The notes beneath the pieces were generated by a model. That model made no database searches, was not told the origin of the DNA, and worked only from the letters and a program-made list of their open reading frames with translations. 64,000 bases of DNA from Rufibacter sp. DG15C. Lineage in GTDB: Bacteria; Bacteroidota; Bacteroidia; Cytophagales; Hymenobacteraceae. This document shows, piece after piece, positions 1-64,000 of the stretch (position 1 is its first letter; each line of letters opens with the position of its first letter). A program made the translations under genes and the position numbers. The stretch is from the NCBI RefSeq assembly GCF_001577755.1, contig NZ_CP010776.1:1488001-1552000 (forward strand). Reading direction: 5' to 3'.

Positions 1-37
1 CGGAAGGGCTTTTTTGCGATGTGAAAATCAAATAAAA

Positions 38-70
38 ACAAAGGCCGCCCTGTAACAAGGCGGCCTTTGT
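38..70 (-). terminator. Intrinsic terminator of the SusCD lipoprotein operon
   Basis: A 12-bp perfect stem (acaaaggccgcc / ggcggcctttgt) with a 9-nt loop lies just past the stop of the minus-strand gene at 96. The minus-strand reading ends in a T-rich stretch. It would end the SusC-SusD-lipoprotein transcript. Confidence 0.8.
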
Positions 71-95
71 GGTTTTAGTGCTTATTGGTTTAGAA

Positions 96-1331
96 CTACA
101 GATACTTGTAATCCATGGTAACGGTGGCACCTGTTTCTGTGCGATTAATAGCCGTCACTTTGAAGATGACATAGTTGTCTGTACCCACCAGTTTGGCAAT
201 GTAGACGTCACCTACCAACAGGTCGGCAATGGAGGTCACCACGGCAGTAGGCACGGCATTGGCACCTGCGTAATACGCCTGACGCACGCTAGAGAAAGTA
301 GCTGACGTATAAGCGGCGGCAGTGGACTTCACAAAGGCTGTGGTATTTTCTGCCTTCACAGCCACCTTGTTTCCGGCCACGCTAGTTACGGTGATGTCCT
401 TGTTAGCGATGACATCAGTCCCTGCGTTGGTTCTGGCCACAAAGTTGAAAGACGCTGCATTGGCATCACCGTTCAAACCAATGGTAGCCGTGCTGGTTCC
501 CGTAAAGGCTGTTGCCGCACTAGGCGTAACTGGCGCAGAGCTCACAGAGGCTGCTAACTTAGGAGACACTGACTTCGCCTCGAAACGGAAAATCACTTCC
601 TGGCCGGCAGAGCTGGCAGGAACCGTCACGTCTACGTTTCTGGTTAAAGCCGCACCAGACTTAGTCAAGGCAATTCGTTGCACGCGGGTTTCAGCGGCTG
701 CGCCTACTTTAGCATACACGTTCAAGCTGTCCAAGTCTTTGTACAGAATGGCGGTGGCAGGCGTAGTTGCGGTCACCGAGGTCACGCCGCCTTCGTTTAA
801 GACCAATTCATACCGGATCACATCATTGGCTGCATTACCATACTGGGCCGTAGCGGTACGGTTGCTCACGCTTTTGATTCTGATAGTTGGCATGGCTTCG
901 GCTACTCTAAAACTCACGCTTCTGGTCTTGGTGCTGTTGTTGAAACCAACACCTTTGGCGTCTAGCCGCACCGTTGCTTTGTTTGCCAAAGCAGGCACCA
1001 CGTACTCTACTACCAGCGTGTCTGCCTTCTTTCTAACAGAGTAAGCCCCCTGTGCCGGAATAGTTTTCACTACAGTAGAGTCCTGGGTATCAATCTTCTG
1101 AAGAAGTACTATCTCCTTGATGTCAGACTTGTTGTACACCAACTCCATTTTCACGGTTTCCCCGGCGGCATATTTTGCAGCCACTGGCAACGTACCCGTA
1201 GCCTGTAATAGCTGGAAGGAGTCTTCGGTGATTTGATATTGGGGCTCATAGTCCTCTTCACAAGAGACAGCGGTCAAGCCCACCAAGGCAAGAACCGGCA
1301 AAGCCAGATATTTATTTAAAATGCGTTTCAT
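96..1331 (-). CDS. Lipoprotein encoded downstream of SusCD, unknown function
   Basis: The 411-residue product begins with a lipoprotein signal peptide ending in the lipobox TAVSC (Cys24), so it should be lipid-anchored, probably in the outer membrane. The rest is rich in Thr, Ala and Val and has alternating patterns expected of several stacked beta domains; I recognise no catalytic motif. It is the last gene of a SusC-SusD-lipoprotein unit, 29 bp after SusD, and is followed by a strong terminator. In known Sus loci this position often holds a surface glycan-binding protein (SusE/SusF-like), but I see no sequence likeness that proves that role. The ATG start places the signal peptide correctly. 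Confidence 0.75.
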   Translation of the reverse strand: MKRILNKYLALPVLALVGLTAVSCEEDYEPQYQITEDSFQLLQATGTLPVAAKYAAGETVKMELVYNKSDIKEIVLLQKIDTQDSTVVKTIPAQGAYSVRKKADTLVVEYVVPALANKATVRLDAKGVGFNNSTKTRSVSFRVAEAMPTIRIKSVSNRTATAQYGNAANDVIRYELVLNEGGVTSVTATTPATAILYKDLDSLNVYAKVGAAAETRVQRIALTKSGAALTRNVDVTVPASSAGQEVIFRFEAKSVSPKLAASVSSAPVTPSAATAFTGTSTATIGLNGDANAASFNFVARTNAGTDVIANKDITVTSVAGNKVAVKAENTTAFVKSTAAAYTSATFSSVRQAYYAGANAVPTAVVTSIADLLVGDVYIAKLVGTDNYVIFKVTAINRTETGATVTMDYKYL

Positions 1332-1360
1332 GTCTTTGAATTAAATGCGTTTGACGTTGC

Positions 1361-2830
1361 TTACTGCTGATCCCACCACACCGGAAGGGTCACATAGTCT
1401 GGAGCGCCCCAGCCCATTCTGGCAACTTCGGCGGGGTTGTACTGGGTTTCTGTCTGCGCTGGAGGCAGTCTGCGCACCATCTTTCCACCTAGGTTAGGGT
1501 TCACACCTGTAGGCACCACAAACTCTGGATAAATGGCTGGATCAAAGTCAAAGCGGCGCATGTCTGACCAAGACTCTGGGTTCAGGAACATGGCAATGTA
1601 CTTCTGCTCCATGATGTTCTTCAGGGTCAAGGTGGCCTCACTCTGCGCCACGGCCGCACTAGCCATATATGCAGTTTGAGCCGCCGCAGCCACTCCCAGC
1701 TTGGTCATGTGCGCGGTAATCCCGGCTTTGTAGGCTGTAAAGGCGCGGCTTTTGTCATTCTTCCGGAAGGCAGCCTCTGCTTCAATAAAGCGCATCTCAG
1801 AGTTAGTCACCAACGGGAACGGGCTGTTGTCTGTAGAATACCAGCCGCCATAGAAATCTGTCACAGCCGGCGCCGCCGTCTGACCGGCTCCTGGTATGGC
1901 ACCGTTGCTCAAGGTAGGGGAGATGATGGCGAAGCGTGGATCATCTGCTGCGGTGGCATCACCTAAAAGAGTGGTCCCGTTCAAGTAGTTCACAAACATT
2001 CTCCCGAAGGTATAAGACCCCATGTTACCTCTGGTTGGACCAAAGATGCTGGTGGTGCTGGACTCTACGCTGGTAGGTTGTCTGTAGCCAATGGTAGCGT
2101 CATCTGCATTGTTCTTAATGCCTTTGTCAATGGCCGCTAACACCGCATCTGCACTGTAATTGGCTTTCTTGGTCAAGTGGTTTAACTGGCGCGCTCTAAT
2201 GGAGTTGATCAGTTTAATCCATTTGGCCACATCTCCCTGGTACAGGATATCGCCGCTTACCGGGGTAGCCGTGTAGAAAGGACGCTTGTTCTCTGTGGCT
2301 GGCTTGGAGAACTCTGCCTCTGCCTCATCCAACAACTTGAAGATGGTGGTGTAGATTTCCTGTTGCGGGTCATACTTAGGGGCAATGTTGGTGTAGCCCT
2401 TCCAAGCCTCTGTGTAGGGCACGTCTCCCAGCATGTCTGTGAGGTGCGCCATGATGATGGCTTGCATGGTTTTACCAGCGCCCACATAATACGGAGAGCC
2501 TTCGGCCTGCGCTGTCTCTATCATCGGCCCAATGTTACTACCCACCAGGTAATAAGTATTGTTGAAGGTAGAGGTAGAGTTGCTTGGCGTAAAGTAATAC
2601 TGGTCTGTGGTAATATTGGCTGTTCTGCCCGCCACGTTCTGGGTAATCTGCCCAACGCGCAACTCTGTCAACAACTGAACCTGCAAACCGTTGCCAATAA
2701 TGCTGGGCAACAGGTAATTGGGGGTAGTGTCAACAGGGTTGTTTGGATCGTCATTTACATTCAAATAACTGTCACAAGAGGTAAGCGACATGCCTACCAC
2801 TGCGCAAAATCCTATTATAAATTTCTTCAT
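1361..2830 (-). CDS. SusD/RagB-family nutrient-binding outer-membrane lipoprotein
   Basis: This 489-residue lipoprotein has a signal peptide and lipobox (LTSC, Cys19) followed by the typical SusD opening CDSYLNVNDDPNNP. The body has the alpha-helical TPR-like character of SusD proteins and resembles the SusD-like_2 group. SusD proteins form a lid over the SusC barrel and bind the ligand before import. The gene lies 19 bp after SusC, so the two are surely co-transcribed. The longest open frame starts at a TTG at 2845, but the ATG at 2830 begins exactly at the signal peptide and is preferred. The substrate cannot be told: no glycoside hydrolase, peptidase or regulator is linked. Confidence 0.93.
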   Translation of the reverse strand: MKKFIIGFCAVVGMSLTSCDSYLNVNDDPNNPVDTTPNYLLPSIIGNGLQVQLLTELRVGQITQNVAGRTANITTDQYYFTPSNSTSTFNNTYYLVGSNIGPMIETAQAEGSPYYVGAGKTMQAIIMAHLTDMLGDVPYTEAWKGYTNIAPKYDPQQEIYTTIFKLLDEAEAEFSKPATENKRPFYTATPVSGDILYQGDVAKWIKLINSIRARQLNHLTKKANYSADAVLAAIDKGIKNNADDATIGYRQPTSVESSTTSIFGPTRGNMGSYTFGRMFVNYLNGTTLLGDATAADDPRFAIISPTLSNGAIPGAGQTAAPAVTDFYGGWYSTDNSPFPLVTNSEMRFIEAEAAFRKNDKSRAFTAYKAGITAHMTKLGVAAAAQTAYMASAAVAQSEATLTLKNIMEQKYIAMFLNPESWSDMRRFDFDPAIYPEFVVPTGVNPNLGGKMVRRLPPAQTETQYNPAEVARMGWGAPDYVTLPVWWDQQ

Positions 2831-2849
2831 GATCTGAGTTCTCAATAAT

Positions 2850-5800
2850 CTAGAATGATAGCTTAATTCCTAAGTCAACACCTTTCGTTCCGGGCACGCT
2901 ACCGTAGTCAAATCCGCCAGAACCACCACCACGCACGCCAGAACCGGCTGCCGCAGTCTCTGGGTCAGAGCCAGAGTATTTGGTCAAAAGAAGGAGGTTG
3001 CGTCCTGTGGCGTTCAGCTCCACGTTTTTGAAAGGAATCTTGCCAAACAACTTGGTAGGCAGGCTATAGGCAAATGTCACGTAGCGCAGTCTCACCCAAG
3101 AGGCGTCTTCAATAAAGTCAGAGCCTACCACAGACATAATGTTGCGGTAGTAGCTTTCTGTCAATTCTACTTCTCTGGTGTTAGGCACATAGGTTACTTT
3201 TCCGTCAGCGCCGGTCACGGCCACTACGCCCGGGAATACCGCTTTCTTGTATCTGTCCAGGGTACGGTTGCTTAAGCCGCTGCTTACCAGCGTAGCCTCG
3301 TTTCCGTTCACTACCACACCACCTTTTCTAATGTCTGCCAAGAAAGACAACGACATGTTTTTGTAATTGAAAGTGTTGGTGATTTGCAACGTAAAGTCTG
3401 GGGCACGGTCACCGGCATAGGTGAACTTCTGGTCTACAAATGTTGGGTAGCCCGTTGAGCTGATGATCATCTGGCCGTCTGGGGCACGCTCATACTGCAT
3501 GGCGCCTAAGGCACTCAAAGAGCTTCCCTGGAAAACAGAACCTCTGGCAAACGGCACAATCCATGAATCTGACTGGTAGATCTCGGTTAATGGGAACGGG
3601 ATAGAAATCACTTCGCTTCTGTTACGGGCAAAGTTGGCTACTACGTCCCAGGCAAAATCACCTTTCTGAATGGCAGTCCCTGACAAGATGGCTTCCACAC
3701 CACGGTTCTCTACCGTACCGCCATTGATGTATTGCAGAATGAAACCAGAAGCCTGGCTCAAACGTGGGGCAATGATCTGATCAATGGTCCTGTCTTGGTA
3801 ATAAGTAACGTTGAAGCGCAGGTTGTTCTTGGAGAAGTTGAAGTCAAGACCCGTCTCAAAAGATGCTTTGGTCTCTGGTTTCAGCTCTGGGTTACCGCCA
3901 AAGAAGTTGTTTCTAAAGCCGCCACCTAAGAAGGTGTTGTTGGTCAACGGCGAAGACACGCGGTACGGTGGCGAATCTTTTCCTACCTGGGCGTAAGAAA
4001 CGTTGAACTTACCAAACTTCAAGAAAGAGCTAGAGCCCAAGGGCAGGTGCTCTGTGAACACGTAGCCCAAGCTGGCAGAACCATACGCAAACGAACGGTT
4101 TTTCACCGGCAGGGTAGAAGACCAGTCGTTACGGCCCTGTAGTTCTAAGAACAGGAAGTTATCATAGTCAAAGCTTACGCGGCCAAACGCCCCAATCAAC
4201 CTGCGCAGGGAGTTTCTCTGAATCACGCTACGGTTAGTGGTGTTGTTCAAGCCCACAAAGTCTGGGTTCTGAAAAATCAATCCCAAATAATCTACGCCTT
4301 TGGTTTCTGTCTGCTCTACGGTGTTACCCAATACAAGACCCACGCCAATTTTCTCGGTGATGTCTTTGTCTGCGGTCACTACAAAGTTAGAGGTGTACTG
4401 CTGGAACTGGTTCACCGTCACGGCCAAACCACCTTGCTGGTTGTTGATAAGCGAGGTACCTGGTGAGCGCACGCTCTCAGTACGCTCTGTGTACACATCA
4501 GAACCTAAGCGGTAGTTGATTTTCAGCCAGTCTGTAGGGTCAATGGTCACGCCTACGTTGCCAATCATGCGCTCTACTCTATCTGTCTGCGGGTTTTTGT
4601 TAACCGTGAAGTAAGGGTTGTCAATGTCACCGGTTACGCTTTCCAGCAATCTACGGCGCGAACCGTCCGGGTTTTGCCAGTCGGCCATGTTATCATTTAA
4701 AGGCCAGTTGAAGATACTCACCAGGAAACCACCGGTACCGCCAAAAAGGCCCGGGCCTTGCAAAGCTCTTTTGCCACTGGTCTGTAAGTAGTTGGCAGAA
4801 CCGTCAAAGGATAAGTAGTCATTGAATTTAGAAGTACCAGCCACGCGTACAGAGTTCTTCTCATATTCTGTCTCAGGCACCACCCCACCTTGGTCTAAGT
4901 GGTTAGCCGAGATATAGAAGTTGGTCTTCTCAGAACCGCCAGACACACTCAGGCTGTGGTTCATCTTGAAACCCGTTTGGAAGAACTCTCCAATGTTGTC
5001 ATACACAGGCTCGCCCTCCAGGAATTTAGGCCCCCATGATCTGCGGGTGGTAGGATCATACACGCCGTTGGTGCCTTGCTTGTACACACTCTGTACCTCT
5101 GGCAATCTGTTTACCTGGTCAAAGGAGAACATGGCATTGTAAGAAACAGAGGTCTGACCCGCCACACCTTTCTTAGTGGTGATAATCACGGCGCCGTTAC
5201 CGGCACGCAGACCGTACAAAGCAGCGGCGGCTGGTCCTTTCAAGACTGTGATAGAGGCAATGTCATCTGGATTCAAGTCACCAGCCCGGTTAGAAGAACC
5301 CACTGAGCGGCCTAATAAACCGTTGAAACCACTACCAGCCCCAGGAGCCGTTGACTCTTGGAAAGAGGAGTTGTCTACCGGAATACCGTCAATCACAAAT
5401 AGCGGCTGGTTATCCCCGTCAATAGAAGAACCCCCTCTAATCACAATGCTGGCACCCTCACCGGCTCCGCCACCAGAACTGATGATGTTCACCCCGGCCA
5501 CTTTGCCTTGTAGGGCATTCACCACATTCTGCTGTCTGGTTTCTTCCAGCGCTTTGCCAGAAACAGACTGCACCGCGTAGTTGATGGATTTCTGCTCCTG
5601 GGCAATGTTAAAACCAGTTACCACTACTTCTTCCAAAGCTTTGGCGTCTGATTTTAGCACCACGTCAATGGTATTGTCCACACCCACGGTACGCTCCTGA
5701 GAGAGCATGCCAATGAACGTATAGACCAGCACGCTGCCCGGGGCAGCCTGGATGGTGTATTTACCATCTCCGTCTGTAGAGGCACCGTTGGCAGTCCCTT

Positions 5801-5942
5801 TGACCACCACACTTACTCCTGGCAGGGCCGTGCCGTCATCTGAGGAGGTAACCCTCCCGGTAATGGTTTTGCTCTGGGCAAAACTTGATTGCACTATGAG
5901 GAAACTCATAGCAAACAACATAAGCCGTAACGCTATCTTCAT
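2850..5942 (-). CDS. SusC/RagA-family TonB-linked outer-membrane transporter
   Basis: This 1030-residue outer-membrane protein has a signal peptide (cleavage after about residue 22, SSFAQ). A carboxypeptidase-regulatory-like domain follows at about residues 26-105 (ITGRVTSSDDGTALPGV), then a plug domain with LQGKVAGVNI and the SusC-type GLRAGNGAVIITTKKG. A long beta barrel ends in a C-terminal Phe. SusC proteins import oligomers with energy from TonB/ExbBD. No STN domain precedes the regulatory domain, so signalling to an anti-sigma factor is not suggested. It is the first gene of the operon and has a candidate TAnnTTTG promoter upstream. The length is normal for the family. Confidence 0.96.
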   Translation of the reverse strand: MKIALRLMLFAMSFLIVQSSFAQSKTITGRVTSSDDGTALPGVSVVVKGTANGASTDGDGKYTIQAAPGSVLVYTFIGMLSQERTVGVDNTIDVVLKSDAKALEEVVVTGFNIAQEQKSINYAVQSVSGKALEETRQQNVVNALQGKVAGVNIISSGGGAGEGASIVIRGGSSIDGDNQPLFVIDGIPVDNSSFQESTAPGAGSGFNGLLGRSVGSSNRAGDLNPDDIASITVLKGPAAAALYGLRAGNGAVIITTKKGVAGQTSVSYNAMFSFDQVNRLPEVQSVYKQGTNGVYDPTTRRSWGPKFLEGEPVYDNIGEFFQTGFKMNHSLSVSGGSEKTNFYISANHLDQGGVVPETEYEKNSVRVAGTSKFNDYLSFDGSANYLQTSGKRALQGPGLFGGTGGFLVSIFNWPLNDNMADWQNPDGSRRRLLESVTGDIDNPYFTVNKNPQTDRVERMIGNVGVTIDPTDWLKINYRLGSDVYTERTESVRSPGTSLINNQQGGLAVTVNQFQQYTSNFVVTADKDITEKIGVGLVLGNTVEQTETKGVDYLGLIFQNPDFVGLNNTTNRSVIQRNSLRRLIGAFGRVSFDYDNFLFLELQGRNDWSSTLPVKNRSFAYGSASLGYVFTEHLPLGSSSFLKFGKFNVSYAQVGKDSPPYRVSSPLTNNTFLGGGFRNNFFGGNPELKPETKASFETGLDFNFSKNNLRFNVTYYQDRTIDQIIAPRLSQASGFILQYINGGTVENRGVEAILSGTAIQKGDFAWDVVANFARNRSEVISIPFPLTEIYQSDSWIVPFARGSVFQGSSLSALGAMQYERAPDGQMIISSTGYPTFVDQKFTYAGDRAPDFTLQITNTFNYKNMSLSFLADIRKGGVVVNGNEATLVSSGLSNRTLDRYKKAVFPGVVAVTGADGKVTYVPNTREVELTESYYRNIMSVVGSDFIEDASWVRLRYVTFAYSLPTKLFGKIPFKNVELNATGRNLLLLTKYSGSDPETAAAGSGVRGGGSGGFDYGSVPGTKGVDLGIKLSF

Positions 5943-6306
5943 AGAAAATAATTGGGGAAAAATTGGTTAAGGGGACTAAGAAAAGATATAAGTGAGAAAA
6001 ACTTAAGGTATGTTTTCAAACAGAGAACTGCTAAAAATTTAGACACACACTCCCAAATTTATGATTTCCTTAAATCATTGTTAAACATTTGACCGACTTT
6101 TAAAATTTTATTAATTACTTACTTGAGCAATTACTCTTTATGAGCACTCTGCACGCATCTCAAAAGACTAATAATTTAGGAAAGAGACATTAGACCGTAT
6201 TTTGTATTCCTAGTGTCACAGCTATTTAATAAGAGCTAAGACATTTCATTTAAATACCTGACCGGCAATAACATACTCATCCATACTCATATTTTTCCCT
6301 CGTCCC
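5943..6306. other. AT-rich divergent promoter gap, SusC / acyltransferase
   Basis: This 364-bp AT-rich gap separates two divergent genes. The side near SusC holds a good Bacteroidetes-type promoter candidate. I see no gene, no long repeat and no copy of the palindrome family found in most other gaps. Confidence 0.6.
6054..6085 (-). promoter_or_regulatory. Candidate promoter of the SusC operon
   Basis: On the minus strand there is a perfect TAnnTTTG -7 box (TAAATTTG, 6054-6061). Exactly 20 bp upstream lies TTTA (6082-6085), one base from the TTTG -33 box. The 20-bp spacing fits the sigma-ABfr-type Bacteroidetes promoter. The six fixed bases of the -7 box occur by chance, so this is a candidate only. 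Confidence 0.45.
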
Positions 6307-7473
6307 GTGCCTGCCTCTACTAGCTCCCTTGAAATCCCACCTATAACATCCTCTAAGCCCACCGGCCCTGTAAGACTAAGATCCTTAGATGTCTTTAGGG
6401 GCCTCACGGTGCTATCTATGATTTTGGTGAACAACCCCGGCAACTGGGGAAAGATATATTCGCCGCTTAAGCATGCCACCTGGCACGGCTGCACCCCCAC
6501 CGATCTGGTGTTTCCGTTCTTTCTGTTCATTGTAGGAGTTTCCATTGCGTATGCCTTGGACCGCAACAAACATTTACCCGAGACGCATAAGGCCACGCTG
6601 CTAAGGATTGTGCAGCGCGGCCTTACCTTGTTTGCTCTGGGAATGTTCCTGGCGCTGTTCCCCAAGTTTGAGGTTGACACCGTGCGCATACCAGGCGTAC
6701 TACAGAGAATAGGAGTAGTGTTCATCATAGCCGCCATTCTTTTCTTGAAAACCAGCAGACGCACGCAAATCTGGACGACTATTGTCCTTCTGGTAGGCTA
6801 TTGGGCCTTAATGATGTTCGCGCCGGTGCCGGGCATAGGCATGGCCAACTTGGAACCTGCTACCAACTTGGCAGCCTGGCTGGACAACACCTTGCTTTCT
6901 GGTCACCTCTGGAAGCAATCCAAAGTCTGGGACCCCGAGGGCATCTTAAGCACCCTGCCCGCAGTGGCAACAGCACTGACTGGGGTATTGGTAGGACAAT
7001 GGCTGAAGAAACCCAGTGTTGAAGCAGGAGAGAAAATTGCTTGGCTTATGGTCTGGGGCGTCATCTGCGTCTGTCTGGGGCTTGTCTGGGATCTGCACTT
7101 CCCTATCAACAAAAGCCTCTGGACCAGTTCGTACGTTTTGTATACCTCGGGCTTGGCCATGCTGGGTTTAGGCCTCTGCTATTGGCTTATTGACGTGAAG
7201 GGCTATCGTAGGTTCACCACGCCGTTCTTAGTCTATGGAGTGAATGCCATCACGGTCTTCTTTTTGTCTGGGTTGATTCCACGCATCATGGGTATGATCA
7301 AAATAGACACCGCTAACGGCGAGGTAGACAGCAAAACGTGGTTGTATGAGTCTTTTTACACCCCGTTCCTGTCACCTATCAACGCCTCTCTGGCCTGGGC
7401 CCTTACTTGGATTGCCTTCTGGATGCTCATCCTGTGGGTCATGTATAAGAAAAACATCATTATTAAGGTCTAA
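6307..7473 (+). CDS. NagX/HGSNAT-like membrane acyltransferase (DUF5009 type)
   Basis: The 388-residue multi-pass membrane protein has about ten hydrophobic segments. It carries the signature opening of the COG4299/HGSNAT-like family: RSLDVFRGLTVLSMILVNNPG, then WHGCTPTDLVFPFFLFIVG. The best-known relative, heparan-alpha-glucosaminide N-acetyltransferase, moves acetyl groups from acetyl-CoA across a membrane to an amino sugar; bacterial NagX proteins are linked to amino-sugar use. The substrate here is unknown. No in-frame ATG lies between the upstream stop (TGA at 6259) and the conserved motif, so the GTG at 6307 is taken as start. It stands alone, divergent from the SusC operon. Confidence 0.85.
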   Translation: MPASTSSLEIPPITSSKPTGPVRLRSLDVFRGLTVLSMILVNNPGNWGKIYSPLKHATWHGCTPTDLVFPFFLFIVGVSIAYALDRNKHLPETHKATLLRIVQRGLTLFALGMFLALFPKFEVDTVRIPGVLQRIGVVFIIAAILFLKTSRRTQIWTTIVLLVGYWALMMFAPVPGIGMANLEPATNLAAWLDNTLLSGHLWKQSKVWDPEGILSTLPAVATALTGVLVGQWLKKPSVEAGEKIAWLMVWGVICVCLGLVWDLHFPINKSLWTSSYVLYTSGLAMLGLGLCYWLIDVKGYRRFTTPFLVYGVNAITVFFLSGLIPRIMGMIKIDTANGEVDSKTWLYESFYTPFLSPINASLAWALTWIAFWMLILWVMYKKNIIIKV

Positions 7474-7502
7474 AAGTGCTTGTCAATGCACAGCCTACAC
7501 AT

Positions 7503-7546
7503 TTCCGTTTTTGGACTGTTTTCTGGGAATTAGCCTAAAAACGGAA
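7503..7546. repeat. Intergenic palindrome, copy 1
   Basis: Core cgtttttggactgttttctg pairs imperfectly with a right arm ending agcctaaaaacgg. The outer ttccg/cggaa also pair. It lies 30 bp after the acyltransferase stop and has no T-tract after it. Confidence 0.9.
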
Positions 7547-7658
7547 GAAGTTTATCCACCTGCCTATACTGGTTGGTCCTTCTTTTGGGGTGGGAGATGA
7601 TAAGGCATTTAATGCAGAACTTTATCCTTAATCAGTCTCTCACGTAGACAAGCACCAT

Positions 7659-8051
7659 ATGGAAAAAACCAGACCGTCCTTCATACGCCAACGGATTAAC
7701 AGCTTCGGGTTTGCTTTAAAAGGAATCTCCTCGGCGTTCCGGTCTGAGGTGAACCTGCGCTGGCACGTGCTGTCGGCGGGATTGGTAGTGGCAGTGGGCT
7801 TTTACTTCGGGCTGACTACGGTAGAGTGGGCGCTGGTGTGCACGGCCATTGGCTTAGTTTGGATGGCCGAGTTGTTCAATACTGCCATTGAGGTGGTGGT
7901 GAACCTGGTGTCGCCGGGGCCGCACCCCATGGCGGGCAAGGCCAAGGACATTGCCGCGGGGGCCGTACTCATCGCTTCACTCACGGCTGCCGTCATTGGC
8001 CTACTAGTATTCTGGCCGTATTTGCGCCAACTCCTGGAATATACCAAGTAA
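7659..8051 (+). CDS. Diacylglycerol kinase / undecaprenol kinase family protein
   Basis: This 130-residue integral membrane protein has the DgkA layout: an amphipathic N-terminus, then three transmembrane helices. The family signature ELFNTAIE lies at residues 71-78, with KDIAAGAVL at about 96-104. These form the ATP/lipid site of the small prokaryotic DgkA family. Members phosphorylate diacylglycerol (Gram-negative DgkA) or undecaprenol; which applies here cannot be decided from sequence. It would act in the inner membrane to recycle lipid intermediates. It stands alone, after a palindrome copy, with an ATG start. Confidence 0.93.
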   Translation: MEKTRPSFIRQRINSFGFALKGISSAFRSEVNLRWHVLSAGLVVAVGFYFGLTTVEWALVCTAIGLVWMAELFNTAIEVVVNLVSPGPHPMAGKAKDIAAGAVLIASLTAAVIGLLVFWPYLRQLLEYTK

Positions 8052-8077
8052 ACATTCTTTCTGAGGCACCCGTTTAG

Positions 8078-8085
8078 TACTTTTG
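8078..8085 (+). promoter_or_regulatory. Candidate -7 box for the DinB-family gene
   Basis: TACTTTTG matches TAnnTTTG and sits 48 bp before the ATG at 8134. No clear TTTG is seen at the -33 distance, so support is weak. Confidence 0.3.
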
Positions 8086-8133
8086 CGCAAATTCTAGGGC
8101 GCGGCTCTGGAATGGTTTACCAAATTTACTTTT

Positions 8134-8619
8134 ATGACTACCAATGACGTCCTCCAGAACTTAACGCAGTACAACGTATGGGCCAACACCCGGGTACTCA
8201 AAAGTTTTGACAGAATAGAAGGCGAACTGCCAGATTACGCCGTTTTGATGTTCAGCCACGTGTTGAACGCCCAAGCCATCTGGATTGCCCGTATTACCGG
8301 CACCAAAAGCCCCGTTACCGTTTTACAAGTTCACTCTTTAGAAGAATTGCATCGTCTGGCCCAAGACACTTCCACTAAACTGGTAGAGATTTATGCCAAT
8401 GCAGATGAAGCCGAGCTGAACCGCCAAATTGAGTACACCAACACCCAAGGCAAAGCGTATTCTACCAAAGTGCATGATATCCTGACCCACGCCATCAACC
8501 ACGCCACCTACCACCGCGGACAGGTGGCCCGTGAGCTAAGATTGGCCGGACATGAGCCCATCAACTCAGACTACGTGACCTACGTGCGCATTCAGTACGG
8601 ACAGGATCTAGAACTGTAA
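8134..8619 (+). CDS. DinB/YfiT-fold metal-binding protein
   Basis: The 161-residue soluble protein matches the DinB four-helix-bundle family. The three metal-ligand histidines appear in the expected places: His42 (FSHVLN) and the pair His123 and His127 (NHATYHRGQ). Family members include bacillithiol- or mycothiol-dependent transferases and DNA-damage-inducible proteins of unknown role; nothing here points to one substrate. The length is standard. It is followed directly by a palindrome copy and then a conventional terminator shared with the convergent gene at 8735. Confidence 0.88.
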   Translation: MTTNDVLQNLTQYNVWANTRVLKSFDRIEGELPDYAVLMFSHVLNAQAIWIARITGTKSPVTVLQVHSLEELHRLAQDTSTKLVEIYANADEAELNRQIEYTNTQGKAYSTKVHDILTHAINHATYHRGQVARELRLAGHEPINSDYVTYVRIQYGQDLEL

Positions 8620-8620
8620 T

Positions 8621-8668
8621 TACATCGTTTTTGGTCTGTTTTCTAGAAAATAGCCTAAAAACGATGTA
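8621..8668. repeat. Intergenic palindrome, copy 2
   Basis: The palindrome starts one base after a stop codon. Outer flanks tacatcg/cgatgta pair perfectly, extending the stem to 7 bp beyond the T/A core. The loop is CTAG. A separate conventional terminator follows 10 bp later. Confidence 0.92.
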
Positions 8669-8678
8669 CCAGATAAAG

Positions 8679-8711
8679 AAAAAGGGAGCCCTGTAGAAAG
8701 GCTCCCTTTTT
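8679..8711. terminator. Bidirectional terminator, DinB gene / DUF4382 lipoprotein
   Basis: A 12-bp perfect stem (aaaaagggagcc / ggctcccttttt) with an A-run before and a T-run after works for both convergent genes. Confidence 0.85.
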
Positions 8712-8734
8712 TATGCGTTAGACGCTGAATTAGG

Positions 8735-9529
8735 CTAGTTCAGGTCTGTATTTGCCATGGTGGTGATTTGGTCATTGGTCACTACTACGTTAGTCACTTC
8801 TTTGTTTTTGTACGGCTCTGTGGTAGTGAACTGCACTTTATAGGTACCAGCTCTCAAACCTTTGATCAAGAAACGTCCAGCGTCATCCGCAAAACCACCC
8901 ACGGTATCATTAGCGGCAGAAATCACCAAGATACCTGGCTTGGAAGCGGCTGGCGTTACGGTTCCTTTGATTCCACCGGCCACGGCCGTAGTAATAGTTC
9001 TGATCACTGGCTTCAGGTTATACTCACCGCTGTTACCGCGGGGCACTACAGACTTGGCCGCGTCAAAGTCCAGCAACACCACGTAGGTCACGTCTTCCTC
9101 TAAGGTAGTATTCAATTGCAGTTTCAAGCCCGAGGTCTGACCGCTAGGCGTGGTCAACGGTCTTAGGGTGTTCTCGCCTTTCAGCTTTAGGGTGTTGTTG
9201 TTGCCCAGTACCAACCTGATCTGGGTGATGGCGCCGGCGGGCAGCGTGGCGCTGGCCAGCAAGGTATCGCGGCCATTGGCGAAGTCCAGCAGGTTGTACA
9301 CGCCTGGCTTGATGTTGTCCAAAGTCACCCATCCCGACTCGTCGCCGGTGGCGTTTCTGTGGATCTGTACTGATTTGATGTCTACGTTTACCTCGTCATA
9401 GTCACCGGGGGCGTCTGTGAGGCGCACTTCCATGCGGGAGGTACCGGTCACTTCTTTGTCATCCTCTGAGCAGGCAGAGAAGCCCAAGGCTCCAAACAAG
9501 AACAGGGCGGCTACAATAGATTTTTTCAT
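8735..9529 (-). CDS. DUF4382 lipoprotein with carboxypeptidase-regulatory-like domain
   Basis: The 264-residue protein has a lipoprotein signal peptide (lipobox FSAC, Cys20). A DUF4382 domain at about residues 32-175 is recognisable by MEVRLTDAPGDYDEVNVDIKSVQIH. It is followed by a carboxypeptidase-regulatory-like beta sandwich at about 185-264 (GGIKGTVTPAAS ... GTYKVQF). The function is not known. The layout suggests a cell-envelope binding or structural protein exposed outside the inner membrane. It lies downstream of the AsmA-like gene on the same strand, but a palindrome with a T-tract between them makes separate transcription likely. ATG start. Confidence 0.88.
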   Translation of the reverse strand: MKKSIVAALFLFGALGFSACSEDDKEVTGTSRMEVRLTDAPGDYDEVNVDIKSVQIHRNATGDESGWVTLDNIKPGVYNLLDFANGRDTLLASATLPAGAITQIRLVLGNNNTLKLKGENTLRPLTTPSGQTSGLKLQLNTTLEEDVTYVVLLDFDAAKSVVPRGNSGEYNLKPVIRTITTAVAGGIKGTVTPAASKPGILVISAANDTVGGFADDAGRFLIKGLRAGTYKVQFTTTEPYKNKEVTNVVVTNDQITTMANTDLN

Positions 9530-9635
9530 GGGTAAAAAATTAAGGGTGGGGGAAATTACACTGGTGTGTTACAGCACGGGACGTATACGAAAAACTGTAC
9601 CAGGGTTTACAACATTTGGGGGTTAAACAAAAAAA

Positions 9636-9679
9636 TTCCGTTTTTGGCCTGTTTCCCGGAAAACAAGCCAAAAACGGAA
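9636..9679. repeat. Intergenic palindrome, copy 3 (terminator-like on minus strand)
   Basis: The stem ttccgtttttggc / gccaaaaacggaa is near perfect. On the minus strand it is followed by a run of seven T (forward A-run 9629-9635), so this copy can act as the terminator of the AsmA-like gene. Confidence 0.92.
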
Positions 9680-9701
9680 CGATGAGCTTTGCGCTTTAGT
9701 A

Positions 9702-12700
9702 TTACTGCTGCTTGGTAGTATCTGGCGGAGTGGTAGAAGCGGCAGGCTTCTTAGGCAACTTGAACAGCTTGTTCAGTTGGTTTTTAGCCTCATCCCGTAC
9801 TTTCTGCTCTGCCTCTACGCGCTTCTTCTCTAATTCTTGCTGCGCCTTAAGCTTCATTTCTTCCTGCTTTTTGGCAAATTCAACCTTGAGGCTGTCCGTA
9901 TTGGTAGGCGCGTTGATTTTTAGTTTCTCTTTCACGCCTTCCAGTTTGCTGCTCACCACCTGCTGTACCAAATCCTTGGCTTCGGCTTTAAGGCTGCTGC
10001 TGCGCAGGGCTACGGTGGGGTTAGTGAAAGTACCGCCCACGCCTAACTGCAGGGTCACGCGCTCCAAGCTCTTAATGTTCTGCACACCCGACAAGGCCGT
10101 CAGTTTAGAAGACAAGGCGCCGCCCACCTTGCCCGAAGGAACGTCCAAGGCCACAATATAGTCCATGGTGCCGGCCAGGTTGTTGGTACCGCCCACTGTC
10201 ATCTTCATGTCACCCACGGTCAGATCAAACGGTTTTACTACCAAATTCCCGCTCAAAATCTCAGCGGCGAAGCCTTTGTTCTTCACCACAAAGTTCTGCA
10301 CGTCCTTAAGCTGCGTCACCTCGCTTATTTTAGTCAAGGCCTTGATGTTGGTCACCACGGCTTGCACTACTTCCACGGCGCCTCTACCGGTCAACGTGCT
10401 CATGACCGGCATCATGTCTCCGCCCAGCTCGCCGTTCAAGCTAAATTTGGTAGAGAACTGGCCGTCCAGGGCCTTAGCGATAGGAGCAATCTTCTGCAGG
10501 GTATTGAAGGCATTAAAGGCGCTCTTGAAATCTAGATTCTTAATGTCCAGCCCGAAGGAGAACTTTGGATGAATCAGGTCTCTGGAATCATAAGACCCGG
10601 TGGTCACAAACTGGCCGCCTAAAGTGTTAAAGCTCACATTCTCTAGTTTGGCAATCTGGTTCTTGATGGCTACCTGCCCTTTGAAATCCTGCAGCTTAAG
10701 ATTGTCATAGAGAACGTTCCCAGCCTGCGTGTTCAAAACCAAATCCAAGTCTGCCGGCACTTGCACTACGCCCTGCGCCTTGGCAGTGGTGGAAGGGGCC
10801 GCTTGGCCGGTGTGCTCGTCTACGGTCCATTCGTTTACATTGAAGGTACCTGCCCGCAGGTTGAAAGTACCGCGCAACGGCTGATTCTCTGAGAACAGGT
10901 AGCCCATATAGTTGGTCACGGTTCCGTCCATCTGCACATCGCTCTTACCCAGGAACCCGTTCAGGTTTTCCAGGCGTACCTGCTCGTTGTTGAAGGTAGC
11001 CTTGGCCGTATTGATGCGCATGCCCTGCGGCAAGTCGGTGCTCTTGTAGTTCAATTGACTGATTTGCATGGCACCGCTGGCAATCACGTTGCCGTACTGG
11101 CCAGCCTCTACATCGGTCATTTTTCCTTTGGCGGCAATGTTCCCATTCAAGCGGCCGCTCACCGTGGTGCCTTCAATCGGGAAGATCTTGGTCAGCTTGG
11201 TCAAGTCCAGAATACCGTTGATAGCCAGGTCAAACTGCGGTTTGGCTAAGTTCTTAATAGATACACGGCCTTGCAACGGCTCTTTGTCCAAGAGCATTTT
11301 GAATTGGGATACTTGAATGTCCGTGTCGGCGGCTTGGCCAGTCTTGTTAGTCACAGTAGACACCATGGTCACATTCTCCAGGGGTGCCGGGAACGAGGAG
11401 GACTTCACATAGCCGTTCACCAGGTTCAACTTGGCCACTACCATAGGCATGTGGTTCTCAAAGTACACGCCGTTAGCCGTCGCGTCCACGTCCAGTAAGC
11501 CGCGTAAAGTAGTCCCTTCCAAAGGAAATACTTTGGTCAATTCTGCTAGGTCTAGTTTGGCTTTCAGGTTACCGTTGATTTTCATCGGCTCCAGGCCGTC
11601 AATCATCACTTGGCCGTCTACCGGGTTCTTGCCCAGGTCCAAGTGCAGTTTCTTGATGTTGACCTGGGTATGGTCCACTACGCCGTCTGCATTCTTCACG
11701 CTCATATCCACGTTGATGTTGCGGGCCTCCTGTGGCAGGTCTGGGTATTTGAACCGTCCGTTGTTCACTTTCAAGTCCACCCCAAAGCCCGGCATGGTGG
11801 TCTCGTTGAAGGTTCCTTTCACGTAGCCGTTAAACGCCAGCTTGCCGTCTGTGTTAATGTCCTTGAATTTATCCGTGAACACGCCGGGCACCAGAGAGAA
11901 GAGGTTCTTGAAATCAGTTTCCAGGGCTTTGAAGGTCAAATCCAGCAGGATGTCCTCGGTGGGCATGGCTACAGAACCGGCCATTCCCAACGCAAAATCA
12001 TTAATCCGGAAGTTATTGTCTTTAAAGGTATATTTCATGTTGGCCAGGTCCATGGCCATGGTCACGTCAGCGTCCAGCTTCTTGTTTTCTATGTAGTTAA
12101 TGCCGTCATAGGTCATGGTGAAGCGTTCGGCCTGGGTCTGAGTCTTCATGTCAAAGATGTCCTTGGCCAGGTCACCGCTACCGGTGTGCTGCACGTTGTA
12201 AGCCGCCACCCCAAATGGGATGCTCAAATCCTGGTAGATGATCTGCCCATCGGTCATCTCCCAGTTGTCAATGCCCATCTTAAAGTCTGAGGTATCTGCT
12301 TGTGTAGCCTGCGCCGAGTTTGGAATAAAAATGTCCCAATTGGCCTTACCCGATTTTAAAACCAACAGCTTTAACTGCGGCTTGTCCATGGTCACTGACT
12401 TGATTACCATTTCATTGCCCGTAATCACGCTCATCAGGTCCAGGCCCAGGGCAAAGTCCGGGAGGTAGGCGAGGGTATCGCGTTGGAAGGAGTCTTTGCC
12501 CACAATACGCAGTTCTTTCACGCTCAAGGCCAGATCTGGGAATGTGCGAAACAAGGACAGCGATACGTTGTCTGTTTCGTATAGCACCCGGGCGTTAATA
12601 TTCTTGGCTATTTCTTTATCTAGCCGGTCTTTGATTTTATCTTTGAACAGAACCGGCACTAGCGCGGCAGCGGCCAGCAGCACTACAAAAAAGATGGCCA

Positions 12701-12722
12701 GCCCTATGAATACTTTTTTCAT
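9702..12722 (-). CDS. Large AsmA-family envelope protein
   Basis: The 1006-residue protein has one N-terminal transmembrane anchor (about residues 5-25), then a long repetitive beta-rich region of the AsmA/TamB type. Near the C-terminus is an AsmA-like domain with the recurring LNGELGGDMMPVMSTLTGRG pattern. A charged coiled coil (about 925-985, rich in KKQEEMKLKAQQ) and a proline-rich tail finish it. AsmA-like proteins are thought to form bridge-like grooves that move lipids between inner and outer membranes; that role is from family knowledge. It is divergent from PorP with only 45 bp between the starts used here. The length is typical of Bacteroidetes members. Confidence 0.9.
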   Translation of the reverse strand: MKKVFIGLAIFFVVLLAAAALVPVLFKDKIKDRLDKEIAKNINARVLYETDNVSLSLFRTFPDLALSVKELRIVGKDSFQRDTLAYLPDFALGLDLMSVITGNEMVIKSVTMDKPQLKLLVLKSGKANWDIFIPNSAQATQADTSDFKMGIDNWEMTDGQIIYQDLSIPFGVAAYNVQHTGSGDLAKDIFDMKTQTQAERFTMTYDGINYIENKKLDADVTMAMDLANMKYTFKDNNFRINDFALGMAGSVAMPTEDILLDLTFKALETDFKNLFSLVPGVFTDKFKDINTDGKLAFNGYVKGTFNETTMPGFGVDLKVNNGRFKYPDLPQEARNINVDMSVKNADGVVDHTQVNIKKLHLDLGKNPVDGQVMIDGLEPMKINGNLKAKLDLAELTKVFPLEGTTLRGLLDVDATANGVYFENHMPMVVAKLNLVNGYVKSSSFPAPLENVTMVSTVTNKTGQAADTDIQVSQFKMLLDKEPLQGRVSIKNLAKPQFDLAINGILDLTKLTKIFPIEGTTVSGRLNGNIAAKGKMTDVEAGQYGNVIASGAMQISQLNYKSTDLPQGMRINTAKATFNNEQVRLENLNGFLGKSDVQMDGTVTNYMGYLFSENQPLRGTFNLRAGTFNVNEWTVDEHTGQAAPSTTAKAQGVVQVPADLDLVLNTQAGNVLYDNLKLQDFKGQVAIKNQIAKLENVSFNTLGGQFVTTGSYDSRDLIHPKFSFGLDIKNLDFKSAFNAFNTLQKIAPIAKALDGQFSTKFSLNGELGGDMMPVMSTLTGRGAVEVVQAVVTNIKALTKISEVTQLKDVQNFVVKNKGFAAEILSGNLVVKPFDLTVGDMKMTVGGTNNLAGTMDYIVALDVPSGKVGGALSSKLTALSGVQNIKSLERVTLQLGVGGTFTNPTVALRSSSLKAEAKDLVQQVVSSKLEGVKEKLKINAPTNTDSLKVEFAKKQEEMKLKAQQELEKKRVEAEQKVRDEAKNQLNKLFKLPKKPAASTTPPDTTKQQ

Positions 12723-12767
12723 CTTGTCAAGAAGGTGAGTTCAGAATGTAAGTTTACTTATTTTAGA

Positions 12768-13835
12768 ATGAAAATAGGCGTAAGAAAACCATCGCAATTT
12801 ACGTGCCGTCTCTTAAAGGTGGTACGGCTAGGTGGGTTTCTGTCTTTTTTTGCGCCTGCTTCTCTTATCCATAACGTGCAAGCCCAGGAGGCGCCACCGG
12901 TCCAGCAGTTTGCACACCGTGTCTTTCTTAACCCCGCTTTCACTGGATTATTGTCTGACTACAGCATTACCGCCGGGCACAGATCCCAGTGGACGGGCGC
13001 CCAGAACGGTTTTTCTACCCAGTGGCTGAGCGGCGAGTATCGGTTCAAGGAAAGCAAAACCGCCGTGGGCCTCACCGTATTGTCAGACCGGGAACCCGCC
13101 GGCGGGTACGCTCGCCTTCAGGCCGGAGCCATATACGCCTACCATACCAAGCTGCGGGAGAACCTTGATTTTAGTGCGGGACTGCAGGCGGCGTTTGCCT
13201 CGCAGATGCCTAGTTTCTCTGGTTTGGTGTTTGAAGACCAGCTAGGCACGGACGGTTCTGTTCAGCAACCCACCTCAGAAACCATGGGCAGGGAGCGTTC
13301 CTCGTACGCCACCGTGGCCACCGGATTTTTACTTTTCACAGACCAGTTCTGGCTGGGCGCCTCGGCGCAACATTTAAATAATCCAACCACAGGCAGGGGA
13401 GATGCCGCTACTTTGCCACCGATCTTCCAGGTGCAGACGGGCTATAGATTGTATGTCAAAAACTACTACGCCAGAAATTCTTTAAAAGAGGTAAGCTTTA
13501 CGCCTACCCTCTCTTATTTGCAGCAGCGTAGTTTTAAAAGACTGGACGGGAACCTTTATACTATTATAACACCTATCACGTTAGGTATTGGCTACAGCTA
13601 CCTGCTAGGCGGGACGCAAACACCTGTCTCTAGCGCAGTTAGCGGCCTTTTAGGACTGGCTTATAAAGGCTTTAAGGTAGGCTACGGGTATAGAACCATG
13701 CTGTCTGGCCAGCGTACTGCTTTGGGGCCTACCCATGAGATTAGTGTGGGGTTTGCCATGGCAGACTATGAGAAGATTTTCAAAAGATTGGGTTCTGATA
13801 AAAATTATAATCGCATTGCTTGTCCAGAATTTTGA
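12768..13835 (+). CDS. Type IX secretion PorP/SprF-family outer-membrane protein
   Basis: The 355-residue product has a signal peptide ending near NVQAQ. A PorP/SprF barrel follows, recognised by QQFAHRVFLNPAFTGLLSDYSITAGHRSQW and the later GLLGLAYKGFKVGYGYRTMLSG. PorP/SprF proteins act at the outer membrane in type IX secretion and gliding, in contact with PorK/GldK-type lipoproteins or SprB adhesins. The neighbouring gldJ-like gene, 85 bp downstream on the same strand, fits that role. The longest frame starts at a GTG at 12735; the ATG at 12768 gives a proper signal peptide and is preferred. Paralogues are common, so this need not be the core PorP. Confidence 0.9.
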   Translation: MKIGVRKPSQFTCRLLKVVRLGGFLSFFAPASLIHNVQAQEAPPVQQFAHRVFLNPAFTGLLSDYSITAGHRSQWTGAQNGFSTQWLSGEYRFKESKTAVGLTVLSDREPAGGYARLQAGAIYAYHTKLRENLDFSAGLQAAFASQMPSFSGLVFEDQLGTDGSVQQPTSETMGRERSSYATVATGFLLFTDQFWLGASAQHLNNPTTGRGDAATLPPIFQVQTGYRLYVKNYYARNSLKEVSFTPTLSYLQQRSFKRLDGNLYTIITPITLGIGYSYLLGGTQTPVSSAVSGLLGLAYKGFKVGYGYRTMLSGQRTALGPTHEISVGFAMADYEKIFKRLGSDKNYNRIACPEF

Positions 13836-13920
13836 ATTTGTCTATTTTTACACGTTAAAGGCAAATCGTTTTTAGAGAATACAATTATTACCAATTATTA
13901 CTTGGCATCAACCAAAATTT

Positions 13921-15108
13921 ATGAGACTGTCTAAGCAACTTTTGTACACGATGGTAGCAGGCGCGCTTGCTATTTCTTCCTGCAAAAAAGGAAACCATCC
14001 CACTAGCCGCGATCCAGGCGATGTGAGTACTGCCACGGGGGTAGAATTTGATCAAGAAGAAGGCGATTTTGCTGTAGCGGATTATAGTGACACTCCTGAA
14101 GGACCGGGTTTGGTGTTTATTGAAGGTGGTAGAACCACCCTTGGCTCTTCTGAGGAAGACATTGCCATGACCCGTGACAACATTGAGCGTACCATCACCA
14201 TTGCTTCTTTCTACATGGATGAGGCCGAGGTTGCTAACATTCACTGGTTAGAGTACCTACACTACGTTAGAAAAGACTCTTCTGAGGAAATCTATACCAA
14301 AGCCCTTCCGGACACTACCGTTTGGGAGCGCGAGTTATCTTTCAACGACCCATATGTAAACTATTACCTACGTTACCCAGGTTTCCGTTTCTACCCAGTG
14401 GTGGGCGTGAGCTGGGAGCAGGCGCAGGATTTCTGTCTATGGCGTACCGCCATGGTGAACAAGAACCTGGCTAAAGACTATGACGGTGACCTAGCAGAAG
14501 GCGCAACGCCTCCAATTGAGTCTGGTGCCGTTCTACCGAACTACCGTCTCCCAACAGAAGCTGAGTGGGAATACGCTGCTCAAGCTTTGATTGGTGTACA
14601 ATTAGACGAAGAAGAAAACCAATTGAACAAGCGTATCTACCCATGGGATGGCCACCAAGTGCGTAACCCATACGGTAAAGGCATGGGTCAGTTCTTGGCC
14701 AACTTCAAACGTGGACGTGGTGACTACGCTGGTATTGCCGGTTCTTTGAACGATGGTGCCATGATCACAGAATACATCTACGCGTATCCGCCAAACGACT
14801 TTGGTCTATATAACATGGCTGGTAACGTGAACGAGTGGGTACAAGACGTGTACCGTCCGCTTTCTTTCCAGGACGTGGAAGACTTAAACCCAGTGCGAAG
14901 AAACGGTGTATTGGATGACTCTTCTAACTACGACGTAGCCGGTTTCAAGTCTTTGATCGGTAACAACGTGAGAGTGTACAAAGGCGGTTCATGGAAAGAC
15001 GTAGCCTACTGGTTGTCTCCAGGAACGCGTCGCTTCATGGCTCAGGACTCTGCTACCTCTACCATCGGTTTCCGTTGCGCCATGATCAACACAGGATCAA
15101 ACAAGTAA
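13921..15108 (+). CDS. gldJ: Gliding-motility / type IX secretion lipoprotein GldJ-like
   Basis: The 395-residue lipoprotein (lipobox AISSC, Cys21) carries a formylglycine-generating-enzyme-like (SUMF1/FGE-sulfatase) fold from about residue 61. Motifs include GPGLVFIEGGRTTLGS, FYMDEAEVANIHW, YPVVGVSWEQAQDFCLWR, YRLPTEAEWEYAA, and the C-terminal YKGGSWKDVAYWL and GFRCAM. GldJ and GldK are paralogues. The segment ALPDTTVWERELSFNDPYVNYYLR and the early STATGVEFDQEEGDF resemble GldJ more than GldK from memory. The absence of gldL, gldM and gldN downstream (a terminator and comF follow) also argues against GldK. It would sit in the outer membrane, supporting the gliding/T9SS apparatus. Confidence 0.85.
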   Translation: MRLSKQLLYTMVAGALAISSCKKGNHPTSRDPGDVSTATGVEFDQEEGDFAVADYSDTPEGPGLVFIEGGRTTLGSSEEDIAMTRDNIERTITIASFYMDEAEVANIHWLEYLHYVRKDSSEEIYTKALPDTTVWERELSFNDPYVNYYLRYPGFRFYPVVGVSWEQAQDFCLWRTAMVNKNLAKDYDGDLAEGATPPIESGAVLPNYRLPTEAEWEYAAQALIGVQLDEEENQLNKRIYPWDGHQVRNPYGKGMGQFLANFKRGRGDYAGIAGSLNDGAMITEYIYAYPPNDFGLYNMAGNVNEWVQDVYRPLSFQDVEDLNPVRRNGVLDDSSNYDVAGFKSLIGNNVRVYKGGSWKDVAYWLSPGTRRFMAQDSATSTIGFRCAMINTGSNK

Positions 15109-15122
15109 TCTCCTTAGAGTTT

Positions 15123-15162
15123 CACAAAAAAAGGGCTGGCTTACACCAGCCCTTTTTTTGTG
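15123..15162. terminator. Bidirectional terminator, gldJ / comF
   Basis: A strong stem (cacaaaaaaagggctgg / ccagcccttttttt-gtg) with a 6-nt loop lies 14 bp after gldJ. A- and T-runs on both sides let it serve the convergent comF gene as well. Confidence 0.88.
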
Positions 15163-15195
15163 CATAAAAATTTTGGTAGGATTAGAGACACGCTT

Positions 15196-15239
15196 TATCG
15201 TTTTTGACCTCTTTTCCAGAAAACAAGTCAAAAGCGATA
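15196..15239. repeat. Intergenic palindrome, copy 4
   Basis: tatcgtttttgac pairs with gtcaaaagcgata around a CCAG loop. It sits 33 bp past the conventional gldJ terminator, so termination is not its only possible job. Confidence 0.9.
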
Positions 15240-15286
15240 TTCACTAAAAGGTGAAGCCACTCCTTATATATAGAGTAGAGGGTAGG

Positions 15287-16000
15287 TCATAAAGTGTAGG
15301 CGATGGTGGCAATGCTGACCGTCTTCGCGCCGTTGGCCAGCAAGAGAGTGGCACAGGCCTCCAGGGTAGCGCCGGTCGTGACCACATCATCCAGCAGCAA
15401 GACGTGCTTTCCCTCTATGACTTTGGGTTGGGAAACTGAATATAATTGGCGCATGGCTTCCCATCGTTCCTGACGGTTCTTCTTGGTCTGGGTCTTTCCG
15501 CTGCGGCCTTTCTTCAGGACGGCTTCCTCAAACGGTACTTGCAGGGCAGAAGCTATCTCGCGGCCAAACGCGCTCACTTGGTTATATCCTCGCTGTTGCA
15601 ATTTGGCTTTGTACAAAGGCACGGGCACTACCACATCTATTGCTTTGAAGGCTTCTTGCTGCTGCAGTTGGGCACCGTACCAGCGACCCAACACTTCGCC
15701 CACTTCTTCGCGGCCCCGGTATTTGAGTTGATGCAAGAGCTGTTGCACGCGGCTTCTCTCCTGGAACATCAGATAAGCCACCGCGAGTTGAAGAGGCACC
15801 CTTCCCCAGAAAACTCTATGTAAGGCATTATCCTGCGGCGAAAGATGGAAGTCTGTGTAGGGCAACTTGATGCGGCAATGGCTGCAGATGACGTCTTCGC
15901 CAATGGCCAACTCCCCGTGACAGGCCCGGCATTCCTCGGGGAACAGCAGGCTCAGAAAATCCTGAAACAGGGAAGAGACGCTCACAGATGCCTTGGCCAT
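15287..16000 (-). CDS. ComF-family amidophosphoribosyltransferase-like protein
   Basis: The 237-residue protein has an N-terminal four-cysteine zinc knuckle (Cys24, Cys27, Cys39, Cys42). A type I phosphoribosyltransferase domain follows, with the PRPP-binding loop LLLDDVVTTGATLEAC near residues 201-216. ComF proteins are linked to DNA uptake during natural transformation (ComFC, GntX), with an uncertain biochemical role. The longest frame starts at a TTG at 16063; the ATG at 16000 starts just before the conserved region and is used here. It is divergent from the AhpD-like gene, so the two share a 68-bp promoter gap. Confidence 0.9.
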   Translation of the reverse strand: MAKASVSVSSLFQDFLSLLFPEECRACHGELAIGEDVICSHCRIKLPYTDFHLSPQDNALHRVFWGRVPLQLAVAYLMFQERSRVQQLLHQLKYRGREEVGEVLGRWYGAQLQQQEAFKAIDVVVPVPLYKAKLQQRGYNQVSAFGREIASALQVPFEEAVLKKGRSGKTQTKKNRQERWEAMRQLYSVSQPKVIEGKHVLLLDDVVTTGATLEACATLLLANGAKTVSIATIAYTL

Positions 16001-16068
16001 ACACTCTTGCGTTTTTTGGTGTAACTTTACTTTAGAGGCGCATTTGCCTATTACATACTGCAATACCT

Positions 16069-16419
16069 ATGAGCTTAGTTACAGAATTCAACGACTACCG
16101 TACCCGCATGAACGAGAAGATCATGGAGGCGGACAATAAAGTAATCAAACGCTTTTTCAATTTGGACACCAACGCCTACGCAGACGGCGCCATTGACGTG
16201 AAGACCAAAGAGATGCTGGGCCTGGCCTGCTCTATGGTGCTGCGTTGCGATGACTGCATCAAATACCACTTGGGCAAATGCTTTGAGTGCGGCCTAACAG
16301 ACGAGCAGGTATATGAGGTCTTCGCGATTGCCAACCTGATTGGCGGTTCCATTGTGATTCCTCATTTTAGAAGAGCCGTGGAATACTGGGAAGAACTGAA
16401 GGCGGAACAGCAAGCCTAA
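16069..16419 (+). CDS. AhpD-like carboxymuconolactone decarboxylase family protein
   Basis: The 116-residue helical protein carries the AhpD-type redox motif CDDCIKYH (Cys60, Cys63, His67), with the preceding acid in TKEMLGLA. This places it in the carboxymuconolactone decarboxylase/AhpD family and, with the CxxC-x3-H motif, in the thiol-peroxidase-related branch. A peroxide or redox role is likely, but the partner is not visible. The full length is typical. It stands alone between comF and a palindrome copy. Confidence 0.9.
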   Translation: MSLVTEFNDYRTRMNEKIMEADNKVIKRFFNLDTNAYADGAIDVKTKEMLGLACSMVLRCDDCIKYHLGKCFECGLTDEQVYEVFAIANLIGGSIVIPHFRRAVEYWEELKAEQQA

Positions 16420-16447
16420 TTTCTTTGTCTCTTACTTTGAGAGCGTC

Positions 16448-16485
16448 CGTTTTTGGCCTTTTTTAGAGAAAACAGGCCAAAAACG
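16448..16485. repeat. Intergenic palindrome, copy 5
   Basis: A perfect 12-bp stem (cgtttttggcct / aggccaaaaacg) lies 28 bp after the AhpD-like gene. There is no T-tract after it. Confidence 0.93.
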
Positions 16486-16559
16486 ACTTCTCGTAATTTA
16501 CTGATTGAAGGAAATTTTAATCCTTTCCTTTATTAAATCACTCATTCATTCAATAAACA

Positions 16560-16901
16560 ATGGAGAACGAAGAGGATTTTGACGTCCGGTGGGCCGCTTT
16601 GAGGCAGGATATCAAACAGCGCTTCGGCAAGAAGCCAGATTTGAACGCCCTTCTCTTTTTGATTGGCGTGCAGGAACTGGGCCAGGGCGTGCGTGAGTTC
16701 ACCAAAGAGCAGAAGCAGGACTTAATGCACATTGCCACCTGCAAGATATTAAGCCTTTCTGGCTACTATGAGCTAGAGGGCGCCGACCAGGACGGCTGGC
16801 CGCATTGGAAAGCCGTGAAAGCCCTGCCTTTCTGCAACCTCAAGGAGCAGGAACGCATGATGCGCTGGCACGTGCTAGAGTATTTTGACCAAATGAATTA
16901 A
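16560..16901 (+). CDS. Small conserved protein upstream of exodeoxyribonuclease III
   Basis: The 113-residue acidic soluble protein has no motif I can assign. Its phrases (NALLFLIGVQELGQG and FTKEQKQDLMHIATCKILSLSGYYEL) look well folded and conserved rather than spurious. Its stop codon directly abuts the ATG of the exodeoxyribonuclease gene, so they form an operon and a link to DNA repair is possible by context alone. No signal peptide or membrane segment is present. Confidence 0.75.
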   Translation: MENEEDFDVRWAALRQDIKQRFGKKPDLNALLFLIGVQELGQGVREFTKEQKQDLMHIATCKILSLSGYYELEGADQDGWPHWKAVKALPFCNLKEQERMMRWHVLEYFDQMN

Positions 16902-17672
16902 ATGAAAATCATCAGTTATAATGTAAATGGGATTAGGTCTGCCTTGTCTAAGGGCTTCGCAGACTGGGTAAAGGCCGCTAATCCAGATGTGTTGTGCCTG
17001 CAGGAAATTAAGGCAGATGAGACCAAGTTTGACAAAGCCATCTGGGAAGAGCTAGGCTATCATGTCTACATCCATCCGGCGCAGAAGAAAGGCTACAGCG
17101 GCGTGGCGCTTCTTTCCAAGCAAGAACCTAAGAGCGTCTGCATAGGCTGCGGCATTGAGCACTATGACCAGGAGGGAAGGGTTATCCGCGCCGACTTTGA
17201 CGGTTACTCAGTGTTGAACGTGTACATGCCCTCTGGCTCCAGCGGCGAGCATAGACAGGCGTTTAAGATTCAGTGGCTGCAGGATTTTCAACAGTACATA
17301 CAGACGCTTAAGCACACAGTGCCCGGTTTGGTGATCTGCGGGGACTACAACATCTGCCACCAGGCCATTGATATCCACAACCCCAAGTCAAATGCCAACA
17401 GCTCGGGTTTCCTGCCCGAGGAACGCAACTGGTTCAGCAATTTCTTGCAATACGGGTTTATAGATTCATTTAGGCACTTTAACACAGAACCGCATCAGTA
17501 CACATGGTGGAGTTACAGAGCCAATGTGCGGTCCAAGAACTTGGGCTGGCGCATTGACTACCTGCTGGTTTCTGAGCATTTAAAACCGCACATGAAACGG
17601 GCTGCTATTCTGCCAGAGGCAAAGCACTCTGACCATTGCCCGGTTTTACTAGAAATGCACCCGCTCACGTAG
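16902..17672 (+). CDS. xth: Exodeoxyribonuclease III (AP endonuclease)
   Basis: The 256-residue protein belongs to the exonuclease-endonuclease-phosphatase superfamily, AP endonuclease type. Conserved elements are YNVNGIRSA at the N-terminus, the metal-binding Glu35 in LQEIKADE, the catalytic GDYNICH, and the C-terminal SDHCPV. It cleaves the DNA backbone 5' to abasic sites in base-excision repair and removes 3' blocking groups. It directly follows the small conserved gene without a gap. A hairpin terminator fused to a palindrome copy follows. Confidence 0.96.
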   Translation: MKIISYNVNGIRSALSKGFADWVKAANPDVLCLQEIKADETKFDKAIWEELGYHVYIHPAQKKGYSGVALLSKQEPKSVCIGCGIEHYDQEGRVIRADFDGYSVLNVYMPSGSSGEHRQAFKIQWLQDFQQYIQTLKHTVPGLVICGDYNICHQAIDIHNPKSNANSSGFLPEERNWFSNFLQYGFIDSFRHFNTEPHQYTWWSYRANVRSKNLGWRIDYLLVSEHLKPHMKRAAILPEAKHSDHCPVLLEMHPLT

Positions 17673-17737
17673 CATTCTTACAATATTTTAATAGTATAAT
17701 TAGTTACTATATTGTTACTTACGTAAGGCTAAATAGA

Positions 17738-17780
17738 AAACGGATTGAAGCAAGGGCCGTCCTTTTTTCAATCCGTTTTT
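17738..17780 (+). terminator. Terminator of the exodeoxyribonuclease operon, fused to palindrome copy 6
   Basis: An 11-bp perfect stem (aaacggattga / tcaatccgttt) with a 19-nt loop ends directly in a T-run. The T-run is also the 5' edge of the adjoining palindrome copy, so the two elements overlap. Confidence 0.75.
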
Positions 17781-17809
17781 GGGCTATTTTTTCCAAAACA
17801 ACCAAAAAC
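17774..17809. repeat. Intergenic palindrome, copy 6 (degenerate)
   Basis: cgtttttgggct and ccaaaaacc bracket a decayed centre. The copy ends one base before the start codon at 17811. Its 5' T-run doubles as the tail of the preceding terminator. Confidence 0.75.
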
Positions 17810-17810
17810 C

Positions 17811-20800
17811 ATGCAGGCTGCCGGTTCCTTACATACTGTATTACAGCAGCTTCAGGCCTTTAAACGTAAGTTCTATCTGAATTTACTGCTCAAAGGCGCC
17901 CTTCTCACCGCAGGCCTCCTGCTTTCCTTCTTCCTGCTCTTCACCCTGCTGGAGTACTTCTTTTACTTCCAGCCGGAGATACGAGCGTTCCTTCTGTTCT
18001 CATTCTTAGCCATTACTGTTTTTGCCGTGGGGCGCTGGCTCTGGACACCGCTTATGGCGTTAGCGAATTTAAAGAAGCTGTTATCAGATGAGCAGGCCGC
18101 GCAACAGGTCACCACGTACTTCCCCGAAATCCAGGACCGGCTTCTGAACTTGTTACAGCTACGGCAGCAGGCAGCAGAGAATGATCTGGTGGCCGCCAGC
18201 GTGGAGCAGCGCTCAGAAGAGTTGGCCGGGTATAAGTTTCCGGAGCGGGTGCGGCTCACGCAGAACAAGCCATACATGAAGTATGTGCTGTTGCCATCTG
18301 CCTTGGTCATCATCCTTGCCTTTATCTATCCTAGCTTCTTTGTACAAGGCAGTGAGCGCATCCTCAACTTTAAAACGCATTACACCCCTAAGGCTCCGTT
18401 TGAGTTTGAAATCCTGAACAAAAACCTACAGGCTTTTAGGGGAGAAGACTTTCAATTAAAAGTAAACATCAAGGGAGACAAAGTGCCAGAGCAAATTGCG
18501 CTGGTTCTGGAGGACCGAGAGATTCCTTTGCGCAAAGCTCCAGACAATACCTATGTCTATGATTTTAAAGCGGTAGAAGAAACTGTGGATTTCCAGCTGA
18601 CTGGGGCCGGATTCTACTCAGACCAGAAACACCTCACCGTGGTGCCCAGACCCACGCTGCGCCGCCTGAAAGCCGAATTGCGATTCCCGGGCTACTTGCG
18701 CAAGCCCCTAGAGGTTGTGGAAAACTCCGGAGACCTTACTGTGCCTGAAGGGACGCAGGTGACCTGGCGTTTAGCCGCTGAGCACGCCGATTCCTTGTGG
18801 TTAGACTTTAAAAATCCTAGCCAGCGATTGAAAGCTCTTGAAACCGATGATGAGTTTTTGGTACGTAAGACGTTTTTAGAAAGTCAGCCGTACAGCATGC
18901 ACTTGCGCAATCAGTACAGCACCAATAAGGAACAAATCAACTACCAAGTGACGGTCATCCCAGACAGAGCCCCAGAGATTACGCTGGAGCAATTCAGGGA
19001 CTCGGTGCTGTTCTCATATCTAGTAGTGGGCGGGAACATCTCAGACGACTACGGGTTCAGCAGACTGGCCTTACATTATAAAGTATCTCGGGCTGGAAAA
19101 GTTAGTGGCGGGTACCAAGCCATCTCTGTGCCGTTCAACCGAAACATTTCTACCCAGGCCTATTTCCATCAGTTCAACCTGAAGCCACTGCGATTACAGC
19201 CCGGCGACAAGGTGGAATATTTTGTGCAGGTAACGGACAACGACCAGATACCTTCGCCGAAGAGCGCCCGCACCTCTACCTTTTTGTTTACCTACCCAGA
19301 TCCCAATCAACTGCAGAAGTCCATTGACGCCACCTCGCAGAAGGTGCAGTCTCAGTTAAAGTCTTCTTTGTCCAAGGCAGAGGAGTTGAAGAAGTCTCTG
19401 GAGCAGAACGAGGAAAAGACCAAACTGAAACGGGAGCTGAGCTTCCAGGACAAGAAGGCCTTGCAGGAACTGGCAGAGAAGAAGAAAGCCTTGCAGGAAG
19501 ACCTATCCTCTTTACAGGAACTCAATGACCAACTCAACCAACAGCAAGAGCGTTTTTCGCCTGAAAACGAGAAGATAGCCGAAAAACGGGACCAGCTCAA
19601 AAAAATGATGGACGAGTTGCTTGATGAGGAAACTAAGAAACTCTACGATGAACTCGAGAAACTCTTGGAGCAACGCCAGCCCAACCCCGCCGCCATCCAA
19701 CCGTTGTTAGACAAGCTCAACCAGAAGGAAGAGAACTTGCAGAAAGAATTGGACCGCCTGCTGGAGTTATTCCAACAGTTGCAGGTAGAGCAGAAGTTGG
19801 ACCAAACCACGCAGCAGTTAGAGAAACTTGCCAAGGAGCAGGAAGAGCTTTCACAGAAGTCACTAGACAAAAACCAGTCAGAGAAAGCCCTACAAGAGGA
19901 GCAAAAGAAACTACAGAAAGAATTCAAGGATGCCCAAAAATCCTTAGACGATGCGAAGAAGCAGAATGAGAAACTAGACAATCCAGAATCCATTCCAGAC
20001 TCAGAGAAACTAGAAGAGCAGATAGAGCAGGAGCAGGAGAACGCGCAGGAGTCTTTGGAGAAAGGCCAGTACAAGAAGGCCAGCCAGTCCCAGAAGTCTG
20101 CCGCCCAGAAAATGCAGCAGATGGCCCAGCAGATGAAATCTGAGGAGATGTCCGGGGACATGGAACAGATGCAACAGAACCTGGACCACCTGCGCGACAT
20201 TTTGGAGAACCTGGTGACGCTTTCCTTCGACCAAGAGAACCTCATGAAGGCTTTTAGAAGCGTGCACCAAAGCGATCCCCGCTTCATCAACCTAGCGCAG
20301 CAACAACTCAAACTGTCAGACGATGCCAAGATCATTGAGGACAGCCTCCTTTCTTTGGCCAAGCGCGTGTTCCAGATCCAGTCGTTCGTGACCCGTGAAG
20401 TTGGGGAGATGGAAGACAACATGGACAAAAGCTCTGCCTCCATCAAGGACCGCAACCTCTCCAAGACAGGTACCCACCAGCAACTAGCCATGACCTCCAT
20501 GAACAACCTGGCCTTGATGCTAAGTGATGTACAGAAGCAGATGCAACAGGCCATGATGGCGGCCCAACAGAGCGGTCCAGGCAAGAAGAAAGGCAAGAGC
20601 GGCAAGAACCAACCTGGCGCCTTGGGTCAGATGCAGCAGCAACTCAACCAGCAGATACAGCAACTCCAGCAAAGTGGTCAGTCGGGCAAGGCCTTATCAG
20701 AATCTTTGGCCAAGTTGGCGGCTCAACAGGAACGATTGCGCAATGCCTTAAAAGACATCACACCAGCGTCCACCTCGCCGGGCGGCAAGGAGCAGGGTCA

Positions 20801-21122
20801 GAATCTGTCCAATTTGGGCAAGCTCATGGAACAAACGGAGGCTGATCTCGTTAATAAACGTCTTACGGAGCAGACAATAACGCGTCAGAAAGAAATTATG
20901 ACGCGTTTGTTGCAAGCAGAGAAGGCTGCCAATGAGCGGGATTTGGATGAGAAGCGGGAAGCAAACACGGCCAAAGACCTTCCGGCCCGTATTCCTGCGT
21001 CTTTACAGAAGTACAAACAGCGCCAACAACAGCAAACAGAAGCGCTCCGGGAGAGCTTACCAGCATTTACTCCTTATTATAAAAAACAGGTAGATGCTTA
21101 TTTTAAAAAATTAGGTTATTAG
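17811..21122 (+). CDS. DUF4175-type large membrane-anchored coiled-coil protein
   Basis: The 1103-residue protein starts with two or three transmembrane helices (about residues 20-75 and again at about 170-190). A beta-rich region follows at about 190-510 (KAPFEFEILNKNLQAFRGEDF). Then comes a very long Gln/Lys/Glu-rich coiled coil from about 515 to 1080. It matches the DUF4175 family found across Bacteroidetes, whose function is unknown. The longest frame starts at 17745, but those 22 codons run through a terminator and a palindrome copy, so the ATG at 17811 is preferred. It heads a run of same-strand genes to mnmG. The coiled coil suggests a scaffold in the periplasm. Confidence 0.85.
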   Translation: MQAAGSLHTVLQQLQAFKRKFYLNLLLKGALLTAGLLLSFFLLFTLLEYFFYFQPEIRAFLLFSFLAITVFAVGRWLWTPLMALANLKKLLSDEQAAQQVTTYFPEIQDRLLNLLQLRQQAAENDLVAASVEQRSEELAGYKFPERVRLTQNKPYMKYVLLPSALVIILAFIYPSFFVQGSERILNFKTHYTPKAPFEFEILNKNLQAFRGEDFQLKVNIKGDKVPEQIALVLEDREIPLRKAPDNTYVYDFKAVEETVDFQLTGAGFYSDQKHLTVVPRPTLRRLKAELRFPGYLRKPLEVVENSGDLTVPEGTQVTWRLAAEHADSLWLDFKNPSQRLKALETDDEFLVRKTFLESQPYSMHLRNQYSTNKEQINYQVTVIPDRAPEITLEQFRDSVLFSYLVVGGNISDDYGFSRLALHYKVSRAGKVSGGYQAISVPFNRNISTQAYFHQFNLKPLRLQPGDKVEYFVQVTDNDQIPSPKSARTSTFLFTYPDPNQLQKSIDATSQKVQSQLKSSLSKAEELKKSLEQNEEKTKLKRELSFQDKKALQELAEKKKALQEDLSSLQELNDQLNQQQERFSPENEKIAEKRDQLKKMMDELLDEETKKLYDELEKLLEQRQPNPAAIQPLLDKLNQKEENLQKELDRLLELFQQLQVEQKLDQTTQQLEKLAKEQEELSQKSLDKNQSEKALQEEQKKLQKEFKDAQKSLDDAKKQNEKLDNPESIPDSEKLEEQIEQEQENAQESLEKGQYKKASQSQKSAAQKMQQMAQQMKSEEMSGDMEQMQQNLDHLRDILENLVTLSFDQENLMKAFRSVHQSDPRFINLAQQQLKLSDDAKIIEDSLLSLAKRVFQIQSFVTREVGEMEDNMDKSSASIKDRNLSKTGTHQQLAMTSMNNLALMLSDVQKQMQQAMMAAQQSGPGKKKGKSGKNQPGALGQMQQQLNQQIQQLQQSGQSGKALSESLAKLAAQQERLRNALKDITPASTSPGGKEQGQNLSNLGKLMEQTEADLVNKRLTEQTITRQKEIMTRLLQAEKAANERDLDEKREANTAKDLPARIPASLQKYKQRQQQQTEALRESLPAFTPYYKKQVDAYFKKLGY

Positions 21123-21133
21123 TATTAGATTTG
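21102..21133 (+). promoter_or_regulatory. Candidate promoter of the anti-sigma-type ATPase gene
   Basis: TAGATTTG (21126-21133) matches the TAnnTTTG -7 box and TTTA (21102-21105) lies exactly 20 bp upstream. It overlaps the last codons of the DUF4175 gene and sits 28 bp before the next ATG. Confidence 0.4.
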
Positions 21134-21161
21134 CAGACATTTCAGATATTTTAAACATATT

Positions 21162-21569
21162 ATGAATCAAGTAAAAATTCAGATTCCTTCTATCATTGAG
21201 AACATTCGGATAGTGGAGAGCTTCATTGACAACTCCCGCGAAAAATTCCAGATAGAAGATGATATCTATGGCAATATCATGGTGGCTGTTACGGAATCTG
21301 TCAACAACGCTATCCGTCACGGCAATAAATTTGATAAAGACAAGAACGTTTACCTCTCTTTATTTGTAGAGCCTAAACAGCTTAAGTTTGAGATAGAGGA
21401 TGAGGGAAGCGGTTTTGACCCTAATGCTTTGTCTGACCCAACTGCCCCAGAGAACTTAGAAAATCCAGGAGGCCGCGGCATATTCTTGATGCGCAACCTC
21501 TGTGATGATGTGTCTTTCAGTAATGATGGACGCACCGTTTCTTTAACCTTCAACATTGAAAATGCCTGA
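21162..21569 (+). CDS. RsbW/SpoIIAB-like HATPase (anti-sigma factor kinase type)
   Basis: The 135-residue single-domain protein has the GHKL ATPase boxes of anti-sigma kinases: the N-box TESVNNAIRHGN (about 44-55), the G1 box DEGSGFDP (80-87) and GGRGIFLMRNLCD (103-115). Such proteins bind a sigma factor or phosphorylate an anti-anti-sigma partner. No sigma-B-type or STAS gene is adjacent, so the target is unknown. Its stop overlaps the ybeY start by 8 bp, so translation of the two is probably coupled. Confidence 0.9.
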   Translation: MNQVKIQIPSIIENIRIVESFIDNSREKFQIEDDIYGNIMVAVTESVNNAIRHGNKFDKDKNVYLSLFVEPKQLKFEIEDEGSGFDPNALSDPTAPENLENPGGRGIFLMRNLCDDVSFSNDGRTVSLTFNIENA

Positions 21570-21993
21570 ATCACCCATTGAGTTTTTTAACGAGGACATA
21601 GAGTTTGAAGTAAAAGACGAACAAAAGATCAAAGAATGGTTACAGAAAATTATCTCTAACTATTCCTATGAATTAGAATCTTTGAACTACATTTTTTGTT
21701 CTGATGAATATCTTCATCAGATGAATGTAGAATACCTAGACCACGATACTCTCACTGACGTCATCACCTTTGATAATTCCGATATAGAAGGAGTTATTGA
21801 AGGTGATGTTTTCATTAGTATAGATCGGGTTGTGGACAATGCCCACTCTTTCAACATTACCCGAGAAAGAGAACTCCAAAGAGTTATGGTTCATGGACTT
21901 CTTCATCTGCTTGGATTTGATGATAAAAGCCCAGAATTGAAGGAATTAATGAAGTCCAAAGAAGATGAGTGTTTGAGCTTATTAAGTTTATAG
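21562..21993 (+). CDS. ybeY: Endoribonuclease YbeY (rRNA maturation)
   Basis: The 143-residue metalloprotein acts in 16S rRNA 3'-end maturation and ribosome quality control. The zinc motif reads HGLLHLLGFDD: His111 and His115 are present, but the third ligand position (residue 121) is Asp instead of the usual His. From memory the same change is common in Bacteroidetes, so it is probably not a loss of function. The longest frame starts at TTG 21556; the ATG at 21562 is two codons later and is preferred. It overlaps the upstream ATPase gene by 8 bp. Confidence 0.93.
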   Translation: MPESPIEFFNEDIEFEVKDEQKIKEWLQKIISNYSYELESLNYIFCSDEYLHQMNVEYLDHDTLTDVITFDNSDIEGVIEGDVFISIDRVVDNAHSFNITRERELQRVMVHGLLHLLGFDDKSPELKELMKSKEDECLSLLSL

Positions 21994-22030
21994 ACACACC
22001 TTTTAATAGTTTTACCTCAGTTATCAACAA

Positions 22031-22046
22031 TGTTTCACGTGAAACA
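22031..22046. promoter_or_regulatory. parS site (ParB/Spo0J binding site)
   Basis: The 16-bp sequence tgtttcacgtgaaaca is a perfect palindrome and an exact match to the conserved bacterial parS consensus. It lies 18 bp before the mnmG start codon. A DnaA-box-like TTATCAACA (22021-22029) is next to it. ParB binds parS to nucleate the chromosome-partition complex, usually near oriC. Confidence 0.93.
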
Positions 22047-22063
22047 TCACAGTAATCCACACT

Positions 22064-23926
22064 ATGTTCACACAGTATGATGTTATAGTAGTAGGGGCAG
22101 GGCATGCAGGTTGTGAAGCTGCGCACGCAGCCGCAACCATGGGATCGAAAGTACTACTCGTAACCATGAACATGAACACTATTGCCCAGATGTCCTGCAA
22201 CCCAGCCATGGGTGGCGTAGCAAAAGGACAAATTGTGCGAGAAGTAGATGCCCTAGGCGGCATGAGCGGAATAGTCACGGATAAAACCATGATCCAGTTC
22301 AGAATGCTCAACATGTCCAAAGGCCCTGCCATGTGGAGTCCGCGCGCGCAAAGCGACAGAATGCGTTTTGCCGAAGAATGGAGAATGACATTGGAGCAAA
22401 CGCCCAACCTAGACTTTTGGCAAGAAATGGTGTCAGAGCTATTGGTAGAAGATGGCAAAGTAATTGGGGTCAAAACCAGCTTAGGAATAGAAATAAAAGG
22501 GAAGGCCGTGGTTTTGACAAACGGTACTTTCCTAAACGGCATCATCCACATTGGCGAAAAACAATTGGGTGGAGGACGCGCTGCAGAGAAATCTGCCAAA
22601 GGTATAACCGAGCAACTTGTGCAATTGGGCTTTGAGGCAGGCCGCATGAAAACCGGAACTCCTCCACGCGTGGACGGACGTAGCTTGAACTATGATTTGA
22701 TGGAAGAGCAGAAAGGGGATGAGAATCCTTCTAAGTTCTCCTACACTGACACCCCTGCCTTACCAGCGCAACGCAGCTGCTATATTACCTATACCAATAC
22801 CAAGGTTCATGAGATTCTAAAAACTGGGTTTGAGCAGTCGCCTATGTTCAAAGGAAGAATTCAGGGACTAGGGCCGCGCTATTGTCCTTCTATAGAGGAC
22901 AAGATCAACCGCTTCGCGGAGCGCGACCGTCACCAGATCTTTGTAGAGCCAGAAGGTTGGAACACCGTGGAAGTGTATGTAAACGGTTTCTCCAGCTCTT
23001 TACCAGAAGATGTGCAGCTCAAAGCCTTGCGTGAAATACAAGGTTTTGAGAACGCCAAGATGTTCAGACCCGGGTACGCCATTGAATATGACTTCTTCCC
23101 GCCAACCCAGCTGAACCTGACATTAGAAACTAAGCGCGTGGAAAACCTCTACTTCGCGGGCCAGATCAACGGCACCACGGGTTATGAGGAAGCGGCTTGC
23201 CAAGGCCTTATGGCGGGAATCAATGCCCACAACAAGGTGCATAACTTAGAGCCGTTCGTTCTGAAAAGATCAGAGGCCTACATAGGTGTTCTGATTGACG
23301 ACTTAGTAAACAAAGGCACCGAGGAGCCTTACCGTATGTTCACGTCCCGTGCGGAGCACCGGATTTTATTGCGCCAAGACAACGCAGACATCAGGCTCAC
23401 TGAGAAAGGCCATACATTAGGCCTGGCTTCTGATGACCGTTTGGAAAGAGTGCAGCGCAAGATCCAGGAGACCAAAGAAGTGTTGGCGTATTTACAACAG
23501 AAGGGGATAGAGCCGGAAGAAGTGAATGCCACGCTACTGGAGATGGAATCTGCACCTATCAGCGAAAGAGCCAAGGCAGCTAATTTGCTCAAGCGCCCCA
23601 ACATTGAGCTGGAGCATTTACTGAAGTCCTCTGAGAGCCTGAACCTGTTTTTGAGCAAATACCTGTCAGACAGTTTGGAGCAGGCAGTGATTTCCATCAA
23701 ATATGCCAGCTATATTGAGAAGGAAAACCAACTCGCCACCAAAATGGAGGAATTGGAAAACTACCTTATCAAAGACAGGCTAGATTACAAAGCTATTCCG
23801 GCGCTCTCCAATGAGGCCCGTGAGAAGCTATTCAAAATTCAACCCGAAACGTTAGGCCAAGCCTCCAGAATAAGCGGTGTCTCTCCGGCAGACATTTCTA
23901 TCTTAATGGTTTACTTAGGAAAATAA
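22064..23926 (+). CDS. mnmG: tRNA uridine-5-carboxymethylaminomethyl modification enzyme MnmG
   Basis: The 620-residue FAD enzyme works with MnmE to make the 5-carboxymethylaminomethyl group at wobble uridine 34 of certain tRNAs. Visible features are the N-terminal dinucleotide-binding [16 protein letters not shown], the family signature [32 protein letters not shown] in the middle, and [22 protein letters not shown]. The length and C-terminal helical region are normal. In many bacteria mnmG lies close to the replication origin, and the parS site just upstream fits such a position. The methyltransferase gene follows with no gap. Confidence 0.97.
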
Positions 23927-24814
23927 ATGAGCTACGAACGGCTAGACCAGTGCCCTGTTTGCCAGAAAACTGATCTGAAAAATTTCTTGGTGGTCCAGGA
24001 TAAGAGTGTCTCGCAGGAGAGCTTTGTGATTGTGCAATGCACCAGCTGCGGCCTCAAGTTTACCAACCCCAGACCAGAGGAAGAACACATAGGTCCGTAT
24101 TATTCGTCAGAGGCGTACATCTCGCACAGTGACACGGACAAAGGGATTTTGAATAAGACCTACCGGTTTGTGCGGTCCATGGCTGTCAAGAAAAAAGTGG
24201 ACCTAGTCAACAGTCTGGCCAAGAAAGGTAAGATTCTGGATTACGGTTGTGGGGTAGGGTACTTTCTACAAGCCTGTAAAAAGGATGGTTGGCAGGTAGA
24301 AGGCTTTGAGCCCAACCAACTGGCCAGAGAGCAAACCGAGCAGAAACTAGGGCAGAAAGTGCACCATGAGAATCTGAGTCAGTTTGCAGACGATACGTTT
24401 GACGTTATTACGCTCTGGCATGTGTTAGAACATGTACACAAACTGAACGAGACGGTAAAAGAGCTGGTAAGAACCACTAAGAAAAGAGGGCATGTAGTGA
24501 TTGCCGTCCCCAACGCTGATTCCTACGATGCCAAAAAGTACGGCGCCGACTGGGCCGCCTATGATGTGCCGCGTCATCTGTACCACTTCAACAAGGCCAG
24601 CATGCAGAAGCTCCTCAAAAAGCACAAGCTTGAATTAAAAGAAGTACTACCCATGCGTTGGGATTCTTACTACGTGAGTCTGTTGAGTGAAAAGTATAAG
24701 CACGGCGAGATGAAGATGCTCAGTCCTTTTTGGACCGGCTTCCGATCTAACCTGCACGGCTACCGCAATGACAACTCCTATTCCAGCCAGATTTTCATAG
24801 CCCAGAAAAAGTAA
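23927..24814 (+). CDS. Class I SAM-dependent methyltransferase with zinc-ribbon N-terminus
   Basis: The 295-residue protein starts with a four-cysteine zinc-ribbon-like segment (Cys9, Cys12, Cys38, Cys41). It continues into a Methyltransf_23-type Rossmann domain: motif I LDYGCGVGYF (104-113), then a post-motif acid in VEGFEPN and LWHVLEHVH. The substrate is unknown; relatives are often tied to sugar or small-molecule methylation. The ATG directly follows the mnmG stop, so the two are co-transcribed. No signal peptide is present, so it is cytoplasmic. Confidence 0.9.
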   Translation: MSYERLDQCPVCQKTDLKNFLVVQDKSVSQESFVIVQCTSCGLKFTNPRPEEEHIGPYYSSEAYISHSDTDKGILNKTYRFVRSMAVKKKVDLVNSLAKKGKILDYGCGVGYFLQACKKDGWQVEGFEPNQLAREQTEQKLGQKVHHENLSQFADDTFDVITLWHVLEHVHKLNETVKELVRTTKKRGHVVIAVPNADSYDAKKYGADWAAYDVPRHLYHFNKASMQKLLKKHKLELKEVLPMRWDSYYVSLLSEKYKHGEMKMLSPFWTGFRSNLHGYRNDNSYSSQIFIAQKK

Positions 24815-24836
24815 TTACAGAAAACCCGTATAGTAG

Positions 24837-24866
24837 AATGACCTTATAGAATACTATAAGGTCATT
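24837..24866 (+). terminator. Terminator after the mnmG-methyltransferase operon
   Basis: A 13-bp perfect stem (aatgaccttatag / ctataaggtcatt) with loop aata ends in a short T-run. Confidence 0.8.
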
Positions 24867-24884
24867 TCCGTTTTAAAACAGAAC

Positions 24885-26468
24885 ATGAAAAAAACATTTC
24901 TACCCATACTTTCCCTAACAGTTGCCTTGCTACAAGGATGTGCCAGCATCAGTTCCCCCGAGGGAGGGGACAAAGACATAGTGGCGCCAAAGCTGGTCTC
25001 TAGCTATCCAAAGAACGGCCAGACCAACGTTAGCCCAGAAAAAATCATGCTGACGTTTGATGAGGCCATCCAGGCCCCAGAAATCACGCAACAGTTGATT
25101 ATTGCACCTTTCACGGAGAATACCTACAAAACTAAGATAAAGGACGGCACCATAGAATTGGAGTTTACGGAGCCGTGGCAAGCCAACACCACCTACAGTT
25201 TAAACTTTAGGCAGGCCATTGGCGACATCACCGAGAAGAACCCTGCCAGGCAGGTAGTCATCACCTTTAGTACGGGCGCTACGCTGGACTCTGGGAGTGT
25301 AGCCGGGCAAGTGACACAGCTGTTCAGTCCAACCTTGAACAAGGAAGTCAACGTGCTCCTCTACAAAGCCGAAGACACAGCACAGGTGCAGAAGGGCAGA
25401 CCCTTGTATGTGACCACGTCAGACTCTTCGGGGAATTACAAATTCCAGAACATCAAAGAAGGAAGCTACCACATCTACGCGCTCACAGAAACCAACAACA
25501 ACCTGCGCTATGACAGTGAAAAGGAACAGATAGCCTACTTAGCGCAGCCCATCCAGATTTCCAATAAACCCGCCACTGCCAACCTGCAACTGCACCTGCA
25601 GGATAATACCAGTCCCATTCTGGCTTCCAGAAAAAGCTTCGCCAACCAATATGAAGTAGAATATAATGAAGGCTTGGCCAGTGCGCTGGTACAGGACGCC
25701 GGCGAAGAAATCAAATGGCAGCTCACCAACAATGGCAAAACGCTTCAATTGTTCCCCGTGGCAGCCCAAGAGAAAACCTGGCGCGTGCAGGTGCAGGACA
25801 GCGCCGGCAATACTAAGACAGACACGGTGGCCGTAAGGCTGGCCGGGGCCAAGGCCACAAGAAAGAACAACACCTTCACGCTGGTGAACGGTGAGACCAT
25901 TAAACCCGGCGAAGAGTTAAAGCTGAAATTTGACGTGCCCATCAAGGTAAACCAACCAGCAGGCGCAGTGAATTTACTCTTAGACTCACTCAACACCGCA
26001 GCGACAGCCACTGCCAAAGACTTCACTCTTTCAGAAAACCAAACACTACTTACCGTAAAGCTTCCCATAAAAGCCGCTAAGAGCGTACAAGTGAGCATTG
26101 ACACTACTAAGGTGCTTCCTTTTACAGGAGATCCATTTACCAAAGGCACCAAGCGAGTAGGCATCAGTGACAAGGCCACCACCGGCAGTTTAAAAATCAC
26201 CTTGAAAACCGCTGAGAAAAATTACCTGGTGCTGCTAATGAAGGAAGGCAAGATCATCTTCACTGAGAAGAACATCAAGTCCAAAACTTGGCAGGACCTG
26301 GAACCGGGCAAATACCAGATCAGGATTCTGGTAGACAAAAACGGCAACGGACGCTGGGACAACGGTTTGTTGAAGGACAGACGCCTGCCTGAGCCCGTAA
26401 TATTGGTGCCCGACACCCAAGAGGTGCGCGCCAACTGGGAAGTAGAAATGACTGCTATTGAATTTTAG
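24885..26468 (+). CDS. Lipoprotein with Big_5 Ig-like domain
   Basis: The 527-residue lipoprotein (lipobox LQGC, Cys19) is followed by a Big_5-type Ig-like domain (APKLVSSYPKNGQTNVSPEKIMLTFDEAIQ). A carboxypeptidase-regulatory-like segment (SGNYKFQNIKEGSYHIYALTE) lies near residue 190. A C-terminal region resembles DUF2141 in its DKNGNGRWDNGLL phrase. Such proteins are common, conserved, and of unknown function in Bacteroidetes. The anchor suggests a place on the outer membrane. Transcription is probably separate from mnmG because of the strong terminator upstream. Confidence 0.88.
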   Translation: MKKTFLPILSLTVALLQGCASISSPEGGDKDIVAPKLVSSYPKNGQTNVSPEKIMLTFDEAIQAPEITQQLIIAPFTENTYKTKIKDGTIELEFTEPWQANTTYSLNFRQAIGDITEKNPARQVVITFSTGATLDSGSVAGQVTQLFSPTLNKEVNVLLYKAEDTAQVQKGRPLYVTTSDSSGNYKFQNIKEGSYHIYALTETNNNLRYDSEKEQIAYLAQPIQISNKPATANLQLHLQDNTSPILASRKSFANQYEVEYNEGLASALVQDAGEEIKWQLTNNGKTLQLFPVAAQEKTWRVQVQDSAGNTKTDTVAVRLAGAKATRKNNTFTLVNGETIKPGEELKLKFDVPIKVNQPAGAVNLLLDSLNTAATATAKDFTLSENQTLLTVKLPIKAAKSVQVSIDTTKVLPFTGDPFTKGTKRVGISDKATTGSLKITLKTAEKNYLVLLMKEGKIIFTEKNIKSKTWQDLEPGKYQIRILVDKNGNGRWDNGLLKDRRLPEPVILVPDTQEVRANWEVEMTAIEF

Positions 26469-26941
26469 CCTCGTGGTGGGTAACCTGTGGGAAACTAGTG
26501 GAATAAATCGGGCATAAGTCTGATAACTAAACATCACCACAGGATAAAGAGGGTAGTTAACCACCAAAGTGTGAATGAGCGTTTACAAAATCAAGAATTC
26601 TTAAGAGTTATGCACGTATGTATAACCTAAAGGGCTTTTGAACAGGTCAAATTGTGAATTGGTGGAAAAGGCAGATAAGTACTTGAACAAGAATAAAATC
26701 AAATTCACAACGTAAAGGAAAAGTGTGCATGAAAAGCCTGTTTTGTACACAAGCTGAGAACCGCACTGGGGATACCCAAACTTATCCACTTGCTAACAGA
26801 GCTAATGATGAAAGAGATTCTTTTTAAGAAAAATTGTTTTATCATAAATACAGTGTGAACACTGTTGAGAACTGGAAAAGAAAAAAAATTGGAAGGCCTC
26901 CGCAAAAAACAAGAATTCAAAAACAGAGCGTGCAGAGTTTC
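26469..26941. other. AT-rich non-coding gap with DnaA-box-like words
   Basis: No convincing frame is seen in either direction in this 0.5-kb AT-rich stretch. It holds TTATCCACT (26779-26787, one mismatch to the DnaA box), TTATGCACG near 26608, TTGTACACA near 26745, and other two-mismatch words. Small palindromes are present, such as cagtgtgaacactg (26851-26864) and aagaattctt. It may be an unrecognised RNA, a regulatory region or an origin-like site. Confidence 0.35.
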
Positions 26942-26980
26942 TGTTTTTGCGTAGTTTTATAAAAAGTAAGCCAAAAACGG
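26942..26980. repeat. Intergenic palindrome, copy 7 (degenerate)
   Basis: tgtttttgcg... and ...gccaaaaacgg keep the outer T/A arms but the centre has decayed. It lies 23 bp before the start at 27004. Confidence 0.7.
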
Positions 26981-27003
26981 CATCATCAATCAAGAGCAAT
27001 ACT

Positions 27004-27477
27004 ATGGAAGAAGCAAACGAAGCATTCGACAATGAAATACGCCTAGGAGAGGGCATAGGAGATTTGAAATTTGGCATCACCATGGAAGACGTGGAGGAGC
27101 TGATGGGCGAGCCAGAAGAAGTAGAAGAGTCAGACGAGGAAGACGAGTTTGAGCACAAGGCCTGGAATTACTGGGACAGCGGCTTCTCTTTCTACTTTGA
27201 CAAAGAAGATGACTACCGTTTAAGCTGCATTGAAACCGCCAACCCCAATGTGACACTATGGGGTAAGCAACTGTTTGATATGAGCCTAGAGGAGGTGGAG
27301 AATCTCTTTAAAGAGCATGGCATCACCAACGTGGAGAAAGAAACCATTGAGAACAACGTCACCTGCCTTTCATACGAGAAAGAGATGATTGACCTGTACT
27401 TTGAAGAAGGCAAGCTGCTGGCCATCAACTTCGGGGTACACATGGACGATGACCTAGAAGTAAGATGGCCTAAATAG
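27004..27477 (+). CDS. Small acidic protein of unknown function
   Basis: The 157-residue, very acidic soluble protein contains two similar segments, GIGDLKFGITMEDVEELMGEP and LWGKQLFDMSLEEVENLFKEH, suggesting an internal duplication of a small module. The pattern 'G-x-L-x-F-G-x-x-x-x-x-V-x-x-x-x-G-x-P' recalls small domains used in envelope-stress or immunity-type proteins, but I cannot assign a family. The longest frame starts at a TTG inside a palindrome copy (26947), so the ATG at 27004 is used. A terminator follows. Confidence 0.75.
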   Translation: MEEANEAFDNEIRLGEGIGDLKFGITMEDVEELMGEPEEVEESDEEDEFEHKAWNYWDSGFSFYFDKEDDYRLSCIETANPNVTLWGKQLFDMSLEEVENLFKEHGITNVEKETIENNVTCLSYEKEMIDLYFEEGKLLAINFGVHMDDDLEVRWPK

Positions 27478-27505
27478 GCTCTAAAGAATTATAATAACTC
27501 AGATC

Positions 27506-27542
27506 AAAAAAAGGGAATCAGCTTATTTGCTGGTTCCCTTTA
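27506..27542 (+). terminator. Terminator of the small acidic protein gene
   Basis: The stem aaagggaatcagc / gctggttcccttt (one wobble pair) lies 29 bp after the stop, with an A-run before and a T-run after. Confidence 0.8.
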
Positions 27543-27605
27543 TTGTTTAAGCATAGAAGAGATTTTGTCCTGATGTCCCCAAGGTATGACTCAAGAAATG
27601 CAACT

Positions 27606-27643
27606 CGTTTTTAGCCTCTTTTCCAGAAATTAGGTTAAAAGCG
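27606..27643. repeat. Intergenic palindrome, copy 8
   Basis: cgtttttagcct pairs imperfectly with aggttaaaagcg around a CCAG loop. It lies 63 bp beyond a conventional terminator. Confidence 0.85.
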
Positions 27644-27718
27644 GTCTGGATAGTTTTCGGCTTTACAATCAGTTAATTGTAAAATACTCTGAGTTTAGAA
27701 CCTGAAACTAAATACTAT

Positions 27719-28020
27719 AGCCCGCGGCAGTTACAAACTGCCTCCAACATGGGTCCAAGTCGCAGACTTGAACCATGGCCACTGGACGGCAGATAAACCA
27801 AACCGTGCGCAGCACGCATGCCTCTGCACCGACAGGAACGGCCTTCGCCTACAGACAGGGTAGTTACTTATAAGCGCCAGCAGAACTGGAACCAAACCAG
27901 TCCTGGCCCTGAGCGCCTCTGTTGTTTCGTTGCCGCAGGCGGGGTCAAAGGCCCAGAGTACAACAGCAGTGCGAAGGGACAGGACGAGGGCCCGCGGTCG
28001 TGAGCGCTAAGAGGTAGTGA
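27719..28020. repeat. GC-rich structured repeat-like block
   Basis: Two short hairpins, ggcagttacaaactgcc and caagtcgcagacttg, stand side by side at 27725-27770. Then a long imperfect inverted repeat (arms 27900-27925 and 27960-27985, about 20 of 26 positions pairing) surrounds a 34-nt centre. The block is bounded by ccgcgg at both ends. Its base composition is unlike the AT-rich gap around it. It resembles REP-like or degraded mobile DNA rather than a gene. Confidence 0.5.
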
Positions 28021-28140
28021 TGAAACATGGAAGTGAGTGCGCACCGGAATGAAAGGATTTCTCAGGGATAATAAATAGCATGCACAAACCAGCTATAATA
28101 AGATCTTTCGACTGCGCTCGGGTTGAATAAAAACAGCATT

Positions 28141-28181
28141 CCGTTTTCTACCTCCTTTCCAGAAAACAAGCCAAAAACAGC
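28141..28181. repeat. Intergenic palindrome, copy 9 (degenerate)
   Basis: ccgttttctacctcctttcc and agaaaacaagccaaaaacag keep the recognisable arms and CCAG loop. It lies beyond the terminator of the phosphate transporter. Confidence 0.75.
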
Positions 28182-28223
28182 AATCAAGTCAATCCCATCC
28201 TGCAGCCAGAAAATACTAGGCAT

Positions 28224-28254
28224 AAAAAAAGCCGCTCCAGACAGAGCGGCTTTT
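28224..28254 (-). terminator. Terminator of the phosphate transporter gene
   Basis: A stem gccgctc / gagcggc with flanking A- and T-runs lies 22 bp after the minus-strand stop at 28276. Confidence 0.82.
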
Positions 28255-28275
28255 GAATTTATAAGAAGGTAGTCC

Positions 28276-29682
28276 TTACCCCAGCATCCATCTAAACAAT
28301 AAGAACAAAGAACCAGAAAGGAACATAGAAACCGGCAAGGTCAACACCCACGCCATGGCAATACTCCGGATGGTGCCAGCGTTCAGGTTCTTGATGCCCT
28401 TGTTGGCCACCATACTACCGGCAATACCGGAAGACAAGATGTGGGTGGTACTTACCGGTAGTTTAAAGATAAACGTAGAGAAACCAATTACGCTAGCCGC
28501 CATCAACTCAGCAGAGGCGCCTTGAGCGTAGGTCAAATGCTCCTTGCCAATCTTCTCGCCAATAGTCTTTACAATACGCTTCCAGCCAATCATGGTACCA
28601 ATCCCTAGGGAAAGCGCGATCATCATGATCACCCAGTCAGGAGCGTAGTCTGTGAAGGCACGCATGCCTTTCACACCTTCTTCCAGTTCTTCGCGGTCTC
28701 TTGGGCTCAGGCTCACATCTTTGCTTTCCAATAGGTTTTTAGTGCCTTTGGTAATTAAAAGAATGTCTCTGCGCAACGCAAAACGAGTGTCCTTCGGGAG
28801 GGTCTTCAAGTTTTGATTGGCAGCAAAAATGCCTTTCATCTCAGCTAGTTCAGCGTTCAGTTTGGACATCTCTTCTTTATCAGTAGCAGATAAAGTGGCC
28901 ATGTTTACTTTCCCTAACACCTGCTCTACCTTGGCAATAGAACCTTGCATCTCAAATGGGTCACGGCTGTTGTCCAGGGCAAAGTACGTAGGCACAATGG
29001 CAATCAGAATCAACATCACCAGACCCACGCCTTTCTGGCCGTCATTAGAACCATGGAAGAAAGACACCAGCGTACACGTGATAATCAGGATCAAACGGAT
29101 CCACAAGGGTGGCGCCTTGCGTTTATGCGGCTCTTTGAAGATGCTTTTGTTTTTCACGAAACGCTTCAGGATAAACATTAGGAATACCGTCAACGTGAAA
29201 CCTAAGAATGGTGAAACGATCAAGGACATGCCGGTTTTGGTGGCCTCGTCCCAGGCAAAAGTGGCGCCGTTAGAAGAAGGCAGCAAAGAGAAGGCAATAC
29301 CCAGCCCAAGGATAGAGCCAATCAAGGTATGCGAGCTGGAAGAAGGAAGGCCGTAGTACCAGGTACCCAGATTCCAGACAATCGCGCTTATCAAGAGGGC
29401 ACCCACCATGGCCACGCCGTGCCAGACATCCTGGTCAATGAGCGTCTCAATGGGCAGTAGGTACACAATCCCCATGGCCACCCCAATACCACCGGCAAAC
29501 ACGCCAATGAAGTTCCAAAAGCCAGACCATACCACGGCTGCCCAAGGGCGCAGCGAGTTGGTGTAAATAACGGTGGCTACTGCGTTGGCCGTGTCATGGA
29601 AACCATTGACAAATTCAAAGGCGCAGGCGGCAAACAAACACAGCAATAGGAGGAGGAGCAAGTCAGTCTCTAATCCAAACAT
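28276..29682 (-). CDS. PiT-family inorganic phosphate transporter
   Basis: The 468-residue protein is a PHO4/PiT-type phosphate:cation symporter. The family repeat appears twice: near the N-terminus (FVNGFHDTANAVATVIYTNSL) and near the C-terminus (AASVIGFSTFIFKLPVSTTHILSSGIAGSMVANKG). A long hydrophilic insert lies between the transmembrane halves at about residues 235-335 (RDPFEMQGSIAKVEQV). That insert is larger than in E. coli PitA relatives and may be a regulatory domain. The gene is divergent from glyS with a 243-bp gap. Confidence 0.95.
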   Translation of the reverse strand: MFGLETDLLLLLLLCLFAACAFEFVNGFHDTANAVATVIYTNSLRPWAAVVWSGFWNFIGVFAGGIGVAMGIVYLLPIETLIDQDVWHGVAMVGALLISAIVWNLGTWYYGLPSSSSHTLIGSILGLGIAFSLLPSSNGATFAWDEATKTGMSLIVSPFLGFTLTVFLMFILKRFVKNKSIFKEPHKRKAPPLWIRLILIITCTLVSFFHGSNDGQKGVGLVMLILIAIVPTYFALDNSRDPFEMQGSIAKVEQVLGKVNMATLSATDKEEMSKLNAELAEMKGIFAANQNLKTLPKDTRFALRRDILLITKGTKNLLESKDVSLSPRDREELEEGVKGMRAFTDYAPDWVIMMIALSLGIGTMIGWKRIVKTIGEKIGKEHLTYAQGASAELMAASVIGFSTFIFKLPVSTTHILSSGIAGSMVANKGIKNLNAGTIRSIAMAWVLTLPVSMFLSGSLFLLFRWMLG

Positions 29683-29710
29683 AAAACAGGTGAGATAAAA
29701 TAAAAACTAC

Positions 29711-29718
29711 CAAAGCTA
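29711..29718 (-). promoter_or_regulatory. Candidate -7 box for the phosphate transporter
   Basis: On the minus strand TAGCTTTG matches TAnnTTTG, 29 bp before the ATG. No good TTTG is seen at the -33 distance. Confidence 0.3.
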
Positions 29719-29886
29719 CTAGAACAGAAGAAACCCAATGTTACTTAATTGTTAAATCTGCAGGGCCAGTTAAAAGGTGAGACACTAAAATAAGGGAGCG
29801 CCCTGCAAATGAGCTTCTTGGTAACAGGAAGTACGTACGGAAATAAAGAAAATAAGTAGCAGAACTGAAAAGCCCCGACCGCCGCG

Positions 29887-29920
29887 TTTGGGGAAAGTGC
29901 CACAGAAACCTCTATATTTG
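29887..29920 (+). promoter_or_regulatory. glyS promoter candidate, nearly leaderless
   Basis: TTTG (29887-29890) and TATATTTG (29913-29920) match both Bacteroidetes promoter boxes, with a 22-bp spacer. The -7 box ends only 5 nt before the ATG at 29926, so transcription would start at or next to the start codon. Confidence 0.5.
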
Positions 29921-29925
29921 CAGCC

Positions 29926-31422
29926 ATGAGCACTACTGAGAAGACAACAGAGAACGCACAATTGAAAGATATTATCTCGCACGCCAAGGAATACGGCTTC
30001 GTGTTTCCGTCCAGCGAGATTTACGACGGCCTGCAGGCCGTCTATGATTATGGGCAGAACGGGGTTGAGCTCAAGAACAACCTCAAGATGCTCTGGTGGA
30101 AGTGCATGACCCAACTGCACCAGAACGTGGTGGGCATTGACGCCGCCATCTTCATGCACCCGCTTACCTGGAAGGCCTCTGGGCACATTGACTCCTTCAA
30201 TGACCCCATGATTGATAACCTGGACTCCAAAAAGCGTTACCGTGCCGACGTACTCCTGGAAGACAAAGCCGCCGAGTACGAGAAAGCCGGAGATGTGGAC
30301 AAGGCCCAGTCCCTGCTAAAGGAAATGGGGCGTCTGCTGGAGGCCGAAGATTTAAAAGGCGTACAGCAACTCATTATCTCAGAAAACATAAAGTGCGCCG
30401 TGTCAGGCACTTCCAATTGGACTGACGTGCGTCAGTTCAACCTGATGTTCTCCACACAGGTGGGCTCGGTGGCCGAGGACTCCAGCACCATTTACCTTCG
30501 CCCAGAAACTGCACAGGGAATCTTCGTGAACTTCCTTAACGTGCAGAAATCAGGTCGTATGAAAGTACCGTTTGGCATTGCCCAAATTGGAAAAGCGTTT
30601 AGAAACGAGATTGTGGCCCGTCAATTCATCTTTAGAATGCGCGAGTTTGAGCAGATGGAGATGCAGTTTTTCGTGCGCCCTGGCACAGAGATGGAATGGT
30701 ACCAGCACTGGAGAGGCATGCGCAAGAACTGGCATGAGGCTTTAGGCGTTCCGGCTGAGAAACTGAGATTCCATGACCACGAGAAGCTGGCCCACTACGC
30801 CAACGCCGCCGTGGACATTGAATTTGAATTCCCCTTCGGGTTCAAAGAAGTAGAAGGTATTCACTCCCGCACGGATTTTGACCTAACCCAGCACCAGAAC
30901 CTGAGCCGCAAAAAGCAACAGTATTTTGACAACGACCTCAACGAGGAAGGCAAACCGTACGGCAACTATGTACCATATGTAGTGGAAACCTCAGTCGGCG
31001 CTGACCGCTTGTTCCTAATGACGCTTTGTAACGCCTACCAGGAAGAGGAAATCACTGAAGGCGAAAACACCAAGACCCGTACCTTCCTGAAGTTCCACCC
31101 AGCCATCGCCCCGGTGAAAGCCGCCGTGTTCCCACTGGTGAAGAAAGACGGCTTGCCCGAGAAGGCCATGGAGATCTTCAATGACCTGCGCTTTGACTTC
31201 AACATGATTTACGAAGAGCGCGACGCCATTGGTAAACGTTACACCCGCCAAGACCTGATTGGCACGCCGTTCTGTATTGCCGTGGATTATGAGACTTTAG
31301 AGAATAACACCGTGACCGTGCGTGAGCGCGACAGCCGCGAGCAGAAGCGCATGCACATCTCTGAACTCCGTCAGTACATTGGGGACGCCGTGAGCTTCAA
31401 GCGTATTTTCGAGAAATTGTAA
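29926..31422 (+). CDS. glyS: Glycyl-tRNA synthetase (homodimeric class II type)
   Basis: The 498-residue enzyme charges tRNA-Gly. It is the single-chain alpha2 type, not the alpha2-beta2 type of many Gram-negative bacteria. The class II core is visible: IYLRPETAQGIFVNF, motif 2 in IGKAFRNEI ... FRMREFEQMEMQFF, and motif 3 in VVETSVGADRLFL. The C-terminal anticodon-binding domain ends in HISELRQYIGDAVSFKRIFEKL. Length and start are normal. It is monocistronic, followed by a palindrome copy and a conventional terminator. Confidence 0.97.
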   Translation: MSTTEKTTENAQLKDIISHAKEYGFVFPSSEIYDGLQAVYDYGQNGVELKNNLKMLWWKCMTQLHQNVVGIDAAIFMHPLTWKASGHIDSFNDPMIDNLDSKKRYRADVLLEDKAAEYEKAGDVDKAQSLLKEMGRLLEAEDLKGVQQLIISENIKCAVSGTSNWTDVRQFNLMFSTQVGSVAEDSSTIYLRPETAQGIFVNFLNVQKSGRMKVPFGIAQIGKAFRNEIVARQFIFRMREFEQMEMQFFVRPGTEMEWYQHWRGMRKNWHEALGVPAEKLRFHDHEKLAHYANAAVDIEFEFPFGFKEVEGIHSRTDFDLTQHQNLSRKKQQYFDNDLNEEGKPYGNYVPYVVETSVGADRLFLMTLCNAYQEEEITEGENTKTRTFLKFHPAIAPVKAAVFPLVKKDGLPEKAMEIFNDLRFDFNMIYEERDAIGKRYTRQDLIGTPFCIAVDYETLENNTVTVRERDSREQKRMHISELRQYIGDAVSFKRIFEKL

Positions 31423-31427
31423 GTGTG

Positions 31428-31465
31428 TGTTTTTAGCCTGTTTCCTAGGAAATAAGCCAAAAACG
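31428..31465. repeat. Intergenic palindrome, copy 10
   Basis: tgtttttagcctgtttcc and ggaaataagccaaaaacg flank a CTAG centre, 5 bp after the glyS stop. A conventional terminator follows 9 bp later. Confidence 0.88.
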
Positions 31466-31474
31466 AAATTACAG

Positions 31475-31507
31475 AAAAGGCTCTCCTTCTACAGGAGAGC
31501 CTTTTTT
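31475..31507 (+). terminator. Terminator of glyS
   Basis: The stem aaaaggctctcc / ggagagcctttt has a 7-nt loop and ends in a T-run. Confidence 0.85.
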
Positions 31508-31773
31508 ATTGTGGATAGCTGAGAATGGCTAAATCCGATTACCCACAACCTTCAGTGCAGACAAATCTTGCATAAAAAGAAAGAAGGAGAACAAAGCGAA
31601 CCACGCATTTCGTCCCCCTTTGAAGGGGGTAGGGGGATGATTACATCAGCAGATGAAATCTTCAGAATAAAGCAAGATGCGAGAGACAAGGTATTGCCAT
31701 TGTCTCTACAAAACCAACAACACATTTCTCTTATCCAGCCTTCTCCCTAGAGTGAAACCAGAACTACGATTTC
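31508..31773. other. Gene-free convergent gap downstream of glyS
   Basis: The gap lies between two convergent genes. It holds a C-run/G-run palindrome (see next feature) and otherwise AT-rich sequence without a convincing frame. Confidence 0.6.
31606..31642. repeat. C5/G5 palindromic repeat-like element
   Basis: tccccctttgaagggggt then agggggatgatta gives a 7-bp perfect stem (ccccctt / aaggggg) and a third G-run. From memory, similar words recur between genes in many Bacteroidetes genomes; only this copy lies in the window. Confidence 0.55.
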
Positions 31774-31811
31774 CGTTTTTGGCCCCATTTCCAGAAAACA
31801 GGCCAAAAACG
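31774..31811. repeat. Intergenic palindrome, copy 11
   Basis: A perfect 11-bp stem (cgtttttggcc / ggccaaaaacg) with CCAG near the centre lies 12 bp past the minus-strand stop of the epimerase gene. Confidence 0.92.
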
Positions 31812-31822
31812 AGAATCCCCAT

Positions 31823-32899
31823 CTATCCTACCTTCACCCCATGCCCTGGCGCGTCTTTGTCTAACATCAACTGCGGACCGTCTTGGGAGAAGCCGCCCGT
31901 GAACGGATGGTCAGCAATAAAAAGAGGCGTGTCTAAATCCACAAAGTCAAACCCACCCAAACCGCTTGCAAAGTGCGCTGAGAAACTCATAGCCAGGATG
32001 CTCTCCACCATGCCGCCAATCATCAGGCGCAATCCATAGGCTTTAGCCAGGCTTACCATTTCCAAAGCCTCCAGTACACCGCATTTCATCAGTTTTATGT
32101 TGACAACGGCGGCGCTTCGGTCTTGGGCCAGCCTAATTACGTCTGGGGCGCTTCGCGCCGACTCGTCTGCCGCAATGGGGAAAGGGCAGGAAGTTGCCAA
32201 CAGCTTCAGGTCGTCCCAATTCTCTCTGGGAAGTGGTTGTTCTAGCAACACAACCGGTATTTGAGCCACTTGTAAACGGTGGACAAAGTCCTGCGCCCGG
32301 GTCAAATCATAACCGCAGTTACCGTCAATAATCAAGTTAACCCCCGGGGCCGCATTGTGAATAGCTTCAATTCTCTTGAAATCATAATCCACATCGGTGC
32401 CTTCAGTCTTAACCTTGATGGTAGAGAAGCCGCGGTGCACAATGGATTTGGCAGAGGCGGCGGCGTGGGTTTCGTTTCCGGCGGTGATGGTCAAATCGGT
32501 TTCCAGCTGGGTGCCCGCTCCCCCGAAGAAAACATACAAGGGAATTTTGTAATGCTGGCAGAGCGCATCCAGCAGGGCCATCTCCAATCCACACCGGGCG
32601 GCGGGCGCTTCGTGGGCAATTTCATTTAACTTCTTCGCGAGCGTCCGCCATTCCCGCGCGTCCTGATGGACCAAATGCGTTTCCAATACCACCAAAGCGC
32701 CCAGGGTGGTGGTCTGGGTTTCGCCGTTCACCGCCGGAAAGGGAGCAGCCTCACCCAAGCCCACGGTACCGTCGGCCAGATCCACCTTTATCAAAACATT
32801 CTCTACCTGATACTGGGTGCCGGTGGCAATAGCGAAAGGCTCTTTTAGGTCCAGGTCCAAGGGTTGATAGGTGACGGAGACAATGCGGGTAGGCGTCAT
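31823..32899 (-). CDS. Dipeptide epimerase, enolase superfamily (L-Ala-D/L-Glu epimerase type)
   Basis: The 358-residue enzyme has an enolase-type capping domain and barrel. Catalytic and metal residues are visible: the Lys pair in IKVKTE (Lys162, Lys164), Asp192 in IIDGNCG, Glu220 in LLEQPL, Asp245 in AADES, and Lys269 in NIKLMK. This set matches the L-Ala-D/L-Glu (dipeptide) epimerase group, which helps recycle murein peptides. The longest frame starts at TTG 32926; the ATG at 32899 is used. It is divergent from the MMPL transporter gene. Confidence 0.92.
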   Translation of the reverse strand: MTPTRIVSVTYQPLDLDLKEPFAIATGTQYQVENVLIKVDLADGTVGLGEAAPFPAVNGETQTTTLGALVVLETHLVHQDAREWRTLAKKLNEIAHEAPAARCGLEMALLDALCQHYKIPLYVFFGGAGTQLETDLTITAGNETHAAASAKSIVHRGFSTIKVKTEGTDVDYDFKRIEAIHNAAPGVNLIIDGNCGYDLTRAQDFVHRLQVAQIPVVLLEQPLPRENWDDLKLLATSCPFPIAADESARSAPDVIRLAQDRSAAVVNIKLMKCGVLEALEMVSLAKAYGLRLMIGGMVESILAMSFSAHFASGLGGFDFVDLDTPLFIADHPFTGGFSQDGPQLMLDKDAPGHGVKVG

Positions 32900-32996
32900 A
32901 GAGGAAGGCGTTAGGTGCAAAGACAAGAAAGGAAAGATTTAGCCAATCTCAAACCTCAGGAACGGCTACTGCACGCAGGGGTTATAAGGCTCACAT

Positions 32997-33034
32997 CGTT
33001 TTTGGGCTGTTTTCTGGAAAATAGACCAAAAATG
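32997..33034. repeat. Intergenic palindrome, copy 12 (in a divergent gap)
   Basis: cgtttttgggctgttttctgg and aaaatagaccaaaaatg pair imperfectly. It lies between two divergent start codons (32899 and 33101), where no gene ends. Confidence 0.88.
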
Positions 33035-33074
33035 GAGGTTTCCCATAGGTGACCGTTCACCACCCAATTATTCC

Positions 33075-33082
33075 GTACCTTT
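33075..33082 (+). promoter_or_regulatory. Candidate -7 box of the MMPL-ileS operon
   Basis: TACCTTTG fits TAnnTTTG 18 bp before the ATG at 33101. No TTTG is seen at the -33 distance. Confidence 0.35.
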
Positions 33083-33100
33083 GCCGGATTATTGAGGATT

Positions 33101-35599
33101 ATGTGGACTAGACTCGCGATTTTTATAATTAAGCAGCGCTTACCCCTAATAGCGCTGTTAGCCGTCATGACCGCGTTTATGGCTTACAAGGCCAAGGACG
33201 TAGAAATGACCTATGACTTTGCCAAGGTGGTGTCACAAGATGACCCAGACATGGTGTACTTTAACCGGTTCCATGACCAATTCGGAGAAGACGGAAACGT
33301 GTTGGTGGCGGGCATGCAGGACAGCAGCGTCTATGAACTGGCCAACTTCAAGCACCTGAGCAACCTTTCCAAGAACCTGAATGATGTGGAAGGCGTGACG
33401 GCGGTCATCTCGCTGCCTAACTTAATCAACATCTCCAAAGACACGGTAGAGCGTAAGTTTACTACCAGCAAAATCTTTGAGCCGTTCCCGCAAGACCAGA
33501 AGCAACTGGATTCCTTGCTCAAAAAGGTACGGGAACTCCATTTCTACGACGGACAGATTATCAACCAGAAAACGGGCGCGACGCTCTTGGCCATCACGGT
33601 AGACCCGGCGTACCTTAATTCTTCTAGAAGAGCATCCGTGATGAACAACATCATGACGCTCACAGATGATTTCTCGGCCAAGACCAAAATCAAGCTGCAC
33701 TTGGCGGGGCTTCCGTTTGTGCGGGCCATCATGACCACCAAGGTAGCGGATGAAATGAAACTGTTCCTGTTGCTGGCCTTGGTCGTGACGGGCGTGACGC
33801 TATATCTGTCGTTCCGGTCCCTTTCGGCGGTGGTGTTCCCGCTGTTGATTATCAGTCTGGCGGTGATTTGGGTGTTGGGGACTATTTCCTTGATGGGTTA
33901 CAAAATCTCACTTTTGACGGGATTGATTCCAGCCATTATTGTGGTGATTGGGGTGCCTAACTCCACGTACCTGCTGGCCACGTATCATCAAGAGTTTAGA
34001 AAGCACGGGAATCAGGTGCTGGCCATGGCGCGGGTCATCAGCAAACTGGGCCTGGTGATTTTCATCAACAACGCTACCACGGCCATCGGGTTCATTGTGT
34101 TCATGTTCACAGACATTGCTATTCTCTATGAGTTTGGGGTAGTGGCCGGGGTGAACACCTTTGTGACCTTCTTGCTGTCTATCATTCTGGTGCCGGCGGT
34201 GTTCATTTATTTGAAACCTCCCACCGAGAAACAGCTCAAGCACCTGGACGCCCGCACCCTCACCAAACTGCTGGAGTTCATGGATTACTTGGTGTTGAAA
34301 AAGCGCGGGCTTATCTATGGTTTTACACTGGCCTTGGTAGTGCTTGGGAGTTGGGGTGTCTACAAAATGAAGGCCGTTTCCTACATGGTAGACGATTTGC
34401 CCGAGGAAAGCAGTGTGAACAAAGACCTTCAATTCTTTGAGCACCACTTCAACGGCGTCATGCCCCTGGAGATAGTTGTCAACACCGGTCAGAGGCAGGG
34501 CGTGCTCAAATTGCCCAACCTGCGCAAGATGGAGGAGCTGGAAAACTTCCTGCAGACTCAGCCCATTCTAACCACGCCAATTTCCATTGTGGGATTAGTG
34601 AAGACGGCTACACAATCCTTTTATAATGGGGACGAAAGTTCGTTTAGACTACCGGATAATACCGAGCGGAACTTCATCTTCAGTTACCTGGCCAAGCAAC
34701 CCAAAGCCGAGACACAGAAACTGCTCCGAAACTTTGTGGACAGCACCGGGCAGGAGGCGCGCATCTCCTTAAAAGTAGCCGACGTGGGCTCGCAGGAGTT
34801 GGACTCGCTTATCATCAACAAAATCAAACCTGAGATTAGAAAGATTTGGGGCGGGGACGATGTGAAGATTACCGAGGAGGGCAACACCATGAACTTCACG
34901 CGGGCGGACAGTGACCGCAAGCAGTCAGTGAGTTTGACGGGGACCACGCTGTTGTTTATAAAAGGTAACCAGTATTTGATAGACAGCCTGGGCTCCAGCT
35001 TGTTGCAAGCGTTCGTGGCGGTGATTTTGATTGTAGTTTTCCTGTTCAGGACGTCAAAATCAGTGATTATTACCTTAATTCCCAACATGATTCCTCTGTT
35101 GATAGTGGGTGGGTTCATGGGCTTTTTCAACATAGCTCTCAAACCCAGCACGGCGCTTATCTTCACCATTGCCCTGGGGATAACCGTAGACAACACGGTG
35201 CACTTTCTGGCCTACTACCGGCATGAGCTGGTGGCCAACGGGTTCAATGTGATGAAGGCCATCAGTACCAGTATTGTGGAGGCGGGAACCAGTATGATTT
35301 ACACCACGGTGACATTGTTCTTCGGGTTTGGTATCTTCGCCTTCTCAGAGTTTGGCGGCACCAAGGCCTTGGGCGTGTTGATGGCCTTGACCTTGCTCAT
35401 TGCCCTGTTCACCAACCTGATTGTACTGCCCGCTTTGCTGGTGAGTTTTGACAAAGGAAAATATATCCATGAGTCAGATGCCCCAATTGAAGATTATGAC
35501 GAGCTTTATACCCAAGACGCTGAAGAGCTGAACGAAGCCTTGTCTGAAGACATTAAGAAAACGACCAACCTAGATACGGAGAAGAAAGGTGAAGTATAA
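33101..35599 (+). CDS. RND/MMPL-family transporter
   Basis: The 832-residue membrane protein has the RND double layout. A first transmembrane helix is followed by a large periplasmic loop (about 30-215), then a bundle of five helices. A second periplasmic loop (about 425-625) and a second bundle follow. The motif GITVDNTVHFLAYYRHEL in the second bundle is typical of the patched/MMPL branch. Such proteins export lipids or hydrophobic compounds using the proton gradient; no partner periplasmic or outer-membrane gene is adjacent. The ATG at 33101 is preferred over TTG 33092. The gene overlaps the ileS start by 11 bp. Confidence 0.92.
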   Translation: MWTRLAIFIIKQRLPLIALLAVMTAFMAYKAKDVEMTYDFAKVVSQDDPDMVYFNRFHDQFGEDGNVLVAGMQDSSVYELANFKHLSNLSKNLNDVEGVTAVISLPNLINISKDTVERKFTTSKIFEPFPQDQKQLDSLLKKVRELHFYDGQIINQKTGATLLAITVDPAYLNSSRRASVMNNIMTLTDDFSAKTKIKLHLAGLPFVRAIMTTKVADEMKLFLLLALVVTGVTLYLSFRSLSAVVFPLLIISLAVIWVLGTISLMGYKISLLTGLIPAIIVVIGVPNSTYLLATYHQEFRKHGNQVLAMARVISKLGLVIFINNATTAIGFIVFMFTDIAILYEFGVVAGVNTFVTFLLSIILVPAVFIYLKPPTEKQLKHLDARTLTKLLEFMDYLVLKKRGLIYGFTLALVVLGSWGVYKMKAVSYMVDDLPEESSVNKDLQFFEHHFNGVMPLEIVVNTGQRQGVLKLPNLRKMEELENFLQTQPILTTPISIVGLVKTATQSFYNGDESSFRLPDNTERNFIFSYLAKQPKAETQKLLRNFVDSTGQEARISLKVADVGSQELDSLIINKIKPEIRKIWGGDDVKITEEGNTMNFTRADSDRKQSVSLTGTTLLFIKGNQYLIDSLGSSLLQAFVAVILIVVFLFRTSKSVIITLIPNMIPLLIVGGFMGFFNIALKPSTALIFTIALGITVDNTVHFLAYYRHELVANGFNVMKAISTSIVEAGTSMIYTTVTLFFGFGIFAFSEFGGTKALGVLMALTLLIALFTNLIVLPALLVSFDKGKYIHESDAPIEDYDELYTQDAEELNEALSEDIKKTTNLDTEKKGEV

Positions 35600-38500
35600 C
35601 GAGTATAAACAACTGGACTATGCGAATCTTGCCGAAGAGGTGAGAGCCTACTGGAAGCAGAACCGCATATTTGAGAAATCAGTGGAAACCCGCGAGGGGC
35701 AGGAGACCTTTGTGTTTTATGAAGGACCGCCCTCTGCCAACGGCGCACCGGGTATTCACCACGTGATGGCCCGCGCCGTCAAAGACATTTTCTGCCGGTA
35801 TAAAACCCTACAGGGCTTTCAGGTACAGCGCAAAGGCGGTTGGGACACCCACGGCCTGCCCATTGAGTTGCAGGTAGAGAAAGAACTGGGCATCACCAAA
35901 GAAGACATCGGTAAGACTATCTCGGTGGAAGAGTACAATGCCCGTTGCCGTGAGACCGTAATGCGGTTCAAGGACCAATGGGATGACCTCACCGAGCGCA
36001 TGGGTTACTGGGTAGATTTGGATAACCCCTACATTACCTTTGACAACAAATACATTGAGTCTAACTGGGCCCTGCTCAAGAAACTCTATGACAAAGGCTA
36101 CCTCTACAAAGGCTACACCATCCAGCCGTTCTCTCCAGCGGCCGGTACTGGTTTGTCTTCGCATGAGCTGAACCAGCCAGGCACGTACCGCAACGTGAAG
36201 GACACGTCCATAGTGGCGCAGTTCAAAATCCAGCAGAGCGAAAAGTCTGAGTTCCTGTTCCAGCACAGCCAAGACAACTACTTCCTGGCGTGGACAACTA
36301 CGCCCTGGACGCTTCCAGCTAACACGGCTTTGGCGGTGGGTAAAAACATCAAGTACGTGCAGGTAAAGACCTTCAATCCGTACACGTTTGCGCCTATCAC
36401 GGTCGTATTGGCCAAAGACCTGGTGGGTAAGTACTTCTCAGAGAAAGCCAAAGAAGCTTCTTTTGAGGACTTTAAACCTGGGGATAAAGTAATTCCTTTC
36501 CACATATTACAGGAGTTCACCGGCGAGCAAATCAAAGATGTGACCTATGAGCAGTTGATGCCCTACGTTCAGCCGGACAAGCCCGCGTTTAGGGTGGTCA
36601 TTGGCGACTTTGTCACCACCGAGGATGGTACCGGTATTGTGCACATCTCACCCACGTTTGGCGCCGATGACTTTAGAGTAGCCGCCCAGAATGACATCCC
36701 GGCGCTGTTAGTAACTGATGAGAACGGCAAGCCTTCTCCAATAGTGAACCGCCAAGGGCGCTTTGTGCAGGAAATTACGGACTTTGCCGGAATGCCGGTT
36801 AAGAACTATGACAAGCTAGACGAGACTTCTAAAGACTATAAAAGCACAGACGTCCTAATCTCTATCAAACTTAAAGAAGAAGGCAAGGCGTTTAAAGTAG
36901 AAAAATACGAGCACAGCTATCCACACTGCTGGCGCACCGACATGCCTATCCTGTATTACCCGCTGGACAGCTGGTTTATCCAGACCACGGCGGTAAAGGC
37001 AAGATTGATAGAACTGAACAAGACCATCAACTGGAAACCAGAGTCTACCGGCGCCGGCCGTTTTGGCAATTGGCTGGAGAATCTGGTGGACTGGAACCTG
37101 TCGCGCTCCCGCTATTGGGGAACGCCGTTGCCTATCTGGCGCACTGAGGACGGCTCCGAGGAAATCTGCATTGGGTCAGTGGCGCAGTTGGACAAAGAGA
37201 TTGAGCGCAGTATCCAGTTAGGTTTCATGCAGGAGAATCCTTTGCGCAAAGGCAAGCCGGCTCCCAAGCCCGTGCATACCGGCACCAAGGATGAGCACGA
37301 GGCGAACAACATGTTTGAGTTCGCCGGTGAGTTTGTCTTGAGCCCAACCGGAACCGAAGAGCCCCGCGAGGAATTCTTTTTGACGGACATTGACTATGAT
37401 GGCTTTGACCTGCATAGACCCTATGTGGATAACATCATCTTGGCAACTGCCAAAGGCGAGCCGATGCAACGCGAGACCGACCTGATTGACGTTTGGTTTG
37501 ACTCGGGCGCCATGCCTTACGCACAGTGGCATTATCCGTTTGACAACCATGATAAGTTCAAGGCCAACTTCCCGGCAGACTTCATCGCCGAAGGCGTAGA
37601 CCAAACCCGTGGCTGGTTCTTTACCCTGCACGCCCTAGCGGTAATGCTGGAAGACAGTGTGGCGTTCAAAAATGTAATTGCCAACGGTCTGGTGCTGGAC
37701 AAAAACGGCAATAAGATGAGCAAGCGCCTGGGCAACGCCATTGACCCGTTTGAGACCATCGGCCGTTTTGGTCCGGATGCCACCAGATGGTACATGATTG
37801 TGAATGCGCCACCTTGGGATAACCTCAAGTTCAACCTGGATGGAGTCACTGAAGTACAGCGCCGTTTCTTCGGGACTTTACAGAACACGTATTCGTTCTT
37901 CGCGCTGTATGCCAACTTGGATGGTTTCACGTTCCAAGAGGATGAAGTGCCAGTAAGCCAGCGCACCGAAAGTGACCGTTGGATTATCTCGCGCCTGAAC
38001 ACATTGATTAGGGAAGTGGAAGGCTACTTTGATGACTATGACCCTACCAAAGCGGCCAGGGCCATCCAGGATTTCGTGGCCGATGAGTTGAGCAACTGGT
38101 ACGTGCGCCTAAACCGCAAACGCTTCTGGAAAGGTGAGCTGAACCAAGACAAGAAGGCAGCCTACCAAACGCTGTACACATGTTTGGAGACCGTGGCCAA
38201 GTTAGGAGCGCCTATCGCGCCATTCTACATGGACCGCCTGTTCCTGGACTTGAACCGCGTGAGTGGACGCAGCCTGTCAGAGTCTGTTCACTTGGAGCGT
38301 TTCCCGCTGGTAAATGAGAACCTGGTGGACACAGATTTGGAAGAGCGCATGCAGCTGGCGCAAAGCGTATCTTCACTGGTGCACTCGCTGCGCAAGAAGC
38401 AGATGATAAAAGTGCGTCAGCCCTTGAGCCGTATCTTGGTGCCTATCCTGGATGACAAGATGAAGAGCCAGCTACAGGCCGTGGAAGACCTGATTCTCTC

Positions 38501-39086
38501 TGAGGTGAACGTGAAAGGCTTAGAATACCTGGAAGACACGACCGGTATCTTGGTGAAGAAAATCAAGCCAAACTTCAAGCGTCTGGGCCAGGTGTTTGGG
38601 CCTAAGCTCAAGATAGTAGCCGCGCAGATTCAAGCCATGGGGCAAGAGGACATCGCCCGTATGGAACGCGAGGGTTTCTTTGAGATTGCCGTGGACGGTG
38701 ACACCACCGTGCTGAGCCGCGAGGACGTGGAAATCATGTCGGAGGATATCCCGGGTTGGCTGGTTGCCTCAGAGGGCACCATCACCGTGGCCTTGGACAT
38801 CACCCTCACCGAGGAGTTGCGTCTGGAAGGTATGGCCCGCGAGCTGGTGAACCGTCTGCAGAACCTGCGCAAGGATAGCGGTCTGGAAGTGCAAGACAAA
38901 ATCAAGGTCTACATCCAGGACGGACAGGAAGAAGTGCGCGCCGCCTTGCAATTGTTTGGCAATTACATTGCCGAGGAAGTTCAAGCGGTAGACCTAGCCT
39001 TGGTACCTAGCTTTGCCGACGGAGATGCCACCGTCTTGGACATGGAAGGTTTTTCTTTGCCGGTTCGCATAGAAGTAGCCCGTTAA
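35589..39086 (+). CDS. ileS: Isoleucyl-tRNA synthetase
   Basis: The 1165-residue class I synthetase charges tRNA-Ile. Its HIGH-type motif reads GIHH within GPPSANGAPGIHHVMAR. WDTHGLPIE, the editing domain and the KMSKR loop (NKMSKRLGNAIDPF) are all present, and the C-terminal region is long. The start is GTG at 35589; the next residues (KYNEYKQLDYANLAEEV) fit the conserved N-terminus. The 11-bp overlap with the transporter gene means ileS is translated from the transporter mRNA, so its expression is tied to it or to an internal promoter. Confidence 0.97.
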   Translation: MKYNEYKQLDYANLAEEVRAYWKQNRIFEKSVETREGQETFVFYEGPPSANGAPGIHHVMARAVKDIFCRYKTLQGFQVQRKGGWDTHGLPIELQVEKELGITKEDIGKTISVEEYNARCRETVMRFKDQWDDLTERMGYWVDLDNPYITFDNKYIESNWALLKKLYDKGYLYKGYTIQPFSPAAGTGLSSHELNQPGTYRNVKDTSIVAQFKIQQSEKSEFLFQHSQDNYFLAWTTTPWTLPANTALAVGKNIKYVQVKTFNPYTFAPITVVLAKDLVGKYFSEKAKEASFEDFKPGDKVIPFHILQEFTGEQIKDVTYEQLMPYVQPDKPAFRVVIGDFVTTEDGTGIVHISPTFGADDFRVAAQNDIPALLVTDENGKPSPIVNRQGRFVQEITDFAGMPVKNYDKLDETSKDYKSTDVLISIKLKEEGKAFKVEKYEHSYPHCWRTDMPILYYPLDSWFIQTTAVKARLIELNKTINWKPESTGAGRFGNWLENLVDWNLSRSRYWGTPLPIWRTEDGSEEICIGSVAQLDKEIERSIQLGFMQENPLRKGKPAPKPVHTGTKDEHEANNMFEFAGEFVLSPTGTEEPREEFFLTDIDYDGFDLHRPYVDNIILATAKGEPMQRETDLIDVWFDSGAMPYAQWHYPFDNHDKFKANFPADFIAEGVDQTRGWFFTLHALAVMLEDSVAFKNVIANGLVLDKNGNKMSKRLGNAIDPFETIGRFGPDATRWYMIVNAPPWDNLKFNLDGVTEVQRRFFGTLQNTYSFFALYANLDGFTFQEDEVPVSQRTESDRWIISRLNTLIREVEGYFDDYDPTKAARAIQDFVADELSNWYVRLNRKRFWKGELNQDKKAAYQTLYTCLETVAKLGAPIAPFYMDRLFLDLNRVSGRSLSESVHLERFPLVNENLVDTDLEERMQLAQSVSSLVHSLRKKQMIKVRQPLSRILVPILDDKMKSQLQAVEDLILSEVNVKGLEYLEDTTGILVKKIKPNFKRLGQVFGPKLKIVAAQIQAMGQEDIARMEREGFFEIAVDGDTTVLSREDVEIMSEDIPGWLVASEGTITVALDITLTEELRLEGMARELVNRLQNLRKDSGLEVQDKIKVYIQDGQEEVRAALQLFGNYIAEEVQAVDLALVPSFADGDATVLDMEGFSLPVRIEVAR

Positions 39087-39110
39087 ACTCCTACATTTGA
39101 CTATACTTGC

Positions 39111-39156
39111 CCTTCGTTTTTGGCCTCATTTCTAGAATACAGGCCAAAAACGAAGG
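39111..39156. repeat. Intergenic palindrome, copy 13
   Basis: A perfect 16-bp stem (ccttcgtttttggcct / aggccaaaaacgaagg) lies between ileS and lspA. No T-tract follows, and it ends 13 bp before the lspA ATG. Confidence 0.94.
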
Positions 39157-39169
39157 TTAACCTTCTCAC

Positions 39170-39769
39170 ATGAAGTACACAAAATACTACCTGCTCACCT
39201 TACTGGTGATCGCCATTGACCAGGCCGTGAAGATGCTGGTCCACTATAACATGCAGATGGGCCTGCCCGGCGAGATTCCGGTTTTTGGCGACTGGTTTAA
39301 GCTGCACTATACACTCAACCCGGGCATGGCTTTTGGGGTGGAGATTGGCTCTGACTACGGCAAACTGATTCTTACTCTGTTCAGAATGGTGGCCATGGTG
39401 GGCATTGGGTATTTGGTGTACTATCTGGTGAAGACCAGGGCGCACAAAGGCTTGGTCTGGTGCGTAGCGGCCATCTTGGGTGGTGCCATTGGCAACCTCA
39501 TTGACAGTACCTTTTATGGTGTGTGGTTTGACAACGCCCCATATGGGGTGGTAACGCCTTGGTTGCACGGCCAGGTGATTGACATGTTCTACCTGGACAT
39601 TTGGGAAGGTATCCTGCCGCACTGGATTCCCATCATTGGCGGAACGCCCATGTCATTGTGGCCAATCTTCAACGTGGCAGACGCCGCCATTTTTGTGGGC
39701 GTGTTGATCATCGTTTTCAACCAGAATAGATTCCTGAACCAAGAGCCTACCGTACAAGCCCAAGCGTAA
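39170..39769 (+). CDS. lspA: Lipoprotein signal peptidase (SPase II)
   Basis: The 199-residue inner-membrane aspartyl peptidase removes signal peptides from prolipoproteins after lipidation. The catalytic Asp pair is visible as Asp112 (GNLIDSTFYG) and Asp171 (FNVADAAIF), with four transmembrane segments. It is longer than the E. coli enzyme because of an insert around residues 118-165 (GVVTPWLHGQVIDMFYLDIWEGILPHWIP), usual for Bacteroidetes. It follows ileS, a common pairing, and would process the many lipoproteins encoded in this window. Confidence 0.96.
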   Translation: MKYTKYYLLTLLVIAIDQAVKMLVHYNMQMGLPGEIPVFGDWFKLHYTLNPGMAFGVEIGSDYGKLILTLFRMVAMVGIGYLVYYLVKTRAHKGLVWCVAAILGGAIGNLIDSTFYGVWFDNAPYGVVTPWLHGQVIDMFYLDIWEGILPHWIPIIGGTPMSLWPIFNVADAAIFVGVLIIVFNQNRFLNQEPTVQAQA

Positions 39770-39780
39770 GGGATTGCTTA

Positions 39781-39842
39781 TAAACGAAGAAGCGTTTTTG
39801 GCCTACTTTCTGGAAAGTAGGCCAAAAACGCTTCTTCGTTTA
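39781..39842. repeat. Intergenic palindrome, copy 14 (29-bp perfect stem)
   Basis: This is the longest copy: a 29-bp perfect stem around loop CTGG between convergent lspA and the 39861 gene. The outer 11 bases (taaacgaagaa / ttcttcgttta) are unique to this copy yet fully self-complementary. It probably ends transcription from both sides. Confidence 0.97.
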
Positions 39843-39860
39843 AGATAAGTTGGTTTGGCT

Positions 39861-40469
39861 CTAGAACGAGTAGCCCATGTTTAATCCTACAGAGAAGATA
39901 GAGGTTCCTTTGTTGTAGATGTAGCCCGTGGCTCTCCACCCGAAGAACAGGCGGTTGTCACTGAAGAAGTCGTTCTCCAAGGCAATCTTCCCTCCGAAGT
40001 CTCTTTCCCGGCTGTGGATGAACTGCTCATCAGGAGTAGAACCCGGCGTTGTGTTTTCGCCTAGGGCCCCTTTGGCCAAATCTAGCTCAGAGCGTCTGCG
40101 TACGGCTGGCCCTGCGCCAATCTTAATGGTGAACTTCTCATTCTCCAACAGGTCAAAGTACATGGAGGCATCAAACATGACGAAGGCTTTTCTGGACGTA
40201 AAGATTTTCTTGCCTTGGTCATACCTGGACGAGCTTAAATACTCACCAGAGATGGCTAAGTTTAATCTGTCCGTCAGCTCGCGGCTGTACTGGTTAGAGA
40301 ACAAGGCCCCACTGTTATCTCCCTCCACAATGTAAGCAAAACCTACACCCGTCCGGAAAGCGTTCTTGTATACATGTTGCGCCGAGGCAGAGAAGGAGAG
40401 GAACGTGCATAAAACGGCTACAATGGCTGTTTTTAGGCAAAGTGAGGTTAAGTAGTGAATGTGTTTCAT
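39861..40469 (-). CDS. Small outer-membrane beta-barrel protein, unknown function
   Basis: The 202-residue protein has a signal peptide (cleavage near FSASAQ) and an alternating pattern of a small beta barrel, ending in YSF, typical of outer-membrane insertion. I see no family I can name. The longest frame starts at TTG 40475; the ATG at 40469 is used. It is a single gene, convergent with lspA and divergent from the ABC ATPase gene. Confidence 0.78.
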   Translation of the reverse strand: MKHIHYLTSLCLKTAIVAVLCTFLSFSASAQHVYKNAFRTGVGFAYIVEGDNSGALFSNQYSRELTDRLNLAISGEYLSSSRYDQGKKIFTSRKAFVMFDASMYFDLLENEKFTIKIGAGPAVRRRSELDLAKGALGENTTPGSTPDEQFIHSRERDFGGKIALENDFFSDNRLFFGWRATGYIYNKGTSIFSVGLNMGYSF

Positions 40470-40625
40470 ATACAATTTGTGTGAGATATTTAATTTTAGG
40501 GGGGAGTCCTTGAACAGGGGTATTGTGGCATACTTAGGTTTGGCTATTTTAGTTGTATAGGAAACCCCTAATTTTTAAACATTACCTAGTCCTGTCCTTA
40601 GAACCAGCGGGTTATTCTATTTTCA

Positions 40626-40633
40626 TACCTTTG
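40626..40633 (+). promoter_or_regulatory. Candidate -7 box of the double ABC ATPase gene
   Basis: TACCTTTG fits TAnnTTTG 26 bp before the GTG start at 40660. Confidence 0.35.
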
Positions 40634-40659
40634 ATTTTCTACTTTTTGCCGAGCTATCT

Positions 40660-42438
40660 GTGTTACACGCGCCGCCGCTTCTTTCTGTCACAGGTTTAGA
40701 AATTGAGTTTTCTACAGCTGGCGCGCGCACCAAGGCCGTGGCAGGGATTGACTTCACGCTTCAGAAAGGCGAGGTCTTGGCTATAGTAGGAGAGACGGGC
40801 TCAGGCAAAACAGCCACCTCTCTGGCGCTGCTACAATTGCTGAACACACCGCCCGCGCACATCACTGGTGGGCAGGCCATTTTTCAATCTGAGCAATTAG
40901 GCGAAGTAGATTTACTGCAGTTGAAGGAGAAGGAACTCCAGAAGATACGGGGGCGGGAGATTTCCATGGTATTTCAAGAGCCCATGTCTTCTTTGAACCC
41001 CATCATGCGCTGTGGAAAGCAAGTGGCCGAGGCCCTCCTCATCCACTTTCCCATCTCCAAGAAAGAGGCCAAGCAACGTGCCATTGAGTTATTCGAGTTA
41101 GTACAACTACCTGATCCAGCCAAGAAATTCAACGCTTATCCACATGAGCTATCCGGTGGGCAGAAACAGCGGGTCATGATCGCCATGGCCTTAGCCTGTA
41201 ATCCGTCCATCTTAATAGCAGACGAGCCTACCACCGCTTTAGACGTCACTGTGCAAGCCTCCATCTTGAATTTGCTCCGCGAAATCTGCCAGAAACGCCA
41301 CATGTCCATGCTCTTTATCACGCATGATTTGGGCGTAGTGGCAGAGATAGCCGACCGAGTGTTGGTGATGTACCAAGGCAAAGTAGTAGAACAGGGCACT
41401 GTCTTAGACATACTTACCAATCCCCAGCATCCATACACCCAAGGATTATTGGCATGCCGACCTTCTTTGCATACTCACACTAAAGTGCTTCCTACGGTAG
41501 CTGATTTTATAGAAGGCAAAAAGGTGACATTGGAATCTCAGATAGAAGCAGAATCATCCACCGTATCTTTTCTATCTGACTCTGATATCACTCCGCTTAT
41601 TCAAGTAGAGAACTTACAAGTGCATCTGCCGGTGAGGCGTTCTATTTTCTTACAATCCAAGGAAGTGGTTAAAGCAGTGGACGGCGTTTCTTTTGAGATT
41701 TACCCCGGTGAAACAGTAGCGCTGGTAGGAGAGTCTGGCTGTGGAAAAACTACCTTGGGACGAGCCTTGTTGCGCTTGGTGGAGCCTACCAATGGGAATG
41801 TTCTGCTGGATGGCATCGCGTGGAAAAACCTGTCCTCTAAAGAACTCAGGAAACGCCGGAAGGACTTCCAAATTATCTTCCAGGACCCGTTCTCGGCGCT
41901 CAATCCGCACATGACCATTGGTGATGCCATCATGGAACCAATGAAGGTGCACGGGGTGTTAAAGAACCGGCAAGAGCGGGAACAGCGCGTGTTAGAATTG
42001 TTGCAGACTGTGAATCTCTTGCCAGAACACCTCAACCGTTATCCACATCAATTCTCAGGCGGGCAACTCCAGCGTATCAACATAGCCCGCGCCGTAGCGC
42101 TCCAGCCCATGTGTATCATCTGTGATGAGGCAGTCTCTTCATTGGACGTCTCTGTGCAGGCACAAGTGCTCAATCTTCTCAACCGTCTTAAGCGCGAGTT
42201 CAACATCACGTACCTGTTCATCACCCATGATTTGGCCGTCGCCAGGTTCATGGCCGACCGCATCTTTGTGATGCACCAAGGACAGATAGTGGAACAAGGA
42301 CCCGCCCAGCAGGTATTTGAAAAGCCACAGCACGCCTATACCCAGACCTTGCTTCAGTCTATCCCCAAAGGTGATGTTAATGATATTTTAACAGCCCAAG
42401 AGAAACGAAAAGCAGTAAAAGCAAGTATAGACGAATAG
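40660..42438 (+). CDS. Double ABC ATPase of the peptide/nickel importer (Opp/Dpp, YejF-like) family
   Basis: The 592-residue protein is two ABC ATPases in one chain. Domain 1 has Walker A GETGSGKT (44-51), LSGGQKQR and ILIADEPTTALD. Domain 2 has Walker A GESGCGKT, FSGGQLQR and CDEAVSSLD. Each carries the OppD/OppF-type C-terminal extension (HPYTQGLLACRPS; HAYTQTLLQSIP). It would power an Opp/Dpp-type peptide transporter, as YejF or GsiA do. The permeases and binding protein are not in this window, which is common in Bacteroidetes. The start is GTG. Confidence 0.93.
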   Translation: MLHAPPLLSVTGLEIEFSTAGARTKAVAGIDFTLQKGEVLAIVGETGSGKTATSLALLQLLNTPPAHITGGQAIFQSEQLGEVDLLQLKEKELQKIRGREISMVFQEPMSSLNPIMRCGKQVAEALLIHFPISKKEAKQRAIELFELVQLPDPAKKFNAYPHELSGGQKQRVMIAMALACNPSILIADEPTTALDVTVQASILNLLREICQKRHMSMLFITHDLGVVAEIADRVLVMYQGKVVEQGTVLDILTNPQHPYTQGLLACRPSLHTHTKVLPTVADFIEGKKVTLESQIEAESSTVSFLSDSDITPLIQVENLQVHLPVRRSIFLQSKEVVKAVDGVSFEIYPGETVALVGESGCGKTTLGRALLRLVEPTNGNVLLDGIAWKNLSSKELRKRRKDFQIIFQDPFSALNPHMTIGDAIMEPMKVHGVLKNRQEREQRVLELLQTVNLLPEHLNRYPHQFSGGQLQRINIARAVALQPMCIICDEAVSSLDVSVQAQVLNLLNRLKREFNITYLFITHDLAVARFMADRIFVMHQGQIVEQGPAQQVFEKPQHAYTQTLLQSIPKGDVNDILTAQEKRKAVKASIDE

Positions 42439-42439
42439 A

Positions 42440-42447
42440 TATATTTG
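42440..42447 (+). promoter_or_regulatory. Candidate -7 box in front of a long rnr leader
   Basis: TATATTTG fits TAnnTTTG and begins one base after the ABC ATPase stop. If used, rnr would have a leader of roughly 190 nt including palindrome copy 15. Confidence 0.3.
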
Positions 42448-42465
42448 CGGAGCGCTCAAAGCTTC

Positions 42466-42503
42466 CGTTTTTAGCCTACTTTTAGCAAAACAGGCCAAAA
42501 ACG
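42466..42503. repeat. Intergenic palindrome, copy 15
   Basis: cgtttttagcctacttttagc and aaaacaggccaaaaacg pair apart from two positions. It follows the ABC ATPase by 27 bp and precedes rnr. Confidence 0.9.
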
Positions 42504-42642
42504 ATTATCCCAAGGTTCTCCATTGAATCAGCAATCAAACCATTCATTTGCTGGAGTTCCCATCGCTTGCAAGAAAAGCGATACCTCGGCAGGCCGTCTT
42601 AGAAAAAGTACGTCTGCCAGATACAATTTGTAATTAGTAATA
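42504..42642 (+). other. rnr leader region with small hairpins
   Basis: The stretch holds a 7-bp stem atcgctt / aagcgat (42562-42582) and a ggcag / ctgcc pair (42588-42618) just upstream of the rnr ATG. It may be a structured 5' leader; no frame is seen. Confidence 0.35.
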
Positions 42643-44982
42643 ATGGAAAGAAAAAGAAGAGACCGTAACGAAAAGGGGCCATCTGCCCCACGGTCCGAAA
42701 GAACAAGCAACAACAGAGGCTCGGCCTCCAAAGATAAAAGAGGCTCTAGAAAGAAAGACGGACCAAACGTGGGTCAGATTTCGGCGGGGGTGTTGATTAA
42801 CATCTTCAGCCAGAGCCCAGAGAAAGTATTCACGTACCGCCAACTGCACCGTCGTCTGGGCATTAATGACCAGCGCGGACGCGAAGAGGTATTCACCCTG
42901 CTTAAAACCCTGCGGAAGACCGGCGAGATTGTGCATTTGCAGAACGATGCCTACGTCTTCAACCCAGACTTTAAAGGGGAGCGCACGCGCAGTCCCAAAC
43001 GCGAGGATGCCGGTGACCGCGGTGATAGACGCACTACCTCCACCCGCTTTAGCGGACGCGGTAGTGAGACGCTTATTGGCAAGGTAGACCTAGCCAACGG
43101 ACGCTTCGCCTACGTGATTTGTGAGGACTCTGAGCAGGACGTGCGCGTCCCTACAGAGAAACTCATGTTTGCCATGACCGGTGACACCGTGCGTGTGGCC
43201 GTGAGACGCGGTCGTAAGCCTAGTGACCGGCCCGAGGGCGAAGTAGTGGAAGTACTCAAGCGCGAGCGCGAAGAAGTAGTGGGCCGTCTGCAAATGGGCA
43301 AGGGCTTCGGCTTCTTGGTGCCTGACCAGAAACGCATGTACTTTGACGTGTTTGTGGGCGAACGCAACCTGGCAGACGCCAAGGACGGCGACAAGGTATT
43401 GGTGAAAGTGACCGAGTGGCCAGAAGACCCTAAGAAAAGCCCGACGGGTGAAATCATCAGGGTATTTGGCCCAGCTGGTGAGCACAACGCTGAGATTCAC
43501 GCCATCATGGCGGAGTTTGGACTACCGTTTGAATTCCCCGAAAGCGTGGAAGCGGAGGCGGATGCCATTCCGGAGGGTATCACGAAGGAAGAAATTGCCA
43601 AGCGCCGTGACTTTAGGGACGTGACCACCTTCACCATTGACCCCGCAGACGCCAAGGACTTTGATGATGCCTTGAGCATGCGTCAACTGGAAAATGGTAA
43701 CTGGGAGATTGGCGTGCACATTGCCGACGTAACACACTACGTTCAGCCCAACACCAAACTGGAGAAGGAAGCCTACCGAAGAGCCACGTCTGTGTATCTG
43801 GTAGACCGTACCATCCCTATGCTACCCGAGCGCTTGTCCAATGGCCTTTGTTCGCTTAGACCCAATGAAGACAAGCTTACCTTCTCTGTAGTGTTTGAGA
43901 TTGATGAGAACGCCAAAATCCATGACTACTGGATTGGCCGTACCATCATCCACTCAGACAGACGCTTTGCCTATGAAGACGCCCAAGAGGTGATTGAAAC
44001 CGGCGAAGGCGACTACAAAGACGAAATTCTGAAGCTGAATGAACTGGCCAAGAAATTCAAAGAGAAGCGCTTTAAGCACGGCGCCGTGAACTTTGAAACC
44101 ATTGAGGTGAAATTCAAGCTGGATGAGAATGGCAAGCCATTGTCTCTCTACATCAAGGAGCGCAAGGATGCGCATAAACTCATTGAGGAATTCATGCTCT
44201 TGGCTAACAAATACGTGGCCGAGCATGTGTACCACATCAAGAAAGGCAAGAACAAACTGACCATGGTGTACCGTACGCACGGCGCCCCAGACCCAGAAAA
44301 GCTCTTGAACTTCTCTATGTTCGCGCGCAAGTTTGGCTATAACCTGGATTTAGGCGAAGGCCGTGACATTTCTAAGGAGTTGAACAGCCTGGCAGACCAA
44401 ACTGAAGGCAAGCCTGAGCAGAACGTGCTCCAGAGCCTGGCCATCAGGACCATGGCCAAAGCCAAGTACTCTACAGAGCCAGAAGGGCACTTTGGACTGG
44501 CGTTTGCGCACTATTCGCACTTTACCTCGCCTATCAGAAGATACCCAGACATGATGGCGCACCGTCTTATTGACCGGTACACGCATGGTCAGGACAGTGC
44601 CGATGTGGAGGAGTTTGAGGAACGCTGTTTGCATTCCTCAGACATGGAGAAACGGGCTGCAGACGCAGAACGGGCCTCTATCAAGTTCAAGCAGGTGGAG
44701 TTTATCAACAACTTCATTGGCGAGCAGTTCAAAGGAATTGTCTCTGGCTTGACCGAGTGGGGCATGTATGTGGAGATAGAAGAGAACAAGTGCGAAGGCA
44801 TGATTCGTCTGGCAGACCTGCAGGACGACTTCTACGAACTGGACTCGGCTAACTACCGCATCATTGGCCGCAGCAACAAGCGCATGATTTCCTTCGGGGA
44901 TGAGGTAATTGTAGAGGTGAAGGCCGCCAACATTCTGGACCGTACCATTGACCTGGAGTTGATAGATACTGTCAAGAAATAA
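42643..44982 (+). CDS. rnr: Ribonuclease R
   Basis: The 779-residue 3'-5' exoribonuclease degrades structured RNA. A basic low-complexity N-terminus (about 1-45) precedes a winged-helix-like segment and cold-shock domains. The RNB catalytic domain is at about 300-640 (TIDPADAKDFDDALS with its metal-binding Asp cluster; HFTSPIRRYPDMMAHR). A C-terminal S1 domain follows (FKGIVSGLTEWGMYVEI). The RNase R order and S1 domain fit RNase R better than RNase II. It is probably transcribed alone, and a palindrome with a T-tract ends it. Confidence 0.95.
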   Translation: MERKRRDRNEKGPSAPRSERTSNNRGSASKDKRGSRKKDGPNVGQISAGVLINIFSQSPEKVFTYRQLHRRLGINDQRGREEVFTLLKTLRKTGEIVHLQNDAYVFNPDFKGERTRSPKREDAGDRGDRRTTSTRFSGRGSETLIGKVDLANGRFAYVICEDSEQDVRVPTEKLMFAMTGDTVRVAVRRGRKPSDRPEGEVVEVLKREREEVVGRLQMGKGFGFLVPDQKRMYFDVFVGERNLADAKDGDKVLVKVTEWPEDPKKSPTGEIIRVFGPAGEHNAEIHAIMAEFGLPFEFPESVEAEADAIPEGITKEEIAKRRDFRDVTTFTIDPADAKDFDDALSMRQLENGNWEIGVHIADVTHYVQPNTKLEKEAYRRATSVYLVDRTIPMLPERLSNGLCSLRPNEDKLTFSVVFEIDENAKIHDYWIGRTIIHSDRRFAYEDAQEVIETGEGDYKDEILKLNELAKKFKEKRFKHGAVNFETIEVKFKLDENGKPLSLYIKERKDAHKLIEEFMLLANKYVAEHVYHIKKGKNKLTMVYRTHGAPDPEKLLNFSMFARKFGYNLDLGEGRDISKELNSLADQTEGKPEQNVLQSLAIRTMAKAKYSTEPEGHFGLAFAHYSHFTSPIRRYPDMMAHRLIDRYTHGQDSADVEEFEERCLHSSDMEKRAADAERASIKFKQVEFINNFIGEQFKGIVSGLTEWGMYVEIEENKCEGMIRLADLQDDFYELDSANYRIIGRSNKRMISFGDEVIVEVKAANILDRTIDLELIDTVKK

Positions 44983-44998
44983 GTAACACTAAACACGT

Positions 44999-45047
44999 AA
45001 AGCGTTTTTGGCTTCTTTTCCAGGAAAGAGGCTAAAAACGCTTTTTT
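44999..45047. repeat. Intergenic palindrome, copy 16 (acts as terminator)
   Basis: aaagcgtttttggc pairs with gctaaaaacgcttt (one wobble) and is followed by TTTTTT, 17 bp after the rnr stop. This copy has the tail of a working intrinsic terminator. Confidence 0.93.
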
Positions 45048-45089
45048 CTTGTTTGGCTAAACAAAACAGCCCGTTTCCTTATTTTACTG

Positions 45090-45097
45090 TAGCTTTG
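45090..45097 (+). promoter_or_regulatory. Candidate -7 box of the polyprenyl synthase gene
   Basis: TAGCTTTG fits TAnnTTTG 64 bp before the start at 45162. The -33 box is unclear. Confidence 0.3.
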
Positions 45098-45161
45098 AAT
45101 CTAAAGCAGAGGCAGCACTTCTTTTAGCTACCTTCTTGACAACACATTAAAGAATACCGCT

Positions 45162-46124
45162 GTGGATATCTCCCAATTCTCCGAGAGAATCAACCAAACC
45201 CTTTCCACGCTCCAGTATGGTGAAAACCCTAGAGAGCTGTATGAGCCCATCCAGTATATCATGGCTTTGGGTGGCAAACGCATCCGTCCGTTGCTTACTT
45301 TGCTTGGCGCATATCTGTTTGAGGATGACGTAGAAAAAGCGGTAATGCCCGCCATTGGGGTTGAGGTTTTCCACAATTTTACGCTCATGCATGATGACAT
45401 CATGGACCAAGCCCCCATTCGTAGAGGACAGGCCACGGTGCATGAGAAATGGAACACCAACGTGGCTATTCTCTCTGGAGATGTAATGCTGGTGCGGGCC
45501 TATGAGTACTTCTTAGGTATTGAGCCTGCCAAACTACCTACCGCTTTGCAATTGTTCAGTACCTGTGCCGCCCAAGTCTGCGAAGGTCAGCAACTGGACA
45601 TGCTTTTTGAGACCCGCCAAGACGTGACTATTGCCGAGTACTTGGAGATGATTAAACTGAAGACGGCCGTCTTGCTAGGCTTTAGTTTAGAACTGGGCGC
45701 GCTCTTAAACAACGCCCATGCTGAAGATGCCAAGCATTTAAAGGAATTTGGCATTAACATGGGTTTAGCGTTCCAGCTACGGGATGATTTACTGGACGTG
45801 TACGGGGAGCAGGCCAAATTTGGCAAGCGCGTAGGCGGGGACATTGTCTCAGATAAGAAAACCTACCTGCTATTAACGGCCTTAGAACGCGCCTCTGCCA
45901 CAGAACAGAAAGAATTGTTGAGCTGGCAGGGCAAAACGGATGTGGATAAAGTAGAAGCCGTGAAAGCCATCTATGACCGTCTCAACATCCAGGACATTAC
46001 CCAAACCCAGGTCAACCATTACTTCCAGAAGGCCTTGCACCATCTGCAGGAAGTGAATGCCATGAACCACAAGAAGGATTTACTCAGAACGCTAGCCATT
46101 CAATTGATTGAGCGGGATAGCTAA
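45162..46124 (+). CDS. Polyprenyl diphosphate synthase
   Basis: The 320-residue trans-isoprenyl diphosphate synthase has the two Asp-rich motifs, DDIMD (78-82, in LMHDDIMDQAPIRRGQ) and RDDLLD near residue 208, and the early LGGKRIRP. It adds isopentenyl units to an allylic starter. Chain length cannot be read from sequence with certainty; the octaprenyl/heptaprenyl type (menaquinone side chain) is likely. The start is GTG at 45162, as no better ATG precedes the conserved region. Confidence 0.93.
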   Translation: MDISQFSERINQTLSTLQYGENPRELYEPIQYIMALGGKRIRPLLTLLGAYLFEDDVEKAVMPAIGVEVFHNFTLMHDDIMDQAPIRRGQATVHEKWNTNVAILSGDVMLVRAYEYFLGIEPAKLPTALQLFSTCAAQVCEGQQLDMLFETRQDVTIAEYLEMIKLKTAVLLGFSLELGALLNNAHAEDAKHLKEFGINMGLAFQLRDDLLDVYGEQAKFGKRVGGDIVSDKKTYLLLTALERASATEQKELLSWQGKTDVDKVEAVKAIYDRLNIQDITQTQVNHYFQKALHHLQEVNAMNHKKDLLRTLAIQLIERDS

Positions 46125-46181
46125 GTTAGTTAGTCACTTGCCTTACACTTCTGCTAATACTCAACACCTATAATCGTTACC

Positions 46182-46808
46182 ATGCCTTTTCCCATTAGCA
46201 TCACCATCATACTTATCCTTATCACTGTGGGTGTTTCTATTTACGCTTGGCGCAACCAGAACCTCATGGAAAACTGGGTCCATCATCCGCAGAGTGTGGC
46301 CCAGCACAATGAGTGGTGGCGCTTATTGACCTCTGGGTTTCTGCATGCAGACTTCGGGCATTTGTTCTTTAACATGTTCTCGTTTTACATGTTTGGAGGA
46401 GTGGTAGAACAATACTTTATGGCCATTTTTGGATCTACCTTGGGCATTGTCCTGTACTTAACGTTGTATTTAGGGGCCATTGTGTTGTCAGATTTGCCTA
46501 CTTATTTTAAGCACAAGAACGACCGAAACTACTATTCGTTGGGAGCCTCGGGTGGGGTAGCGGCAATCATCTTCTCAAGCATCTACTTCAATCCAACTTC
46601 TGAGATGATCATCTTCCCAATTCCGCTGCCTATCAAGGGCTACATTTTTGGGGCGCTGTATCTCATCTATTCCTATTACCAAGCCAGACGCGCCGGTGAT
46701 GGCATCAACCACAGTGCTCACTTTTACGGGGCGCTCTTTGGGGTGGTGTTCACAGTAGGAATGGTGCCAGAATATTTTCCTAGATTCTTAGAACTAATCA
46801 TAGGATAA
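46182..46808 (+). CDS. Rhomboid-family intramembrane serine protease
   Basis: The 208-residue six-helix membrane protein has the rhomboid marks: HADFGHLFFNMFSF (His55, His60, Asn64), the nucleophile Ser123 in GASGG, and the catalytic His180 in SAHFYGALFG. It cleaves transmembrane segments of unknown client proteins within the inner membrane. It follows the polyprenyl synthase by 57 bp on the same strand, so they may share a transcript. Confidence 0.93.
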   Translation: MPFPISITIILILITVGVSIYAWRNQNLMENWVHHPQSVAQHNEWWRLLTSGFLHADFGHLFFNMFSFYMFGGVVEQYFMAIFGSTLGIVLYLTLYLGAIVLSDLPTYFKHKNDRNYYSLGASGGVAAIIFSSIYFNPTSEMIIFPIPLPIKGYIFGALYLIYSYYQARRAGDGINHSAHFYGALFGVVFTVGMVPEYFPRFLELIIG

Positions 46809-46898
46809 ATATTGTATTTTTCCTGTAAAAAGCTGGTCATCTTATTTCTTGTATTCTGCGTATATAGTACATATACAGATAGAACGGAGGTAACTAAG

Positions 46899-47411
46899 AT
46901 GAAACGTAAATTGCTTATTTTAAAGATAGCGTTTCTTGCGTGCATTGGATTTGCGCTGCCTAGTGCTAGCCAAGCACAAGTAGTAGCCTCTGCTGCTAGT
47001 ACTGCTAAGACTCCATTGCCTACCCTAGCGGAAGGCATTGTGAGTAGCAACCAGACCGTTTTATTGGATTTAGTGACCAAAGCTGGGTTAATGCCCATTC
47101 TCTCTAATGCGGGTGCTTATACCTTTTTCGCTCCCTCAGAAGAGGGTTTAGAGCAATTGAAGACCAAAACCCCAGATGAACTCAAGACCATCCTCTCTCA
47201 GCATATTGTCTTAGGGATGATTACTACCAAAGACATGCATGACGGGGCAAGGCTTAAAACCTTGGGTGGTGGTTCTTTGAGAATCCTGAAGAAGAAAAGT
47301 GATATTTTGATTGACGGCGTACGCATTACCAGCGCAGACCAACCGTTCTCTAATGGTGTCTGGCACCAGATAAAAGGCGCATTGAGCGCACCCGTTTCTA
47401 CTACCTTCTAA
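46899..47411 (+). CDS. Secreted fasciclin (FAS1) domain protein
   Basis: The 170-residue secreted protein has a signal peptide (cleavage near SQAQ) and one FAS1 domain: NQTVLLDLVTKAGLMPILSNAGAYTFFAPSEEGLEQL, then LSQHIVLGMITTKDM. FAS1 proteins act in cell adhesion and surface contact. The longest frame starts at 46812, but the ATG at 46899 follows a GGAGG Shine-Dalgarno (46886-46890) at good spacing and starts the signal peptide, so it is preferred. A clear Shine-Dalgarno is unusual in this phylum. Confidence 0.88.
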   Translation: MKRKLLILKIAFLACIGFALPSASQAQVVASAASTAKTPLPTLAEGIVSSNQTVLLDLVTKAGLMPILSNAGAYTFFAPSEEGLEQLKTKTPDELKTILSQHIVLGMITTKDMHDGARLKTLGGGSLRILKKKSDILIDGVRITSADQPFSNGVWHQIKGALSAPVSTTF

Positions 47412-47436
47412 CCAATCCATCCTATTGTTACTACTT

Positions 47437-47470
47437 GCAAGAGCGGCCAATCCCCCAGGGCCGCTCTTGC
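47437..47470 (+). terminator. Terminator of the fasciclin gene, fused to palindrome copy 17
   Basis: A perfect 12-bp stem (gcaagagcggcc / ggccgctcttgc) is followed at once by TGTTTTT, which is the 5' edge of the next palindrome copy. Confidence 0.88.
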
Positions 47471-47508
47471 TGTTTTTAGGCTATTTCTGGTAAAACAGGT
47501 TAAAAACG
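47471..47508. repeat. Intergenic palindrome, copy 17
   Basis: tgtttttaggctatttctgg and taaaacaggttaaaaacg pair imperfectly. It adjoins the fasciclin terminator without a gap. Confidence 0.85.
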
Positions 47509-47703
47509 ATCTAATCTCAATAGTTGCATCAAATGTTCTAGTTCTTAAATAAATAATATTAAATCTAGTCCTTTGTAGCCATCAATGAAGGTAGAAAAAC
47601 GTCTGTGACTGACTCTCAAGAAGGCCTTTGAAAAAAATGTGAGGCTCCAAGCAACCCTTTGCCTGCGGGCTACATCTTTGGAGTGTACTTTAACCCAAAG
47701 ACC

Positions 47704-48426
47704 ATGAAAAGACATTCTTTACTCACCGCACTTTTGCTAGTAGCCTTGGCCACCACATTGGCTTCCTTTGATTTCTCTTCTACTGTTCTTGAGCAGGAGG
47801 ATAGAAACGTAGGCGCGTTCACCAAGATAAGCCTGGGCTATCCTGCCAATGTAGAACTACGCAGAGGCAACAGCCACAGCGTTAAAGTAGAAGGCGACAA
47901 AGACCAACTAAACATGTTGATAACTGAGGTGAAGGATGGCAAACTGTACATTAAACGCAAAGACACGGGCTCATGGATTAGCTGGGGCTCAGATGACAAG
48001 CGTGTAGACATCTACATTACTACGCCTACCCTAGAGGCGGTTTCTGTCAGTGGTTCTGGGAAATTAGTCTCAACGGATACCTTCAAAGGTGCTTCCATGG
48101 ATTTAGCCGTGAGCGGATCTGGCAGCATCAAGCTGCAGGCAGATGTGGAAAACCTTACCAGCCGTATCTCGGGCTCTGGCTCCATTTACTTGAAAGGCGA
48201 AAGCAACAGCGCCTCCACCTCCATCAGTGGGTCTGGTTCTTTGAAGGGCTTTGATTTTGAGACCAAAGAAGCTACGGTGAAAATCTCTGGCTCTGGCTCT
48301 TGCGAGATCAAAGCCAAAGACAGCCTAAAATCTACTATCAGCGGAAGCGGCCGGGTGTCCTATGAAGGTTCTCCTAGCGTAGACAGCCGTGTGAGTGGGT
48401 CTGGTTCTGTTAAGCGCCGCAGCTAA
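47704..48426 (+). CDS. DUF2807 (head-GIN) secreted beta-helix-like protein
   Basis: The 240-residue protein has an N-terminal hydrophobic signal segment and a DUF2807 domain. It shows recurring Ser-Gly-Ser-Gly turns (VSGSGKLVST, VSGSGSIKLQ, ISGSGSIYLK, ISGSGSLKGF, ISGSGSCEIK) that suggest stacked beta strands. The opening RNVGAFTKISLGYPANVELRRG is the family hallmark. Its function is unknown. The longest frame starts at TTG 47659; the ATG at 47704 gives the signal segment. Confidence 0.9.
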   Translation: MKRHSLLTALLLVALATTLASFDFSSTVLEQEDRNVGAFTKISLGYPANVELRRGNSHSVKVEGDKDQLNMLITEVKDGKLYIKRKDTGSWISWGSDDKRVDIYITTPTLEAVSVSGSGKLVSTDTFKGASMDLAVSGSGSIKLQADVENLTSRISGSGSIYLKGESNSASTSISGSGSLKGFDFETKEATVKISGSGSCEIKAKDSLKSTISGSGRVSYEGSPSVDSRVSGSGSVKRRS

Positions 48427-48430
48427 TATT

Positions 48431-48469
48431 TTGTTTTTGGCCTGTTTTCTGGAGATTAACCCGAAAACG
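48431..48469. repeat. Intergenic palindrome, copy 18 (degenerate)
   Basis: ttgtttttggcctgttttctgg then agattaacccgaaaacg keeps the left half and loop well; the right half has decayed. Another copy lies 106 bp further on. Confidence 0.75.
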
Positions 48470-48480
48470 CCTCGGCCTTG

Positions 48481-48518
48481 CGCCCGTTTACTCAGGACTA
48501 GAATCTGATAGGCGGGCG
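48481..48518 (+). terminator. Weak GC hairpin downstream of the DUF2807 gene
   Basis: cgcccg pairs with cgggcg across a 26-nt loop and is followed by TTTCTATTT. The stem is only 6 bp, so support is modest. Confidence 0.4.
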
Positions 48519-48574
48519 TTTCTATTTCCTTATAGTCTACGTTATCCACACCTAAACAAAGTTATTAGGAACGG

Positions 48575-48632
48575 GAAAGCCCTTCGTTTTTAGCCTGTTT
48601 TGATGGAAACAGGCTAAAAACGAAGGGCTTTC
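48575..48632. repeat. Intergenic palindrome, copy 19 (26-bp perfect stem)
   Basis: Two perfect 26-bp arms (gaaagcccttcg-core / core-cgaagggctttc) surround loop TGATGG, between the convergent DUF2807 and patatin genes. The core here has AGCC/GGCT in place of GGCC/GGCC, a compensated change. T-rich sequence follows on the plus strand. Confidence 0.97.
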
Positions 48633-48644
48633 TCTTTTGTTATT

Positions 48645-50960
48645 CTATTGTAGGTTCCTGCCTCTGTACAACAAGAAGCCTACGTGACCAAACACAGACC
48701 AGCGGTGGGCGTCATTGTCATAGTGGATAAAGTGCAGGGCGGCAGGGCCAATGGGCAATTGCATTATGATACCCGTGCTAGCCGTCAAGTAAGGTCTGCT
48801 GAAGCTATTCTTCCGGAGGGCCATCTGTTCTGGGCCTTCCTGCAAAGGTTGATGGATGACGTGGGTAAAGGCCTCGGTGCGCCATTCAAACTTGGTCAGG
48901 AAATTTCTAGAGAACCTAAGGCCCACCGCCCCATAGCGCGTAGCCCGGTAGTTGTCTAAAAACAGCGTACGAGAATCTGGCAACGGCAAGAACGTAGGCG
49001 CACTGGTCAAAGAAGACCTAAAGTTAGAGAACCGGCCCTGCGTGCTCACCATTCCTTCGGCAAAGTACCCCCAGCTGCTTTTGCGGTTCTCAGATTCATA
49101 ATAGCCCTCATAGGTGGCAGAGAATTGTAGCCATTTGTGGTCTTCCTCGCGACCTTCCAGCATAAGGGAGGTAGAACCCGGTCTGTACAACTCTGTGGCT
49201 TGCACGGCCCTTAAGCCCAGTACCGCGCGGTGGCCCTTGGTGGAATACATTTTTCTGTTTAAGGAATTGCGCTCAAACCTAAAGGCTGTGGTGAGTCCGC
49301 TTAAATCGGTTTCGTCTAGTTTGTCATCAGAAGAAACGTCCTCAATGTTGGCGTATTCATCCTCATTGGAGAACCAGGCGCCGTCAACCACAAACCTGCC
49401 TCTAAAATTATGACTGAGTCCGGCTTGCAAGCCCACCTTGAAATCGCGCTGCCTTACCTGGGTGCTGGCGGCTTCCCGGTCAAAGATGGAACTGGTGTTT
49501 TGGTAATTTAAACTGCTATACAGCACAGATGGCTCTATGTAGAAAGGCAGCTTAGACGGTACGTTGACCCTAAATCCAAACTGGCCAGCCGTGTAAAACC
49601 GACCAACGTTGGCGTTCATGCCCACGGTGTACAAGAGCTTGGTCAAGTGGCGGTACTCAATGCCCATGTACAAGTTATCCACAGGCCTGGTGCTGAAAAC
49701 CGCGCCTACCTCGGCGGTGGCGTTGTTGCTCTGCTGCGCGTCTACACTCAAAACATAGCCTTTGGTGGCCGGGTCAAACTGAATGCGCGGGTAGATGCCT
49801 CTAAAGAAATCATTGGCCGCCAAGCGGTAATAGCCTTCCTCAATCTCATCTATGGTGTAGTGGTCACCCTTCTTCCGGAAGAACTTGCGCACATACTCAT
49901 TCTGATTTTCCTTAAGGCCAGATACGCGCACGCGGTCAAAGCGGGTAGGAGGCGCATTCTTCTGGAAGGCGGCTCTTCGCTTGACCAGATCCACGGTGTC
50001 TACTCTGCGGTTGATGCGCTGTTTTACTAGATCTAGTTTGGCCTCGGTGGCTTGCGTACCCAGGTCAATGAGTTCTTTCACCTTGGCGAAGTCTGTGGTG
50101 CCGTATCCTTCCAAATCTGGCTGAATGAGAATCCCATTTTTACCTACTGCTAAAGTATCTGCCACGTCAAAACTCAGGAAGACCAAGGACGTGCCCAGGA
50201 TTTCGTCATCCTTCTCATGCGGATACTTTTTGAAAGAGACATCTCCCACGTTCACCCCAATAATGACATCTGGCTTAAACTCTGAGCGCATCACGTCTGT
50301 AGGAAAATTGTTGAACAATCCGCCGTCAAACAGATACCGCCCGTCTGACTGCCTGATGGGTCTGAACGCCAGGGGCACTGCCATGGAGTTACGCACAGCA
50401 TCTGCCAAAGAGCCTTTGCGCTGAACAATCTGCTGGCGGGTAAAAATCTCAGCGGTCAAAGCCCTGAACGGTACAAAAAGCTGGTCAAAGTCATAGTTGG
50501 CAATGGCCCCGCCCGCGGCCAGCGTAGAAGCCAAGGCGTAGTTCAGGTTCACGTCACTGATAAGGCCGCCGGTGGTCTGTACTTTCAAGCTGGATTTGAG
50601 GGTAAGCGGCAACCTAAGCGCCGCCGGTGACGGGTCTAAGCTGAAGTAGTTGAAGGCGCGGTCCTCCAGTTGCTTGCCAGACACCCAGTATTGGAACTTA
50701 GGCGACAGCACCAGGTCTTCAATGTCTTGCGGCGAGTACCCCGCGGCATATAGAGAGCCCACTACGGCACCCATGCTGGTACCCACAATGTAATCAATGG
50801 GAATCTGGTTTTTCTCCAGCACCTTAAGGACGCCCACGTGGGCCAGACCTTTGGCGCCGCCCCCGCTTAAGACCAACCCCACTTTTTGGGCAGAACTGTT
50901 TTGTAGTCCCACCCCCAACAGGAGAAGCAACAGGCAAGAGAAGAAGTAAGAACGATGCAT
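48645..50960 (-). CDS. Patatin-like phospholipase with outer-membrane barrel (PlpD-like)
   Basis: The 771-residue protein has a signal peptide and an N-terminal patatin domain: GGGAKGLAHVGVL oxyanion region at 33-45, nucleophile Ser62 in GTSMG, and the dyad Asp in FDGGLFNNFP near residue 213. A POTRA-like region (about 340-410) and a C-terminal barrel of the Omp85/BamA type (about 415-771) follow. In the PlpD class of autotransporters the barrel carries the lipase outwards. In this phylum the catalytic domain may act on host or own lipids. It is a single gene. Confidence 0.93.
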   Translation of the reverse strand: MHRSYFFSCLLLLLLGVGLQNSSAQKVGLVLSGGGAKGLAHVGVLKVLEKNQIPIDYIVGTSMGAVVGSLYAAGYSPQDIEDLVLSPKFQYWVSGKQLEDRAFNYFSLDPSPAALRLPLTLKSSLKVQTTGGLISDVNLNYALASTLAAGGAIANYDFDQLFVPFRALTAEIFTRQQIVQRKGSLADAVRNSMAVPLAFRPIRQSDGRYLFDGGLFNNFPTDVMRSEFKPDVIIGVNVGDVSFKKYPHEKDDEILGTSLVFLSFDVADTLAVGKNGILIQPDLEGYGTTDFAKVKELIDLGTQATEAKLDLVKQRINRRVDTVDLVKRRAAFQKNAPPTRFDRVRVSGLKENQNEYVRKFFRKKGDHYTIDEIEEGYYRLAANDFFRGIYPRIQFDPATKGYVLSVDAQQSNNATAEVGAVFSTRPVDNLYMGIEYRHLTKLLYTVGMNANVGRFYTAGQFGFRVNVPSKLPFYIEPSVLYSSLNYQNTSSIFDREAASTQVRQRDFKVGLQAGLSHNFRGRFVVDGAWFSNEDEYANIEDVSSDDKLDETDLSGLTTAFRFERNSLNRKMYSTKGHRAVLGLRAVQATELYRPGSTSLMLEGREEDHKWLQFSATYEGYYESENRKSSWGYFAEGMVSTQGRFSNFRSSLTSAPTFLPLPDSRTLFLDNYRATRYGAVGLRFSRNFLTKFEWRTEAFTHVIHQPLQEGPEQMALRKNSFSRPYLTASTGIIMQLPIGPAALHFIHYDNDAHRWSVFGHVGFLLYRGRNLQ

Positions 50961-51024
50961 AAATATGTTTCTATAGCGTAGGAGAGTGATGATGGCTTTG
51001 GAACGAGTGCGTTTAGGCTTTACA

Positions 51025-51056
51025 GCCCGTTCAATACCAAAACAAAAGGAACGGGC
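51025..51056. other. Hairpin upstream of the patatin gene
   Basis: gcccgttc and gaacgggc form an 8-bp perfect stem with a 16-nt loop. There is no T-tract; it may be a regulatory structure or protein-binding site in the patatin leader. Confidence 0.4.
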
Positions 51057-51157
51057 AGATGTTGGCGCGAACTTATATATTCATAAACCGCAATATTCTA
51101 GGAAAGGTTACAGCGGTCAGCACTCAACTTTGTCTATACGGCAACTCCCATAAAACA

Positions 51158-51190
51158 AACAGCCCGGCAGCATAAACTACCGGGCTGTTT
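51158..51190 (-). terminator. Terminator of the M28 peptidase gene, fused to palindrome copy 20
   Basis: A perfect 11-bp stem (aaacagcccgg / ccgggctgttt). On the minus strand it ends in TTTTGTTTT. It overlaps the start of the next palindrome copy by a few bases. Confidence 0.85.
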
Positions 51191-51223
51191 TTAGCCTGTT
51201 TTCCAGAAATCAGCCAGAAAATG
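51186..51223. repeat. Intergenic palindrome, copy 20
   Basis: tgtttttagcctgttttcc and agaaatcagccagaaaatga pair imperfectly around CCAG. It lies between the peptidase stop and its terminator. Confidence 0.85.
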
Positions 51224-51230
51224 ATTCTTA

Positions 51231-52610
51231 CTACCTCAGAGGCTTGGGCATGACGGGCAGGCTTTCGTGGCCTTCGGCGTCAACGGCCTGCACGGCAAAG
51301 AAGTAGTTGTCCTTGGAGTAGGGCAGAAGGGTGGTGGTGGCGTTGCCCTCTACGTAGATTTTCTTTTCCCACATGGCAGAAGAGGTTTCGCGCATGAGAA
51401 TGTAATAGCCGGCCGGGCGCTCGCCTTTGGCCGGGGCTTCCCATTTTAGCTCAGTCTTGTTGGTGAGGTTGCTGGTGACCACGCCCACGTTCTCTGGGGA
51501 GTAAGGCGCCAAGGCCAGGTTAGACAAGGTAGCCAGGTTCATGGCGGTGTTCTTTCTAATATACTCAAAGTCTACATGCTCCGGGAAGTCGCCGTAGGCA
51601 ATGCCTTTCTCAGTGCGCACGTTCTGGTGCTGGTACTGGTAGTTTTCGTTCATCTCACAGACGCGTATGGCCGTGAAGCCCAACTGGCTGAAGGGGGTAT
51701 GGTCGCCGCCGCGCAGGAAACGGTCGGTGCGGTAGTTCAGGACCACGTCTAATTGCGGTACGTAGCGGCTGGCCATCTCCTTCATGTAGCGGGCCAGTTG
51801 GCGGCTTCGGCTGTCATTTTCGCCGCCGGTGCTTTTGCGCATGGCCGTCATTTCTGGGGTTTCCAAGGCGGGTACGCCTTCAGAGAAGATGCGCACGCGG
51901 GTATTATCCGCTAGGCCAGTCTCATCTGAAAGGGAGTTACCAATCATGTCATTGTTGAGCATGGCTACCAGGTTCCAGTTTTCTTTCTTAGCGCGTTCGG
52001 CAAGGTGACGGGCGCCAATCAGGCCTTGTTCTTCGCCCTGCACGCAGACAAAAATAATGGTAGCCGGAAACGACTGCTTGGCCATGACACGGGCCAGTTC
52101 AATCACCGCGGCCGTTCCAGAGCCGTCATCATTGGCGCCCGGCGCTTTGCCTACCGCATCCATCACGTCTGTGTTTCTAGAGTCAATGTGCCCGCTCACA
52201 ATGAACACGCGGTCATCGTTGGGGTCGGTGCCTTTGAGGGTGGCCATGACGTTGGCAAACTCCACATCCTCTTTCACCCGGCGACCATCGGCCTTTACCA
52301 GGTACTTGTCCTGGATCACGGTCATACGACCCCCCGACAGAGCGGCGGCTTTTTGCATCTCGGCCTCGGCCCAATTGCGGGCGGCGCCTATGCCTTTCTT
52401 CTTGTCTTTGACAGAGCTGAGTGAGTGCCGGGTCTCAAAACTTACCAGGCCGCGCACCAGGCGCTCCAGTTCTTGGGCAGAGACCTCTTCGGTCATTTTC
52501 TTGATAACCGGGTCTGTTCTTACAATGGATTGTGCCTGCGAGAAAGGAGCGCTAAAAAGTACGCCCACGGTGCAAAGGCCCGCCAAGGCAATAGTAGAAA
52601 ATGTACGCAT
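51231..52610 (-). CDS. Secreted M28-family zinc metallopeptidase
   Basis: The 459-residue protein has a signal peptide (cleavage near FSQAQ) and an M28 aminopeptidase-like domain. Two-zinc ligands are visible: His and Asp in VSGHIDSRNTD and GANDDGSGTAAV, the Glu pair in VQGEEQGLIGARH, Asp in NNDMIGN, and His in GGDHTPFS. A fibronectin type III-like segment forms the C-terminus (about 370-459). It would digest peptides outside the inner membrane. There is no type IX C-terminal sorting domain that I can see. It is divergent from the glutamate dehydrogenase gene. Confidence 0.92.
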   Translation of the reverse strand: MRTFSTIALAGLCTVGVLFSAPFSQAQSIVRTDPVIKKMTEEVSAQELERLVRGLVSFETRHSLSSVKDKKKGIGAARNWAEAEMQKAAALSGGRMTVIQDKYLVKADGRRVKEDVEFANVMATLKGTDPNDDRVFIVSGHIDSRNTDVMDAVGKAPGANDDGSGTAAVIELARVMAKQSFPATIIFVCVQGEEQGLIGARHLAERAKKENWNLVAMLNNDMIGNSLSDETGLADNTRVRIFSEGVPALETPEMTAMRKSTGGENDSRSRQLARYMKEMASRYVPQLDVVLNYRTDRFLRGGDHTPFSQLGFTAIRVCEMNENYQYQHQNVRTEKGIAYGDFPEHVDFEYIRKNTAMNLATLSNLALAPYSPENVGVVTSNLTNKTELKWEAPAKGERPAGYYILMRETSSAMWEKKIYVEGNATTTLLPYSKDNYFFAVQAVDAEGHESLPVMPKPLR

Positions 52611-52772
52611 GGTTGTTTGAGTGGTGTGGGTTTGGGTCTTAGAGCAAATAAAGCACCGCAGGTTTAAAGCAATAACCAGCTGTGTCTTATTTGTTCTTAT
52701 TCAGTTGGGTAATTTCTGCATTAATCCCCAGAAACTCAATCTTGACAAAATGCCACACTTCTCATCCCAAGC

Positions 52773-52810
52773 CGTTTTTAACCTCTTTTCCAGAATACAG
52801 CCCAAAAACG
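52773..52810. repeat. Intergenic palindrome, copy 21 (in a divergent gap)
   Basis: cgtttttaacctcttttcc and agaatacagcccaaaaacg pair imperfectly. It lies between the divergent starts at 52610 and 52951, where no gene ends. Confidence 0.87.
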
Positions 52811-52923
52811 AATGACAAGCGCAGAGAAAAGTCTTGTGTCTTACGTCTTGAATCTTGCATCTCTAAACTGTTCTCCGTGGAACATTTTGAGGGCAAGCAA
52901 CGCGTCTGCGTATTAGTACGTTC

Positions 52924-52931
52924 TAGTTTTG
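52924..52931 (+). promoter_or_regulatory. Candidate -7 box of the glutamate dehydrogenase gene
   Basis: TAGTTTTG fits TAnnTTTG 19 bp before the ATG at 52951. Confidence 0.35.
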
Positions 52932-52950
52932 TCACCAACCCAAGAAAACT

Positions 52951-54375
52951 ATGAGCGCCAATGTAGCCCCCGGAAAAGAATTCTTAGACAGTGTCCATTA
53001 CTACTATGACAATGCGGCCAAGCACTCCAACCTCAATCCCGGCATTCTGGCGCAGATAAGGACGTGCAACAGCGTGTACAAAGTGAATTTTCCGGTGGAG
53101 ATTAACGGCGAGGTACAGGTGTTTGAGGGAATCCGCGCCCAGCACAGTCACCACAAGCTGCCCACCAAAGGCGGTATCAGGTACAGCATGCACGTAGACG
53201 AGGACGAAGTAGTAGCTCTGGCCACACTCATGACTTTTAAATGCGCCGTGGTAGACGTGCCCTTTGGCGGAGCCAAGGGCGGCGTGAAAATCAACCCCAG
53301 AACCTCCTCTGTGGAATTACTGGAGAAGGTGACCAGACGCTTTGCCAGTGAGCTCATCAAAAAGAACCTGATTGGCCCCGCCATGGACGTACCCGCGCCA
53401 GACTACGGCACCGGGGCCCGCGAAATGGCCTGGATAGCAGATACCTACCATACCTTCAAATACGGCGAGACCAACGCGCTAGGCTGCGTCACCGGTAAAC
53501 CGGTAGGCCAAGGCGGAATCAGGGGCCGGACCGAGGCGACGGGTTTGGGCGTGTTCTTCGGGCTGCGCGAGGCTTTGTCAGATTCAGAGATTTTGAAGCC
53601 GCTGGGCCTTTCACAGGGCATTGAAGGCAAGCGCATCATTGTGCAGGGACTAGGGAACGTAGGCTACCACGCGGCTATTTACTGCCAAAAGGCGGGTGCC
53701 GTCATCACGGGCATTGCCGAGCGTGAGGGCGGTATCTTCAACCCGAACGGCATTGACGTGGACGAGGTCATGCAGTACCGTCAGCAGCACGGCTCCCTGA
53801 AAGGCTTCCATAACTGTACTTTCTTGGAAAGCTCCGCTGAACTGCTGGAACATGAATGTGATGTCCTTTTACCGGCTGCGCTGGAGAACGTGATTCACCA
53901 GGACAATGCCGCGCGCATCAAAGCCAAAATCATTGCGGAAGGTGCCAACGGTCCCGTGACCCAGGAAGCCGAGCGCATTCTCTTGTCACGGGGCGTGATC
54001 ATCATCCCAGACTTATACCTGAACGCCGGCGGGGTGACGGTGTCTTACTTTGAGTGGCTCAAAAACCTATCCAATGTACGCTTTGGCCGCATGGGCAAGC
54101 GTGCCGAGGAAGCCAGCCTGAAACGCCTGGTAGACACCATTGAGAAGAACACCGGCAAAAGCCTCTCGCCAGAAGAAAAGGAGCTCATCATCCACGGCGC
54201 AGATGAGCGGGACCTGGTCTACTCTGGCCTAGAAGACACCATGATTACTGCTTACCATGAAATACGTGAAGTGACCCGCCAGAAATCCACCATCACGGAT
54301 CTGCGTACCGCCGGCTTCTACAGCGCCATTGAGAAGATTGGCGTGAGTTACCAGTCACTGGGTATTTTCCCTTGA
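52951..54375 (+). CDS. Glu/Leu/Phe/Val-family dehydrogenase (glutamate dehydrogenase)
   Basis: The 474-residue enzyme interconverts glutamate with 2-oxoglutarate and ammonia. Seen are the substrate-binding KGGIRYS, the catalytic-lysine segment CAVVDVPFGGAKGGV, and the dinucleotide-binding VQGLGNVGYHAA. The proteins of this branch are longer than the small Leu/Phe dehydrogenases; the ANGPVTQEAE and LNAGGVTVSYFEW segments fit GDH. NAD or NADP preference is not decided by what I can see. A palindrome and then a conventional terminator follow. Confidence 0.95.
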   Translation: MSANVAPGKEFLDSVHYYYDNAAKHSNLNPGILAQIRTCNSVYKVNFPVEINGEVQVFEGIRAQHSHHKLPTKGGIRYSMHVDEDEVVALATLMTFKCAVVDVPFGGAKGGVKINPRTSSVELLEKVTRRFASELIKKNLIGPAMDVPAPDYGTGAREMAWIADTYHTFKYGETNALGCVTGKPVGQGGIRGRTEATGLGVFFGLREALSDSEILKPLGLSQGIEGKRIIVQGLGNVGYHAAIYCQKAGAVITGIAEREGGIFNPNGIDVDEVMQYRQQHGSLKGFHNCTFLESSAELLEHECDVLLPAALENVIHQDNAARIKAKIIAEGANGPVTQEAERILLSRGVIIIPDLYLNAGGVTVSYFEWLKNLSNVRFGRMGKRAEEASLKRLVDTIEKNTGKSLSPEEKELIIHGADERDLVYSGLEDTMITAYHEIREVTRQKSTITDLRTAGFYSAIEKIGVSYQSLGIFP

Positions 54376-54386
54376 TGCACAGACAT

Positions 54387-54424
54387 CGTTTTTAGCCTGT
54401 TTCCGTCAAAACAGACCAAAAATG
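54387..54424. repeat. Intergenic palindrome, copy 22
   Basis: cgtttttagcctgtttccgtc and aaaacagaccaaaaatg pair imperfectly 12 bp after the dehydrogenase stop. A conventional terminator follows 5 bp later. Confidence 0.87.
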
Positions 54425-54429
54425 GTAAG

Positions 54430-54463
54430 GCCTCAGCAGCTCAAATCTGCTGGGGCTTTTTTT
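54430..54463 (+). terminator. Terminator of the glutamate dehydrogenase gene
   Basis: gcctcagcag / ctgctggggc (one mismatch) is followed by seven T. Confidence 0.85.
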
Positions 54464-54801
54464 GTGGCTGCTGGTTTCTAAGAATGAAAATATGCCACCA
54501 TTCCGGCCATCATAAAAGATCTTGTGGGCAAGTTGTGATAACGGTTACCAAAGAAGTCATCTTACTTGCTCATAAAGTCTTTTCAGGATGATAAACTAAG
54601 AAAGGTAATGCCGAGAAGCACAATGGGAACAGTACTCGTTTTTGGGCTGTTTCTCAGAAAGCAGGCTAAAAACGGTAAGGGCAGGAGGACATGGCTGTCA
54701 ACAATTGAACATCAGCCATCAACAATTTTACGGCATATCAGCTAGAAACTGTAATTTACCTGTGGCTTAGGCTACCAATAGGGGTAAACTTTTAGACTAC
54801 G
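54464..54801. other. Gene-free stretch upstream of the sigma-factor gene
   Basis: The stretch contains palindrome copy 23 and otherwise AT-rich sequence with no convincing frame. I see no clear TAnnTTTG box near the sigma-factor start, so its promoter may be of another type. Confidence 0.5.
54637..54674. repeat. Intergenic palindrome, copy 23
   Basis: cgtttttgggctgtttctc and agaaagcaggctaaaaacg pair imperfectly. It lies upstream of the sigma-factor gene, 261 bp after the dehydrogenase stop. Confidence 0.88.
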
Positions 54802-55320
54802 GTGGAAAATCCGGCGCTTAGAAAAGAATTCGTCAAGCTCATTGCACAAGACCAGGCCTTGATTCACAAGGTCTGCAGCATGTACTGTCGTGACCCCGAG
54901 GAACGGAAAGACCTGTTCCAGGAGATAGTGTTGCAACTCTGGAGGTCCTATCCTACGTTTAAGCACGAATCTAAAGTGAGCACCTGGATGTACCGGGTGG
55001 CCCTGAACACGGCCGTCTCTAGCTTTAGGAAGGAATCTAGAAGGCCGCACCAAAGCTCGCTTTCTGACCTGGACCTGCAGATACCGTCTGCTCCAGACAC
55101 TTCCGCTGAATACGAACTGAAAATCAAGTACCTCTACTCCGCCATTGACCAGTTGTCTCAAGTGGAAAAAGCCATTGTGATGCTCTATTTAGAAGACAAG
55201 TCCTATGATGAGATTGCCGAGATCATTGGCATCACCAAATCCAACGTAGGCGTGAAACTGAATCGCATCAAAGCCAAGCTAGAGAAACTGCTTACCCCTG
55301 TGTACGATGAAATTAGATAG
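54802..55320 (+). CDS. ECF-type RNA polymerase sigma factor
   Basis: The 172-residue sigma-70-family factor has region 2 at about 20-85 (YCRDPEERKDLFQEIVLQLWRSYPTF, then WMYRVALNTAVSSFRKE). Region 4 lies at about 110-165 (QLSQVEKAIVMLYLEDKSYDEIAEIIGITKSNVGVKLNRIKAKL). It directs RNA polymerase to a special promoter set. The start is GTG at 54802. The last 14 bp overlap the next gene, a strong sign of translational coupling with its presumed regulator. Confidence 0.94.
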   Translation: MENPALRKEFVKLIAQDQALIHKVCSMYCRDPEERKDLFQEIVLQLWRSYPTFKHESKVSTWMYRVALNTAVSSFRKESRRPHQSSLSDLDLQIPSAPDTSAEYELKIKYLYSAIDQLSQVEKAIVMLYLEDKSYDEIAEIIGITKSNVGVKLNRIKAKLEKLLTPVYDEIR

Positions 55321-55942
55321 CCTCAAAGACGCCTGGCAGGTATATGCTGCCCAGACCGCGGCGGTTCACCAGGTCACCGAAGACCAGATTAGTAGTCTGT
55401 TGAAAACCCGTACCCAGAATGCGGTCACCAAGCTCAAGAAGAACATTTACTTTGAGCTGGGCATGCTGCTGTTCACCGTTCTATTGTTTGGGGTGGGCGT
55501 GGTCTATGTTACCAATGACTTGGTGTTCAAGCTTCTGTGTATGGTGATAGTGGTCATCTGCCTGCCGTTCCTGGGCTACTTCTGGGGACGCCTGCAGTAC
55601 CTGCGCCGCCTAAACGTGACCACAGAGAACCTGCGCGGCACGCTCCAAAACCTCACCGAGATGCTTACCGGCCTCACCAAGCTGTATTTCTGGAGCAACG
55701 TGCTGTTCGCGCCCATTGGGTTGGCGGCGGGCCAACTGGTCTACTTGAAACTAGGCGAGGGCATCAACCTCTCCCATTTGCCCTGGGAACAGCTGTCCCT
55801 GCGGCTTATCATTGGGTTTGTGATTGGCGGAGTGGTGGGCTATAGCTTCCTGCGCTGGTACATACGCCAGATGTATGGCAACCATTTGAATAACCTGAGA
55901 GGCGCCCTTAGTGAACTAGAAACCTTGGAAGTAGCGGCATAG
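55307..55942 (+). CDS. Four-helix membrane protein, likely regulator of the ECF sigma factor
   Basis: The 211-residue protein has a soluble N-terminus of about 45 residues and two pairs of transmembrane helices (about 48-68, 70-92, 125-148 and 160-186). The gene overlaps the sigma-factor gene by 14 bp. By position it is a candidate anti-sigma factor, but it lacks the HxxxCxxC zinc motif of ZAS-type anti-sigma factors, so the role is inference. No known family is recognised. Confidence 0.8.
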   Translation: MKLDSLKDAWQVYAAQTAAVHQVTEDQISSLLKTRTQNAVTKLKKNIYFELGMLLFTVLLFGVGVVYVTNDLVFKLLCMVIVVICLPFLGYFWGRLQYLRRLNVTTENLRGTLQNLTEMLTGLTKLYFWSNVLFAPIGLAAGQLVYLKLGEGINLSHLPWEQLSLRLIIGFVIGGVVGYSFLRWYIRQMYGNHLNNLRGALSELETLEVAA

Positions 55943-56081
55943 AAAGACGCAAGGTTCTTCTACTCTCATACATAGCGCTTTTTCTATCTATTGGTAAAGA
56001 ATTCAGGCTGAGCTTGTAATATTTTGGTAAGTTAAAGGACTAATAGCCTAAACACACAAACTACCAAACAACAACCTGCTT

Positions 56082-57572
56082 ATGCTTTCACTTCTTCTTT
56101 CACACCAATGGAAAGAGACCACCCGGTCCTCTGTCTGGCAGAAAAACCTGACCGTGAACCTGGTGCTGGGCTTCTTCATGCTCCTCATGCTTTTGTATGT
56201 GGTGCTGCTGGGCTTCTTTCTGGACAACATCCTCAACTACATGTTTCCGGGAAAAGAGACGTTGGCCATGGTCAACGGCGGCCTGCTCTACTACTTTTTA
56301 ATTGACCTGGCCATGCGCTTCTTCTTGCAGGAGCTTCCGGTGCTGGGCATTCAGCCCTACCTGCACCTGCCGGTGGGCAAGTCCAAGCTGGTTAATTTTG
56401 TGCTCTGGAAGTCCATTACCAGCCTTTTCAACTTCCTGCCACTGTTCCTGTTCATTCCCTTCGCGGTAAAAACCTTGCCGGCGGTGTATGGCATGGCCGG
56501 TACCTGGATGTGGGTTCTGGGTCTGTTCCTGCTCACGCTGGTGAACAACTTCATTACCCTGTATGTAAAGCGCCAGCTGGTAGAGAAGCCTATGGTGACG
56601 TTTGGGTTCTTGCTGGCCGTGATTGGCTTGGCCCTGGCAGACTACCTCAACTTTATCTCTTTAAGCGACAGCTCTAGAAGCTTCTTCAACGGCCTGGGCA
56701 CGCAACCAGTTTGGGTATTGGTACCTTTGGTGTTGCTAGTGGCGGTATACATGCTTAACTACAGTTTCCTGATCTCCCATACCTACCCAGAAGAGATACG
56801 GGTGAACAAAGCGTCAAAAGTTGGAGATAGCTCTGAGATTGGGTTTTTGCAACGTTTCGGCGAGATGGGTACTTTGATTGGCTTGGAGTTGCGCTTAATC
56901 CAGCGGCACAAGCGCCCACGGTCTGTGGTGATTATGTCTGTCTTCTTCCTGGCCTATGGCTTTGTGTTTTACATGAACAAAATGTACACAGACGGCTTTA
57001 CCATGCTCATCTTCCCGGGCATCTTCATGACCGGCTTCTTAATGATGAGCTACGGTCAGTTTGTGCCGGGCTGGCAAAGTGCCCATTTTGATGCGCTCTT
57101 GACCAAACGCTTGAGTCCCTATAAGTTCTATCTGGCCAAGTTCTGGCTGTTTGTGCCGGCCTGCGTGATAGCCTATTTAGTCACCTTGCTGTATGGCCTT
57201 TTGCCTGAGGCAGGGGGTAAAATCATGCTCATCAATACGGCTTGCTTCCTCTACAACATAGGCATTAACACCTTTGTGGTGCTGTTCATGAGCACGTTCA
57301 ACAAGAAACGCATTGACTTGAGCAAGAGCGCTTCTTTTAACTGGCAAGGGGTGGGTGCCTCACAGTTTATCTTAATGCTGCCCATCCTTCTTGGGCCTAT
57401 CTTAATTTTCTTACCGTTCAGTTTGCTGGGCCAACCTTACTGGGGAATAGCTACGCTCTCAATCCTGGGCATCTTGGGCTTTATCTTCCATAAGCAGTTG
57501 ATAGGAGTGGTAGTGAAACGTTTCACTGGCCAGAAATACGAGATTGCCGCTGGTTTTAGGCAGACAGCCTAG
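56082..57572 (+). CDS. DUF5687-type ABC exporter permease
   Basis: The 496-residue integral membrane protein has about twelve hydrophobic segments and begins with MLSLLLSHQWKETTRSSVWQ. This fits the DUF5687 family, which I know from Bacteroidetes as permease-like partners of ABC ATPases. The ABC ATPase gene follows 119 bp downstream on the same strand. The cargo is unknown. It lies 139 bp after the sigma-factor pair, so common regulation is possible but not shown. Confidence 0.85.
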   Translation: MLSLLLSHQWKETTRSSVWQKNLTVNLVLGFFMLLMLLYVVLLGFFLDNILNYMFPGKETLAMVNGGLLYYFLIDLAMRFFLQELPVLGIQPYLHLPVGKSKLVNFVLWKSITSLFNFLPLFLFIPFAVKTLPAVYGMAGTWMWVLGLFLLTLVNNFITLYVKRQLVEKPMVTFGFLLAVIGLALADYLNFISLSDSSRSFFNGLGTQPVWVLVPLVLLVAVYMLNYSFLISHTYPEEIRVNKASKVGDSSEIGFLQRFGEMGTLIGLELRLIQRHKRPRSVVIMSVFFLAYGFVFYMNKMYTDGFTMLIFPGIFMTGFLMMSYGQFVPGWQSAHFDALLTKRLSPYKFYLAKFWLFVPACVIAYLVTLLYGLLPEAGGKIMLINTACFLYNIGINTFVVLFMSTFNKKRIDLSKSASFNWQGVGASQFILMLPILLGPILIFLPFSLLGQPYWGIATLSILGILGFIFHKQLIGVVVKRFTGQKYEIAAGFRQTA

Positions 57573-57691
57573 CTGTGGATAAACTCAGGTTTTTTAGAAG
57601 CCTGTAAAAGTATAACAAGTTATAAATAAGTCATTTACTGCATAGGTGCTCAAGTAAAACGCTTTACGCCTGTGATTTAAAATATAAGGAT

Positions 57692-58384
57692 ATGATAGAA
57701 GTACGCGACCTTCAGAAAAGATACAATGGCGTGACGGTGGTTGACATCCCGGCGCTGAACATTCAAAAAGGCGAAACCATTGGCCTGGTGGGCAACAACG
57801 GCGCTGGCAAGACCACCTTCTTCCGGATGATTCTGGACTTGATTCGTCCGTCTGGCGGTGAGGTCTTGAGCAAAGACGTGAATGTGCGCACCACCGAGGA
57901 CTGGAAGCAGTACACCGGCTCTCACCTAGACGAAGGTTTCTTAATTGACTACTTGACGCCAGAAGAGTATTTCCATTTTATTGGCAAACTAAACGGCTTG
58001 AGCCAAGGAGATGTGCAAGCGTTCATGACGCGTTTCCAGGATTTCTTCAACGGCGAGATTCTGGCGCAGCGCAAGTACATCAGGGACTTCTCTAAAGGAA
58101 ACCAGAAAAAGGTAGGCGTAGCTGCCGCAGCCATGGCAGACCCAGAGTTGTTGATCCTGGATGAGCCGTTCGCCAACCTGGACCCAAGCTCACAGATACG
58201 CCTCAAGAACCTCTTGAAAGACCTGAAGAGCCAAGGCATGACCATGTTGATATCTAGCCACGACCTAAGCCACGTGATTGAAGTCTGCGACCGCATTGTC
58301 TTGCTGGAGAAAGGCAAAGTAGTGGAGGACATGAAAACCAACGAAACTACGCTCCAGCAATTGGAGAGCTATTTTACGGTGTAG
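57692..58384 (+). CDS. ABC exporter ATP-binding protein
   Basis: The 230-residue ATPase has Walker A GNNGAGKTT (34-42), the signature FSKGNQKKVGVAAA, Walker B LLILDEPF and a switch His in SSHDLSH. The KGNQKK variant of LSGGQ is typical of exporter ATPases of the CcmA/DUF5687-linked group. It would pair with the DUF5687 permease just upstream. ATG start; the length is standard. Confidence 0.93.
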   Translation: MIEVRDLQKRYNGVTVVDIPALNIQKGETIGLVGNNGAGKTTFFRMILDLIRPSGGEVLSKDVNVRTTEDWKQYTGSHLDEGFLIDYLTPEEYFHFIGKLNGLSQGDVQAFMTRFQDFFNGEILAQRKYIRDFSKGNQKKVGVAAAAMADPELLILDEPFANLDPSSQIRLKNLLKDLKSQGMTMLISSHDLSHVIEVCDRIVLLEKGKVVEDMKTNETTLQQLESYFTV

Positions 58385-58445
58385 TTATCCACAGTAGAAT
58401 TTGATTTCAGCCTGCATGCTAAACTAAAAGCAGGCTATTCCTAAT

Positions 58446-58495
58446 AAAGGCGTTTTTGGGCTACTTTCTAGATTATAGACCAAAAACGCCTTTTT
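58446..58495. repeat. Intergenic palindrome, copy 24 (acts as terminator)
   Basis: aaaggcgtttttgg pairs with ccaaaaacgccttt around a CTAG loop and is followed by a T-run, 62 bp after the ABC ATPase stop. Confidence 0.93.
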
Positions 58496-58526
58496 CTATA
58501 TCTATCTGTCCCCAATAAAACTCAAT

Positions 58527-59879
58527 ATGAAATTCAAGAAATCTTTAGCGGCTTGCCTCTGGCTGTCCTTGCCTTTTGTGGGCATGGCTCAGCAGAAAGA
58601 GAATTTTAACAAAGCCAAGATGGACAGTCTGCTGTCTGTGCTGGAAAGCAAAAACAAGATCATGGGCACGGTGGCCCTATACCAAGGCGGAAAGCCGGTC
58701 TACAACAGAGCTATTGGCTATGCCAGCCTTGCTGACCAAAATCAGGAAAAAGCCACTACTGCCACCAAGTACCGCGTTGGGTCTATCTCTAAAACCTTCA
58801 CGGCTACGCTTATTCTGCAATTGATAGAAGAAAAGAAGCTTGCTCTAAATACGCCGTTGTCTACGTTCTTTCCAGAGTTTGAAAACGCGTCTACCATTAC
58901 CATTGAGCATTTATTGAACCAGCACAGCGGCCTGATGAGCTTTACCTCAGTGCCTGCCTATGGGTTGTACATGACGCAGCCCAAAACCCAGGAAGAGATG
59001 CTGGCGATCATGACGTCCCTGAAGCCTATTTTTGAACCTGGTGCCAAGTACAATTACAGCAATACCAACTATGTACTGTTGGGCTACATTGTAGAACGGG
59101 TCACCAAGAAACCGTACGCCGAGGTTTTAAAGAAAAAGATTGTGGATAAACTCAAGCTCAAGGACACCTACTACGGAGGAAAGATAACCCAGGCCAAGAA
59201 AGAAGCGGCTTCTTATAAGTTTGTAGACAACCAATGGACCGTTTCCCCAGAGACGGATATGAGCATCCCCCACGGTGCTGGGGCCATCGTTTCTACCACC
59301 AAAGACCTGGCAACTTTCATACACGGCTTGTTTAATGGCAAGCTCATCTCTGCTGCGTCTTTAGAGCAGATGAAAACCATGAAAGACGGCTATGGCTTAG
59401 GCTTGATCACGTTAAAGTTTAACAACCAGGTGTCTTATGGCCATGGCGGCATTATTGACGGGTTCAACTCTATGATCAGCTATTTCCCAGAGCAGAAATT
59501 GACCATGGCTACCACCTTCAACGGGTTAGGCATGAACCCCAGTGATGCACATATAGGCATCTTGAACATTGCATTCAACAAGCCTTACAAGATCCCTTCT
59601 TATGAGATACCTAAAGGCTTGGTGCTGGATTTGAGCAAGTATGAAGGCACCTTTGTCTCTAAGCAGTTTCCCTTGAAAGTAACCATGCGCAAGGACGGAG
59701 ATAAGCTCATGTCACAGGCGCAGGGTCAGTCAGAGTTCATATTAGAGCCCAAGAATGCTCAGAACTTTGTCTTTGAACCAGCTAGCATTGAGATTGAATT
59801 CATTGCCAATGAGGCCGGCGTGTATGACCAGTTCACCCTAAAGCAAGGGGCGGGCAAATACCATTTCACCAAAGAATAG
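58527..59879 (+). CDS. Secreted serine hydrolase (class C beta-lactamase-like)
   Basis: The 450-residue protein has a signal peptide (cleavage near GMAQQ) and a class C beta-lactamase/DD-peptidase-like domain. The active-site set is visible: Ser86-x-x-Lys89 (VGSISKTF), the Tyr-Ser-Asn in YNYSNTNYVLLG, and HGG in YGHGGIIDGF. The C-terminal region from about residue 355 is a beta domain. Relatives act as D-amino-acid peptidases or esterases; lactamase activity is not implied. It is a single gene bounded by palindrome copies 24 and 25. Confidence 0.93.
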   Translation: MKFKKSLAACLWLSLPFVGMAQQKENFNKAKMDSLLSVLESKNKIMGTVALYQGGKPVYNRAIGYASLADQNQEKATTATKYRVGSISKTFTATLILQLIEEKKLALNTPLSTFFPEFENASTITIEHLLNQHSGLMSFTSVPAYGLYMTQPKTQEEMLAIMTSLKPIFEPGAKYNYSNTNYVLLGYIVERVTKKPYAEVLKKKIVDKLKLKDTYYGGKITQAKKEAASYKFVDNQWTVSPETDMSIPHGAGAIVSTTKDLATFIHGLFNGKLISAASLEQMKTMKDGYGLGLITLKFNNQVSYGHGGIIDGFNSMISYFPEQKLTMATTFNGLGMNPSDAHIGILNIAFNKPYKIPSYEIPKGLVLDLSKYEGTFVSKQFPLKVTMRKDGDKLMSQAQGQSEFILEPKNAQNFVFEPASIEIEFIANEAGVYDQFTLKQGAGKYHFTKE

Positions 59880-59898
59880 AATCTCCTTGGGTGAGTAG

Positions 59899-59947
59899 AG
59901 GCGTTTTTGGGCTATTTCTTAAAAAGTAGCCCAAAAACGCCTTTTTG
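59899..59947. repeat. Intergenic palindrome, copy 25 (acts as terminator)
   Basis: A perfect 16-bp stem (aggcgtttttgggcta / tagcccaaaaacgcct) with a 12-nt loop is followed by TTTT, 19 bp after the serine hydrolase stop. Confidence 0.95.
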
Positions 59948-59981
59948 ATGTATGGCGTATACCCATGACATTTGCACTGCT

Positions 59982-61016
59982 ATGGATTCATTGACGCATG
60001 CCGCCATTGGGGCTTGTATAGGAGAACTAACGCTGGGGAAAAAGCTGGGCCGGCATGCGCTTTGGCTGGGCGCGGTGGCGCAAAACCTCCCAGACATAGA
60101 CGTGGTGGCTGCCCTGTGGCTGCCTTTCTCCAAGAACTTGTTGGTGCACCGGGGCATCACGCATTCCTTTCTCTTCGGGGTAGGCTTGGCTGTCTTGCTG
60201 GCGGCTTTGCTCAACAGATGGAAGTACACCGGTAACGCAGGTTTTGGGGCACTCTTGCTGTTTTTCTTGGGCCAGATCTTTCTGCATGATCTGCTGGATA
60301 CCTGCAATGCCTACGGTACCGGTTTGCTATTGCCCTTTCAAGAGACGCGCTTCTCCTGGAATTTGCTTTATGTGGCTGACCCATTATTTACGCTATGGCC
60401 TATTATAGCCGTCCTTGTATTAATATTCAGCCACAGAATCAATCCACAGAGCAGAAAGGCATGGGCGGTGATGGGTTTGGTGCTGCCATTGGCGTATCTG
60501 GGCTACGCCAACCAGAACAAGGCTACTGTTGAGAGAAGTGTAGAAAGGTCTTTAGTTAGTCAGAGTTTACAGACAAAACATCATTTCATGACGCCTACGG
60601 CCTTCAACAGTTGGCTGTGGTACGTGGTGGCGACCTCAGACAGCGGTTATCATATTGGGTACCGTTCGGTGTTTGAGGGAGAAGAAGCTCCCATTGCGTT
60701 TACTTTCTACCCAAGAAATGACCACTTATTAGCCGCTCATCCAGACCAACAGGAGGTACAAGACTTGAAGCAGTTTGCAGCGGGCTACCATACCGCACAG
60801 CAGAGGCAGGATACGCTGGTCTTTAACGTGCTCCGGTTTGGGCAAGTCTTGGGCTGGCGCGACAACAGTGCTACCTTCGCCTTTCATTATTACCTGCAGC
60901 CCAAGCTGGATAACACGTTAGCAGTGCAGAGAGGCCGATTTCAGGGGTGGGATGCCGTCACGGTCAGGCAACTTATCCACAGGGTTTTTAGGCCTCAAGA
61001 AGAAAAATCTCTTTAG
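59982..61016 (+). CDS. DUF457/YdjM-type membrane-bound metal-dependent hydrolase
   Basis: The 344-residue membrane protein opens with MDSLTHAAIGACIGELTLGKKLG. It has the family's HxxD-type signals (HRGITHSFLFG, FLHDLLDTCNAYGT), matching the YdjM/DUF457 'inner membrane metal-dependent hydrolase' family. The annotated activity is not well proven for any member. The longest frame starts at an ATG at 59952, just after a palindrome copy, but family members normally begin with MDSLTHA, so 59982 is used. It shares its strand with the cardiolipin synthase gene 30 bp further on. Confidence 0.85.
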   Translation: MDSLTHAAIGACIGELTLGKKLGRHALWLGAVAQNLPDIDVVAALWLPFSKNLLVHRGITHSFLFGVGLAVLLAALLNRWKYTGNAGFGALLLFFLGQIFLHDLLDTCNAYGTGLLLPFQETRFSWNLLYVADPLFTLWPIIAVLVLIFSHRINPQSRKAWAVMGLVLPLAYLGYANQNKATVERSVERSLVSQSLQTKHHFMTPTAFNSWLWYVVATSDSGYHIGYRSVFEGEEAPIAFTFYPRNDHLLAAHPDQQEVQDLKQFAAGYHTAQQRQDTLVFNVLRFGQVLGWRDNSATFAFHYYLQPKLDNTLAVQRGRFQGWDAVTVRQLIHRVFRPQEEKSL

Positions 61017-61027
61017 GGAAATAACAT

Positions 61028-61036
61028 TTATCCACA
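61028..61036. promoter_or_regulatory. Perfect TTATCCACA word (DnaA-box type) before cls
   Basis: ttatccaca is an exact match to the DnaA-box consensus in the 30-bp gap before the cardiolipin synthase start. Whether DnaA binds here is not known. Confidence 0.35.
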
Positions 61037-61046
61037 GTCCATTTCT

Positions 61047-62558
61047 ATGCTAGAGCAGCTTAGATACTCCATACAAGCCTCCCCATTTGATTTTCTACTG
61101 GACCAGGAGAACTGGATGACGCTGGGCAGGCTGGTCTATACGGTAGTGGTGGTATTGGTCTGTCTCCGCATTATTTATGACACGCGCTCTACGTCCAAGA
61201 CGCTGGCTTATCTGCTCATTGCCATCTTTGTGCCGTTTCTGGGAATCATTATTTACTTCTCCTTCGGGATCAACTACAAGAAGCGCCGGCTCTACACCAA
61301 GAAGCTGATTGAGGACGAGGTCTTCATGAGCGAGTTGGAGCAACGCGTGACCGCTTACTCAGAGCAGAGCCTACAAAGCAGCAGTCCCGAGGTGAAGGCC
61401 AACAAAGAACTCATCAAACTCTTGCTGCGCGACAGCTTTAGTCCGTTGACCGCCGGCAACAAAGTCAAAGTCCTGCTCAATGGTGAAGAGAAATTCCCCG
61501 AAGTGCTGGAAGCTCTTAAGCTAGCCAAACACCACATTCACCTTGAATACTACATCATAGACAATGACCGCATAGGCAACCAGATAAAAGACGTGCTTAT
61601 CCAAAAGGCGAAGGAGGGCGTACAGGTCAGGTTGATTTATGATGACTACGGAAGCCGTTCTATCAGGAGAAAGTATGTAGCTGAACTTGCAGAAGCTGGC
61701 GTAGAGGCCCATCCGTTCCATCGGGTGCATTTCTGGTTGCTGGCCAATAGATTGAATTACCGCAATCACCGCAAGATCATTATCATTGACGCCAAGACCG
61801 CCTTTGTGGGCGGCCTCAACATAGCAGACCGGTACATCAACAACCTCAAAAAGAAGCAAGCACTGTACTGGCGAGACACCCACCTGCGCATTGACGGGCC
61901 GGGCATTTACTACCTGCAATACCTTTTCTTTTGTGACTGGAATTTCTGCTCGGGTCAGTTCCTGCACCCAGAGGAGCATTACTTTATTGCCGAACCTGTA
62001 AAAGACGCCCATTGCCGGGTGCAGATAGCGGCCAGCGGGCCAGATTCGCCTACGTCCACTATTCTGTTCTCCTTGCTGCAGTCTATCTATCTGGCGCAGG
62101 AGGAAGTGTTGATAACTACCCCGTATTTCATTCCCGGTGAGAGCATTTTAAACGCCTTGTGCGTGGCTGCCATGGGTGGCGTGTCTGTCAAATTGCTAGT
62201 GCCGGGCATTGCAGATTCTGCCTTGGTGAACGCAGCGGCATGGTCTTACTATGATGATCTGCTCTTGGCAGGTGTGGAAATCTATCTCTACCAGAAAGGG
62301 TTCATGCATGCCAAGACCATGGTCATTGACGGCAACATGTCCATGGTGGGCACCGCCAATATGGACAACCGCAGTTTTGAACTCAACTTTGAAGTGAACG
62401 CCGTGGTCTATGACAAGGAAATCTCCCAGCAGCTACACAACGCCTTCTACCTAGACCTGAATGACGCCAAGAAGATAGACCCTGAGGAATGGCGCAACCG
62501 CTCTAGAGTCAAGCAACTTTTTGAGAAACTGGCCAGGTTGTTATCTCCGCTACTATAA
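61047..62558 (+). CDS. cls: Cardiolipin synthase (phospholipase D type)
   Basis: The 503-residue inner-membrane enzyme makes cardiolipin from two phosphatidylglycerols. Two N-terminal transmembrane segments (about 25-70) precede two HKD motifs: NHRKIIIIDAKTAFVGG and MHAKTMVIDGNMSMVGTANMDNRS. The start and length are as expected for ClsA-type enzymes. It follows the DUF457 gene by 30 bp, so the two are likely one transcript. Confidence 0.95.
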   Translation: MLEQLRYSIQASPFDFLLDQENWMTLGRLVYTVVVVLVCLRIIYDTRSTSKTLAYLLIAIFVPFLGIIIYFSFGINYKKRRLYTKKLIEDEVFMSELEQRVTAYSEQSLQSSSPEVKANKELIKLLLRDSFSPLTAGNKVKVLLNGEEKFPEVLEALKLAKHHIHLEYYIIDNDRIGNQIKDVLIQKAKEGVQVRLIYDDYGSRSIRRKYVAELAEAGVEAHPFHRVHFWLLANRLNYRNHRKIIIIDAKTAFVGGLNIADRYINNLKKKQALYWRDTHLRIDGPGIYYLQYLFFCDWNFCSGQFLHPEEHYFIAEPVKDAHCRVQIAASGPDSPTSTILFSLLQSIYLAQEEVLITTPYFIPGESILNALCVAAMGGVSVKLLVPGIADSALVNAAAWSYYDDLLLAGVEIYLYQKGFMHAKTMVIDGNMSMVGTANMDNRSFELNFEVNAVVYDKEISQQLHNAFYLDLNDAKKIDPEEWRNRSRVKQLFEKLARLLSPLL

Positions 62559-62569
62559 TTGCTAAACAT

Positions 62570-62606
62570 CGTTTTTGGCGTAATTTCTAAGAAACAGGCC
62601 AAAACG
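62570..62606. repeat. Intergenic palindrome, copy 26
   Basis: cgtttttggcgtaatttcta and agaaacaggccaaaacg pair imperfectly 12 bp after the cardiolipin synthase stop, in a convergent gap. Confidence 0.86.
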
Positions 62607-62618
62607 GTTGTGGATAAC

Positions 62619-63194
62619 TTATAGGGTGAATGCCATTTGGCAGCGTTGTCCGTCTAAGGTAGGGAGGTGTTGCTGTAGCTCTAGATGCGTCTTAATCTCT
62701 TTGAACTCCTGCTCTGAGCGGGCCTTTATTTCCTTGCGTTGCAAGGCCTCAATGAAACGGCGCGCGTCTTCAGGGGTTTCTAAGGTAAGGCCGGGCACCA
62801 GGGCGGGTTTGTCGTCTTCGCCTTTGGCCACCATGGTAAAGTAAGAGGTGTTGGTGTGCTTGACAGAACCGCTCTTCACATTCTCAGCAATTACCTTGAT
62901 GCCCACCAGCAAAGAAGTTCTTCCTACATAATTCACTGAGGCCATTAAACTCACTAGTTCACCTACCTCTACAGGCTGCAGAAAATGCACGCCGTCTACC
63001 GTCACCGTCACGCAGTAATTACCCGCGTGCTTGGCCGCGCAGGCATAGGCTACTTTATCCATCAAGGACAGCAGGATGCCGCCGTGAATCTTCCCCCCGA
63101 AGTTGGCATAGCTGGGAATCATCAGCTCGGTGAGCGTGGTGCGCGAGTGGGAGACAGGTTTGAAGAAGTCTTGGTCTGGGCTAGAAGTGGGCAT
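62619..63194 (-). CDS. Acyl-CoA thioesterase, hotdog fold
   Basis: The 191-residue protein is a YciA/BFIT-type hotdog thioesterase. The motif ANFGGKIHGGILLSLMDKVAYACAAKHAGNYCVTVTVDGVHFLQPVEVGELV-like stretch (about 31-82) carries the helix and strand typical of the family. It hydrolyses acyl-CoA esters in the cytoplasm. A charged C-terminal tail (about 150-191) is an addition over the minimal domain. The start codon touches a palindrome copy. Confidence 0.9.
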   Translation of the reverse strand: MPTSSPDQDFFKPVSHSRTTLTELMIPSYANFGGKIHGGILLSLMDKVAYACAAKHAGNYCVTVTVDGVHFLQPVEVGELVSLMASVNYVGRTSLLVGIKVIAENVKSGSVKHTNTSYFTMVAKGEDDKPALVPGLTLETPEDARRFIEALQRKEIKARSEQEFKEIKTHLELQQHLPTLDGQRCQMAFTL

Positions 63195-63241
63195 TTCGGT
63201 TTTGAGCTGTTTTCCTAAAAGTAAGGCAAAAACGGGAAATG
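63192..63241. repeat. Intergenic palindrome, copy 27 (degenerate, touches a start codon)
   Basis: catttcggttttgagctg and aaggcaaaaacgggaaatg retain the arms and paired outer ends. It fills the gap between the DUF1003 gene stop and the thioesterase start, and the first base triplet (CAT) is the thioesterase start codon. Confidence 0.78.
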
Positions 63242-63244
63242 TCG

Positions 63245-63967
63245 CTAGACGTTATTCCGGAGACGGGCGTTGATTTCATTGAGCAGCTCTACCTGTATCT
63301 GCTGTATCTGGAACATTCTATGGCCTTGCTGCATGAGCAGGTGGTCAATTTTCTCATGAAGTTGGCGTATCTCCAGTTCGGCTTTCAGGTTGATCTGGAA
63401 GTCATGCTCGGCGCGCAGGCGATCCTTCTCCTCCTGGCGGTTCTGGCTCATCATGATGACGGGCGCTTGCAAGGCCGCAATGGAAGAGAGGATGAGGTTG
63501 AGCAAGATGAATGGGAAGGGATCAAACGGCTGGCCTAGAAAATGGACGACGTTAATGACCATCCAAATGATCAGAAAAGCCAGAAAGCTGAGGATAAACC
63601 GCCAGCTGCCCCCAAAATCGGCTATTTTATCTGAGATGCGCTCGCCAAAGGTGAGTTGTTCTGTATATTCTGTCTCTGTGTTTTTGGAGAGGAGCTCATT
63701 CTGCGAGATACTGCTCACCACCTCTTGCTCCAGTTCGGTGAGGTGGCCAAACTCCTCTTGCAGCAAAGATTCTACAAAGGCGGTTCTGTACTTGTTGAGC
63801 TCATCCAGCGAGATGTAGCCAGATTGGTCCCACTGTGGGTGGTCCTTGAGGATGAGTTCTACCAGTGGTTCGCGCACGGTGTTGGCGGGCATCAACTGGC
63901 TTAGCGGCAAGAGCTTGCCTGTGATCTGGCAAGTCTCCACTACCGGAAGGTCTTTCAGCGTAGACAT
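63245..63967 (-). CDS. DUF1003 membrane protein
   Basis: The 240-residue protein matches DUF1003. A soluble N-terminus (with a CQITGKLLPLSQL segment near residues 11-23) leads to two adjacent transmembrane helices (about 122-144 and 153-175; WRFILSFLAFLIIWMVINVVHFLG, then FPFILLNLILSSIAALQAPVIMM). A coiled-coil-like C-terminus (about 180-235) follows. The function is unknown. The longest frame starts at TTG 63994; the ATG at 63967 is used. It is upstream of the thioesterase on the same strand. Confidence 0.88.
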   Translation of the reverse strand: MSTLKDLPVVETCQITGKLLPLSQLMPANTVREPLVELILKDHPQWDQSGYISLDELNKYRTAFVESLLQEEFGHLTELEQEVVSSISQNELLSKNTETEYTEQLTFGERISDKIADFGGSWRFILSFLAFLIIWMVINVVHFLGQPFDPFPFILLNLILSSIAALQAPVIMMSQNRQEEKDRLRAEHDFQINLKAELEIRQLHEKIDHLLMQQGHRMFQIQQIQVELLNEINARLRNNV

Positions 63968-64000
63968 GGGCGTTTGGCTTAAGGTGATGTTCAAAGGATC

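Follow-up and report, generated by a model that had tools for sequence, protein, structure and literature searches.

A genus-restricted 38-bp palindrome, mostly behind genes, with features of a two-fold-symmetric DNA-binding site

Examination of a 64-kb window (the whole stretch of DNA analysed) revealed 27 copies of a 38-bp intergenic palindrome which, on balance, is best explained as the two-fold-symmetric DNA site of a putative homodimeric or tetrameric, genus-peculiar protein, a reading based on how the copies vary within and between genomes. The consensus, CGTTTTTGGCCTG...CAGGCCAAAAACG, is paired to its ends with a CGTT/AACG foot, and the family is confined to one genus, which we infer to be Rufibacter.

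Each 38-mer of the window was scored against the two 11-base arms (maximum 22). Twenty-eight sites scored at least 16, namely the 27 copies listed in the first-pass annotation, all of which are confirmed, and one further site at 19551; 26 of the 28 reached at least 17, and the copies at 17774 and 51186 scored 16. This is far beyond chance expectation: when the window was simulated five times with a first-order Markov model, no site reached 17 and one scored 16. Single arms with at most two mismatches were matched 77 times against 26.3 expected (none of 100 shuffles was as high), with 45 matches in the 27 copies and two at 19551. The latter site was rejected as a coding look-alike lacking the inner T-tracts; its conserved reading frame, ERFSP[EQ]NE..A.KR, is kept in the window and in nine of ten relatives, the nine that gave an alignment. 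The copies are as follows (arm matches out of 22; no strand assigned).

7506..7543, palindrome copy, 19/22, tandem gap, 32 bp behind stop
8626..8663, palindrome copy, 19/22, convergent gap, then terminator-like hairpin 8679-8711
9639..9676, palindrome copy, 21/22, 25 bp behind stop of minus-strand gene
15199..15236, palindrome copy, 18/22, convergent, separate terminator-like hairpin 15123-15162
16448..16485, palindrome copy, exact arms 22/22, 28 bp behind stop
17774..17811, weak palindrome copy, 16/22, touches next gene's start codon
26942..26979, palindrome copy, 17/22, upstream of small gene
27606..27643, palindrome copy, 18/22, convergent gap
28142..28179, palindrome copy, 17/22, gap shared with 27606
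31428..31465, palindrome copy, 19/22, 5 bp behind stop, then hairpin 31475-31505
31774..31811, palindrome copy, exact arms, 11 bp behind stop of minus-strand gene
32997..33034, palindrome copy, 19/22, divergent gap
39115..39152, palindrome copy, exact arms, behind ileS, inverted flank CCTT/AAGG
39793..39830, palindrome copy, exact arms, 12-nt inverted flanks, whole perfect inverted repeat 39781-39842
42466..42503, palindrome copy, 21/22, 27 bp behind stop
45003..45040, palindrome copy, 20/22, flanks AAAG/CTTTTTT forming terminator stem, similar flanks in most relatives
47471..47508, palindrome copy, 17/22, adjoins hairpin 47437-47470
48432..48469, palindrome copy, 18/22, 5 bp behind stop
48585..48622, palindrome copy, 20/22, extended inverted flanks 48570-48637
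51186..51223, weak palindrome copy, 16/22, left arm overlaps hairpin 51157-51190
52773..52810, palindrome copy, 19/22, divergent gap
54387..54424, palindrome copy, 19/22, 11 bp behind stop
54637..54674, palindrome copy, 20/22, gap shared with 54387
58451..58488, palindrome copy, 20/22, flanks AAAGG/CCTTTTT forming terminator stem
59902..59939, palindrome copy, 20/22, flanks AGG/CCTTTTT forming terminator stem
62570..62607, palindrome copy, 19/22, convergent, 11 bp from each stop
63197..63234, palindrome copy, 17/22, 10 bp behind stop of minus-strand gene

The repeat extends over the whole 4.14-Mb chromosome, with 163 exact-arm copies and none of the reversed pattern, so that the core is no peculiarity of the window; a 384-kb sample held 153 copies of at least 17/22, and the chromosome therefore carries about 1,500-1,650. 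The statement that no copy lies inside a gene holds for the 27 window copies, with 17774 touching a start codon as described, but not for the sample, where nine of the 153, including 19551, fall inside gene calls made with a home-made hexamer caller rather than a standard annotator. In 51,459 bases of coding DNA the only site above 20 bits is the look-alike. Spacing in the window (mean 2,352 bp, median 1,778) has a coefficient of variation of 0.80, close to the 0.77 of random gene gaps, and the copies are therefore not regularly spaced. Tandem copies lie nearer the stop in 61 of 78 cases and within 30 bp of it in 54%, against 24% for random placement, and a single copy stands in 111 of 121 occupied gaps. 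Counting against a gene-end reading, 16 of 131 classified copies are divergent, that is, away from gene ends.

The form of the palindrome is strict. A 38-bp anchor pattern matches 55-814 times in seven genus genomes and, lengthened to 40 bp, 0-2 times in 16; T-tracts are invariant at positions 3-7 and 15-16 of each half-site. The central motifs reported earlier were recovered (CTGG 33, CCAG 30 and CTAG 16 among 142 copies), and the dyad step is pyrimidine-purine in 110 of the 142. A gyrase-like extended 10-bp A/T periodicity was rejected, as the A/T content rises weakly at about 21 and 31 bp on either side of the dyad. Each half-site holds about 24.5 bits, which far exceeds the need for locating some 1,600 places and is unusual for the site of a single protein, a point against the protein-site reading.

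As the first-pass annotation had supposed, no named repeat family was found for the palindrome. Rfam gave no family at gathering score in the window, and phage carriage was rejected, a viral collection having no exact-arm matches. The perfect consensus 38-mer had no match in a genome collection that may omit the own genome and very near ones. The palindrome is not described in the matches listed for literature on repeats in Rufibacter, Hymenobacteraceae and Bacteroidetes (supplements lay outside this search); full-text matches to the arm string, among those listed, concern by title unrelated primers or other organisms, and the main text of the RepRanger paper, as far as available, does not contain Rufibacter (PMC12306157).

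Comparison between species revealed sites held in place while their spelling changes. Each of the 27 window copies is matched by a counterpart at the corresponding gap in a sister genome, where, in ungapped comparison of the orthologous pairs, positions 4-6 and 33-35 are identical in 27 of 27, positions 13, 17, 19, 25 and 26 in 52-59%, and the adjoining 5-bp flanks in 57-59%. With the ten relatives pooled, gaps that hold a copy in the window were occupied 117 times and empty 17 times, and gaps that lack one there were occupied 12 times and empty 68 times; these counts are not independent, and taken singly eight of the ten relatives agree at p < 0.01. Several species spell the palindrome in their own way, with the sites remaining in the same gaps, and some share another spelling. 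The fraction of dialect positions that differ is 0.503 between orthologous copies of genomes G000 and G012 and 0.487 between non-orthologous ones, against 0.348 and 0.374 within species.

The two halves are equally constrained and change nearly independently, as expected of a homodimer site. In genome G005 the half-sites combine as 28 new/new, 23 mixed and 9 old/old, against 26, 27 and 7 if independent, and among 143 copies of the own genome observed and column-expected pairing were 0.434 and 0.440 at position 13, 0.517 and 0.526 at position 14, and 0.608 and 0.637 at position 17. On the sense strand of 294 tandem copies from 11 genomes, G-U was no commoner than A-C (392 vs 374, p 0.54). Pairing of RNA is therefore not what is kept: the stem covariation and the tolerance of G-U over A-C that mark a conserved RNA hairpin were not found, apart from weak exceptions at positions 6-9. 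Weak excess pairing was seen at these positions in G006 and G012 (z 2.0-4.4 in six of eight position-genome cells) and, in G000, at positions 6, 7, 9 and 12 (z 2.4-2.9). This residual association, which leaves the halves nearly but not perfectly independent, counts against the DNA-site reading, as does a slight lean towards G-U among copies lying no more than 60 bp from a stop (226 vs 194, p 0.13).

Abundance, intergenic 3' placement and high information are also compatible with a non-autonomous element of REP type, which a RAYT or another transposase would have spread before it became fixed and began to decay, an origin that we consider unlikely. Y1_Tnp (PF01797) matches occur in 15 of 16 genus genomes, and about 24 of 30 fetched Y1 proteins have the look of RAYT subclass 2.6 (NH[LIV]H / FWQ / YIHxNP), for which atypical repeats are reported from Bacteroidetes in the available part of the source (PMC6006769). 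One R. ruber-type locus has seven copies in 3.2 kb around a RAYT-like gene. The first-pass remark that the window lacks a RAYT, however, extends to the whole own genome, which has no Y1_Tnp match despite one of the tightest dialects. In the relatives, palindromes stand on both sides within 600 bp at 11 of 30 Y1 loci, while of 169 ordinary genes about 34 are so flanked (p 0.058); within 400 bp the figures are 6 of 30 and about 27 of 169 (p 0.60). With none in the own genome and a flanking test flat at 400 bp and borderline at 600 bp, a RAYT is unlikely to be the driver; transposases of class 1.2 type carry separate short inverted repeats, which lie between the gene and the palindrome. A mobile element with target duplication was rejected, since direct 5-mers at the palindrome ends number zero (0.25 expected).

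The description of the copies as perfect to badly decayed, as in an old, spreading element, does not agree with the presence of counterparts to all 27 in the sister genome, with T-tracts that are undecayed between sister species, or with the flanks, which no pair of copies in the own sample shares beyond 25 of 40 bases. Near-identical pairs (at most two differences) number 37 vs 9.6 under an independent-column null. This excess, which indicates that descent or site strength has left some memory in the copies, favours the REP-like reading and counts against the protein-site one. Against re-paired intact half-sites, however, whole-copy families are not in excess: 37 vs 32.6 in G000, and 69 vs 33.8 in G005 and 87 vs 55.4 in G012, above the null means but inside the null maxima of 81 and 92.

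Among known systems, the REPs and BIMEs of the GTAG super-family associated with RAYTs are similarly short, abundant, intergenic palindromes, mostly behind genes, and host proteins are known to bind REPs (PMC2817692). The present palindrome differs in lacking a GTAG/GTGG foot or any fixed tetranucleotide in 20 flanking columns, in its full two-fold symmetry with halves evolving nearly independently, in standing usually alone in its gap rather than in BIME clusters, and in a host genome without Y1_Tnp. CGTC-tagged REPs, reported from Bacteroidetes among other phyla, are likewise palindromic and without a dedicated transposase, but our palindrome has neither the unpaired CGTC tag nor the CCA tail (PMC3733652, in part). 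Compared by description only, the repeats of RAYT subclass 2.6 resemble it in lacking GTAG and in their phylum, and relatives within the genus encode proteins of this look; they differ in that gene association is not significant here and the own genome has no such genes (available part of PMC6006769). HIP1 of cyanobacteria is another lineage-wide over-represented palindrome of uncertain role, but it is 8 bp long and linked to methyltransferases, whereas ours measures 38 bp and hardly ever occurs within genes (PMC4390886, in extract).

Location behind stop codons suggests an RNA element, a 3'-UTR hairpin stabilising mRNA or terminating transcription bidirectionally; for the palindrome as a whole this seems quite improbable, as the core shows no selection for pairing. 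The consensus RNA folds at -24.0 kcal/mol, but real 38-mers fold weakly (median -10.8, range -26.3 to 0), the T-tracts lie inside the stem and not after it, 15 of 43 divergent gaps are occupied, and a separate terminator is equally common at 3' ends with the palindrome (47/152) and without it (23/86). The flanks give another picture. Inverted 5-mers adjoin the core 19 times vs 0.64 expected (143 copies), and TTTT follows within 15 nt in 43-47% of the 64 tandem copies with at least three paired flank bases, against 6-12% of the remaining 230. Behind ileS (39115) and at 45003, several species show concerted changes of flank and stem, and at 39793 the palindrome occupies the place at which nine of ten relatives have an ordinary bidirectional terminator. 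The features of an intrinsic terminator, a G+C hairpin with a direct T-run, may concern at most about a fifth of tandem copies (paired flanks in 64 of 294). About one-fifth of copies, having copy-specific inverted flanks and often a downstream T-run, probably double as terminators. Of the three functions first proposed, an RNA hairpin is borne out for the flanks of this fifth and not for the core, and a protein site fits best.

Uptake-sequence dialects in Neisseriaceae and Pasteurellaceae are species-specific and found at very many sites. A sequence of this kind, serving natural transformation and held uniform because DNA carrying it is taken up preferentially, would share with our palindrome its thousands of sites, its species dialects at conserved positions and its T-tracts one helical turn apart, but was rejected as very improbable, with no surplus of lone half-sites in the window (30 of the 77 single-arm matches lie outside palindromes, which is about chance) and none in genes, the coding look-alike aside. 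Hardly more credible is a functionless mutational or gene-conversion process keeping copies alike, which would yield dialects without a binder, since the halves switch independently in G005, the flanks are not converted along with the core and only some of the 38 positions are fixed.

For the favoured reading, a DNA-binding protein, the putative protein would read each half-site separately and probably bend the DNA, as suggested by A/T tracts that lie some 4.5 and 14.5 bp away from the dyad, by the G/C separating them and by a flexible central step. IHF/HU-type bent sites span about 36 bp, with A/T tracts at the flanks and near both kinks, a similar length and layout, but the palindrome is strictly dyad-symmetric and genus-restricted, whereas HU is present far outside the genus. 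The HU/IHF family (PF00216), the sole generic candidate tested, is represented in all 44 genomes examined, whether they belong to the genus or not, without a genus-specific paralogue; an extra paralogue was rejected as the binder, a result that counts against the protein-site reading. Such an architectural or boundary protein might mark gene ends along the chromosome, the spelling drifting together with its specificity between species, and in about a fifth of tandem-gap copies, where flanks pair and a T-run often follows, the site would lie within the stem of an intrinsic terminator. More tentatively, the sequence patterns are consistent with a genus-specific gene-boundary system, in which one putative dimeric protein may clamp or bend DNA at about 1,500 gene ends on each chromosome and insulate transcription units or organise the nucleoid, with shifts of specificity rewriting most sites half by half and a fifth of them fused with terminators.

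Abundant intergenic palindromes are commonly classed with the REPs and interpreted as relics of mobile elements or as RNA hairpins. Three inexpensive tests, namely independence of the halves, sense-strand G-U against A-C, and orthologous against paralogous distance, point here to a site acting at the level of DNA, and are applicable to other REP-like families. If this reading is true, the related genomes of the genus would form a natural series, with about a thousand sites changing spelling together, and one could directly test how a DNA-binding protein coevolves with its entire set of sites and what part gene-end sites play in the layout of the chromosome.

Scanning the window for the palindrome, with each candidate scored by its matches to the 22 bases of the two 11-base arms, returned 28 sites with at least 16/22. 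Of these, 27 are the palindromes listed in the first-pass annotation, which proved to be real and correctly positioned; in five Markov simulations of the window, 16/22 was seen once and 17/22 never. The 28th site, 19551-19588, was rejected as a look-alike: it lies in coding sequence, its arms reach 19/22 through protein constraint and the inner T-tracts are absent. The whole genome of Rufibacter sp. DG15C holds 163 copies with both arms exact, against 0 for a reversed control pattern. A 384-kb sample made up of the window and sixteen 20-kb stretches, roughly 9% of the genome, contained 153 copies with at least 17/22, corresponding to some 1,650 copies genome-wide, or 1,543 if estimated from the 143 intergenic copies.

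The consensus is CGTTTTTGGCCTGTTTTCTGGAAAACAGGCCAAAAACG, with CTGG, CCAG or CTAG as the loop, as originally described. Among the 143 intergenic copies, T4 and its partner base are invariant (143/143), T3, T5-T7, T12, T15 and T16 are almost so, and each half varies at positions 8-11, 13, 14 and 17-19. A pyrimidine-purine step occupies the dyad centre in 110 of 142 copies, and A/T (about 3-6 and 12-17 bp off the dyad) alternates with G/C (at 8-12). The length of the palindrome is fixed, since a general 38-bp anchor pattern has 376, 55, 814, 443, 187, 245 and 717 exact matches in seven genomes of the genus and the same pattern stretched to 40 bp has 0-2 in 16.

The claim that copies never lie inside a gene holds as a strong exclusion but not as a complete one, as 9 of the 153 copies, several of them well scored, fall in gene calls. 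Among gaps of at least 50 bp, copies are present in 74 of 138 between tandem genes, 32 of 43 between convergent genes and 15 of 43 between divergent genes, with a single copy in 111 of the 121 occupied gaps. Tandem-gap copies are mostly closer to the upstream stop than to the following start (61/78), and for 54% the distance to the stop is no more than 30 bp, against 24% expected from random placement in the same gaps.

Exact-arm copies were found in 10 of 59 genomes, every one within the genus (1 to 162 copies), and a covariance model, with up to 150 matches scored, recovered at least 73 copies in each of 16 genus genomes, the fewest in G015 (73) and G008 (76). Of 390 genomes of the order searched, seven belong to the genus; in the other 383 the anchor pattern and its reversed control each had one match in each of two genomes. 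Eleven Rufibacter/Sabulibacter loci (137 kb) held 28 exact anchor matches, and none was present in the 12-kb loci of Pontibacter (341 kb), Adhaeribacter (63 kb), Botryobacter (13 kb) or genera beyond the family (375 kb).

Comparison with the sister species G013, which shares large syntenic blocks with the window at 74-87% DNA identity (83.3% in the longest), revealed a copy in the same gap for all 27 intergenic window copies, the pairing being uncertain in gap 34, where G013 has two candidates. Positions 4-6 and 33-35 are identical in 27/27 pairs, and agreement is 52-59% at positions 13, 17, 19, 22, 25 and 26, so constraint acts on the T-tracts and several inner positions are near neutral. The five bases flanking the core agree at 57-59% and farther flanks at 33-62%, values understated by the ungapped comparison. 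In ten relatives pooled, gaps occupied in the window were 117 occupied and 17 empty, and gaps empty in the window 12 occupied and 68 empty; taken singly, occupancy follows the window (p < 0.01) in eight, the exceptions being G007 (p 0.14) and G001 (p 0.25). About 320 bp of non-coding-looking DNA (27726-28047) separate two copies sharing one gap in the window and match, inverted and at 75%, a place some 28 kb off in the G013 region: a second, longer repeat family.

The spelling of the palindrome differs among species. DG15C and G013 have the dialect CGTTTTTGGCCTGTTTTC in common, G012 prefers CGTTTTCGGgCTCATTTC, G005 uses CGTTTAGgGGCTgTTTTT, and G006, G009 and others have a looser spelling. Between DG15C and G012, orthologous copies (n=15; distance 0.503) are no closer than non-orthologous ones (0.487), and both values exceed the within-species distances (0.348 and 0.374), so in some lineages the copies were respelled in situ. 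Orthologs are closer between DG15C and G013 (0.252 vs 0.344, n=22), and locus memory is also kept between G010 and G008 (0.460 vs 0.639, n=9). The two halves in G005 take the new spelling independently: it is found in both halves of 28 copies, one half of 23 and neither of 9, against 26, 27 and 7 for independent halves. Near-identical pairs in DG15C (at most 2 differences) number 37, above the 9.6 (maximum 23) of an independent-column null and close to the 32.6 (maximum 63) obtained by re-pairing intact half-sites. Two loci, L118 (476) and L119 (490), carry element-like palindromes, CGAATCGGG.CTGTTTT...AAAACAG.CCCGATTCG, in which CGAAT replaces CGTTT; these are perhaps a further dialect.

As to mobilization by a RAYT-type transposase, the genome itself has no match to the Y1_Tnp domain; 15 of 16 genus genomes have one or more. 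At 30 Y1 loci, copies on both sides within 400 bp were not above the level at ordinary genes, and within 600 bp the result was borderline. The densest cluster among these loci is in L027 of G001 (350-2336), with seven loose-threshold copies within 3.2 kb around the transposase gene. The class 1.2-type genes in L009 and L011 have their own short inverted repeats, which lie between gene and palindrome; 22-base repeats (L009 1347-1368 and 2028-2049; L011 1902-1923) that two species share beside their IS200-like class 1.2-type genes are possibly the terminal repeats of these genes themselves. PMC6006769 describes Bacteroidetes RAYTs of subclass 2.6 as adjoined by unusual repeats without GTAG, to which our palindrome may or may not be related.

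An RNA-level role draws on the flanks. In the 143 intergenic copies, the first 8 bases outside the core pair above expectation, and inverted flanking 5-mers number 19 (0.64 expected), against 0 direct ones (0.25 expected). TTTT follows within 15 nt downstream in 43-47% of the 64 copies with at least 3 paired flank bases and in 6-12% of the rest; copies with paired flanks and TTTT are probably terminator stems enclosing the site. Nine of ten relatives have an ordinary bidirectional terminator in the convergent gap 39769-39861; this terminator is gone from both the window and G013, which carry a palindrome with long paired flanks in its place. After 15108, terminator and element occur together in the window, G013 and G012, and the terminator alone in G006, G009 and G005. 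Within the core, pairing in the 143 copies equals the expectation from column composition alone; in other genomes the excess is weak at positions 6-9 (z up to 4.4), absent at 14-16 and negative at the centre. No sense-strand mismatch bias was detected in 294 tandem copies (G-U 392, A-C 374, p 0.54), and for the 176 lying no farther than 60 bp from a stop the counts were 226 and 194 (p 0.13). RNA pairing would favour G-U, so this equality in the core speaks against it.

We lean slightly towards reading the palindrome as a DNA-level two-fold site for one putative protein, on the basis of its symmetry, constraint, near-independent halves, lack of a core RNA signal, in-place dialects and gene-end position. 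Such a protein would bind the palindrome, may bend the DNA and could serve as a boundary or architectural factor, with the dialects presumably tracking its specificity. Contrary points are that no binder was found, that the sequence information exceeds the need of recognition and that a weak association of the halves remains. No named family for the palindrome was met in Rfam or in the literature searched. Abundant intergenic palindromes are a known kind of element, to which this one belongs; its novelty lies in how it evolves, and the system behind it is putative.
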